The notes under the pieces are model-generated. The model had not been told where the DNA came from and did not search any database. It was given only the letters and a program-made list of their open reading frames with translations. Both the position numbers and the translations under genes were made by a program. Positions 1-43,633 of a DNA stretch of 43,633 nucleotides are shown here, piece after piece (position 1 is the first letter of the stretch; every line of letters starts with the position of its first letter). Source of the stretch: Bacteroidota bacterium (lineage in GTDB: Bacteria; Bacteroidota; Rhodothermia; Rhodothermales; Rubricoccaceae); assembly GCA_012960515.1 (NCBI GenBank), contig DUBD01000024.1, positions 1 to 43,633 of the forward strand, read 5' to 3'.

Positions 1-1
1 A

Positions 2-1921
2 CTGGCCACACATGCCCCCCGCGTGAAACTCCTCGACTTCGGCATCGCGAAGGTGCTGGACGAGCCGGACGCGGCCCTCACGCGCACGCACGGCGCGCCG
101 CTCACGCCCGCCTACGCCGCGCCCGAGCAGATCCGCGGCGGCGAGGTCACCACCGCGACGGACGTGTACGCCCTCGGGATGCTGCTCTACGAGCTGCTCA
201 CCGGCACGCGCCCGTACCGGCTGGACACCCGCGCCCGCGCCGCGATGGAGCGCGCGATCCTGGAGACTGAGCCCACGCGCCCCTCGGACGCCGTCACCCA
301 GGACGACGCCACCGCCGACGCGCCCCGCCAGCGGGCCCGGCGCCTCCGCGGCGACCTGGACCACATCTGCCTCGCGGCGCTCCGCAAAGAGCCCGAGGCG
401 CGCTACCCCAGCGCCGAGGCCCTCGCGCGCGACGTCCGCCGCCACCTCGCCGGAGAGCCCGTGGACGCCCGCGGCCCGAGCGCGATGTACCGCGTGCGCC
501 GGTTCGTGCGGCGGCACCGCGCCGCCGCCGCGGGCGTGGCGCTGGCGGCGCTGCTCGTCGTGGGCTGGGCCGTCACCGCGACCGTCCAGACCCGCCACAT
601 CGCGGCCGAGCGCGACCGCGCCGAGGCGCTCAACCGCGTGCTCGTGGACCTCTTCGAGGGCGTGGACCCCACGCTCGGCGGCGACCGCCAGCTCACCGTC
701 TCCGCGTTCCTCGCCTCCGCCACGGACCGCCTCCGCCGCGACCTCCGCACCCGCCCCGCGCTCCAGAGCGAATTGCTCGCCGTGCTCGCGGCCTCCCACC
801 TCGGCCTGGGGGACCACGTCGCGGCGGACTCCGTCGCCCGGCTGGCGGCACGCGCGGCCGAGCCGCTACCACCCGGCCACTCTGCACGCACCCTCGCGCA
901 GAGCACCCACGCCTGGACCCGCACCTACCACGACGATTACGAGACGAGCGAGCGCATCTACCGCGAACTCCTCCGGGAGGCCTCCGACGACGACCTCCCC
1001 GAAGTACAGAGCGACTTCGCCATCGTGCTCGGCGAGATGGGCCAGCCGGACGAGGCGCGCGACCTCCTCGGGCGCGCGGTCGCCACCCTCCGCCAGCGGC
1101 GCACCGCCCACTCCCGCCGCAGCCTCGCCTCCGCCCTCGACAACCTCTCGTCGTCCTACGCCGAGGACTGGACGCAGGAGGGCTACGACCGCGCGTGGCC
1201 GCTGCAGCAGGAGGCCGTCCGCATCCACCAGGAGATGAACGGCCCAGACCACCCCAAAACCGCCGAGGCCATGAGCGAGCTCGCCGGCCTCGCCGCCGAC
1301 CGCGGCGACCTGGCCACGGCCGACTCCCTTTTCGGCCGGTCCGTGGCCATCCTCGAAGCCGCCTACGGCGCCGAACATCCCACGCTCGCGACCGTGATCA
1401 ACAACTGGGCGCTTCGGCTGGACAACGCAGGCGAGCGCGAGCGAGCCGAGCCCATGCACCGCCGTGCGCTGGCCCTCCGCGAGGCCGTCTACGGCGAGCA
1501 GCACCAGGAGACCGCCGGGAGTATCCAGAACCTCGCGGCGGTCGTCTCGGCGCAGCCCGGCCGCTACGCGGAAGCCGTCGCGCTCTACGACCGGGCCGAG
1601 GCCATCTACCGCGCGGTCATGCCCGAGGGCCACTACCTCACGGCCTTCCCCGTCGCGGGCCGCGCCTGGGCCCACCGCAACGCGGGCCGCTACCGCGAGG
1701 CCCTCCGGGACGGCCGCCGCGCCGTCGCCATTCTAGAAGCCTCCCTCGGAGCCGATCACGCGATCGTCACTCAGGTGCGGGGAGAGGTCGGGTTCGCGCT
1801 TGCCCGGCTCGGCCGCCCCGCCGAGGCTGCGCCCCTGCTCCGCGCCGCCCTCGCCGAGGACGTGGACCTCTCCGAGATCGACCGCGAGGCGTTCACCGAA
1901 GCTCTCGCAGCCATCGAGTAA
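2..1921 (+). CDS. Serine/threonine protein kinase with C-terminal TPR repeats (5'-truncated by window edge)
   Basis: Frame is open to the window start (..LATHAPRVKLLDFGIAKVL); DFG and APE motifs (LLDFGIAK, AYAAPEQ), single TM segment (AAAAGVALAALLVVGWAVTATV), TPR-like repeats after it. Confidence 0.93.
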   Translation: MATHAPRVKLLDFGIAKVLDEPDAALTRTHGAPLTPAYAAPEQIRGGEVTTATDVYALGMLLYELLTGTRPYRLDTRARAAMERAILETEPTRPSDAVTQDDATADAPRQRARRLRGDLDHICLAALRKEPEARYPSAEALARDVRRHLAGEPVDARGPSAMYRVRRFVRRHRAAAAGVALAALLVVGWAVTATVQTRHIAAERDRAEALNRVLVDLFEGVDPTLGGDRQLTVSAFLASATDRLRRDLRTRPALQSELLAVLAASHLGLGDHVAADSVARLAARAAEPLPPGHSARTLAQSTHAWTRTYHDDYETSERIYRELLREASDDDLPEVQSDFAIVLGEMGQPDEARDLLGRAVATLRQRRTAHSRRSLASALDNLSSSYAEDWTQEGYDRAWPLQQEAVRIHQEMNGPDHPKTAEAMSELAGLAADRGDLATADSLFGRSVAILEAAYGAEHPTLATVINNWALRLDNAGERERAEPMHRRALALREAVYGEQHQETAGSIQNLAAVVSAQPGRYAEAVALYDRAEAIYRAVMPEGHYLTAFPVAGRAWAHRNAGRYREALRDGRRAVAILEASLGADHAIVTQVRGEVGFALARLGRPAEAAPLLRAALAEDVDLSEIDREAFTEALAAIE

Positions 1922-1932
1922 GCGCCCGGCGC

Positions 1933-1967
1933 GCTGGCGGCGGCCCTCGCCGAGACGAACCGCCAGC
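1933..1967. repeat. Inverted-pair hairpin GCTGGCGG...CCGCCAGC between two convergent gene ends
   Basis: GCTGGCGG 1933-1940, CCGCCAGC 1960-1967, CCTCGCCGAGA core. Confidence 0.8.
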
Positions 1968-1977
1968 GGGGCGGGAG

Positions 1978-4287
1978 CTAGAACCGCCAGCCGTACGCGC
2001 TCGCCACCGCGTCCCGGATCTCGATGCGGAGGGCCTCGGTGTCGCGGAACTGGCTGCCGTTGGAGCGCAACGCGCCCGTCAGGAAGAGGATCAGCCCTCC
2101 CTGCTGCTGCGGCATCCCGTACATGTAGGTGCGGTAGCCGTTGTGGAGGCCGCCGTGCCAGTAGACCTCGCTGTTCTGCGTCTGCCGCCGGGCTCGGATG
2201 CCGAGTTGCATCGTGTTGTTGGTGCAGGCCGCCTCCCGCACGCCCATCGCAGCGCCCACGCCATCGCGGCCGAGGAACTGGTCTACGGTGGCGCTCGCGA
2301 GGAGCCGCTGCCCATCGTAGACGCCGCCCTGGTTGAGCATGATCACGAAGTTCGCCAGGTCGGTCGCGGTGATCCGAAGACCGGCGGCGGCCTGGTTCGG
2401 ATAGACCTTGACGCCCCGCTTGCTCGTGGTGGTGCGAGTGGTGTCCGTGGAGTGGCCCCGCGCATACCACTCCCGCTGCATCGTGCGCCAGAAGTCCGTG
2501 CGGAAGGTCCCCCGCGTGTTGAGCGCCCAGAGGAAGCGGTCCATGTGCGCGTCGTACCCACCGTCCGCGGCGTCCTCGATGAGGGCCTGCACGAGAATGG
2601 AGTTGGCGCCGGAGTAGTCCACCATGTCTCCGGGGCTCAGCGTGTCCACGTCCACGATCTGGTTTCGCGAGGACGCCGGCGAGTCCCCGCGGAAGATGTC
2701 GCGGATGGTCGGCAGCGGACTCGCTCCTGCGTCCATCTCCTGCGCACCCGAGACCCCCTTCTCGTTGTCGATCCCGGCGCAGTGGGCGAGCAGGTGCGCG
2801 AGGCTGATCTGGTCCGCGCCAATCGATTCCAGATCCGCGGCACTCGGCATGTCCTCCGGGCCGACGATCCGGGACAGGATGCCGGTCTGTGTCAGGCTCA
2901 GGTCCCCGCTGTCCACGAGTTGGAGCGCCGCCGCATACGTCACCGGCTTGCTGATGGAGGCCGCGTCGAACGTCGTCCTCGGGTAGACGTAGCTCTCCGG
3001 CAGGTCGAACTCGCGCAGGCCGTAGCCGCGGGCCCACGCAACCTCGTTGTTCTCGATGAGCACGACGACGGCGCCCGTCACGCCATGGAGCTGCATCCGC
3101 TGGTAGATCGTGCTGTCCCCCGGCAGGCCGTGCTCCACGAGGTTGATGCGGTCGCCGGCGGCGGGCTCGGGCTCCGGCGTGTTGGAGATCATGGCCCAGA
3201 GCAACTGGTCCCCGTCGCGATGGAGCACGACGTGATCGATCCGGCGCTCGCTCTCCGTGCGGTAGCGTTCCAGCTGGCGGAGAAGCGACGCGGGCAGACC
3301 TCGCGAGGCGAACCAATCCTCCGCCACGAGCACCCACGCCCCTCCCGGCGCGATGGCAACCTCGTGGATGGGCCGCTTGCCCCGGTTGGCCGCCGCCATC
3401 GCTGCCCGAATGTCCGGGTCGAACGCGCTCGACGTCTCGGCCCAGAGCCCGCCGTCGCCGGTCATGACCCAGCCCGTGTCGGGGTCGTCGGAGAAGGCGA
3501 ACGAGGTCACGCGGGCGTCTCGCGCCTGCACCGCGCGGACCTTCTCCATGATGGAATCGGAGACGTTCGAGGTGCGCCGGAGATAGTCCTCCGCCACGAT
3601 GAGCCAGCGCCCGCCCGGCCCGAACGCGACCACGTCGATCTCGCGCCCGGACGCGATGTAGCGGTCGATCCACTCGCGGGGGCCGTCGGGGAAGCCTGGG
3701 CTGTAGCACGGGCGGTTGGCCGCGACCACCACCCACTCGCCCGAAGGCGTGAGCGCGGCGGTCTGGATGGCCGCCTGTGCGTCTCGCGCGGCGAGGAGTG
3801 CGTCCTGGAAGCCCTGCGGCAGCGCCGTGGAGTAGCGGACCCACATGCCCGGCGTGCGGGTGCCGTAGGCGTCCATGTACGCACGCGGCCAGCAGCCCTC
3901 GCGGCGCGACCAGATCTGCACGTTCCCTGCGCCCCGGTGCTGCACGGCGACCCCGAGCGCGCCCGCCTCGTCGAACGAGAGAAAGGCAGGGTAGTACTGG
4001 TCGTCGCTGCCCTGGATGCGGAAGGCGCCGTCGGGCTGCACGTCCCGCCACACCACATCCCCGACGTTCCAGTCCGGTCCCGCCGAGTCCGGCACGAAGG
4101 TGATGACCGCGCGCCCGCCCTCGATGGAGATCCGCATCCCGTTGTTGGACGGGTTGTTGCTATCGGTCCGGACCCACTCGCCGGTGAGGTCCACGCCCTC
4201 CAGTACCTGCGCCGCGGGCGAGGCGGCCCCCACCAGACCAAGAAGCACGAGAAAGAGAAGCGAGCGGAAGTGGGTCGGGCAGTGCAT
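1978..4287 (-). CDS. Secreted serine hydrolase, beta-lactamase/class C-like family, with large N-terminal repeat region
   Basis: Signal peptide MHCPTHFRSLLFLVLLGLVGAASPAAQ; SxxK motif in DAASISKPVTYAAAL; HGGLHNGYRTYMYG near the C-terminus. Confidence 0.85.
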   Translation of the reverse strand: MHCPTHFRSLLFLVLLGLVGAASPAAQVLEGVDLTGEWVRTDSNNPSNNGMRISIEGGRAVITFVPDSAGPDWNVGDVVWRDVQPDGAFRIQGSDDQYYPAFLSFDEAGALGVAVQHRGAGNVQIWSRREGCWPRAYMDAYGTRTPGMWVRYSTALPQGFQDALLAARDAQAAIQTAALTPSGEWVVVAANRPCYSPGFPDGPREWIDRYIASGREIDVVAFGPGGRWLIVAEDYLRRTSNVSDSIMEKVRAVQARDARVTSFAFSDDPDTGWVMTGDGGLWAETSSAFDPDIRAAMAAANRGKRPIHEVAIAPGGAWVLVAEDWFASRGLPASLLRQLERYRTESERRIDHVVLHRDGDQLLWAMISNTPEPEPAAGDRINLVEHGLPGDSTIYQRMQLHGVTGAVVVLIENNEVAWARGYGLREFDLPESYVYPRTTFDAASISKPVTYAAALQLVDSGDLSLTQTGILSRIVGPEDMPSAADLESIGADQISLAHLLAHCAGIDNEKGVSGAQEMDAGASPLPTIRDIFRGDSPASSRNQIVDVDTLSPGDMVDYSGANSILVQALIEDAADGGYDAHMDRFLWALNTRGTFRTDFWRTMQREWYARGHSTDTTRTTTSKRGVKVYPNQAAAGLRITATDLANFVIMLNQGGVYDGQRLLASATVDQFLGRDGVGAAMGVREAACTNNTMQLGIRARRQTQNSEVYWHGGLHNGYRTYMYGMPQQQGGLILFLTGALRSNGSQFRDTEALRIEIRDAVASAYGWRF

Positions 4288-4349
4288 GGGCGTGGCGGAG
4301 AGTCACTTCTAGCTACCCGAACCGGGCGCCGCGCCCCTCACCGCCGCGC

Positions 4350-4384
4350 GCTGGCGGCGGCCCTCGCCGAGAGCGACCGCCAGC
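4350..4384. repeat. Inverted-pair hairpin GCTGGCGG...CCGCCAGC downstream of nitrilase gene
   Basis: GCTGGCGG 4350-4357, CCGCCAGC 4377-4384; close copy of the 1933-1967 element. Confidence 0.8.
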
Positions 4385-4393
4385 GGAGCGGGG

Positions 4394-5215
4394 CTATCGC
4401 GCCAGCCAGTCCGCGTAAAGCTCCGGACGGCGGTCGCGGAGGAAGAGGCGGCGGGCGTGGGAGGTTTGCACCGCGCCGAGGTCCACGTCCGCGTAGAGGA
4501 TCTCCTCCGTGCCCTCGCCGGCGCGAGCGACCACGCGGCCGTCCGGCGCGCAGACGAAGCTCTCGCCCGCGAAGGTCAGCCGCTCCTCCGGCCCCACGCG
4601 GTTGACGAGCGCGGTGTAGTAGCCGTTCTGGAAGGCGGCCACGCGCATCTCGGCCTCGTAGAGCCCCTCCGGCCACTCGCCCACGGCCCCGGCCTGCGGG
4701 ATCACCACCACCTCGGCGCCGCTCAGCGCGAGGGCGCGCATGGCCTCCGGGTAGTGCCGGTCGTAGCAGATCGCCACGCCGATGCGGCCCGCGGCGGTCT
4801 CGTAGACGGGCAGTCCCTGGTCGCCCGGAGCGTAGTAGCCCTGCTCGTGGAACGCCTCGTAGTCCGTGATGTGGACCATCCGGGTGACGCCCAGGAGGGC
4901 CCCGTCCGCGTCGATCACCGGCGACGAGTCGAACGTGCGGTCGCCCTCCCGCTCGAAGAGGTTGAGGACCACGACCACGCCGCGCTCCTTCGCGCGCTCG
5001 CGGAAGGCGGTGACGGTGGGGCCGTCGAGCGGCTCGGCGTGCGCGAGGGTCTGGGGCCTGGCGTGGCGCTGCGGCCAGAAGGGGTGGAACGCGAGCTCGG
5101 CGAAGGCCACGAGGTCCGCCCCGGCATCGGCGGCGCGGTCGAAGGCGGCGAGCCCCCGCGCGAGGTTGGCGTCGAGGTCGGGCGTGGCGGGCTGCTGGAC
5201 GAGGGCCAGTTTCAT
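4394..5215 (-). CDS. Carbon-nitrogen hydrolase (nitrilase family; N-carbamoylputrescine amidase-like)
   Basis: MKLALVQQPATPDLDANLARG start; FAELAFHPF, RIGVAICYDRHYPEAMRALALSGAEVVVIPQA catalytic Cys motif. Confidence 0.88.
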   Translation of the reverse strand: MKLALVQQPATPDLDANLARGLAAFDRAADAGADLVAFAELAFHPFWPQRHARPQTLAHAEPLDGPTVTAFRERAKERGVVVVLNLFEREGDRTFDSSPVIDADGALLGVTRMVHITDYEAFHEQGYYAPGDQGLPVYETAAGRIGVAICYDRHYPEAMRALALSGAEVVVIPQAGAVGEWPEGLYEAEMRVAAFQNGYYTALVNRVGPEERLTFAGESFVCAPDGRVVARAGEGTEEILYADVDLGAVQTSHARRLFLRDRRPELYADWLAR

Positions 5216-5268
5216 TGGGGAGTGGGGAGTGGGGAGTGGGGAGTGGGGAGTGGGGAGTGGGGAGTGGA
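5216..5268. repeat. 7-bp tandem repeat (TGGGGAG)n, about 7.5 copies
   Basis: tggggagtggggagtggggag... read directly; abuts the nitrilase ATG (minus strand). Confidence 0.95.
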
Positions 5269-5344
5269 ATCGACCCCCGCGCGGCTGGCGGTGCCAGTCG
5301 GCGGGCGCGAACGGGGGCGGCGGCCTGCCCGCGCTCTCCCTCCG

Positions 5345-5352
5345 TAGCTTTG
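5345..5352 (+). promoter_or_regulatory. Candidate Bacteroidota-type -7 element TAGCTTTG (TAnnTTTG)
   Basis: Exact TAnnTTTG match 24 bp upstream of the ACT-protein GTG. Confidence 0.5.
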
Positions 5353-5375
5353 CTCCTCCCCTTCCCGCCGCTCCC

Positions 5376-5819
5376 GTGCCCGACGTCCGCGCCCTCATCG
5401 ACCGCATCGCTCACGCCCTCGGCGACCAGGCGACGCCCGAGCGCGTCGAGCACATCGCGCGGGCGGTCCTCCAGGCGGAGCGCACCGGCGCCCCCGCGCC
5501 CGCCCCGACCTCGTCGGCGGCCTCCGCCAGCGGGCCGGCGCCGGGCGACACCCGCTTCGTGGTGACGGCCTACGGCCGCGACACGCCCGGCGTGCTGGCG
5601 GCGCTCACCAGCGAGCTCGCCGCCCACGGCGCCAACGTCCTCGACGTCTCGCAGAAGGTGCTCCAGGGCTACTTCACCGTCGTCCTCTTCGCGGACCTCC
5701 CCGCCGACGGCCCCTCCCTCGCGACGGTCCGCGACCGCCTCCAGGCCCGCGGCGAGCCCCTCGGCGCCCGCGTCCTCGCGCAGCACGAGGAGCTCTTCCA
5801 GGCCATGCATCGGCCGTGA
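5376..5819 (+). CDS. ACT domain-containing regulatory protein (GcvR/UPF0237-like)
   Basis: GDTRFVVTAYGRDTPGVLAALTSELAAHGANVLDVSQKVLQGYFTVVLFADL; GTG start; upstream of a UPF0210 gene. Confidence 0.85.
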   Translation: MPDVRALIDRIAHALGDQATPERVEHIARAVLQAERTGAPAPAPTSSAASASGPAPGDTRFVVTAYGRDTPGVLAALTSELAAHGANVLDVSQKVLQGYFTVVLFADLPADGPSLATVRDRLQARGEPLGARVLAQHEELFQAMHRP

Positions 5820-6259
5820 GCGAGGCGGAGGGATACGGAATGCGGGAGGCTGAGGGATGGGGAGACTCTCCCGACGTGGCCCTCGTGAAAGAGTCGGGGG
5901 TCCAGAGCTATGAGGACCTCCGGGTGTGGCAGGACGGGATCGCGCTGACGGAAGCCGTGTACGACGCCAGCCGTTCGTTCCCGAGCGAGGAGCGGTTTGG
6001 CCTGACCTCCCAGATGCGCCGGGCCGCCGTCTCCATCCCGTCCAACATCGCGGAAGGTTGGGGCCGAGGCACACGCCAGGACTACCTCCGCTTTCTCCGC
6101 ATTGCGCGGGGCTCGCTCTTCGAGCTTCGTACCCAGGCCATCCTCGCTGAGCGAATCGGCCTGCTCGCCTCCGACCCATCGGCGGACCTCTTGCGTCGCA
6201 CGGATCACCTTCGCCGGATGCTGCACGGCCTCATCCGGTCACTGGAGTCCAGGGGCTAA
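5816..6259 (+). CDS. Four helix bundle protein (23S rRNA intervening-sequence protein / Avd-like family)
   Basis: YEDLRVWQDGIALTEAVYDASRSFPSEERFGLTSQMRRAAVSIPSNIAEGWGRG is the family signature; GTGA overlap with the previous gene. Confidence 0.92.
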   Translation: MSEAEGYGMREAEGWGDSPDVALVKESGVQSYEDLRVWQDGIALTEAVYDASRSFPSEERFGLTSQMRRAAVSIPSNIAEGWGRGTRQDYLRFLRIARGSLFELRTQAILAERIGLLASDPSADLLRRTDHLRRMLHGLIRSLESRG

Positions 6260-6280
6260 CCCCTCATCCCTCCATCCCCC

Positions 6281-7663
6281 ATGCCTCTCTCCCTCCCCGA
6301 GATCCTCGAAACCGTCCGCATGACGGAGGCCGACGCCTTCGACATCCGGACCGTGACCCTCGGCATCAGCCTCCGCGGCTGCGCCTCCCGCGACCCCGAG
6401 AGCACGCGGCAGAACATCTACGACCGGATCACGCAGACCGCGCGGCACCACGTGGAGGTGGCGCGCGAGGTGGAGAGCCTCTACGGCGTGGCCATCGCGA
6501 ACAAGCGGTGCTCCATCACGCCCGCGTCGCTCGTGGCGGACAACTTCTCGCCCGCCGACTTCGTCGCGCTGGCGGAGACGCTGGACCGGGCCGCGGACGC
6601 CATCGGCGTGGACTACCTCGCGGGGTTCTCCGCGCTCGTAGAGAAGGGGACCACGCCCGGCGACCGCGCGCTTATCGAGGCGCTGCCGGAGGCGCTGGCG
6701 ACGACGAACCGCGTGTGCTCGTCCGTGGCGTGCGGCAGCACGAAGGCCGGGATCAACGCGGACGCCGTGCTGGCCGTCGCCAAAATGATCAAGGCCACCG
6801 CCCGCCTCACCGCCGAGCGCGACTCCATCGGCTGCGCCAAGTTTGTGGCCTTCTGCAACGCCGTGGGGGACAACCCCTTCGTGGCGGGCGCCTTCCACGG
6901 GCCGAGCGAGCCCGGCGCGGCCATCAACGTGGGCATCTCCGGGCCGGGCGTGGTCCTCCGCGCCATCCGCCAGCTGGGCGATACCGCGGACTTCGGCGCG
7001 GTCACGGACGCCATCAAGCGGACCGCCTTCAAGATCACGCGCGCCGGCGAGCTCATCGGCCGCCGCGTGGCGGAGGCGCTCTCCGAGCGGAGCGGCCAGA
7101 CCATCCCCTTCGGCGTCGTGGACATCTCCCTCGCGCCGACCCCCGCCGAGCGCGACTCCGTGGGCGACATCCTCGTCGCGATGGGGCTGGAGTACGCGGG
7201 CGCGCCCGGCACGACGGCCGCCCTCGCGATGCTCAACGAGGCCGTCAAGCGCGGCGGGCTCATGGCGGCGCGGCACGTGGGCGGGCTGAGCGGCGCGTTC
7301 ATGCCCGTGAGCGAGGACCAGGCGATGATCGCCGCGGCGGAGAAGGGCCACCTCACGCTGGAGAAGCTGGAGGCCATGAGCGCGATCTGCTCCGTGGGCC
7401 TGGACATGGTCGCGATCCCGGGGGACACCCCGGCGGAGACCATCGCGGGCATCCTCTTCGACGAGTTCGCCATCGGCATGGTCAACGACAAGACGACGGC
7501 CGTGCGGATCCTCCCCGTCCACGGGAAGGGCGTCGGCGAGTGGGCGGACTACGGCGGGCTCCTGGGCCGGGCGCCCATCATGCCCGTCTCGGGGCTCTCC
7601 AGCGCCGTCTTCGCGCGGCGCGGCGGCCGCATCCCGGCCCCCATCCGCAGCCTCACCAACTGA
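6281..7663 (+). CDS. PFL family protein (UPF0210/DUF711)
   Basis: DIRTVTLGISLRGCA..., CSSVACGSTKAGINADAVLAVAKMIKATA, GISGPGVVLRAI. Confidence 0.93.
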   Translation: MPLSLPEILETVRMTEADAFDIRTVTLGISLRGCASRDPESTRQNIYDRITQTARHHVEVAREVESLYGVAIANKRCSITPASLVADNFSPADFVALAETLDRAADAIGVDYLAGFSALVEKGTTPGDRALIEALPEALATTNRVCSSVACGSTKAGINADAVLAVAKMIKATARLTAERDSIGCAKFVAFCNAVGDNPFVAGAFHGPSEPGAAINVGISGPGVVLRAIRQLGDTADFGAVTDAIKRTAFKITRAGELIGRRVAEALSERSGQTIPFGVVDISLAPTPAERDSVGDILVAMGLEYAGAPGTTAALAMLNEAVKRGGLMAARHVGGLSGAFMPVSEDQAMIAAAEKGHLTLEKLEAMSAICSVGLDMVAIPGDTPAETIAGILFDEFAIGMVNDKTTAVRILPVHGKGVGEWADYGGLLGRAPIMPVSGLSSAVFARRGGRIPAPIRSLTN

Positions 7664-7666
7664 TAC

Positions 7667-7701
7667 GCTGGCGGTTGCCCCCACCGAGCCCGACCGCCAG
7701 C
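7667..7701. repeat. Inverted-pair hairpin GCTGGCGG...CCGCCAGC between UPF0210 and SDR genes
   Basis: GCTGGCGG 7667-7674, CCGCCAGC 7694-7701. Confidence 0.75.
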
Positions 7702-7712
7702 CCACCGCCCCC

Positions 7713-8447
7713 ATGCGCGCGCTCGTCACCGGCACGAACGGAACCGTCGCGCCCGTCGTGGTGGACGCGCTCCGGGCGGAGGGCGCGACGGTCCTCGCGT
7801 GGGACCGCGCCGCGCACCCGCCCACCTCCGCCGAGAGCGTCCGCCAGTCGGTCGCGGAGATGGCTCCGGACTGGGTGCTCCACCTCGCGACGGGGTCGGA
7901 GGACTGGGCGGGATGGATCGCCCAAGCCTGTGCAGCACAAGGCCGCCGCGTGCTCTTTACCTCTTCGGTCTCCGTCTTCGCGCCCCGAGCCCACGGCCCC
8001 CTCCCGCCCAACGCCGAGCCGGATGCGACGGACGACTACGGCCGCTACAAAGCCCGCGCCGAGGCGCTCGTCCGCGAGGCCGCTCCGGACGCCGTGATCG
8101 CCCGGCTGGGGTGGCAGATCGGTCCCGCGCCGGGCACCAACACGATGACGGACTGGCTCCACCGCCAGTCCGCGGAGGGGCCGGTGGAGGCCAGCACGCG
8201 CTGGCTCCCCGCCTGCTCGTGGCTCCGCGACACCGCCGCCGCGCTGGCGGCGCTCGTCGGCCGTGCCGAAGGCGGCACGTTCCACCTCGACGGCAACAAG
8301 GGACTCTCCTTCTACGAGATCACCACGCGCCTCTCCGCCCGCCTCGGGCTGGACGCGGACATCCGCGCGGCGGACGCGCCCGTGATGGACCTCCGCCTGA
8401 GCGATCCGCGCATCACCGTCCGCGACATCGCGGATCGCCTCTCCTGA
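7713..8447 (+). CDS. NAD-dependent epimerase/dehydratase (RmlD-like SDR)
   Basis: MRALVTGTNGTVAPVVVDAL Rossmann motif; DDYGRYKARAEALV YxxxK. Confidence 0.85.
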   Translation: MRALVTGTNGTVAPVVVDALRAEGATVLAWDRAAHPPTSAESVRQSVAEMAPDWVLHLATGSEDWAGWIAQACAAQGRRVLFTSSVSVFAPRAHGPLPPNAEPDATDDYGRYKARAEALVREAAPDAVIARLGWQIGPAPGTNTMTDWLHRQSAEGPVEASTRWLPACSWLRDTAAALAALVGRAEGGTFHLDGNKGLSFYEITTRLSARLGLDADIRAADAPVMDLRLSDPRITVRDIADRLS

Positions 8448-8456
8448 CACCGGCCG

Positions 8457-8475
8457 GCTGGCGGCGTCCGCCAGC
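8457..8475. repeat. Compact inverted pair GCTGGCGG-cgt-CCGCCAGC between convergent genes
   Basis: Perfect 8-bp arms with 3-nt spacer. Confidence 0.85.
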
Positions 8476-8490
8476 GCGAGGCGCGGGGCC

Positions 8491-9219
8491 TCAGGCCCGG
8501 CCGCGGTACAGCGTCACGATCCCGAACGTCAGCGGCTTCGCGGTGCACTGCGTAAAGCCCACCGCGCGCATCTCGTCCACGAACGCCTGCCCGTCCGGGA
8601 ACTGCGCGACGGACTCCGGGAGGTACTCGTACGCCTCGGAGGACCCGCTCACCGCCTTCCCGATCCGCGGCAGGATGTGCTTGGAGTACGCCTCGTACGC
8701 CTGCTTGACGGGGAACGCCTGGGGGTGGCTGAACTCCAGCACCACGAGCGGCGCGCCCGGCCGGAGCACGCGGCGCATCCCCGCCAGCCCGGCGCGAAGG
8801 TCCTCGAAGTTGCGGACGCCGAACGCCACCGTCGCGCCGTCGAACGTGTCGTCGTCGAAGGGGAGCGCGGCGGCGTCGCCCTGGACGAGCGTGATCTGGT
8901 CCGAGAGCTTCTTCTTGGCCACCTTCTTCCGCCCCAGCTCCAGCATCCCGTCCGAGATGTCCACGCCGACGACCTCGCGCGGCTCCGCGTCCAGGAGCGC
9001 TACGGCGAGGTCCGCCGTACCCGTCGCCACGTCCATGAGCCGGTCCGGCTGCCCCGCGAGCGCCGTCCGCAGGGACTGCACCGCCTTCTTCCGCCACCAC
9101 ACGTCGATCCCGCCGGAGAGCAGGCGGTTGAGCGCGTCGTAGCGCGGGGCGATCTCGTCGAACATGGCCTCGACCTTCTCCTTCTTACCGGCGGCCTGAC
9201 CGAGGGGGGGCTTCGTCAT
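8491..9219 (-). CDS. ubiE: Demethylmenaquinone methyltransferase / 2-methoxy-6-polyprenyl-1,4-benzoquinol methylase
   Basis: KKEKVEAMFDEIAPRYDALNRLLSGGIDVWWRKKAV; LMDVATGTADLA; VVGVDISDGMLELGR. Confidence 0.95.
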   Translation of the reverse strand: MTKPPLGQAAGKKEKVEAMFDEIAPRYDALNRLLSGGIDVWWRKKAVQSLRTALAGQPDRLMDVATGTADLAVALLDAEPREVVGVDISDGMLELGRKKVAKKKLSDQITLVQGDAAALPFDDDTFDGATVAFGVRNFEDLRAGLAGMRRVLRPGAPLVVLEFSHPQAFPVKQAYEAYSKHILPRIGKAVSGSSEAYEYLPESVAQFPDGQAFVDEMRAVGFTQCTAKPLTFGIVTLYRGRA

Positions 9220-9369
9220 CTCAGCGGGGAACGGGGGGCGTAAGGACGCGCGTTCGGCGCAGCGGTGCCAAGAAGACCGCGCGATGGGAGGCCTTCACCC
9301 GGAGCTTTCACTATTTTCTGAAACCTGCCGATTCTGCCTCCGGTACCCCACGCGTCCGCTCTCGCCCCC

Positions 9370-10704
9370 GTGCCCCGCAGCGTCCTCACCGCCACCGACC
9401 CCCGCGAGCGCCTCGTGCGCCGCGCCGCCCGTGCCCTTCGGTCGGGCTCCGGGGTGGTCCGCGTCGAGGTGCCATGGCCCGAGGCGCCGGAGCCGCTCGC
9501 CTGGCTGGCGGCCCAGACAAACGCGGAGACGGCGTACTGGCACGGCCGCGATGACGGCCTCTGCCGAGCCGCGCTCGGGGTCGTGCACGAGATCGCTGGC
9601 GAGGACGTAACCGCCCGGCTGGCGGACGCGGCGGCGGCGCTCCCCGAGGGCTCCGCCTACCTCGGCGGCCTCCGGTTCGACGGCGCGATGGACCCCGCTC
9701 GCGAGTGGGCGGGCTTCGGCGAGGGACGGTTCGTGCTCCCACGCATCGAACTCGTGACGCACGGCGGCGAGACGACGCTCGCCCTCCACGCCCTCCCCGG
9801 CCACGACACCGCCGAGAGCCTCCGCCAGTCGCTCGCGGACGTCCGCATGGATGGGCCCGCCCTCGGTGGCTCGCTGGACTTCCCCGTCGCGCGGGTGGAC
9901 CGCCCGGACCGCGACGGCTGGCACTCCGCCGTCACCGACGCGCTGGCGGCCATGGAGCGCGGCGAGATGGAGAAAGTCGTCCTCGCGCGCCGCGCGACGT
10001 ACCGCTTCGAGGAGCCGCTGGACCCCGCCGCCCTCCTCGCCCGGCTGACGGAGGCTGCGCCTCGCGCCTTCCACGTCCTCCTCTCCGATGGCGCCGGCCG
10101 GCGGTTCCTCGCGGCCACGCCCGAGCGGCTCGTCCGCGTAGACGCCGAGGCCGCCTGGACCGAGGCCGTCGCGGGCACCCGCCGCCGCGGAGACGGCCCG
10201 GACGCCCGCTTCTTCCACGACGAGCTGGCGGAGAGCGAGAAGGACCGCCGCGAGCACGCCTTCGTGCGGGACTTCATTTCCGAGGCCCTCGCACCGCTCA
10301 CGTCCGTGATCTGCGTCGAGCCGCCGGTCCAGATTGAGGCGGCGCGCGTGCGCCACCTCAAGACGCCCGTCCGCGCGACGCTCCGCGAGGGCGTGACCCC
10401 GCTGGAGGTCATGACGGCGCTCCACCCCACGCCCGCCGTCGGCGGGACGCCCACGCCCGCCGCGCTCGGCGCCATCCGCCAGCTGGAAGGCTTCGACCGC
10501 GGACTCTACGCCGGTCCGGTCGGCTGGGTCTCGCGCGATGCGGCCGAGTTCGCCGTCGGCATCCGGAGCGGGCTGCTCTGCGGGGCGGACCTCGCGCTGT
10601 ACGCGGGCGCCGGCATCGTGCCGGGCTCCGTCCCGGAGGCCGAGTGGCACGAGACGGAAGCCAAGCTCGGCGGCTTCGCCGACGCGCTCGGGCTGGAGGG
10701 GTGA
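9370..10704 (+). CDS. menF: Isochorismate synthase
   Basis: MEKVVLARRATYRF; HELAESEKDRREHAFVRDFI; LHPTPAVGGTPTPAA; FDRGLYAGPVGWV chorismate-binding motifs; followed by menD. Confidence 0.93.
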   Translation: MPRSVLTATDPRERLVRRAARALRSGSGVVRVEVPWPEAPEPLAWLAAQTNAETAYWHGRDDGLCRAALGVVHEIAGEDVTARLADAAAALPEGSAYLGGLRFDGAMDPAREWAGFGEGRFVLPRIELVTHGGETTLALHALPGHDTAESLRQSLADVRMDGPALGGSLDFPVARVDRPDRDGWHSAVTDALAAMERGEMEKVVLARRATYRFEEPLDPAALLARLTEAAPRAFHVLLSDGAGRRFLAATPERLVRVDAEAAWTEAVAGTRRRGDGPDARFFHDELAESEKDRREHAFVRDFISEALAPLTSVICVEPPVQIEAARVRHLKTPVRATLREGVTPLEVMTALHPTPAVGGTPTPAALGAIRQLEGFDRGLYAGPVGWVSRDAAEFAVGIRSGLLCGADLALYAGAGIVPGSVPEAEWHETEAKLGGFADALGLEG

Positions 10705-12461
10705 CGGCCTCCCCCGCCCTCCTGCGCGCCCCGAACACCAACCACCTCTGGGCCGCGCTGCTCGTGGAGGAACTCGTCCGGCAGGGCGTCGGGCTGTTCG
10801 TGATCGGGCCGGGGAGCCGGAGCACACCGCTCACGGCGGCCGTCGCGCAGAACCCGCGGGCCCGCGCCCTCGTGCACATCGACGAGCGCGGCGGCGCGTT
10901 CGCGGCGCTGGGCTACAGACGCGCCACGGGGCGGCCCGCCGCGTGGATCACCACGAGCGGCACTGCCGTCGCCAACGGCCTCCCCGCCGCCGTCGAAGCG
11001 GACACCGCGGGCGTCCCGCTCCTCCTCCTCACCGCCGACCGGCCGCCGGAGCTTCGCGACACCGGCGCCAACCAGACCGTCCGCCAGCCGGGCCTGTTCG
11101 CGAGCGTCGCGCGATGGACCGCCGACCTCGCGCCGCCCACGCCCGAGGTGGACCCCGCGTACGTCCTCACGACGGCCGCGCACGCCGTCGCCCGCAGCCT
11201 CGCGCCCGACCCTGGCCCGGTCCACCTGAACTGCCCGTTCCGCGAACCGCTCGCCCCGCTGGCGGACGGCACGGGCGCGCTGCCGGACCATCTCCGCGCG
11301 TGGGCCGACTCGGGACGCCCGTTCACGGAGATCGTCGAGGCCGAGGTCTCGGTCCCGCCGGACGCCGTCGCCAGCGCGGCGCGCGCACTAGAGCCGTGCC
11401 GCCGCGTGCTGCTCGTGGCCGGGCAGGGCGCGGACCCGGACGCGTGTCGGCACGCCGCCGAACAAACGGGCTGGGTGCTGCTGGCGGACGCGCTCTCGGG
11501 CGCCCGCACCGACGACGGCGTTCCCTTCTACGACCTCGCGCTCGCGAGCCCCGCGTTTGCCGCCGCCCACGTTCCGGACGGAGTGGTCCACATCGGCGCA
11601 CGACCGACCTCCAAACGGCTCCAGGCGCTTATCGACCGCGCTCCGGTCCACGTCCGCATCGCGCCGACAGCCGGGCGGCTGGACCCCTCGCATCGCGTGA
11701 CGCACCGGATCACCGCCGATCCCGCGCTCGCCCTCCGCGACTTTGTGGCCGCGACCGCCTCACACCCGGAGCCCGGCTGGGCCGAGGACTGGCGAGCCGC
11801 GTCGGCGGCAGTGGCCCGCGTGCTGGACCAGCGCCTCGGCGGCGGCACGCTGACCGAGCCCGGTATCGCACGGGCGGTCGCGCGGCACACGCCCCCCGAG
11901 ACCGGGTGGGTCGTGGCGGCCTCCATGCCGATCCGCGACGTGGACGCCTTCACCGTTCCTCGCGGCCTCGTGACGGCCAACCGCGGCGCCAGCGGCATCG
12001 ACGGGACCGTCGCGACGGCGGCGGGCGTGGCCCGCGGTCTGGACGCGCCGACCGTCCTCCTCATCGGCGACCTCGCGCTGCTCCACGACCTCAACGCGCT
12101 GGCGCTCCTTCGCAGCGGCCCGCCGGTGGTGATCGTGGCCGTCAACAACGACGGCGGCGGCATCTTCCACTTCCTCCCGGTCGCGCCGGGACGCGAGGGC
12201 ACGGCGCTGCCCGGCGAGGTGTTCGAGCCGTTCTTCGGGACGCCGCACGGACTGAGCTTCGCCTCCGCCGCGGCGATGTTCGGCCTGCCGTACCACGCGC
12301 CCACGACGGGGGCGGCGTTCTCCGAGGCGTTCGAGGCCGCGCTCGCCTCCCGCCAGTCGGCCGTGATCGAGGTGCGGACGGAGCGGCAGGCGAACGCCAC
12401 GCTCCATCGCGAGATCGCGCAGGAGGTGGCCGCCGCAGTGGAGGCTGCGGTCCGCCCCTAA
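10701..12461 (+). CDS. menD: 2-succinyl-5-enolpyruvyl-6-hydroxy-3-cyclohexene-1-carboxylate synthase
   Basis: NTNHLWAALLVEELVRQGVGLFVIGPGSRSTPLTAAVA; VIVAVNNDGGGIFHFLPVA; GTGA overlap with menF. Confidence 0.96.
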   Translation: MTASPALLRAPNTNHLWAALLVEELVRQGVGLFVIGPGSRSTPLTAAVAQNPRARALVHIDERGGAFAALGYRRATGRPAAWITTSGTAVANGLPAAVEADTAGVPLLLLTADRPPELRDTGANQTVRQPGLFASVARWTADLAPPTPEVDPAYVLTTAAHAVARSLAPDPGPVHLNCPFREPLAPLADGTGALPDHLRAWADSGRPFTEIVEAEVSVPPDAVASAARALEPCRRVLLVAGQGADPDACRHAAEQTGWVLLADALSGARTDDGVPFYDLALASPAFAAAHVPDGVVHIGARPTSKRLQALIDRAPVHVRIAPTAGRLDPSHRVTHRITADPALALRDFVAATASHPEPGWAEDWRAASAAVARVLDQRLGGGTLTEPGIARAVARHTPPETGWVVAASMPIRDVDAFTVPRGLVTANRGASGIDGTVATAAGVARGLDAPTVLLIGDLALLHDLNALALLRSGPPVVIVAVNNDGGGIFHFLPVAPGREGTALPGEVFEPFFGTPHGLSFASAAAMFGLPYHAPTTGAAFSEAFEAALASRQSAVIEVRTERQANATLHREIAQEVAAAVEAAVRP

Positions 12462-12523
12462 ACGGCGCGAGGCCCGACCGAACCGGCCGAGCCTCGCGGG
12501 AATCGCGTTCTGGAACGAAGCGT

Positions 12524-14530
12524 CTAGCCTCGGACGCCCCGGCGCGGACGCTCGATCTTCAGCCGCTGCCCCGGACGGATGGTGTCACCGGAGAGGCTGT
12601 TCCACCGGCGGATGTCGCTGATCGTCACGCCGTACTGGCGGGCGATCTGCGTGAGGTTCTCGCCGCTGCGGACGCGGTGCGTGACGCTGCGCGGCTGCGA
12701 GGCGGCGGCGCGAGCGCGAGCCGCGGCGCGGGCGTCGTAGCCTTCCGGCTCCGTCAGGCGCAGGCGCTGCCCCGGGTGGATGGTGCTGGTGGTCAGCTCG
12801 TTCCACCCCATCAGATCGCGGACGTTGAGGCCATACTGGCGGGCGATCTGCGTGAGGTGCTCACCACTGCGGACGCGGTGGGTCGTCGGGCGGGCGTTGC
12901 GCGTGTCGGACGCCAGCCGGACGGGCGGCGTGGCCGGCTCCGGCGTGGGACGGGGCTCCTCGGCTTTCGGCTCCTCGTCGGCGCCATCCGGCGTAGCTAC
13001 GGCGACGGGCTCCGGCGTGGTCACGCGCGGAGTGGCCGGTTCGGGCTGGCGCTCGGGCTGACGAGCCGCGACGGGCGTCGGGAGGGCGGCTGCGGCGCGG
13101 CGGCGCATCTCCTCCTCGCGCTCGGCCTCCGCCTCGCGCTGGGCGACGAGCAGGATCTCGGCGGGCTCAGCGGGCGCGATGGGGTTGACGGCGCGGCGGC
13201 CGTAGTCCACCGTCTCCGCGACGAGGTTCATGCCCTCAGCCTCCGGGCCCGCGAGCGCGTCGAGGCGGGCGGCGTGGCGCGCGTAGAACCCGACCGGGAT
13301 GCGGACGGTGTGCGGCATCCGCGTGCCGGGCACGCGGCCCTGGCGGAGCGCCGGGTTCAGCGCGCGGAGCACGGCCTCGTCCACGTCGATGATGCGGGCG
13401 ATGTCGCTCAGGCGCGTCTCGGGCGCGACCGGGATACGGTCGAACACGAAGGCCGGGCCGGGCTCCGGCGCCTCGAAGCCGTACGCCTCCGGGTTGGAGA
13501 GGATGAGCGCCGTCGCGATGAACATCGGGACGTAGCCGCGGGTCTCGCGCGGGATGGCGTGGTCGATGTCCCAAAACGTCGCGCGCTCACCGGTCCGCTC
13601 CTCGTGGCGGCGCACGGCGCGCGCGATCACGGCCGGGTTGCAGTTGTAGCCCGCGAGCGCCAGCTGCCAGTCGCCGAAGCGGTCGTAGAGGTCGCGGAGG
13701 TGGCGCGCAGCGGCGCGGGTGCTCACCTCAGGGTCCAGGCGGAGATCCAACTCGCGGTTGGCCGTCAGGCCGTAGGCGGCGCCCGTCGGGCGGATGAACT
13801 GCCACATGCCGGCGGCGGCGGCGTGGCTCCGCGCGACGGGGTTGAGAGCGCTCTCCACCATCGCGAGGTACTTCAGCTCGTCCGGGACGCCCTCCTCCGC
13901 GAGGATGCGCTCCACCATCGGGAAGTACGTGTCCGCGCGCTGGCGGAGCGTGGCGACGTGGCCCGGCTTGCGGAGGAGGAAGCGGAGGCTCCGCTCCACG
14001 CTCGGTGTGACCTCCATTGGGATGACGGTCTCAGCCATACGGGCCGTCGGCAGCTGCGGCAGCGCAACGTTCTCGATCAGCGGGCTGTCCACGTCGTAGA
14101 TGACGCGGAAGGCCTCCTCGTTGACGGCGTACACGTCGCCGCGGTCGATGGCCTCGGTGCCGTAGAAGATCTCCTTCTCGGTCAGGACGGAGGCGTAGAG
14201 CTCGCGGAAGCGGGCGTCGTAGAGCACGCCCTCGCGCTGGGCGAGGAGCTCCAGATCGCCCACGAGCCCTTCGAGGAGCGTCGCGTAGCGGTCGGACTGG
14301 CCGTTGGCGGAGGCCGTGAGGAGCTCGGCGTGGCGAGCGTAGAGGCGAGCGATGCGTCGGGTGAGCTCGGCTTCCGTGAGCGGCGCGTCCGCAGCCTGCG
14401 AAGCGGGGAGCCGGTCGGCCGCGCCCAGTTGGGGCAGGCGAGCGGGCACCGCGACCTCGGAGGGCACGGACTGGGCCAGGACGGGGGCCGAGACGAGCAG
14501 CATCGCCACCGTGAGACTGAAACGGGGCAT
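12524..14530 (-). CDS. mltD: Lytic transglycosylase with LysM domains (MltD-like)
   Basis: MVESALNPVARSHAAAAGMWQFIRPTGAAYGL SLT motif; two LysM domains (HRVRSGEHLTQIARQYGLNVRDL..., HRVRSGENLTQIARQYGVTISDI...). Confidence 0.93.
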   Translation of the reverse strand: MPRFSLTVAMLLVSAPVLAQSVPSEVAVPARLPQLGAADRLPASQAADAPLTEAELTRRIARLYARHAELLTASANGQSDRYATLLEGLVGDLELLAQREGVLYDARFRELYASVLTEKEIFYGTEAIDRGDVYAVNEEAFRVIYDVDSPLIENVALPQLPTARMAETVIPMEVTPSVERSLRFLLRKPGHVATLRQRADTYFPMVERILAEEGVPDELKYLAMVESALNPVARSHAAAAGMWQFIRPTGAAYGLTANRELDLRLDPEVSTRAAARHLRDLYDRFGDWQLALAGYNCNPAVIARAVRRHEERTGERATFWDIDHAIPRETRGYVPMFIATALILSNPEAYGFEAPEPGPAFVFDRIPVAPETRLSDIARIIDVDEAVLRALNPALRQGRVPGTRMPHTVRIPVGFYARHAARLDALAGPEAEGMNLVAETVDYGRRAVNPIAPAEPAEILLVAQREAEAEREEEMRRRAAAALPTPVAARQPERQPEPATPRVTTPEPVAVATPDGADEEPKAEEPRPTPEPATPPVRLASDTRNARPTTHRVRSGEHLTQIARQYGLNVRDLMGWNELTTSTIHPGQRLRLTEPEGYDARAAARARAAASQPRSVTHRVRSGENLTQIARQYGVTISDIRRWNSLSGDTIRPGQRLKIERPRRGVRG

Positions 14531-14589
14531 AGAAGTGCAGCGCTGGGCGCGACTTAGGGGCTGGTACCTAAAGTAGAGCGTGAAGGGAG

Positions 14590-14615
14590 GGGTATCAACA
14601 CCACTGCTGATACCC
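14590..14615. promoter_or_regulatory. Perfect inverted repeat GGGTATCA-N10-TGATACCC in the leader of the lytic transglycosylase gene
   Basis: Arms 14590-14597 and 14608-14615; preceded on the minus strand by TTGACG-N18-TAGCCT. Confidence 0.55.
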
Positions 14616-14767
14616 GCATGCCGGGGAAGCGCCGGAGGCTACCCACGTCCTTCATGCTGCGTCAAGGGGCTAGGTCGATTCTTGGCACAACGGGTACCCG
14701 TCCGTTGCAGGGCGGGAGTATCGGCGGACGACCCGGCGACCCCACGCCTTGGTGCCGCCGGCCGCGC

Positions 14768-14790
14768 GCTGGCGCCGGTGCTCCGCCAGC
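14768..14790. repeat. Inverted-pair hairpin GCTGGCG...CCGCCAGC downstream of the acyl-CoA carboxylase gene
   Basis: Inner GCTGGCG/CGCCAGC arms, flanked by outer GCCGGCC/GGCCGGC. Confidence 0.7.
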
Positions 14791-14882
14791 GGGGCCCGGC
14801 CGGCGCGCGCGTCCGGTCTCGCGGAACGAGCGGTCCCCAATGCGTCTGACGCCCGGGAGAGCGGATTCGCCTGACGAGCGGC

Positions 14883-16457
14883 TTAGAGCGGCAGGTTGCC
14901 GTGCTTCTTCTTCGGGAGGGTCTGCACCTTGTTCTCCAGCATGTCCAGCGCGCGGATGAGGGTCCGGCGCGTCTCGCTGGGCCGGATCACGTCGTCCACG
15001 TAGCCGCGCTCGGCGGCGACGTACGGGTTCGCGAAGCGCTGGCGGTACTGCTCAGTGAACTCGGCCTCGGCCGCGGCGGGGTCGTCCGCGGCGGCGATCT
15101 CGCGGCGGCGGATGATCTCCACGGCGCCCTTCGGCCCCATCACGGCGATCTCGGCCGTGGGCCACGCGAGGTTGAGGTCGGCGCGGATGTGCTTGGAGTT
15201 CATCACGTCGTACGCGCCACCGTAGGCCTTGCGCGTGATGACGGTGACCTTCGGGACGGTGGCCTCACAGAAGGCGTAGAGCAGCTTCGCGCCGTGGCGG
15301 ATGATCCCGTTCCACTCCTGGTCCGTCCCGGGCATGAAGCCGGGCACGTCCTCGAAGACCACGAGCGGGATGTTAAACGCGTCGCAGAAGCGGACGAAGC
15401 GGGCGCCCTTGACGCTCGCGTCGATGTCCAGCACGCCCGCCAGCACGGCGGGCTGGTTGGCCACGATGCCCACGGAGCGGCCGCCGAGCCGCGCGAACCC
15501 GACGACGATGTTCTCGGCGAAGTCGGGGTGGATCTCGAAGAAGTCCCCGCCGTCCACCACGCGCGAGATCACGTCGTGGATGTCGTACGGCGTGCTGGGG
15601 GATTCAGGAATGATCGTATCAATTGCCGCGTCCGCCCGGTCGGCGGGGTCGCTGGCAGGGCCGCGGGGCGCGGGGTCCTCGCAGTTGGAGGGGAGGTAGC
15701 CCATGAGCTCGCGGATGCCGAGCAGGAGCGCCGCCTCGTTGGGGTACGCCCGGTGCGCCACGCCCGACCGGCTGGCGTGCGTGTCTGCGCCGCCCAACTC
15801 TTCCTGCGTGACCACCTCGTTGGTGACCGTCTTCACTACGTTCGGGCCGGTCACGAACATGTAGCTCGTGCCTCGCGCCATGAACGTGAAGTCCGTGATG
15901 GCGGGGCTGTAGACCGCGCCACCCGCGCACGGCCCGAGGATGGCGGAGATCTGCGGGACGACGCCACTCGCGAGGGTGTTCTGCAGGAACAGGTCCGCGT
16001 AGCCGCCGAGCGCCGCCACGCCTTCCTGGATGCGAGCGCCGCCGGAGTCGTTCAGGCCGATGACCGGCGCGCCGTTCTCCAGCGCCAGCTGCATGAGCTG
16101 GACAATCTTGCGAGCGTGCGCGAGGCCGAGCGACCCGCCGAAGACGGTGAAGTCTTGGGAGTAGACGTAGACCAGCCGCCCGTCGATGGTGCCCCAGCCG
16201 GTGACGACCCCGTCGCCGTAGGGGCGGTTGTTCTCCAGACCGAAGCCGCTGGCCTGGTGACGCACGAACTGCCCGAGCTCCTGGAACGAGCCGGGGTCAA
16301 GGAGGATGTCCAGCCGCTCACGGGCGGTCAGTTTGCCCTTCTCGTGCTGCTTCGCGACGCGGGCTTCGCCGCCACCCGCCAGCGCCTCCGCGCGGCGGCG
16401 GTCGAGGTCAGCGAAGGGGTCGAGGTCGGTCTCCGGGGCAGTCGGCTGGTCGCTCAT
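14883..16457 (-). CDS. Acyl-CoA carboxylase beta subunit (propionyl/methylmalonyl-CoA carboxyltransferase)
   Basis: [106 protein letters not shown]. Confidence 0.95.
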
Positions 16458-16519
16458 GGGGGCTCGGGGTCAGAGGCCGGAAGCTAACCCGGCACCTGCC
16501 GCCTCGCGCCCGGCGGACG

Positions 16520-17980
16520 CTACCCGTGGCGGCGGAACTGGCCCTCGACGGCGTCGGTGAAGGAGGCCGCGGGCTCGGAGTAGATGTGGACCTGGTAGCG
16601 CCGGAAGACCTCGCGGCCGATGATGGCCGACGCGTCGGACCACGAGCCCGCTTCCGCGAGTTGGCCGAGCACCTCGTGGTAGGCGCCCTCATCGCCCCCG
16701 AAGAGTTCGCGGACGTACAGGTCCCGCTGGCTCGCGGCCGGTCCCAGCACGCGCGCCTCCAGATCCGGAGCGTCGGCTGGCGGCTCGCCGGCGAGGTGCT
16801 GTGCGGCCGAGGGCTCCGGCGAGGTGAAGCGCGCCCAGAGCGGCTCCGGCGCGTCGGCCTCAGCCGGGGTGGGCGCCCCCCCCTGGGCACGAGCGAGGCG
16901 AACCCAGAGCGGCTCGTCGTCGGACTCGGCGGCGGGCTCAGGCTCTGCTGGCTCCACTGGCGACGGTTCCACTGGCGACGGCGGCTCCGCGGACTCCGGC
17001 GCGGCGGGAAGGGGCGCCAGCGCGTCGGGCTCGGCGTCACCGATTGGCTCCTCTGACGCTGAATCGGGTTCGGGATCGTCCGGTCCAGCAGAATCCGGCT
17101 CCGTCTCCAGCGCGCGCAACGGGACCTCCGGCGCGAGGGAGGGCGCCGGCACGATCTCGACAGCGTCTTCCACGTCTTCCGGTCCGTCCGCCCCGGCTGG
17201 CGGCGCCTCCCGAACGGGCTCGGCAGTCTCCACGTCCGGGCGATGAACGGTGGGCGCCTCGGACGGAGGCGGGGTTGCAGACGCGACGGCCTCGGCCAGC
17301 ACCTCGTCGATCTCGTCACGGGCGACGGCCTCGCGAGAGAGGACGGCGGCGCCCATCCCCGGGCGGCCCCGCGCGGCGAACACCTCGGCGAGCACGCGGC
17401 CCGGTACGCCGTCCGCGTACTCCGGCAGCGCCTCCACCACGTCGAACAACGGCGCCAGCAGCGCCCGCCAGCCGGCGGCGTCCAGGTCAGCGGCGACGCG
17501 GCGGTCCACGCGCTCCAGCAAGTCGCGAAGCGCCTCGCGGGAGTAGCCGGCCATCTCCTTTTTCGCGGCGTAGCCCTCCACGATTTCGCCGAGGTACGGG
17601 TACGCGCCGAAATCGGACAACCGGTCCAGAACCTCGTCAGCGGGTCGTTCGCCGTGTTCTGGCGCCGCCGCACTCAGCGTTTCCGCCGGGTGCACCAGCG
17701 CGTCGATCAGCCAGGCGCTCGTGCTGCGGACGGTCTCCGCCCACGCCGCCGCCGGGTACCGAGGCTCCACGGGCGTGTCCGCGGCCCACAGGTCCGGCAC
17801 GGCGCTGACCCACGGGGCCGCCGCTTCCATCCGCGCACGGACCTCGCGGTCCAGCTGGCGGCGGAGGGCGTGCGCGAGGAGCGGCGGGAGCGCGTCGAGG
17901 TCTGCGCGGGCGTGGGACCGGTCGGGCGCGAGGCGAGTGAGGGCGAGGCGGGCGAGGGCGTCCGAGAGATCGGCGAGCAT
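16520..17980 (-). CDS. Hypothetical protein with helical N-terminus and long acidic/Pro-rich linker
   Basis: Intact 486-aa ORF; TAGCTTCG promoter-like element at 18001-18008. Confidence 0.75.
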   Translation of the reverse strand: MLADLSDALARLALTRLAPDRSHARADLDALPPLLAHALRRQLDREVRARMEAAAPWVSAVPDLWAADTPVEPRYPAAAWAETVRSTSAWLIDALVHPAETLSAAAPEHGERPADEVLDRLSDFGAYPYLGEIVEGYAAKKEMAGYSREALRDLLERVDRRVAADLDAAGWRALLAPLFDVVEALPEYADGVPGRVLAEVFAARGRPGMGAAVLSREAVARDEIDEVLAEAVASATPPPSEAPTVHRPDVETAEPVREAPPAGADGPEDVEDAVEIVPAPSLAPEVPLRALETEPDSAGPDDPEPDSASEEPIGDAEPDALAPLPAAPESAEPPSPVEPSPVEPAEPEPAAESDDEPLWVRLARAQGGAPTPAEADAPEPLWARFTSPEPSAAQHLAGEPPADAPDLEARVLGPAASQRDLYVRELFGGDEGAYHEVLGQLAEAGSWSDASAIIGREVFRRYQVHIYSEPAASFTDAVEGQFRRHG

Positions 17981-18152
17981 GGGACGGAGAGGAGACGGGG
18001 CGAAGCTAGGCGGCGGTCGGGATGGAGGCCGCTACCGGAAACGCGGGCGATTCGATTCTTCGCGCCATACCACGCCGCGGATCCATTCCACGCAACCAAA
18101 CGGTGTTGGCACAGCGCTTGATGCGGGCCCGTGACCGCGTTCACCCTCCCTG

Positions 18153-18915
18153 TTGACGCTCGCGCTCCTGCTGCTCCTTCTCGCCGCCGCCCTCATGGGC
18201 TGGCGGCAGACGCGGCGTGCGCGTCGGCGTGAGGCGGTGCGAGACGAGGCGCTGGCGCTGGCCGCCCGGGCGCAGACGTGGTGGCGCTCGCCCCGATGGC
18301 TGGGGGGCGCGGACCGCGCGTCCCACTTCCGCGGGCTCTCGTTCGGTGCGCTCGGCCTCCACGCAGACGCCACGGCCCGCTACTGGACCGAGGCGGGCGT
18401 CTACCGCGTGCTGCCCGTTCCCGCCAGCCGCGCGCTGGCGGAGATCGCCGCGGCCCTTGGCGAGACGCCGCCCGATGGGGCCGCGCTCGTGCTGGGGTGC
18501 GAGCGTGGGCGGCCCTCGCGCGAGGCGGTCGCGGTTCTGGCGCTCGGCGGGCTCGTGACGGTTCCGCTTCCGGAGATCCCGTGGCGGTGGGTCGCGTGGC
18601 TCGTCCGCTGGTCCGCGCAGTTGAGCCGACCGGCGCCGCGGGATCGGCGGCGGCCTGCTCCCCTTCGCCGGGCGACGCCGCGCCCGGCGGTCCTGCGGAG
18701 GTGGACCCGGCTCCGCGGCGGCGCCTTCGCCCTCCCGATGTCCGGCCGTGCGCCGCCGCGTCCGCCCCCTTCCCTGGTCTCGGGCCTGCCGCCGCCCGGA
18801 GCGACTGCGCTCAGACCCTCGGCGGCGCGAGCATTGCGCGAGGGACCGCCACGGCGGCGGTCGAAACGGAGCTCACTGGCCGGGCGTGCACCCGCCCCCA
18901 GCCGCACGCCGCTCT
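18153..18915 (+). CDS. Hypothetical membrane-anchored protein; 3' end unresolved (frame stays open through the downstream gene to 19748)
   Basis: TTG start, MTLALLLLLLAAALMGWRQTRRARRR TM anchor; coding-like third positions to roughly 18,780. Confidence 0.4.
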
Positions 18916-19641
18916 GTGGTTCCTCCTCCTTCCCGATACGCCCTGCGCCTCGCCGCCATCGTCCCCGCCTGGAACGAGGCCGCGACTGTCGGGCCGGTCG
19001 TCCGCGCGCTGCGCGAGGGGGGCGCGGAGCGCGTGCTGGTGGTGGATGGCGGATCGCGCGATGGAACGCCAGCCCTCGCCGCAGAGGCGGGCGCAGAGGT
19101 GATCCACGAGCCGCGCCGCGGCTACGGCCGGGCCTGCCTCGCGGGGCTCGCCGCCCTCTCCCCCGCCCCTCCCGATGCCGTCGTCTTCGCCGACGCCGAT
19201 GGAGCGGACGATCCCGCCGACCTCGCCGCGCTGGCGGACGCACTCGCCGGCGCAGACCTCGTGGTGGGCAGCCGCGTGCTCGGAGCGCGGACGGGGCGCG
19301 TGGAGCGGGGCGCGCTGACGCCCGTGCAGCGGTGGGGCAACGCACTCGCGTGCTCGCTCGTCCGCGCGCGGTGGGGCGTAGCGTGGACGGACCTCGGACC
19401 GTTCAGAGCCATCCGGTGGGACGCGCTCCAGCGCCTCGGGATGCGGGACGAGACCTGGGGCTGGACCGTGGAAATGCAGGCGCGGGCCGCGCGCGAGGGG
19501 CTCCGGTGCGCCGAAGTCCCCGTCGCCTACCGCCGCCGTCGCGCGGGCGAGAGCACCATCAGCGGCACGCTCTCGGGCAGCGCTCGCGCGGGCGCCAAGA
19601 TCCTCTGGACCGTCGGCGCCCTCGCGGCTGGCGCGCGCTGA
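18916..19641 (+). CDS. Family 2 glycosyltransferase
   Basis: LAAIVPAWNEAATVGPVVRAL; VLVVDGGSRDGT; VVFADADGADDPADLAAL; VVGSRVLG. Confidence 0.9.
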   Translation: MVPPPSRYALRLAAIVPAWNEAATVGPVVRALREGGAERVLVVDGGSRDGTPALAAEAGAEVIHEPRRGYGRACLAGLAALSPAPPDAVVFADADGADDPADLAALADALAGADLVVGSRVLGARTGRVERGALTPVQRWGNALACSLVRARWGVAWTDLGPFRAIRWDALQRLGMRDETWGWTVEMQARAAREGLRCAEVPVAYRRRRAGESTISGTLSGSARAGAKILWTVGALAAGAR

Positions 19642-19655
19642 GACCGCCCGCCAGC
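19628..19655. repeat. Imperfect inverted pair GCTGGCGc...CCGCCAGC spanning the glycosyltransferase stop codon
   Basis: Arms 19628-19635 and 19648-19655; stop TGA lies in the loop. Confidence 0.55.
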
Positions 19656-19668
19656 GGCCCGCGGCGGC

Positions 19669-19834
19669 CTAGGCTCTGTCCGTTGATTCGGAGCGAGGCC
19701 GAACGCGAGGACCGGGGTCGGCCCGCGAGGAGCGTGAAGCAGGCGTAGCGCGAGCTACGGCGATGGCGCGCGACGCGGGGGGACGGCTCCGGGGCCGCGT
19801 GTAGGCCGATCTGGAGTCGCCGGACAGAGCCTAG
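19669..19834. mobile_element. MITE-like non-coding element, ~165 bp, perfect 14-bp terminal inverted repeats CTAGGCTCTGTCCG
   Basis: Left ctaggctctgtccg 19669-19682; right cggacagagcctag 19821-19834; no coherent ORF inside; internal hairpin gtagc-gcga-gctac. Confidence 0.72.
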
Positions 19835-21093
19835 TCCTCCATCTCCTTGAAGACGACGCAGGTGTTGTGGCCCCCGAAGCCGAACGCATTCGAGAGCGCC
19901 ACCTTCACCTCCCGCTCCTGCGGCTCGTTGAAGGTGTAGTTGAGGTCACACTCGGGGTCCGGCGTCTCGAAGTTGATCGTCGGCGGGACCTTGTTGTGCT
20001 TCACTGCGAGGACGCTCGCCACCGCCTCAATGGCACCGGCCGCGCCGAGGAGGTGCCCCGTCATGGACTTCGTGGACGAGAGGTTCATGTCGTAGGCGTG
20101 CTCGCCAAAGACCTCCTTGATGCCGCGCGTTTCCGCCGCATCGCCGAGGGGCGTGCTGGTGCCGTGCATGTTGAGGTAGTCCACGTCCTCGGGCTTCAGG
20201 CCCGAGGTCTCCAGCGCCATGCGCATGGCGCGGGCGGCGCCGCGGCCTTCGGGGTGCGGGGCGGAGACGTGGTAGGCGTCCGCGCTCATGCCGTAGCCCA
20301 CCACCTCGGCGTAGATCGTTGCGCCGCGAGCCTTCGCGTGCTCGTACTCCTCCAGCACGAGGGCGCCGGCGCCCTCCCCCATCACGAAGCCATCGCGGTC
20401 CGCATCGAACGGGCGGCTGGCGGTCTCCGGCGAGTCGTTGCGGGTGGAGAGCGCGCGCATGTTGTCGAACCCGCCGACGGTGATCTCCACGATGCCGGCC
20501 TCACTGCCGCCCGCCACCATCGTGTCCGCCAGCCCGCGCTCGATGAGCAGCGCCGCGTCCACGATGGCGTTGTTGCCCGTGGCGCACGCGCTGATGACGG
20601 CGTGGTTGGGGCCCCGGAGGTCGTGCTGGATGGAGACGTGCCCCGGCGCGATGTCGATGATCATGGCGGGCACGAGGAACGGCGAGAGCCGGCGCGGGCC
20701 GCGCTCGTGGAACGCCTTGAACTCCTCCGCCAGCGTGCCGATGCCGCCGATGCCGCTGCCGAAGACCACGCCCGTCCGCTCTCGCTCGCGGTCGCTCATG
20801 TCCCCCGTGTCGATGCCAGCGTCGCGCAGGGCCTCGCCCGCCGCCACGAGGGAGTACTGCGAGAACGCGTCCATCCGCCGGGCCTCCTTGCGGTCGAGGT
20901 AGTCCGTGGCGTCGAAGCCCTTGAGCTCGCAGGCGAACTGGCACCGGAGGCGCGAGGGGTCGAAGTAGGTGATCGGGGCGGCGCCGCTCTCGCCGCGCAT
21001 CATCGCGTCCCAGAAATCAGGGACGGAGTTGCCGATGGGGGTGAGGGCGCCGAGGCCGGTGACGACGACGCGGCGGCGGTTCTCGGTGGACAT
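19831..21093 (-). CDS. fabF: Beta-ketoacyl-ACP synthase II
   Basis: RRVVVTGLGALTPIGNSVPDFWDAMMRGESGAAPIT; VISACATGNNAI; NMHGTSTPLGDAAE; SNAFGFGGHNTCVVFK. Confidence 0.97.
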   Translation of the reverse strand: MSTENRRRVVVTGLGALTPIGNSVPDFWDAMMRGESGAAPITYFDPSRLRCQFACELKGFDATDYLDRKEARRMDAFSQYSLVAAGEALRDAGIDTGDMSDRERERTGVVFGSGIGGIGTLAEEFKAFHERGPRRLSPFLVPAMIIDIAPGHVSIQHDLRGPNHAVISACATGNNAIVDAALLIERGLADTMVAGGSEAGIVEITVGGFDNMRALSTRNDSPETASRPFDADRDGFVMGEGAGALVLEEYEHAKARGATIYAEVVGYGMSADAYHVSAPHPEGRGAARAMRMALETSGLKPEDVDYLNMHGTSTPLGDAAETRGIKEVFGEHAYDMNLSSTKSMTGHLLGAAGAIEAVASVLAVKHNKVPPTINFETPDPECDLNYTFNEPQEREVKVALSNAFGFGGHNTCVVFKEMED

Positions 21094-21220
21094 GGCGGGA
21101 GAGGGGCGGCCTCGCGAGCGGTCCTCGCGGGCGCAGGGTATGTACGGAGAGAGGAAGGGAGGCCGGAGGCGGGCGCCTCGCTCTCCCTTCCTCTCAAGGA
21201 CTGGTCTCAGGGGGCGGCGC

Positions 21221-21460
21221 TCAGCCCGCCTTCTCCTGGACGTAATCGACGGCGTCGCCGACGGTCGCGATCTTCTCGGCGTCCTCGTCGGGGATGGTGA
21301 TATCGAACTCCTTCTCGAACTCCATGATGAGCTCCACGGTGTCGAGCGAGTCGGCGCCGAGGTCGTTGGTGAAGGAGGCGTCGCGGGAGATCTCGGACTC
21401 GTCGACGCCGAGCTTCTCGACGATGATGGCGTTGACGCGGCTCTCGATGTTGTCGGCCAT
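21221..21460 (-). CDS. acpP: Acyl carrier protein
   Basis: [45 protein letters not shown]. Confidence 0.98.
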
Positions 21461-21551
21461 GATGAACGTGGCTGGTTGAGGGGGCCCCGGGCAGAGCCGG
21501 CGGCGAAAGAGAGCGGCAGCGGAAGGACCGCGCCGCCCGGTCAGAGGGCGC

Positions 21552-21559
21552 CCAAGCTA
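21552..21559 (-). promoter_or_regulatory. Candidate -7 element TAGCTTGG upstream of acpP
   Basis: TAnnTTTG-like, one mismatch. Confidence 0.35.
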
Positions 21560-21632
21560 CGGAGCCAGGCGCCGTAGGGGCAACGAGGCTCGCACGAGCC
21601 CCCCCGCGCGTGGTTCCGGGCTGGCGCCGCCC

Positions 21633-21696
21633 GCTGGCGGCGAGGGTCGGCAGCGCCCGCCGCAGGGGCCTCCCCCTGCTCTGGCCGCCCGCCAGC
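21633..21696. repeat. Long-spacer inverted pair GCTGGCGG...CCGCCAGC in the acpP/metK intergenic region
   Basis: GCTGGCGG 21633-21640 and CCGCCAGC 21689-21696. Confidence 0.5.
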
Positions 21697-21799
21697 GCGG
21701 CGAGAGCCGGCGACGGACGTCCCCAGGGCCGCTCTGGCGCGCGTTCCGCGAAGGCCCTGGGGATCCCCACTCTCCTGGGATCCCCGCCCGCCCGCCCGG

Positions 21800-21807
21800 T
21801 ATCTTCG
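21800..21807 (+). promoter_or_regulatory. Candidate -7 element TATCTTCG upstream of metK
   Basis: TAnnTTTG-like, 39 bp upstream of the ATG. Confidence 0.4.
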
Positions 21808-21846
21808 GCTCTTTCGAGTACACCCGCGCGACGGCCGCGCCCTTTC

Positions 21847-23016
21847 ATGCCCACGCTCTTCACCTCCGAGTCGGTCTCCGAAGGCCACCCGGACAAGGTC
21901 GCCGACCAGATCTCGGACGCCCTCCTCGACGCCTTCCTCGCCGACGACCCCTCCAGCCGCTGCGCCATCGAGACGCTCGTGACCACCGGGCTGGCGGTCG
22001 TCTCCGGCGAGGTCACCAGCGAGACCTACGTGGACGTGCAGGAGGTCGTCCGCAAGACCATCGAGAGCATCGGCTACACCGACCCCACGCTCCAGTTCGA
22101 CGCCCGCTCCTGCGGCGTGCTCACGAGCATCCACTCCCAGTCCGACGACATCGCGCAGGGCGTGGACGACGACAAGGGCCTCCACGTGGAGCAGGGCGCC
22201 GGCGACCAGGGCATGATGTTCGGCTACGCCACGCGCGAGACCGAGGAGCTCATGCCCCTCGCGCTCTCGCTCTCGCACGGCCTCGTCCGCGAGCTCGCCG
22301 CCATCCGGAAGACCACGGACCTGATGCCGTACCTCCGACCGGACGCCAAGAGCCAGGTGACCGTGGAGTACGACGACGACGACCGCACCGTCCGCCGCAT
22401 CCACACCGTCGTGCTCAGCACGCAGCACGACGAGAACGTCACGCTGGAGGAGATCAAGCGCGATGTCCGCGAGCACCTCCTCCCGCGCGTCCTCCCGCAG
22501 GACCTCGTGGACGATGACCTCATCCTCCACGTCAACCCGACGGGCCGGTTCGTGATCGGCGGGCCGCACGGCGACACCGGGCTCACGGGCCGCAAGATCA
22601 TCGTGGACACGTACGGCGGGAAGGGCGCCCACGGCGGCGGCGCGTTCTCCGGCAAGGACCCGAGCAAGGTGGACCGGAGCGCGGCCTACGCCACGCGGCA
22701 CGTCGCCAAAAACCTCGTCGCCGCGGGGCTGGCGGAGGAGGCGCTCGTGCAGGTGGCCTACGCCATCGGCGTGCCGGAGCCGGTCAGCATCCGCGTGGAG
22801 ACGTACGGCACGGGGCAGATCCCGGACGCCCGCCTCGCCGAGGCCGTCCGCCAGTCGGTCGATCTCCGGCCGAGCGCGCTCATCGGGCGGCTGGACCTGC
22901 TGCGGCCCATCTACCGGCCCACGGCCGCCTACGGGCACTTCGGGCGGGACGGCTTCACATGGGAGGCGCTGGACCTCGTGGACGCGCTGAAGAGCGCGGC
23001 GGGCCAACTCGCGTAG
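21847..23016 (+). CDS. metK: S-adenosylmethionine synthase
   Basis: [66 protein letters not shown]. Confidence 0.98.
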
Positions 23017-23027
23017 CGCCCCGCCGG

Positions 23028-23076
23028 GCTGGCGGCCGCTCTCGCCGGGCGCTTCGCGCCGAGAGGAACCGCCAGC
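23028..23076. repeat. Inverted-pair hairpin GCTGGCGG...CCGCCAGC with inner CTCTCG...CGAGAG stem, between convergent metK and secreted gene
   Basis: Arms 23028-23035 and 23069-23076. Confidence 0.8.
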
Positions 23077-23088
23077 CCGGGTGAACCG

Positions 23089-24781
23089 CTACCGGCTCAC
23101 CTGATAGGTGATTTCGTAGACCCCGTCGTCTCCCCGGAGTGTGTCGGTGTAGGTGCCGTGGATCTTCTGGATGGGGACCGTGATGGTGCCGATGAGGTCG
23201 CGGTCGTCCGTCGTGTCGTACTCCAGCAGCGTGAGGGTCACAGCCGACGTGGAGGTGGCCGACGCGCCGACGCTCCACGACTCTCCGTCGTTGATGTCGT
23301 GGTAGGACTCGTTGCCCGCGGGGTACCGCGTTCCATCGACCGTGAGGTAGACCTCGTCCTCCCCCCATTCAGTGGTTTCGACGCACTTGACCGACGTGAC
23401 CCGGACCCGGATCGTGGGAACCGCGGGAGCGGGCGCACGGACGGTCTCCATCGGCTGACCTGAGGTCCACACCCCGAAATCGCTGTCTCCGATCAGCTTG
23501 AAATCCCGCGGGGCCGCGAGAATCTGGATTCCGCCATTCGCGAGAACGTGAGCGGTGCCTCCCCAGCGGAAGCTGCCCGCTCCGTCCGTAAGACGCCGAT
23601 GCTCTGGGGTGGCGGCGCTCGCCGTGAACTCCCTCCACGCGTTCGTGCCGGACGCGGCATCGGTCGGGTTCAGCTTCCACACCGAGAACGAGTTCTCTGC
23701 GTCGGAGTCGCTGCCGTCCTGGCCCAGGCTGAGAACATAGAAGAGGCCCGCGGTCTCGTCGTAGAGGAGCGAGATCCCCGCTTCTCCGTACGGGACAGTG
23801 CCAGAGCCGCTGGAGGCCGAGACGAGGCTCCACGTCGAGGATTCCAGCGCGGAGCCAGAGCTCACGAACAGTTTGTTTCGTGCTGTTGTTGACGACCAGC
23901 AGGTAGTGCCGCCGGTGCACCGGGTGATAGGCGAAGCCCACATTCTCGACCCTGGAGCCGTTGCCAAACGGATCGTTCAGGGTCAGGTTGGTGAGTTCAG
24001 AGACATCCGCGCCGTCCGAAATCGAGAAGACCCGGACCGCCTTGTTCAGTCCCGTAGCGACGGCGAGGTAGCTGCCGTTGCCCTGCGCCGCCGCCATGTA
24101 GCCGTCGTCTCCGCTGAACCTGATGGTGTGGCTCTTGACGCGCTCTCGAATCGAGGGGTCGATGATGATGAGGTCGCCATCCCGGTTGCCGCCGTTGTCG
24201 TGGGAGAGGACCCAGTAGGTGCCAACCGCCGCCATGCCCTGGATGTGGGTTCCGAGATGCGACGAGATGCCCCCGCTGATGCCGTACTCGGTGGGAACGT
24301 GGAACATGCCTAGGCGAGACTCGACAGCCGTCGTCGACTTCGAGAACGCCATCTGGGTCTGCACCGGCTGCTGGCTCCACATCGCGCTATTCCAGCCGCT
24401 TTGGATCTCGCCCAGTTCGAGCGGTCCGTTCTCGTTGTGCAGGTAGGTGCCCAGCCATCGGTTTTTGATGCGCACACGGTCCCTGCTGATAGGCTCCAGC
24501 TCCCACATCGCGCTCCACCACCCGGGCTCTATCGGCCCCACGCTGAGCCCGATCTCGTTGTGCAGGTAGAGCCCCGTGGCGAGGTTGCGGAGGCGGACGT
24601 ACGTCCCGTCGACAGGCTCGATCACCCACGCCGTGCTCGCGGAGGGGTCCGAGACGAGCGCGCCGTCCTCGACCGCCAGCCGCTCGGCGGGCTTCCAGCG
24701 GTTCTCGAAGGTGGAGACCTCCTGACTTAGCACGGGGGCCGTTGTGGCGATGAGAAAGGCGAACAGCAGGAGGGGACGCAT
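23089..24781 (-). pseudogene. Secreted protein with beta-trefoil (ricin/fascin-like) repeats, interrupted by a frameshift near 23,880
   Basis: N-terminal frame MRPLLLFAFLIATTAPVLSQEVSTFENRW...LVVNNSTK continues in the +1-shifted frame NKLFVSSGSALESSTWSLV...YQVSR. Confidence 0.75.
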
Positions 24782-24812
24782 GGGATCGGTCGGAGAGTGC
24801 CACGGGTGGGAA

Positions 24813-24860
24813 GGCGAGCCACCTTCCCTATAGCCAAACGCCCCGCGTTCCTTATCACGG
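24813..24860 (-). promoter_or_regulatory. Shared promoter-like block, copy A
   Basis: CGTGATAAGGAACGCGGGGCGTTTGGCTATAGGGAAGGTGGCTCGC ~30 bp upstream of the ATG. Confidence 0.55.
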
Positions 24861-24863
24861 CCA

Positions 24864-24911
24864 GCTGGCGGTGCTTCCGGGTGGCCGCTCTGGGCGAGAG
24901 GCGCCGCCAGC
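24864..24911. repeat. Inverted-pair hairpin GCTGGCGG...CCGCCAGC downstream of the PAN/PI-PLC gene
   Basis: Arms 24864-24871 and 24904-24911, inner CTCT...AGAG. Confidence 0.75.
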
Positions 24912-24921
24912 CCGTCCGCGG

Positions 24922-26658
24922 CTAGTCGCACGTCCCGCGCTGCGCGCCGTACAGGTTGCCGCTGCAGCTGTCGTTTGCGCACATGGAGTCCAGCCAGCAG
25001 GCCGTCCCATCCGGCATTCCCGTGCAGTAGTCGTAGCCCGCGTGGTTCACCGTGCTTCCGCTGGGGCAGCACAGCAAGGGGGCATTGTTGGCGTGGGACC
25101 GCCCGCAGGCACCGTTGGCGCAGTCGCTATCCGACTCGCATGACGCGTTGACCGCAGCTTTGGCGTCCTGCACGTAGCTGGTGTAGCTCTCGACGTAGGG
25201 AGCCTGAGACACCGAACTCCGGTCGGCCCGGTTGAACTCGTCCACGATCTGCTGGGCGCTTCCGACCTCTACGAAGTCCACGGCGAGATAATTCGGGATC
25301 GTCCCGCCCGAGGCGGGGCTGCAATAGTCCGTCCAGCGCTCCTTCAGCTTGGATTCTCGGTTGTCGATGGCCGCTGTGATGGTCGTCGGCGCGTTCCGGA
25401 AATGGTTCATCACGAACAGCCCGAAGGAATCGAGAGGCCGGTCGTCCCACCTCGTTCTGCACTCCATGTTGGTGCCTTCATCCCCGAGGCTCCAGTAGTT
25501 CTCTCGGGTGTACGCCTTGTTGAACACCATCCAGTCGTTGGGCCGGTAGTTCATGTCGGAGAAGATGACGACTCTCTTGTTGTTGTCGTTCATCCACTCC
25601 AGCGGCGGCCAGCCTCGGCTGGGCACGTTCCACGCGGTCCCTCCGGGGTTGTAGATGTACGGCAGGAGCTGTGTGCTGCGTCGCATCTCGTCGAACACGC
25701 CGTCTGTTCGTGCCCCGCTTTCGAGGAAGAGGGTGACGATGTTCTCCTCCCCTGGGTTGGCTCGTACCCAGGCGCCGATCTCGTTGAGCACCTCGTGCAG
25801 GCGCCGCCGCGGAAGGGCGTAGTTCATCCCGGGCAGCCCGGTGCAGCTCCCGTGACAGAGATAGACCCCGGGGTCGTAGCAGTCGGAGCCGAAGCTGGCC
25901 ACACAGGTGACTCCGTGACTCCCGTCGAAGTCGTGGACATCGAGCATGAGGCCGCGGACTCCGTCATTCAACTGCGTCGTGATTCCGTAGGACTGGGCGG
26001 CCATCGTCCAGCCTTCGGAGAGGTTGGCGTAGGCGTTGTGACTCGTGAGCCACGTGTACTGGTCGAACCGCTTGCTCCCCGTAGAAGCCGCCGGTATCAC
26101 GCGCTCGTAGTGGTCGTAGGGGTCGCCGGCGTAGTCCGTTTTTAGTCCCCCCGCGGCGTCGGCGGTCATGTCGCTGAGGTCGCACTTGTTCTCGTTCTTG
26201 TAGTAATCGAACGAGCGGCAGGTAAACCCGGTCTCGTCCTCACACGCGGCCTGGCACTGCTCCACGGTGACGCTCTCCAACTGGACGTTGTTGTTGCCGG
26301 GGAGAGCCGCGTTGGGCGTGTGCCGGAAGAAGACCCGTTCGTAGTGGTCGTAGGGGTCGCCGGCGTAGTCCGTTTTCAGCCCGCCTGCGGCGTCGGCGGT
26401 CGTGTCGCTGAGATCGCAGGTGTTCTCGTTCTTGCGGTAGTCGAAGGACCGGCAAACGAACTCGGTCTCGGCCGTGCACGCGGCCTGACACTGCTGGACG
26501 GAGACGCCGGAGAGCGTCTTCGTGTTGTGGCCTGAGAGGGCTGCGTTGGCCGTACGGTCGTAGTCCTGCGCCTGGACCGGAAGGGCGAGGAGGAGGCTGG
26601 CGCAGACGGCGAGCAGGAGGCCCGGGCGACTCCTGGAGGGGAGATAGAAGGGGAGCAT
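24922..26658 (-). CDS. Secreted PAN/apple x2 - PI-PLC X-domain-like - Cys-rich protein
   Basis: Two PAN-like repeats (VEQCQAACEDETGFTCRSFDYYKNENKCDLSD); YTWLTSHNAYANLSEGW, VRGLMLDVHDFDG, LCHGSC PI-PLC-like motifs; Cys-rich C-terminus. Confidence 0.85.
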   Translation of the reverse strand: MLPFYLPSRSRPGLLLAVCASLLLALPVQAQDYDRTANAALSGHNTKTLSGVSVQQCQAACTAETEFVCRSFDYRKNENTCDLSDTTADAAGGLKTDYAGDPYDHYERVFFRHTPNAALPGNNNVQLESVTVEQCQAACEDETGFTCRSFDYYKNENKCDLSDMTADAAGGLKTDYAGDPYDHYERVIPAASTGSKRFDQYTWLTSHNAYANLSEGWTMAAQSYGITTQLNDGVRGLMLDVHDFDGSHGVTCVASFGSDCYDPGVYLCHGSCTGLPGMNYALPRRRLHEVLNEIGAWVRANPGEENIVTLFLESGARTDGVFDEMRRSTQLLPYIYNPGGTAWNVPSRGWPPLEWMNDNNKRVVIFSDMNYRPNDWMVFNKAYTRENYWSLGDEGTNMECRTRWDDRPLDSFGLFVMNHFRNAPTTITAAIDNRESKLKERWTDYCSPASGGTIPNYLAVDFVEVGSAQQIVDEFNRADRSSVSQAPYVESYTSYVQDAKAAVNASCESDSDCANGACGRSHANNAPLLCCPSGSTVNHAGYDYCTGMPDGTACWLDSMCANDSCSGNLYGAQRGTCD

Positions 26659-26686
26659 GAGAACGCGGGATCAGGAGGAGCAGGGG

Positions 26687-26732
26687 CGCTCCACTTCCCC
26701 CTATAGCCGAACGCGCCGCGTTCCTTATCACG
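26687..26732 (-). promoter_or_regulatory. Shared promoter-like block, copy B
   Basis: CGTGATAAGGAACGCGGCGCGTTCGGCTATAGGGGGAAGTGGAGCGC upstream of the PAN/PI-PLC gene. Confidence 0.55.
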
Positions 26733-26736
26733 CCGC

Positions 26737-26771
26737 GCTGGCGACGGCTCTCGGCGAGAGGTGCCGCCAGT
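26737..26771. repeat. Inverted-pair hairpin GCTGGCGA...CCGCCAGT with inner CTCTCGGCGAGAG
   Basis: Arms 26737-26744 and 26764-26771. Confidence 0.7.
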
Positions 26772-26860
26772 CCGGCGAGCGCTCCGGTACAGAGCCGGCC
26801 CCGCACCCACCACGATGCGAGGCCGACTCCGAGGAGGCCGGAGCCTCTGGCGAACCCTCC

Positions 26861-28423
26861 TTACCGGACAACGGTCACGCGCTCGGTCAGCCGGACGGTC
26901 TCGCCGAGGGCGCGGACGACGTACACCCCGGCGGGCAGCGCGCCCAGCCGGAGTTCCACCGGCGCGCCCGCGCTCACGAGCCCCTCGTGGAGCACGGCCA
27001 CCTCGCGGCCGGTCGCGTCGAAGACGGACACCGTTACCTCCTCGGTCTCCTCGACGGCGAGGCGGATGCGGGCGTCGCCGCGCGTGGGGTTGGGCGAAGC
27101 TGTGAGCGAGAGCGCCGCCCGTGCGTCGTCCTCGCTCGAGGTCGGGGACGCAAAGGTCGATTCGAACGAGATCATCCCTGTGGCCGGGCCGTTGCCGTTG
27201 TCGTAGCCCGCCACGCGGAGGTAGTAGCTGGTGTTCGGCTGCACGCGGAGATCGCGGATGAGCGAGGTCGTGCCGTCCCCTCCATCGTCATCGCACGCGA
27301 TCTCCGTGAGCCCGCCAGCCGCGGGCGCTTCGTAGAGCGAGACGACGGTGTCGAAGTCCGAGTTGGAGAAGTCCATCGTGAGCAAGAACTCGTCTGCCAC
27401 ACTGAACACCCACCAGACAGAGGCCCCCTGGTTGGCCTGGCACGAGGGCGTCGGCTCATCGGTCTCCAGCGTCGCGCCGACGTTGGTGCCGGTCGTAGTC
27501 GGCTCCTCAGGGAACGAGGGGGAGCCAATGCTGTCGTTGGGCGGGCCGTTGGTGGAGGGCGTGAACGAGAGGTCGTAGGAGATGGCGCCCGCTTCTGTGC
27601 CGAAGGAGCCGTCATAGCCCGCCACGCGGATGGCGTATGTCACGCCCCCCTGGACGGGCACGTCGGTCAGCACGGGCTTGCCGTCCTTGTCATCGCCGCA
27701 GGCGATCTCGTCGGTCTGGGTCGGAAGGTTGGGGAACGTGTTCAGGTAGACTGTGGCGATGGCGTCGAAGCCGGTGGCGGTGAAGTCCAAGCTGATGGTG
27801 CCGTCCGAGGGCGGAGTGTAGGCCCACCACACGGAAGCACCCTGATCGCTCTGGCACGTCGGCGCGGCCTCGCCGGTCTCCAGCGTTGCGTTGGAATTTG
27901 TGCCGGTGATGGTGCCGACCTCTACCCCCTGACCATTTTCGAAGTCATCGTTGAAGGGGGGAGGGCCGGGCGTGAAGGAGTAGTCGAACGAGATGTCGCC
28001 CGTATTGCCAGCGAAGCCGGACACCCGGACCACGTAGTGTCTCCCCCCTACGACCGGGACGTCCTCCAGAAGGGACCGAGTGCCGAAGCCGCCGTCGTCG
28101 TCGCACGCGATCTCGTCGTCGGCCGATGGGAGAACGGGGAACGTGTCGTCGTAGAGCGTGACGACAGTGTCGAAGCCGGACGCGGAGAGGTCGATCGTGA
28201 CCGTCCCATCGCTGGGGACATTGAAGGCCCACCAGACGGAGGCATCTTCATTGGTCTGGCACGACGGGACAGCCTCGCCGGGCTCCAGCGTCGCGCCGAT
28301 GTTGGTCCCGGTGACGGTGCCAACGTCTATCGCAGGTGCGTTCGCGAAGTCGTCGTTGGTGGGCTGCGCAGCAGCGCTGGAGGCTGCGAGGAGGACGAAA
28401 AGGGAGAGTAGCAGGTGTCGCAT
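26861..28423 (-). CDS. Secreted protein with three PPC-like repeats and T9SS type A sorting domain
   Basis: Signal peptide; repeats with ASVWWxF...DFDTVVSLYE...EIACDDDGG; C-terminal LTASPNPTRGDARIRLAVEE...GVYVVRALGETVRLTERVTVVR. Confidence 0.9.
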   Translation of the reverse strand: MRHLLLSLFVLLAASSAAAQPTNDDFANAPAIDVGTVTGTNIGATLEPGEAVPSCQTNEDASVWWAFNVPSDGTVTIDLSASGFDTVVTLYDDTFPVLPSADDEIACDDDGGFGTRSLLEDVPVVGGRHYVVRVSGFAGNTGDISFDYSFTPGPPPFNDDFENGQGVEVGTITGTNSNATLETGEAAPTCQSDQGASVWWAYTPPSDGTISLDFTATGFDAIATVYLNTFPNLPTQTDEIACGDDKDGKPVLTDVPVQGGVTYAIRVAGYDGSFGTEAGAISYDLSFTPSTNGPPNDSIGSPSFPEEPTTTGTNVGATLETDEPTPSCQANQGASVWWVFSVADEFLLTMDFSNSDFDTVVSLYEAPAAGGLTEIACDDDGGDGTTSLIRDLRVQPNTSYYLRVAGYDNGNGPATGMISFESTFASPTSSEDDARAALSLTASPNPTRGDARIRLAVEETEEVTVSVFDATGREVAVLHEGLVSAGAPVELRLGALPAGVYVVRALGETVRLTERVTVVR

Positions 28424-28443
28424 GGAGGAGGGGGAGTAGGAGG

Positions 28444-28492
28444 GTGAGCCACTTCCCCCTTGTAGCCAAACGCCCGCCTCGCTTTATCATGC
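28444..28492 (-). promoter_or_regulatory. Shared promoter-like block, copy C, overlapping the ECF start codon region
   Basis: CATGATAAAGCGAGGCGGGCGTTTGGCTACAAGGGGGAAGTGGCTCAC. Confidence 0.5.
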
Positions 28493-29112
28493 CAGACGCA
28501 GAATTAACCACAGCCTCCGGCCATCCTGTGGTCCACCCCGCGCCTGCCTCGCCGTCAGACGGTTCGCCTGGCCTCGTCACCCGCCTCCTCCACGACGCCG
28601 AGTCCGGGCGCGAGGGCGCACTGGACGAGGTGTTCCCCGTCGTCTACGACGAACTCCAGCGGCTGGCGCGGATGGTGCGGCGAGACCGCTCGGGACAAGT
28701 CTGCACGACCGCTCTCGTTCACGAGGCGTACCTCCGGCTCGCCCAGTCCGAACACCTCTCGTGGAGCGGGCGCCGCCACTTCTTCCGGCTGGCGGCTCGC
28801 GCCATGCGGCAGGTGCTCGTGCGCGACGCCGAGCGCCGCCAGTCGCTCAAGCGCGGGGGCGGCGTGGCGCCGATGACGCTCAACGAGGAGATCCAAGCGA
28901 GCCCCACGTCGGATGCCCAACTCCTCGACCTCCACGACGCCCTGGACCGCCTCTGCGCCCTGGACGAGCGCCAAGCGTCCGTGGTCGAGGTCCGCTTTTT
29001 CGCGGGCCTCTCCATCGAGGAGACCGCTGACGTGCTGGGCGTCTCCGCGCCGACCGTTAGCCGGGACTGGAAGCTGGCGCGCATCTGGCTCGCGCGCGAA
29101 CTGGCCTCGTGA
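28489..29112 (+). CDS. ECF-family RNA polymerase sigma factor (TIGR02999/Sig-70_X6-like)
   Basis: LDEVFPVVYDELQRLARMVRRDRSGQVCTTALVHEAYLRL; LDERQASVVEVRFFAGLSIEETADVLGVSAPTVSRDWKLARIWL. Confidence 0.92.
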   Translation: MPDAELTTASGHPVVHPAPASPSDGSPGLVTRLLHDAESGREGALDEVFPVVYDELQRLARMVRRDRSGQVCTTALVHEAYLRLAQSEHLSWSGRRHFFRLAARAMRQVLVRDAERRQSLKRGGGVAPMTLNEEIQASPTSDAQLLDLHDALDRLCALDERQASVVEVRFFAGLSIEETADVLGVSAPTVSRDWKLARIWLARELAS

Positions 29113-31421
29113 GCACGCCGGACCGCTGGGCGACGCTCCAGACGCTTCTACTGGAGGCTCTCGATCTGGAGCCCGACGCGCGCCGCGCGTTCCTCGCCGA
29201 GCAGGACCCCGACTTCGCCGACGAACTGGCGGAGCTCCTCGCCGCCGCCGACGCCGTGCCAGAGTTCTTGGACACGCCCGCGCCGTGGGCGCTGGGCGGC
29301 GACGCTGACCACGACCTCGCCGGAGTCCAGGTAGGACCGTACCGGCTGGTCCGCGAGTTGGGCCGGGGCGGGCAGGGGCGCGTCTTCCTCGCCCGCCGCG
29401 AGGACATCGGCACGGAGGTGGCGCTCAAGCTCGTGCGCAGCGGCCTCGCGGCGCCGGAGCTGGTGCCGCGCTTCCTCGCCGAGCGCCGCGCCCTCGGCCG
29501 GTTGGAGCACCCGCACATCGCTCGGCTGCTGGATGCGGGCACCGCCGAAACGGGGCCCGCCGGGGAGCAGGCGCCGTTTTTCGTGATGGAGGCCGTGGAC
29601 GGCGTGCCCCTCACAGACTACGTCCGCACGCATAGGCTCCCCCTCGACGAACGCCTCCGGCTGTTTCTCCAGGTGTGCGACGCCGTCGCCTACGCGCATC
29701 GCCAGCTCGTCGTCCACCGGGACCTCAAGCCCACCAACATCCTCGTCTCGGACGACGGCGGCGAGGCGCGGGTCAAGCTCCTCGACTTCGGTATCGCGAA
29801 GCTCCTGGATGACGGCGCGGACGGTGAGACGCTCACGCGCACCGGCCTCCGCCTGATGACGCCCGAGTATGCGGCCCCGGAGCAGGTGCTCGGCCAGCCC
29901 ATCGCCGTCGCGGCGGACGTGTACGCGCTGGGCGTTCTGCTCTACGAGGTGCTAACCGGCGAGCGTCCGTACGACGTGTCGGGAGGCCTGCGCGACGTGG
30001 TGCGGGCCGTCTGCGATGAGATGCCCGCCCCACCGTCCTCGCGAGGTGACCGCGCACTCCGCGGCGACCTCGACACGATCGTGCTCCGGGCGCTCGCCAA
30101 GGCTCCCGAAGACCGCTACGCCACCGCCGAGGCCCTCGCGAGCGACCTCCGGCGGTACCAGTCGGGCTTGCCCGTGCAGGCGCGGCGCCAGACGCTGGGC
30201 TACCAGGCCGCGCGGTTCCTGCGCCGCCACGCGCTGGCTACGGTCGCGGCCATGCTCGGCGTGCTCCTGCTCATGGGATTTGGCGTTCGAGAGCGGTCGC
30301 TCCGGGTGGAGGCCGAGCGCGCGCGCGTCGAAGCACAGGCCACCGCCGATCTCCTGACGACCATGTTCGACGGGTTCACGGACGCCCAGAGCTCGGAGGA
30401 GCGCGTGGACACGATGCGGACGACGGCGCTTCTGGACCGGGCTGCCGCCCACCTCGCCGCGAGCCCGCACGAGGAGCCCACGCTCCACGCCACGCTGACG
30501 TTTCACCTTGGACGGATCTACGCAGGCCTCGACCTGTTAGACCGCGCGGCCCGCCAGTACGCCGCCGCCGCCGAGGCCACGCCGCACTCTGAGCCTGCCC
30601 TCCGGGCGGACGTGTGGTACCACGTCGCCATCAATGCGAGGGCACAAGGTGGATGTGAAGAGGCGCTGGAGGCCTTCAGAGAGGTGGTTCGATTGCAACG
30701 AGAGCAGGTGCGGAGCGCACGCGGTCTCGCCGCGGCGCTTGAGGGGCGGAGCGGGGCGTTGGCCTGCCTCGACCGGTACGACGAAGCCATCGCCGACAGC
30801 CGCGAGGCCCAGCAGCTCCAGGCCGCATTCGGCGAACCCGACGGATACGTCCTCCACAACTTCGCCGACGTGCTCAGAAGGGCCGGGCGGTCCGGTGAAG
30901 CCGTGGAGACCATGCGCCAGTCTCTCGCCATCGCCGAGGCCGATCACCCGGCGGGCCATCCGGTTCCCGTGGCTCGCCAGCTGTACCTGGCCCTCCTTCT
31001 CGAGGGGGGCGGGCGCGAGGCCGAGGCGGAGGCGCTCGTACGCCGTGCCTACTTCGCCTCCCGTGGCCGCAATGGCCCCCACCACGGACGGACGTTCGAC
31101 GCGCAGAGCAGGCTGATCCACTTGCTCCTGGATCCGGACCGTGCCGACTCCAGACGTCTGTCCGAGGCCGAGTCTCTCGCGATCGCCCTGAGCCAGAATG
31201 CGGCCGCCCTTCCCCCATCCGACGCCGCCCCCCGGGTACACGCCGCTCAGCGATTGGCCGAGGTCCACGCCAGAGTCGGCCGCCTGGGGGAGGCCAAGCG
31301 ATCCGCGCGTGAGGCCGTCCGTCTTGCGCAGGCCCTCCCCGCGTGGGAGTCCCACCTTCTCGAAGGAGCCAGCGCCACGCTCGCCGCCGTCTCCCAGGAA
31401 CGGTCGGCGGAACTCGACTGA
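29109..31421 (+). CDS. Serine/threonine protein kinase with TPR repeats
   Basis: YRLVRELGRGGQGRVFLARR; VVHRDLKPTNILV; KLLDFGIAKLL; 4-nt GTGA overlap with the ECF gene. Confidence 0.95.
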   Translation: MSTPDRWATLQTLLLEALDLEPDARRAFLAEQDPDFADELAELLAAADAVPEFLDTPAPWALGGDADHDLAGVQVGPYRLVRELGRGGQGRVFLARREDIGTEVALKLVRSGLAAPELVPRFLAERRALGRLEHPHIARLLDAGTAETGPAGEQAPFFVMEAVDGVPLTDYVRTHRLPLDERLRLFLQVCDAVAYAHRQLVVHRDLKPTNILVSDDGGEARVKLLDFGIAKLLDDGADGETLTRTGLRLMTPEYAAPEQVLGQPIAVAADVYALGVLLYEVLTGERPYDVSGGLRDVVRAVCDEMPAPPSSRGDRALRGDLDTIVLRALAKAPEDRYATAEALASDLRRYQSGLPVQARRQTLGYQAARFLRRHALATVAAMLGVLLLMGFGVRERSLRVEAERARVEAQATADLLTTMFDGFTDAQSSEERVDTMRTTALLDRAAAHLAASPHEEPTLHATLTFHLGRIYAGLDLLDRAARQYAAAAEATPHSEPALRADVWYHVAINARAQGGCEEALEAFREVVRLQREQVRSARGLAAALEGRSGALACLDRYDEAIADSREAQQLQAAFGEPDGYVLHNFADVLRRAGRSGEAVETMRQSLAIAEADHPAGHPVPVARQLYLALLLEGGGREAEAEALVRRAYFASRGRNGPHHGRTFDAQSRLIHLLLDPDRADSRRLSEAESLAIALSQNAAALPPSDAAPRVHAAQRLAEVHARVGRLGEAKRSAREAVRLAQALPAWESHLLEGASATLAAVSQERSAELD

Positions 31422-31439
31422 CCCGAGCGCCCCGCTGAA

Positions 31440-31473
31440 CTGGCGGTTCCTCTCGCCGGGCGCCACCGCCAGC
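31440..31473. repeat. Inverted-pair hairpin CTGGCGG...CCGCCAG downstream of the kinase
   Basis: Arms 31440-31446 and 31466-31473. Confidence 0.7.
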
Positions 31474-31571
31474 GCGGCGAGACTCTCGGACGCTTGACGA
31501 ACGGCCTGCGTGGAGAGGCGTACCCTGTTCCTGCACGACCCCAACCACCTCGGCCCCACGGCCGCCCCGCC

Positions 31572-32867
31572 ATGGATCACAAGGAAGGACAGTACAAGGT
31601 CGCCAACCTCGCGCTCGCCGAGGACGGCCGCAAGCGGATCGAGTGGGCCGAGAGCCGGATGCCGGTCCTCATGCGCCTCCGAGAGGAGTACAGCCAGAGC
31701 CAGCCCTTCGCCGGCTACAAGATCACCGGCTGCCTCCACGTCACGAAGGAGACCGCCGTGCTCATCGAGACGCTGAAGGCGTGCGGCGCCGAGGTGGCGT
31801 GGAGCGGCTGCAACCCGCTCTCCACCAACGACTCCGTGGCCGCCGCCCTCGCGCTCGGCCCCAACGGCGACGGGGACGGCGTGGAGATCTACGCGTGGTA
31901 CGGCCAGGACACCGAGGACTTCTACTGGTGCATCGACCGGACGATCGACAAGACGCCGGACACCACCCTGGACGACGGCGCCGACCTCATCTTCCGCGTC
32001 CACTCCGCCTTCCCGGAGAAGACCAAGGACATCATCGGCGGCAGCGAGGAGACCACGACCGGCGTCCACCGCCTCCGCGCGATGGCGGACGACGGTAAGT
32101 TGGGCTACCCCGTCTACGCCGTCAACGACGCCGAGACGAAGTGGGACTTCGACAACGTCTACGGGACGGGTCAGTCCACGCTGGACGGCATCCTCCGCGC
32201 CTCGTCCGTGCTGATCGCGGGCAAGAACTTCGTCGTCGCCGGCTACGGCCACTGCGGCCGCGGCGTCGCGATGCGCGCGAAGGGCATGGGCGCCAACGTC
32301 ATCGTCACCGAGGTCAAGCCGACGGCCGCCCTCAAGGCCACGCTGGACGGCATGCGCGTGATGCCGATGGCGGAGGCCGCCAAGGTGGGCGACATCTTCG
32401 TGACCGCGACCGGCATGAAGGACGTCATCCGCGGCGACCACTTCGTCAACATGAAGGAGGGCGCCATCGTGTGCAACACGGGCCACTACGACGTGGAGCT
32501 CAACCTCGCCGAGCTGGCGGAGCTTTCCACGGACGCCCGCATGATCCGCGACGACAACCGCGAGTACACGCTGGAGAACGGCAAGAAGATCTACGTCCTC
32601 GCGGACGGCCGCCTCGTGAACCTCGCCGCCGCGGAGGGCCACCCCTCCGAGGTCATGGACATGAGCTTCGCGAACCAGCTCCAGGCCCACCTCGCGCTCA
32701 TCCGCGCGAAGGAGGCCGGCGAGACCCTGGAGAACACGGTCATGGACCTCCCCGAGGAGCTCGACCAGGAGATCGCCGGGATCAAGCTGGAGACGATGGG
32801 CCTCGCCATCGACTCGCTGACGGACGAGCAGGTGGTCTACGCCACCGACTACTCCGCCGGCACCTGA
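31572..32867 (+). CDS. ahcY: Adenosylhomocysteinase
   Basis: VLMRLREEYSQSQPFAGYKITGCLHVTKETAVLIETL; VVAGYGHCGRGVAMRAKGMGANVIVTEV; NTGHYDVELN. Confidence 0.97.
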   Translation: MDHKEGQYKVANLALAEDGRKRIEWAESRMPVLMRLREEYSQSQPFAGYKITGCLHVTKETAVLIETLKACGAEVAWSGCNPLSTNDSVAAALALGPNGDGDGVEIYAWYGQDTEDFYWCIDRTIDKTPDTTLDDGADLIFRVHSAFPEKTKDIIGGSEETTTGVHRLRAMADDGKLGYPVYAVNDAETKWDFDNVYGTGQSTLDGILRASSVLIAGKNFVVAGYGHCGRGVAMRAKGMGANVIVTEVKPTAALKATLDGMRVMPMAEAAKVGDIFVTATGMKDVIRGDHFVNMKEGAIVCNTGHYDVELNLAELAELSTDARMIRDDNREYTLENGKKIYVLADGRLVNLAAAEGHPSEVMDMSFANQLQAHLALIRAKEAGETLENTVMDLPEELDQEIAGIKLETMGLAIDSLTDEQVVYATDYSAGT

Positions 32868-32870
32868 CCC

Positions 32871-32905
32871 GCTGGCGGCCGCGCTCGCCGAGTGCCGCCG
32901 CCAGC
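32871..32905. repeat. Inverted-pair hairpin GCTGGCGG...CCGCCAGC just after ahcY
   Basis: Arms 32871-32878 and 32898-32905. Confidence 0.8.
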
Positions 32906-32944
32906 CCGAACTGGGACGGCTACCGCCATAGCCGCCCAGAAAAG

Positions 32945-32990
32945 CGCGCCCGTTCCCCTTCTCAGGGAGCGGGCGCGCGCCTGTTTATTC
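32945..32990 (+). terminator. Rho-independent-like terminator downstream of ahcY
   Basis: GCGCGCCCGTTCCC-cttctca-GGGAGCGGGCGCGC (14-bp stem, one G-U) with A-tract before and gcctgtttatt after. Confidence 0.8.
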
Positions 32991-33073
32991 TGGGCCTCGC
33001 GAGAATCTCCCGGCCCGTGAGGGCTCCCGCGCCCGGACCCGGTAGACGACTAGTGGACTCCCACCCCACCTCC

Positions 33074-33592
33074 ATGACCCGACTCCTCCTCTTCTCCCTC
33101 GCGCTCTCGCTCGCCGCCTGCGACACCGAAGCGCCCCCCTCATCCGCAAACGCCAGCACGCCCCTCGTCCTCGCCTCGCTGACGGCGAAGGGCGGCGAGC
33201 ACCCCGTCTCCGAGAACGCCAGCGTCGTTGTGGAAGGCGAGACGGTGATCCTCAAGGTGGACGGGCGCGAGATCGCGCTGAAGGCGGGCGAGGCCTACCT
33301 CCTCGGCCACGTCCTCACGGGTGCCGGCTACGAGGCCATTCCCGGCTCCGTGCGCGAGGACCTCCCGCCGCCGCGCCGCGGGGGCGACCGCTGCGAGCCC
33401 CCCTCCGAGGGCGAAGGGGTCACGGTCGTCGGCGGCGTGATGGCGACGAAGTGCCCGCCGCCGCCGCCGCCGCTCCGCCTCAAGGCGGGCGTGCTGCAGG
33501 AGCTCCTGGGCGGCTCCGCCGAAGCCATCCCCGCCCCGGCCGAGGCCGACTGGCAGCCGGTCCCCGGCGGCCTCGTAGCGCCGCTCCGCTAG
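33074..33592 (+). CDS. Putative lipoprotein
   Basis: MTRLLLFSLALSLAACDTE lipobox (LAAC); 172 aa. Confidence 0.8.
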   Translation: MTRLLLFSLALSLAACDTEAPPSSANASTPLVLASLTAKGGEHPVSENASVVVEGETVILKVDGREIALKAGEAYLLGHVLTGAGYEAIPGSVREDLPPPRRGGDRCEPPSEGEGVTVVGGVMATKCPPPPPPLRLKAGVLQELLGGSAEAIPAPAEADWQPVPGGLVAPLR

Positions 33593-33614
33593 AGGCTTTC
33601 GCCTCCCCTTCTCC

Positions 33615-33643
33615 GCGGGGTCTGGCCAGGTGCCAGGCCCCGC
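33615..33643. terminator. Hairpin between convergent lipoprotein and kinase genes
   Basis: GCGGGGTCTGG-ccaggtg-CCAGGCCCCGC, one G-U. Confidence 0.6.
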
Positions 33644-33650
33644 GTCTCGT

Positions 33651-36197
33651 TCATCCCCCCTCCAACGCCGCCCGCTGGCGGCGGACCTCGGCGGCCTCGG
33701 CAGAGCGCCCGAGCTCGTCCAGCACGTCCGCCAGCGTGCCGAGGATGCCGGGCCGGCTCGGGCTCTGCGGCGCCAGCCGCTCCGCGTCCGCCGCGACAGA
33801 GCGGAGCGCGCGCAGCCCCTCGCCCTCACGCCCGAGGCGCACGAGGGCGACCGCCCGGCGAGTCCGCGCGAGCAGCGTCCGGTCGTCGTCCTCGCCCAGG
33901 TCGTCCGCGAAGGCGCCCGCACCGGCATCGAGGAGCGGGAGCGCCTCGGCGGCGCGGTCCGTGTCCAGAAGGAGGCCGCCGAGCGCCACGCGCGTGTACT
34001 CCCGCCAGAGATGGTCGTCCTCCAGCGCGGACCGCTCGTACGCCGCGAGCGCCTGCCGGTAGAACGGCTCCGCCGTTGCGGGGTCGTCGTGGTGCAGGAC
34101 GGCGAGGGTGTAGAGGCTCTGCGCCGTGCGGTAGTCGCCTCGGCCGTAGGCGCGCTCGTAGACCGCCAGCGCGGCGCGGTGGAGGGAGTCCGCGCGGACG
34201 GCGTGGCCTCCGGCGCTCTCGGCCTCCGCGAAGTCGTAGAGCGCGTCTGCCGTGCGCGGGTCCGTCGGGCCGAAGGCGCGGCGGGCGAGTGCCGTCGCGC
34301 GGCGGTAGAGCGGGAGCGCGGCCTCCAGGCTGTCGCCGTCCGCCAGTTCGTTCGCGAGGCCGAGCAGGGCCGCCGTCTGCTGCGCCGGCTCCCTCGCGTT
34401 GCGGATCGCCTCGCGGTAGAGCGCCTTGGACGCGTCCGATTCGTACTGGCGGTAGTGGATCTCTGCGAGCGCGATCTGCGCCTCGGCGAGGTCGTTCGGC
34501 CGGCGGCCACCGCGGAGCAGCCGGACCGCCTCCTCCCCCGCCGCGATGCCCTCCTCGTAGCGCCGCTGTGCCGTGAGCGACTGCGCGAGCCACGTCAGCG
34601 GAATCGCCACGTCCGCATGATCCGCGCCCTGCGCGCGGCGGCGGACCTCCACGGCCTTCGCGAGGACGGAGTCCGCTGTGGGGAACTCGCCGAGGCTGAG
34701 CCCGAGCCGCCCGAGCCCTTCCAGCAGCGACGCCTGCACGAGCGGCTGGCGGTCCAGCGCGGCGGCCTGACGGAGCCCCGGCGCGAGGAGGTCGGCCGGT
34801 TTCATGTCGCCGCCTTCCAGCTCCACCGGGTCCACGGACTCGAACATCCCGAGCACGTACTCCAGCGTCGCGTTGGCGCGCGTGGCCTCGCGGGCCGTCT
34901 CGCGCGCCTGCCACAGCACCGCCGCGATCCCGCCCGCCAGCGCGAGCGTGAGCGCCACCGCCGCAGCCACGGCGCCTTTGTGCCGCCGGACGAACCGCGA
35001 GGCGCGGTACCCGAGGCTGTCGCCTCGCGCCTCCACCGGCCGGCCGTCCACGTAGCGCCGGAGATCGTCCGCCAGTTCGCCGGCCGTGGCGTACCGCCGC
35101 TCCGGCTCTTTGCGGAGCGCCTTGAGGATGATGGCGTCCAGGTCGCCGCGGAGGGCGCGCGAGGACGCCGACCATTGCTCGTGCGCGGACGAGGCCTCGC
35201 TCGGGGCCTCCACCGTGGCAACGGCGTCGCTGGGACGCGTCGGCGCCTGCTCGCGCACGATGCGGGCCACCTCCGCTGGGGCGTGGCTCGGGAACGCGTA
35301 CGGCCGCTTCCCGACGAGCAGTTCGTAGAGCATCACGCCGAGCGCGTACACGTCCGTCGCCGCGGTGATGGGCTCGCCTGCCACCTGCTCCGGCGCGGCG
35401 TAGGCCGGCGTCAGCGCGCCGCCCGTGCGCGTGAGGAGATCGTCGTCGTCCTCATCCAGCGCCTTCGCGATGCCGAAGTCCAGCAGCTTCACCCGCGGCG
35501 TGCCGGTCTCGTCCTCCGCCACGAACACGTTGCTCGGCTTCAGATCGCGGTGCACCACGAGGAGACGGTGCGCGTGGGCCACGGCGTCGCACGCGTCCAG
35601 CGCGAGCGCCAGCCGGTCGGCGAGTCCCAGCTGGCGGTCCTCGGCGTAGGTCGTGAGCGGCTCGCCGTCCACCCGCTCCATGATGAAGTAGGGGACGCCC
35701 TCGGGGCCGTCCGGGCCGGTCTCCGTCACGCCGCCGTCCAGCAGCCGCGCGATGCCGGGGTGGTCCAGCCGCGCGAGCAGCTTTCGCTCCCGCTCGAACC
35801 GGCGCACGGCCTCCTGCGAGTGGAGCCCCGCCCGCACCACCTTCAACGCGACCGTCTTTTCGAACGCTCCGTCGGTCCGCTCCGCCGCGTAGACCACGCC
35901 CATCCCGCCGCGGCCCAGCTCCCCCACCACGCGATACCCCTCGATGCCCACCGGCGGCGCACTGTCCAGGTCGAACACGGAGCCGAGGCCCTGGTCCAGG
36001 ATGGAGAGCGAGCGCTCGTCGAAGTCCAGCATGGCCTCCACAATGCGCCGCAACTCACCGTCCCCGCCGCACTCACGGTCGAGGAACGCCTCGCGGTCGG
36101 CGGGGGGAACGTCGTACGCCTCCGCGACGATGGCGAGGGAACGCCGTCGCCGCCGGACGTCCGCGCTGTCGGTGGGCTCCGGCGCGTCGGGGGGCAT
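33651..36197 (-). CDS. Serine/threonine protein kinase with TPR repeats
   Basis: YRVVGELGRGGMGVVYAAER; VVHRDLKPSNVFV; KLLDFGIAKAL; TPR-rich C-terminus; start set at MPPDAPEPTD. Confidence 0.94.
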   Translation of the reverse strand: MPPDAPEPTDSADVRRRRRSLAIVAEAYDVPPADREAFLDRECGGDGELRRIVEAMLDFDERSLSILDQGLGSVFDLDSAPPVGIEGYRVVGELGRGGMGVVYAAERTDGAFEKTVALKVVRAGLHSQEAVRRFERERKLLARLDHPGIARLLDGGVTETGPDGPEGVPYFIMERVDGEPLTTYAEDRQLGLADRLALALDACDAVAHAHRLLVVHRDLKPSNVFVAEDETGTPRVKLLDFGIAKALDEDDDDLLTRTGGALTPAYAAPEQVAGEPITAATDVYALGVMLYELLVGKRPYAFPSHAPAEVARIVREQAPTRPSDAVATVEAPSEASSAHEQWSASSRALRGDLDAIILKALRKEPERRYATAGELADDLRRYVDGRPVEARGDSLGYRASRFVRRHKGAVAAAVALTLALAGGIAAVLWQARETAREATRANATLEYVLGMFESVDPVELEGGDMKPADLLAPGLRQAAALDRQPLVQASLLEGLGRLGLSLGEFPTADSVLAKAVEVRRRAQGADHADVAIPLTWLAQSLTAQRRYEEGIAAGEEAVRLLRGGRRPNDLAEAQIALAEIHYRQYESDASKALYREAIRNAREPAQQTAALLGLANELADGDSLEAALPLYRRATALARRAFGPTDPRTADALYDFAEAESAGGHAVRADSLHRAALAVYERAYGRGDYRTAQSLYTLAVLHHDDPATAEPFYRQALAAYERSALEDDHLWREYTRVALGGLLLDTDRAAEALPLLDAGAGAFADDLGEDDDRTLLARTRRAVALVRLGREGEGLRALRSVAADAERLAPQSPSRPGILGTLADVLDELGRSAEAAEVRRQRAALEGG

Positions 36198-36399
36198 AGC
36201 AGGGAGGGTCGGCAGATGCAGTATCGCGCTGGAACGCAGCTCGTGCCCCCTCCCCCCTCTCGCCCCGACCGGAGACACCGCCAGCGTCACGCCCTACACA
36301 CTGATATTGCGAGGTTTACCGCATGTGAATCCGTTCTGCCCCCGGACCCTCCGGGATCTCGCTCGGTTAGACCCGCCTCCTGTTCATCCCCCTCTCTCC

Positions 36400-36885
36400 A
36401 TGAAGCGCTTTTTCTCCCTCTCCCTCGCGCTTGCCCTGGGCCTCACCGCGTGCGCGGAAGAGCCCGAGACCGACCCCGTCGTGGACGACGTGGACGCGGT
36501 CGCCGTGGACCCCGCTCCAGTGCCAGACACCATGGCCGCAGACACCATGGCTGCGGCCATGACGGCCCCAGAGGTCTCGCTCGACGGCACCCTTGAGGCC
36601 GCTGGCGACGACATCACGGCCATCCCAGTCGCCGGCGCGCTGGACAACATCAACGGTTGGATCGCCCGGCTCGACGGTGCCGAGTTCACCAACGCCGCCG
36701 AGATCCGCGAGGGCCTCATGACCCTCCGCGACCAGCTCCAGAACGACCCGCTCGACGGCGCCGCCATCGGCGAGACGCTGACGAACCTGGGCGACTGGAC
36801 CGCCGAATCGGCTCCGGACAACGACCAGATTCAGGCACTCGCGAGCGCGCTCCAGACGGGCGGCGCGAAGCTGACGGGCATGTAA
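36400..36885 (+). CDS. Putative lipoprotein
   Basis: MKRFFSLSLALALGLTACAEE lipobox; 161 aa. Confidence 0.8.
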   Translation: MKRFFSLSLALALGLTACAEEPETDPVVDDVDAVAVDPAPVPDTMAADTMAAAMTAPEVSLDGTLEAAGDDITAIPVAGALDNINGWIARLDGAEFTNAAEIREGLMTLRDQLQNDPLDGAAIGETLTNLGDWTAESAPDNDQIQALASALQTGGAKLTGM

Positions 36886-36907
36886 GCCCACCCGCGTCTC
36901 CGACGCC

Positions 36908-36941
36908 AGCGGGGCGGCTTCCTTCTGGGGGCCGCCCCGCT
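36908..36941 (+). terminator. Strong hairpin downstream of lipoprotein gene
   Basis: AGCGGGGCGGC-ttccttctgggg-GCCGCCCCGCT (11-bp perfect stem). Confidence 0.65.
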
Positions 36942-36955
36942 CCCGTTCCGTCTCG

Positions 36956-36974
36956 GCTGGCGGCGGCCGCCAGC
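36956..36974. repeat. Compact inverted pair GCTGGCGG-cgg-CCGCCAGC
   Basis: Perfect arms, 3-nt spacer. Confidence 0.85.
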
Positions 36975-37063
36975 GGCGCGAGGGCACCCCGAGACGTGCG
37001 CCGTTCATGCCGCCTCCACGCTCGCGCGGGTAGCTTCCGCGCCCCACTCAGACCCCCGCACGC

Positions 37064-37789
37064 ATGGGCCGCATGTTCGAGAAGCGCAAGCACACGATGT
37101 TCGCGCGCTACGACCGCATGGCGAAGCAGTTCTCCCGCATCGGGAAGGAGATCGTGATCGCCGTCAAGTCCGGAGGGCCGGACCCCGACATGAACCCCCT
37201 GCTCCGGCGGGCCATGCAGAACGCCAAGGGCGTCAACATGCCCAAGGACAAGGTGGAGGCCGCCATCAAGCGGGCCATGGGGAAGGACACCGCCAACTAC
37301 GACGAGGTGCTCTACGAGGGCTACGGCCCACACGGCGTGCCCATCCTCGTGGAGACGGCCACGGACAACGTGAACCGGACCGTCGCCAACCTCCGCGCGG
37401 TGTTCTCGCGAGGCGGCGGCAACCTCGGCAACTCCGGCTCCGTCGCCTTCCAGTTCACCAAGATGGGCGCCTTCCAGCTGGACCCCGCCACCGTCGGCGA
37501 CCGCGACGAGTTGGAGTTGGAGCTCATCGACGAGGGGCTGGAAGAGTTGGGCGAAGGCACGGCCGAGGACGGGCGCGACGTGCTCGTCGCGCGGTGCGCG
37601 TTCTCGGACTTCGGCCAGATGCAGAAAGCGCTGGAAGCGCGGGACATCGAGCCCATCGCGGCGACCGCCGAGTGGGTCCCCAGCACCACCACCGAACTAC
37701 CCGACGAGCAATCGGACGAGGTGCTGGAGCTCGTCGCCAAGCTGGAGGCCGACGAGGACGTGCAGACCGTCTTCCACAACCTGGCCTGA
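37064..37789 (+). CDS. yebC: YebC/PmpR family DNA-binding regulatory protein
   Basis: [83 protein letters not shown]. Confidence 0.95.
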
Positions 37790-37817
37790 GCCCGGACGGG
37801 CGGCCGCCCCGCGCGCG

Positions 37818-38681
37818 ATGTCCGCCCTCCCCCGCCCCGCCGTCCTCGCGCTGACGAGTCTGGTGATGGCCGCGTTCGCGGCCAACTCCGTGCTCGCCCG
37901 GCTGGCGCTCGTCGCGACCGAGACCGGCGCGGCCTCGTTCACCGCCCTCCGGCTCGTGGCCGGCGCGGCGATGCTCGCGCTCGTCCTCCGGCTGCGTCCG
38001 CCAGCGGGGCGAGCGGAGGGGCCGCGGGGCGACTGGGTCTCGGCGGCGGCGCTGTTCGCGTACGCGGCCGCCTTCTCCTTCGCGTACCTCTCCCTCGCGA
38101 CGGGCACGGGCGCGCTCCTCCTCTTCGGCGCCGTGCAGCTGACGATGATCGGCTGGGGACTGGTGCAAGGCGAGCGGATGGGCGTGGTGCGCTGGCTGGG
38201 CATCGCCCTCGCGATGGCGGGGCTCGTGGTGCTCGTCGCGCCTGGGGTGGAGGCGCCCCCGGCCGGAGCGGCGGCGCTCATGGCCCTCTCGGGCGCTGCC
38301 TGGGGCGTGTACTCGCTTCGGGGCCGAGGCGTGGGAGCTCCCGTCGCGGCGTCTGCGGGCAACTTCTGGCGGGCCGCAGTGTTCGGCCTCGGACTGCTCG
38401 GCGTGGCCGCGGTGTGGCCCGGCTTCGCGCCCCGCACCGATGGCGCGGGCGTGAGCTACGCCGTCCTCTCCGGCGCCGTCACCTCCGGGTTGGGCTACGT
38501 GCTGTGGTACCGCGTCCTCCCAGCCCTCCGCGCTGCCTCCGCCGCGACGGTCCAACTCAGCGTCCCCGTGCTGGCCGCGCTCGGAGGCGTGGCGTTCGTG
38601 GGCGAGGACGTGACGGTCCGCCTCCTGCTGGCGACGGCCGCGACGTTGGGCGGCATCGCGCTGGTGGTGCGAGCGCGATAG
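37818..38681 (+). CDS. EamA/DMT family transporter
   Basis: ~10 hydrophobic helices; SALPRPAVLALTSLVMAAFAANSVLARLAL; two EamA-like halves. Confidence 0.88.
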   Translation: MSALPRPAVLALTSLVMAAFAANSVLARLALVATETGAASFTALRLVAGAAMLALVLRLRPPAGRAEGPRGDWVSAAALFAYAAAFSFAYLSLATGTGALLLFGAVQLTMIGWGLVQGERMGVVRWLGIALAMAGLVVLVAPGVEAPPAGAAALMALSGAAWGVYSLRGRGVGAPVAASAGNFWRAAVFGLGLLGVAAVWPGFAPRTDGAGVSYAVLSGAVTSGLGYVLWYRVLPALRAASAATVQLSVPVLAALGGVAFVGEDVTVRLLLATAATLGGIALVVRAR

Positions 38682-38820
38682 GCGCGGAACCTGGCGGCGG
38701 GGCTCAGCGGTTTCCCCCTCTCCAGCAGCGGAGGAGCGGGCAATACCCTCTGCCTCGTACGTTGTAGCCCCTTCTCCTTTTCCACTCCAGGGTCTCCCGC
38801 CACCCCTGGCCCCGGCGGAC

Positions 38821-39207
38821 GTGCCCCCTTTGCCTCCTCGCCCCCCGAGCCTCCTGCTCCAGGTGGTTCACCTGTACCTGGCCGTCGTCGATGCGGGCGA
38901 GCGGCCGGTGGAGCTGCACGAGCGTAGCCGGGCGATCAGCCTCGCGCAGCAATGGGCGCAGGAAGAAGACGCCGACGCCGTGGAGGCCATCGTGGACACG
39001 GCGTACGTCGCCGTCCGGGCCGGAACCGACGTGGAGAAGATCGCGCGGGAGGTGGTGCGCCGGCTCCAGCCCGCCGACTGCCTCCGCCTGCTGGCGGACC
39101 TCGGGCGCATGGCGAAGGCGGACGGCCACCTCAGCCTCCACGAGGCGCGGACCATCGCCTCTATCCGCGCGGCCTTCGCGCGGGAGCAGCGCGCGCTGGC
39201 GGCCTGA
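38821..39207 (+). CDS. Small TerB-like helical protein
   Basis: LLADLGRMAKADGHLSLHEARTIASIRAAF; GTG start; 128 aa. Confidence 0.6.
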   Translation: MPPLPPRPPSLLLQVVHLYLAVVDAGERPVELHERSRAISLAQQWAQEEDADAVEAIVDTAYVAVRAGTDVEKIAREVVRRLQPADCLRLLADLGRMAKADGHLSLHEARTIASIRAAFAREQRALAA

Positions 39208-39231
39208 CCCGCGCCGATCGGGGCCGCCAGC
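39195..39231. repeat. Inverted pair GCTGGCGG...CCGCCAGC spanning the stop codon of the TerB-like gene
   Basis: Left arm 39195-39202 encodes the final Leu-Ala-Ala; right arm 39224-39231. Confidence 0.7.
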
Positions 39232-39233
39232 AG

Positions 39234-40250
39234 CTACCCCCCGATCGCGATCATGGCGCGCCCCGCGTCCGCCGTCTCGGCGAGCGCCTCCACTGACCGG
39301 CCGCCGTGCGCTGGCGCCTTGCGCTGGAGTGCCCGGGCGACGAGCCGTTCCATCTCCGCGTCCGTCGCGTCGGCGCGGAGCGCGTCGCGGAGGGAAACGC
39401 TCTCCCGAGCGAAGAGACAGACGGAGAAGGCTCCATCGGCGGCGATGCGGAGGCGGGAGCAGCCGCGGCAGAACGGCGCCGTCATGCTCGCGATGAACCC
39501 GACCCGGCCGGGCGCCTCGCGAGAGAAGCGGAACGTCTGGGCGGTGGCATCCGGCGCGTCCTCGCGTGGGATCAGTGGCCCGTGAACGTGCTCAACGGCC
39601 GCACGCGTTTCCGTCCACGGCACGAGCGATTCGCGCCCCCACCCGAGCCCGGCGAACGGCATCCACTCGATGAACCGGACCTCCACGGGGAGCCGGAGCG
39701 CGAGGCCCGCGAGCGCCGCCACCTCGTCGTCGTTGACGCCCCGGAGGACGACGGCGTTGACCTTGAGCGGCCGCGGCCCGCCGATGCGGTAGCCGGCGTC
39801 CACCGCCGCCGCCAGCGCGCCGAGCACTCGGTCCAGCCCGTCGCGGCGGGTGAGGAGGCGGAAGCGGTCGGCGCGGAGCGTGTCCAGCGAGAGCGTGAGC
39901 GCGGTGAGCCCGGCCTCGCGCAGGGCAGGGAGTTGAGGCTCCAGCGCGAGGCCGTTCGTCGTCATCGCGAGGCGGGGAACGCCCAGCGCTGCGATCCGGC
40001 GGACCACCTCGACGGCATCGGGGCGAACGAGCGGCTCGCCGCCGGTCAGACGGATCGTGGTCACGCCGAGCCTCGCGAACAGCGCCGCCAGCCGGATGAG
40101 TTCGTCGGTGGTGAGGAGGTCGCGGTTGGGCGTCCACGCCAGCCCCTCGGCGGGCATGCAGTAGCGGCACCGGAGCGTGCAGCGCTCCGCGATGGAGAGC
40201 CGCAACGTGGTGTGCCGCCGCCCCAGCCCGTCCGTCAGCGCCGGGCTCAC
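39234..40250 (-). CDS. moaA: GTP 3',8-cyclase (radical SAM, molybdopterin biosynthesis)
   Basis: LRLSIAERCTLRCRYCMPAEG CxxxCxxC; IRLTGGEPLVR; FCRGCSRLRIAADGAFSVCLF. Confidence 0.94.
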   Translation of the reverse strand: MSPALTDGLGRRHTTLRLSIAERCTLRCRYCMPAEGLAWTPNRDLLTTDELIRLAALFARLGVTTIRLTGGEPLVRPDAVEVVRRIAALGVPRLAMTTNGLALEPQLPALREAGLTALTLSLDTLRADRFRLLTRRDGLDRVLGALAAAVDAGYRIGGPRPLKVNAVVLRGVNDDEVAALAGLALRLPVEVRFIEWMPFAGLGWGRESLVPWTETRAAVEHVHGPLIPREDAPDATAQTFRFSREAPGRVGFIASMTAPFCRGCSRLRIAADGAFSVCLFARESVSLRDALRADATDAEMERLVARALQRKAPAHGGRSVEALAETADAGRAMIAIGG

Positions 40251-40354
40251 TCCTTGCCGCGCAGCTTCTGGACCCACGCGATGAGCGCGCCGACGGCGAT
40301 CCCCGCGAGGAGCATCAGCACGAGCCCGCCCGGGGTCCCGAGGAGGTCCATCAT
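40247..40354 (-). CDS. 35-aa single-TM microprotein MMDLLGTPGGLVLMLLAGIAVGALIAWVQKLRGKE
   Basis: ATGA overlap with upstream grpB-family stop and GTGA overlap with moaA start; amphipathic basic C-terminus; below the ORF-track length cut-off. Confidence 0.65.
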   Translation of the reverse strand: MMDLLGTPGGLVLMLLAGIAVGALIAWVQKLRGKE

Positions 40355-40836
40355 GACAGCGCGGCCTCGATGAACGTGCTCTTGGCCTCGGCGTAGACCT
40401 CGGGATCGTCCGCGTACTGGCGCGCGAGCTGGCGCTTGTGGTGGGCGTAGCGCTCGGCGAATGGCGCGTCGGCGCGGAGGCGGTAGCGGAAGGCGAGGTG
40501 CCGCCGCCAGAGATCGCCGCTCTCGGTCACGACGTGCAGGTGGTAGAGCGGGAACGCGTCCGTGCCTCGCCAGAAGAAGCGGCGGCCGGGCTCCCGGTCC
40601 CCCACGCGATGCGCCTCGGCGTAGCCCATGCCCTCCAGCGCCCGCGCGTCCACGCCGTGCACGTCCGCAGCGCCCGCCAGCAGGTCAATGGTGGGGCGCG
40701 CGCTCATGCCCGGCACGGCCGTGCTGCCGATGTGCTCCACCGCGTGGAGGGTGGGGACGGCGGAGCGGAGGGCCTCGGCTTCCTTCTCGAACAGGCCGGG
40801 CCACTCCGGGTTGTAGTTGGCGATGACGAGGGGCAT
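40351..40836 (-). CDS. GrpB family protein (UPF0157)
   Basis: MPLVIANYNPEWPGLFEKEAEALRSAV; VEHIGSTAVPGMSARPTIDLL. Confidence 0.93.
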   Translation of the reverse strand: MPLVIANYNPEWPGLFEKEAEALRSAVPTLHAVEHIGSTAVPGMSARPTIDLLAGAADVHGVDARALEGMGYAEAHRVGDREPGRRFFWRGTDAFPLYHLHVVTESGDLWRRHLAFRYRLRADAPFAERYAHHKRQLARQYADDPEVYAEAKSTFIEAALS

Positions 40837-40924
40837 GGGTGCGGGGGCGGGGCCCAAGAAAACGACCGCCGCCGCCCGCGGTTCGCCCCCGGCCGCTTCG
40901 GCTGGCGGCGCCCGCTCGCGGCAG

Positions 40925-43135
40925 CTAGAAATCCGGGACGTACGCGATGTCGCTGTCGCCGCGCTCCACCTGCGTCACGAAGATCCGCTCCCCGCCGGGC
41001 ATCACCGCCAGCCCGGGCTGATCGGGGATCCCGTCCAGCCGCGCGAGCACCTCGCGCTCGCTGCTGACGGTCTCCACGCGGACGACCGCCGCCGTGCCGT
41101 CCACGTGACGCTCCAGGACGTAGGCCCAGACGCCGTCCACCATCCAGTTGGACCAGTCGGCGGGCGCCACGTTCGCGCGGAGCCGCGTCACGTTGTTGTC
41201 CCGCGCGACGCCGTCCGGGCCAGGCGGGAGGCGGTAGAGGCCGCGGCGGTCCGGGCGGACCACGAGAAGCGCGCCGTCACTGGCTTCCATCGCGGCGACA
41301 CCGCCGTAGCGCGTGACGACCTGCGCCTCGCCGCCCTGGGCCGGCACACGGTAGATCTGCCACATCCCATTTCGGGCGCGAGGGGACGCGAAATAGACCC
41401 ACTCCCCATCTCGGCTCCACGAAGGCGCGACTTCGTCTCCCGGCGCGTCGGTGAGGCGGCGGATCTCGCCGTCGGGCTCGATCACGAAGAGATCCGCTTG
41501 GGCGCCGTCCTGCCGGGCCGCGAACACGATCCGCTCACTGCCGGGGGCCCATCGCGGCGTGCTCACGCGCGGGCCACCGAAGCTGGTGAGCGGGCGCGGG
41601 CTGCGGCCGTCGCGATCCGCAACCCAGACCTCGTGGGCGCCGCTGCGGGTGGAGACGAACGCGATGCGCTCGCCGTCGGGCGAGACATCGGGCTGGGTGT
41701 CCTCGCGGGTGGAGGAGATCACGGGCTCCGGCTGCCCATCGCGGTAGAGCCCCACGATCTGCGTGCGAGAGAGCCGCTGCGCGAAGACGAGCCCGCGCGC
41801 CGCGTCCGCGATGGACGGCTCCGAGACCTCACCGATGTCTGTGCCGAGCGCGATCCACCGGGGGCGCCCGCCTGCCACCTCCACGCTCCAGAGCCCTGCC
41901 GTGCCCTCGCGGTTGGCCGCATAGACGATCTCCTTCCCGTCCGTGCTCCAATCCAGTCCCGTCACCCCCTTCTGCTCCAGCACGTGGCGCGTGACCGTGC
42001 CGCCGTCCACCGGCACCGTGCACACGTCCTGCCGGCCGTCCAGCGCCGTGCGGACGAACGCCAGCCGGTCGCCCTCGGGGCCGAACGCGGGGTAGAGATC
42101 GCCGGGATAGGTGGCGGGTGGGGCCGTCAGCCGCTGCGGTGGCCCGCCGTCCAGCGGGAGCAGGTGCAGCCCGAACGCGCCCGAGCCACCGCGCCGCCCC
42201 GCGAACGCGAGGCGCGTGCCGTCCGGGCTCCAGACGAGGTGGCGGACCTGGAAGCGCTCCAGCACAGCCAGCTGGCGGGGCTCCTCGGAGCCATCGGCGG
42301 CGGTAGTGAACACGTTGCAGCCGTCCGGCAGGCACCGCGCGAAGGCGACGCGCTCCCCATCCGGGCTCCACGCCGGGCTGTGGTCGTCCGCGTCGCCGCT
42401 GGTCAACGCACGCGGCTGGCCGGAAGCGTCCGCGGAGGCGGGCTGTACATACACGTTGAACGCGCCGCCGTCGCCGCCGTCCCACGCGTAGGCCACCATC
42501 CTGCCGTCGGGCGAGAGCGCGGGGTCCCGCTCCACACCGGGCAGGCTGGTGACGGGCACCGACCCGAGCGGCTGGAGCCCGTCGCCGAAGGCGCGGTACG
42601 CCGCGAACCCGCCCACGCCGAGGAGCACCGCCAGCCCGACGATCCAGAACGCGCGCGCGCGCGTCCGCTTGCGCTGGCGGAGGTCATCGCGGCGGGCCTC
42701 GCGGGGCGAAGGCGACGGCCGCGAGGCCGGGACCGGTGACGCGGCGGGGCGAGCGACGAACGCGGTCGGGGCCGGGGTCTCCGGGACGCGCACGGGCGCG
42801 ATGAGCCGGTACCCCCGCTTCCGGATGGTCTCGATGTACTCGGGGCTCCGGGCGCTGTCGCCGAGGGCCTTGCGAAGCTCGGAGATGCACCGCGCGAGAA
42901 CGTCATCTGTAACGATCGTTCCGGCCCAGACCTCGGCCATGAACTCGTCGCGCGAGATGGTCTCGCCGGGACGCCGCGCCATGGTGACGAGCACCTCCAT
43001 CACCTTCGGCTCGAGACGGCGCACCTCGTCCTCCCGCTGCAAGCGGTTCGCCATCGGCTCCACCCGCCAGTCGCCGATGCGGAGGCGGGAAGGGAGGGTC
43101 GAGTCGGACGTGAGGGGGTCGGTCGCCGGATCCAT
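40925..43135 (-). CDS. Winged-helix (OmpR/CadC-type) transmembrane regulator with TolB-like PD40 beta-propeller
   Basis: VRRLEPKVMEVLVTMARRPGETISRDEFMAEVWAG...ISELRKALGDSARSPEYIETIRKRGYRLIAPV; TM helix; repeated LSPDGRMVAYAWDG/WSPDGERVAFAR. Confidence 0.92.
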   Translation of the reverse strand: MDPATDPLTSDSTLPSRLRIGDWRVEPMANRLQREDEVRRLEPKVMEVLVTMARRPGETISRDEFMAEVWAGTIVTDDVLARCISELRKALGDSARSPEYIETIRKRGYRLIAPVRVPETPAPTAFVARPAASPVPASRPSPSPREARRDDLRQRKRTRARAFWIVGLAVLLGVGGFAAYRAFGDGLQPLGSVPVTSLPGVERDPALSPDGRMVAYAWDGGDGGAFNVYVQPASADASGQPRALTSGDADDHSPAWSPDGERVAFARCLPDGCNVFTTAADGSEEPRQLAVLERFQVRHLVWSPDGTRLAFAGRRGGSGAFGLHLLPLDGGPPQRLTAPPATYPGDLYPAFGPEGDRLAFVRTALDGRQDVCTVPVDGGTVTRHVLEQKGVTGLDWSTDGKEIVYAANREGTAGLWSVEVAGGRPRWIALGTDIGEVSEPSIADAARGLVFAQRLSRTQIVGLYRDGQPEPVISSTREDTQPDVSPDGERIAFVSTRSGAHEVWVADRDGRSPRPLTSFGGPRVSTPRWAPGSERIVFAARQDGAQADLFVIEPDGEIRRLTDAPGDEVAPSWSRDGEWVYFASPRARNGMWQIYRVPAQGGEAQVVTRYGGVAAMEASDGALLVVRPDRRGLYRLPPGPDGVARDNNVTRLRANVAPADWSNWMVDGVWAYVLERHVDGTAAVVRVETVSSEREVLARLDGIPDQPGLAVMPGGERIFVTQVERGDSDIAYVPDF

Positions 43136-43286
43136 AGAGGGTCGCCCAGGGAGGGGGCCGCCACGCGACGCCCGCGTCGGGCCTGCCCCAGGTAGGCAGA
43201 GAGGCATCGGGCTCCGCCAGGGGCCGCCCGTCTCGGTCGCTGTGACGGGAGGATAGACCTGCCACGGGGCTGCAGCCACTTTGCAC

Positions 43287-43311
43287 CCGGAAGGGAAACG
43301 GCCCGTTCCGG
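43287..43311. promoter_or_regulatory. Inverted repeat CCGGAAnGG-N7-CCnTTCCGG in divergent promoter region
   Basis: CCGGAAGGG 43287-43295 / CCGTTCCGG 43303-43311; candidate operator. Confidence 0.4.
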
Positions 43312-43417
43312 CCAGATTCAGCGTCCTCAGGTTTTCATCAGGCACTCCGAAGCGCGTCCCCATCCACATCCTGGCCGGTTCTCCCGATTCTCCCACCGGT
43401 TCTCAGCGCGACCTGCC

Positions 43418-43633
43418 ATGACCCGCGACTTCCTCCCCCGCTGGCTCATCGCACTCGTCGTAGGGGCGGCCCTCGCCACGCTGGCGCCCCGCTCCACCTC
43501 GACTCTCGCCGCTGAGCCACTGATCTTTCTTACTGCCGAAGGTGCCCCGAGTCCTGAGCGCGTTGTGACGCGCTCGCCGGACCAGCCCCGCGGCGCTCTC
43601 CATCACTACGTGGTACCGGGGAAGGTATCGGAG
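43418..43633 (+). CDS. Secreted protein N-terminus (3'-truncated by window edge)
   Basis: ATG, MTRDFLPRWLIALVVGAALATLAPRSTSTLAAEPLIFLTAEG signal peptide; open to window end, divergent from the wHTH regulator. Confidence 0.6.
   Translation, partial: MTRDFLPRWLIALVVGAALATLAPRSTSTLAAEPLIFLTAEGAPSPERVVTRSPDQPRGALHHYVVPGKVSE

What the first reader, a model, noticed from the sequence alone, without database searches (positions are those of the whole stretch)
1933..39231. GCTGGCGG/CCGCCAGC as a genome-wide word in DNA-uptake-sequence-like inverted pairs at gene ends
At least twelve intergenic spots (1933, 4350, 7667, 8457, 14768, 23028, 24864, 26737, 31440, 32871, 36956, 39195) carry GCTGGCGG facing CCGCCAGC immediately after stop codons, forming hairpins; several also have an inner CTCTCG..CGAGAG stem. 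The same word recurs inside CDSs on both strands (e.g. 538, 842, 6570, 8236, 9617, 9951, 11268, 22738, 28794, 32521, 39107), often as CTG-GCG (Leu-Ala) although CTC and GCC are the usual codons nearby. Frequent single copies in genes plus inverted pairs used as terminators is the hallmark of uptake sequences in Neisseria (DUS) and Pasteurellaceae (USS). It also differs by one base from E. coli Chi (GCTGGTGG). An uptake, Chi-like or HIP1-like role is inference.
Basis: partly seen in the sequence, partly recalled or inferred. Interest (0 to 1): 0.85.

Follow-up and report, generated by a model that had tools for sequence, protein, structure and literature searches.

The report
Hyperabundant self-marking DNA word
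This bacterium's genome is stamped about every 480 bases with the same eight-letter DNA word, often as facing pairs just after genes, and close relatives use different words in the same way, which looks like a species-specific 'own DNA' label of the kind known so far in only a few bacterial groups.

Summary
GCTGGCGG occurs 83 times in the window (8 expected) and 8,020 times in the 3.88-Mb genome, equally on both strands. It is the most extreme 8-mer in coding DNA against a synonymous shuffle (489 vs 139) and 25-fold over expectation between genes, where it gathers behind stop codons, often as facing pairs.

The genome lies near Rubrivirga (Rubricoccaceae, Rhodothermota). Relatives form dialects: one genome of another genus shares GCTGGCGG; a genus-mate instead has 14,176 copies of GCCTCTGGCG; three others use CCGAGGCGG.

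Two readings compete. Uptake-sequence-like: gene-end pairs, dialects, strand symmetry, a strict 10-mer in one dialect, a ~30-bp extended motif, a type-IV-pilus-like locus in one relative. Chi-like: GCTGGCGG is one base from E. coli Chi, and recC occurs in exactly the six word-bearing genomes of 60 relatives; but polarity is absent, RecC does not group by word, and other RecC-bearing families show no hyperabundant GCTGGYGG. I favour uptake-like self-recognition (0.42) over Chi (0.35). Function is inferred, not shown. The pairs lack T-tracts, so they are not ordinary intrinsic terminators.

The parts
1933..1967 (.). exact facing pair, 19-base gap with CTCGCCGAG centre, between two convergent stop codons
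4350..4384 (.). exact facing pair, 19-base gap, 9 bases from a stop codon on the - strand
7667..7701 (.). exact facing pair, 19-base gap, just after the DUF711 gene (ORF 6281-7663 +)
8457..8475 (.). exact facing pair, 3-base gap, between two convergent stop codons
14768..14790 (.). imperfect facing pair (left arm GCTGGCGC)
23028..23076 (.). exact facing pair, 33-base gap with inner CTCTCG/CGAGAG stem, after the S-adenosylmethionine synthetase gene
24864..24911 (.). exact facing pair, 32-base gap, 10 bases from a stop codon on the - strand
26737..26776 (.). degenerate pair (GCTGGCGA / CCGCCAGT) with inner CTCTCGGCGAGAG
31439..31473 (.). imperfect facing pair (left arm ACTGGCGG), after the kinase ORF 29109-31421
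32871..32905 (.). exact facing pair, 3 bases after the stop of the S-adenosylhomocysteine hydrolase gene; G007 has the same pair at the same place, G004 a CCGCCTCGG/CCGAGGCGG pair, G001 a single GCCTCTGGCG
36956..36974 (.). exact facing pair, 3-base gap
39195..39231 (.). exact facing pair, 21-base gap, overlapping the end of one called gene and next to the stop of a convergent one
325..42680 (.). span of all 83 exact copies: 57 in called genes, 26 in 5,197 bp outside them

Best explanation
GCTGGCGG is the core of a genome-wide self-recognition word that works like the DNA uptake sequences of Neisseriaceae (DUS) and Pasteurellaceae (USS). A DNA-binding protein, most likely a receptor of a type-IV-pilus-like uptake machine that feeds ComEC, prefers DNA carrying this core within a context of about 30 bp (CTCGCCCC-GCTGGCGG-N6-TCGGCGAG). 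Preferential uptake and recombination of such DNA then builds the word up wherever sequence tolerates it: at synonymous sites in genes and in spacers behind stop codons. Each lineage's receptor has its own dialect. Shown here: excess beyond codon use, strand symmetry, gene-end pairs, strict core with extended motif, dialects, depletion on accessory contigs. Inferred: the receptor, uptake itself, and the drive that accumulates the word.
For: 8,020 copies, strands equal; 3.5-fold over synonymous shuffle in genes and 25-fold between genes; first-ranked word in all five genomes tested. Gene ends: 38% of 3' ends vs 16% of 5' sides in G000, 65% vs 42% in G001; facing pairs dominate among close intergenic neighbours. 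Dialects: GCCTCTGGCG 14,176 in G001, CCGAGGCGG 2,523-4,084 in G004/G006/G008, each in excess at home and near background elsewhere, with a relict GCTGGCGG excess in G004. Strict core; extended flanks at DNA level in every class of copy, left and right independent, as for a protein on duplex DNA. G001: strands balanced along the chromosome, accessory contigs depleted. ComEC in all; PilB-type ATPase in 8 of 9 of the family; pilB-pilC beside two pilin-like proteins in G004. DUS show dialects and inverted pairs at terminators; USS has a core plus flanks.
Against: No uptake or competence data. The family members without the word also have ComEC and PilB-type ATPase, so the machinery does not track the word, whereas recC does. 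No PilB-type ATPase was found in the window's own (91.7% complete) assembly, and canonical pilins were not found in five of the six word-bearing genomes. The octamer's likeness to Chi would be a coincidence.
Confidence: 0.42

Rival explanations
1. The word is the Chi site of a RecBCD enzyme gained by this lineage. RecC reads it on the 3'-ended strand during unwinding and switches the enzyme from degradation to RecA loading; facing pairs make it work from either side of a break. Dialects are changes of Chi as RecC diverges.
For: GCTGGCGG is one base from E. coli Chi and among five predicted proteobacterial Chi motifs; P. syringae Chi is GCTGGCGC and its enzyme probably also reads GCTGGCG+T/G; GCTGGCGC is the clearest enriched variant here (17/5.8 and 25/6.5); G001's inner TCTGGCGC is one base from that. 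Complete recC-recB-recD in G000. recC in exactly the six word-bearing genomes of 60 relatives. RecC keeps L134, D136, R142, R186. G001, with the most different word, has the most diverged RecC (44% vs 61-66%). Unskewed Chi exists in P. syringae.
Against: One gain may underlie the recC match. RecC-bearing families elsewhere in the phylum lack a hyperabundant GCTGGYGG. No strand polarity. Density 9-15 times E. coli's (1,008 copies). A strict 10-mer and flanks from -8 to +14 do not suit an octamer read as single strand. Gene-end pairs are not a Chi trait. RecC tree does not group by word.
Confidence: 0.35
2. A genome mark of the HIP1 type: the word is bound by a nucleoid or repair protein or modified by a methyltransferase, and is kept for chromosome maintenance rather than uptake or RecBCD.
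For: Density in the HIP range of 1,000-2,000 per Mb or above (here 2,068 per Mb); duplex-type extended motif; dyad-like paired elements.
Against: HIP words are palindromes tied to methyltransferases; these cores are not palindromic; no candidate protein was looked for or found.
Confidence: 0.19
3. By-product of codon use, high GC, terminator hairpins or REP-like mobile repeats.
For: The main frame is CTG-GCG (Leu-Ala); in unrelated genomes G124 and G212 GCTGGYGG also exceeds its reversed form about fourfold.
Against: 3.5-fold over synonymous shuffles and 25-fold between genes; GC-rich relatives lack it; no T-tract after pairs; single copies on both strands and in all frames of genes are not insertions.
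Confidence: 0.04

Closest known systems
DNA uptake sequence (DUS) dialects of Neisseriaceae (PMC3630211)
   Same: Non-palindromic strict word of 10-12 bases, thousands of copies, related species with different dialects, inverted pairs able to form stem-loops between genes, relict minority words
   Different: Different phylum, GC-rich words, dialects cut across genus assignments, up to 14,176 copies, no T-tract after pairs, no receptor or uptake shown
Uptake signal sequence (USS) of Haemophilus influenzae (PMC7811141)
   Same: Short strict core plus weaker flanking preferences over about 30 bp
   Different: Flanks here are GC-rich and on both sides; no uptake data; unrelated core apart from a shared GCGG
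Chi site of RecBCD (E. coli GCTGGTGG; P. syringae GCTGGCGC; PMC8022716, PMC5959072)
   Same: Octamer one base away; recBCD present in exactly the word-bearing relatives; unskewed as in P. syringae
   Different: 9-15 times denser than in E. coli, gene-end facing pairs, extended duplex-type motif, one dialect is a strict 10-mer
HIP1 and related HIP words of cyanobacteria (PMC4390886)
   Same: Density per Mb; replacement by other words in some relatives
   Different: HIP words are palindromes associated with methyltransferases; these cores are not palindromic

Membership tests
DUS/USS uptake sequence | Genome-wide excess of a short word beyond composition and codon use | tested here: met
DUS/USS uptake sequence | Both strands used equally | tested here: met
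   (4,050 / 3,970); along the G001 chromosome
DUS/USS uptake sequence | Inverted pairs enriched between genes, near 3' ends | tested here: met
DUS/USS uptake sequence | Pairs act as intrinsic terminators with T-tract | tested here: not met
   0 of 41 pairs in G000 and G007, 4 of 67 in G001, have 5 or more T in the next 10 bases
DUS/USS uptake sequence | Dialects among related species | tested here: met
DUS/USS uptake sequence | Type IV pilus and DNA translocation machinery present | tested here: inconclusive
   ComEC in all; PilB-type ATPase in 8 of 9, not found in G000; pilB-pilC and two pilin-like proteins in G004; canonical pilins missing in most
DUS/USS uptake sequence | Word increases uptake or transformation; receptor binds it | not testable with these tools
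   needs experiment
Chi site of RecBCD | recBCD present | tested here: met
Chi site of RecBCD | Sequence close to a proven Chi | tested here: inconclusive
   GCTGGCGG one base from E. coli and P. syringae Chi; the other dialects less close
Chi site of RecBCD | Polarity along replication | tested here: not met
   (G001); not universal among known Chi
Chi site of RecBCD | Chi-contact residues of RecC | tested here: inconclusive
   L134, D136, R142, R186 kept; T40, Q44, L64, W70, D133 mostly changed (residue list)
Chi site of RecBCD | Word attenuates RecBCD nuclease / is a recombination hotspot | not testable with these tools
   needs purified enzyme or crosses
HIP1-type word | Palindromic word | tested here: not met
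   cores GCTGGCGG, GCCTCTGGCG, CCGAGGCGG are not palindromes; only pairs are
HIP1-type word | Matching DNA methyltransferase | not tested
   no search made

The most novel reading that the evidence does not exclude
An independent origin, in Rhodothermota, of uptake-sequence-like genome marking whose dialects switch between sister species, and whose word grew out of, or doubles as, the Chi site of an acquired RecBCD, so that uptake bias and recombination bias reinforce the same word.
Probability: 0.2. Interest if true: 0.92.

Novelty: new variant of a known kind. Interest (0 to 1): 0.82.

Why it matters
Hyperabundant self-recognition words are established, to my knowledge, in only a few lineages (DUS in Neisseriaceae, USS in Pasteurellaceae, HIP words in cyanobacteria). 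Here is another case in a distant phylum, with up to 14,176 copies of a 10-mer, dialects that differ between members of one genus, and one gene set (recBCD) that tracks the word. It makes an old question directly testable: do such words build up through biased uptake, through biased recombination, or both, and how does a genome switch from one word to another? It also supplies candidate Chi sequences outside Proteobacteria. I found no earlier report in the open-access library, which is partial.

Tried and rejected
Codon bias as full cause: rejected by synonymous shuffles. Intrinsic terminators: no T-tracts. Site-by-site replacement of one dialect by another at orthologous gene ends: the ahcY example is suggestive, but over 128 different-word comparisons co-occurrence equals chance (19 with both, p = 0.58). 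A stem between the two flanks of single words: no compensating pairs. Amino-acid origin of the flanks: rejected, they occur between genes and on both strands of genes in several frames. RecC tree by word: not found. RecBCD as sufficient cause: other RecC-bearing families show no hyperabundant GCTGGYGG; only recC loci of one such family could be read. The reversed word proved a weak control: G124 and G212 reach ratios near four, so I rely on shuffles instead. Fold of the pilin-like protein: too low in confidence to search with (mean pLDDT 53). A first reading that T4P was absent from word-bearing genomes was withdrawn.
Full report
Setting. The window is all of contig C24 of a 3.88-Mb, 298-contig assembly (G000). 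Its DUF711 protein is 85% identical to one of 'Rubrivirga sp.' SW42617_bin_3 and 83% to one of G007, so the organism lies near Rubrivirga, family Rubricoccaceae, phylum Rhodothermota. Kinship labels (G001 same genus; G002-G008 same family) are those of the genome tool.

The observation. GCTGGCGG occurs 83 times in the window against 8 in shuffles and 8,020 times in the genome, 4,050 on one strand and 3,970 on the other; the letters read backwards give 1,599. Of the twelve gene-end spots, nine are exact facing pairs, two have one imperfect arm and one has two.

It is not codon use. When codons are permuted among synonymous positions within each gene, 123 copies remain where 433 are found; between genes 136 are found where a Markov model gives 5.4. 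Against the synonymous shuffle it ranks first of all 8-mers (z 29.7). Genes were called with my own simple caller, so coding and intergenic fractions are approximate.

Where it sits. Density is 1.7 per kb in genes and 4.2 per kb between genes, highest between convergent genes (6.8 per kb) and lowest between divergent ones (3.1 per kb). 38% of gene 3' ends carry it within 70 bp, against 16% of 5' sides. Close intergenic neighbours are mostly facing pairs; 11 of 31 such pairs have exactly 19 bases between the arms, centred on CTCGSCGAG. Most of the pairs tested fold into hairpins stronger than shuffles, but no T-tract follows.

Dialects. Among 60 relatives G007 (a different genus of the family) shows the same strong excess as G000; G001, of the same genus as G000, does not. 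K-mer counts on sampled stretches show that G001 uses GCCTCTGGCG and that G004 and G006 use CCGAGGCGG. Whole-genome counts: GCCTCTGGCG 14,176 in G001 against 61 for the reversed word, and at most 99 in any other relative; CCGAGGCGG 4,084, 3,300 and 2,523 in G004, G006 and G008. Each word is in excess in its own genome and near background in the others, except that G004 keeps a smaller intergenic excess of GCTGGCGG, which looks like a relict. In G001, 65% of gene 3' ends carry the word, and its commonest intergenic pair is the perfect palindrome GCCTCTGGCGCCAGAGGC. Samples of up to 20 kb from other families show no comparable word.

How the word is read. One-mismatch forms are mostly near background, so recognition is strict. 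In G000 and G007 single copies also prefer CTCGCC at -8 to -3 and TCGGCG(A) from +7. This holds between genes and on either strand of genes. Left and right preferences are independent and do not base-pair. That points to a protein contacting duplex DNA over about 30 bp (inference). G006 shares the TCG at +7 although its core differs. G001's word shows no such flank once inverted partners are removed.

The Chi case. GCTGGCGG differs by one base from E. coli Chi and is among five predicted Chi motifs of Proteobacteria; it differs by one base from P. syringae Chi. A complete recC-recB-recD cluster is present, and recC occurs in exactly the six word-bearing genomes out of 60 relatives. RecC keeps L134, D136, R142 and R186 of the E. 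coli Chi tunnel, while T40, Q44, L64, W70 and D133 mostly vary (residue list; alignment; the G008 sequence is unreliable because of gaps). Against it: strands are balanced in all 19 stretches along the G001 chromosome; density is 9- to 15-fold that of E. coli (1,008 Chi); a strict 10-mer and a 30-bp context do not suit a single-stranded octamer; RecC does not group by word; and other RecC-bearing families of the phylum lack a hyperabundant GCTGGYGG, although their own Chi could be another word.

The uptake case. The whole pattern matches DUS and USS as described: strict core, flanks, dialects, inverted pairs between genes, relict words. ComEC is present in all genomes checked and PilB-type ATPase in eight of nine of the family, but also in members without the word, so neither tracks it. 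G004 carries pilB and pilC beside two proteins beginning MGQQQLLLLV, pilin-like in layout but without a family match. No uptake has been measured. I weigh uptake-like at 0.42 and Chi at 0.35; both are inference, and they are not exclusive.

Turnover. Exact copies in G000 genes are kept in G007 in 10 of 39 cases (control 13.7%) and in G001 in 3 of 67 (control 14.8%). Words thus turn over quickly, somewhat protected where the dialect is shared and lost where it is not. One accessory contig of G001 (C11) is nearly free of the word in its first 20 kb and another (C10) holds about half the chromosomal density, as expected of a mark that labels resident DNA.

Limits. One draft genome for the window; samples of some 180-440 kb per relative for the context tests; one evolutionary gain may underlie the recC match; the paper library is partial, so absence of earlier reports is not proven.

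Noticed in passing
L193:1822-10959 (G000 contig C4): Complete recC-recB-recD cluster, rare in this order (6 of 60 relatives) but common in some other families of the phylum.
   Followed up: yes
L082:152-4970 (G004): pilB and pilC next to two 143-148-aa proteins beginning MGQQQLLLLV with a long hydrophobic N-terminal helix: atypical pilin-like proteins missed by the N_methyl family.
   Followed up: partly
L218 (G001 contig C11) and L038 (contig C10): Accessory contigs poor in the GCCTCTGGCG word (3 and 35 per 20 kb vs 41-90 on the chromosome); C11 carries canonical pilins and a PilB-type ATPase.
   Followed up: partly
downstream of ahcY: L173, L174, L175, L177, L178: A conserved stretch (ctaccgccatag ... 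gagcgcccg ... cgggcg ... ttt) lies behind the word pair in several genomes; it could be the real terminator or an RNA element.
   Followed up: no
L039 (G007) and L076 (G004): Local repeats: AAGCGGGGAA 10 copies in L039, ACCCGTTCG 12 copies in L076, far above expectation.
   Followed up: no
genomes G124, G212 (family f39, same phylum): GCTGGYGG about fourfold over its reversed form, with no recC match listed; codon use or another word system.
   Followed up: no
G004 intergenic DNA: Smaller excess of GCTGGCGG (24 vs 4.6) beside the main word CGAGGCGG, as if left from an earlier dialect.
   Followed up: partly
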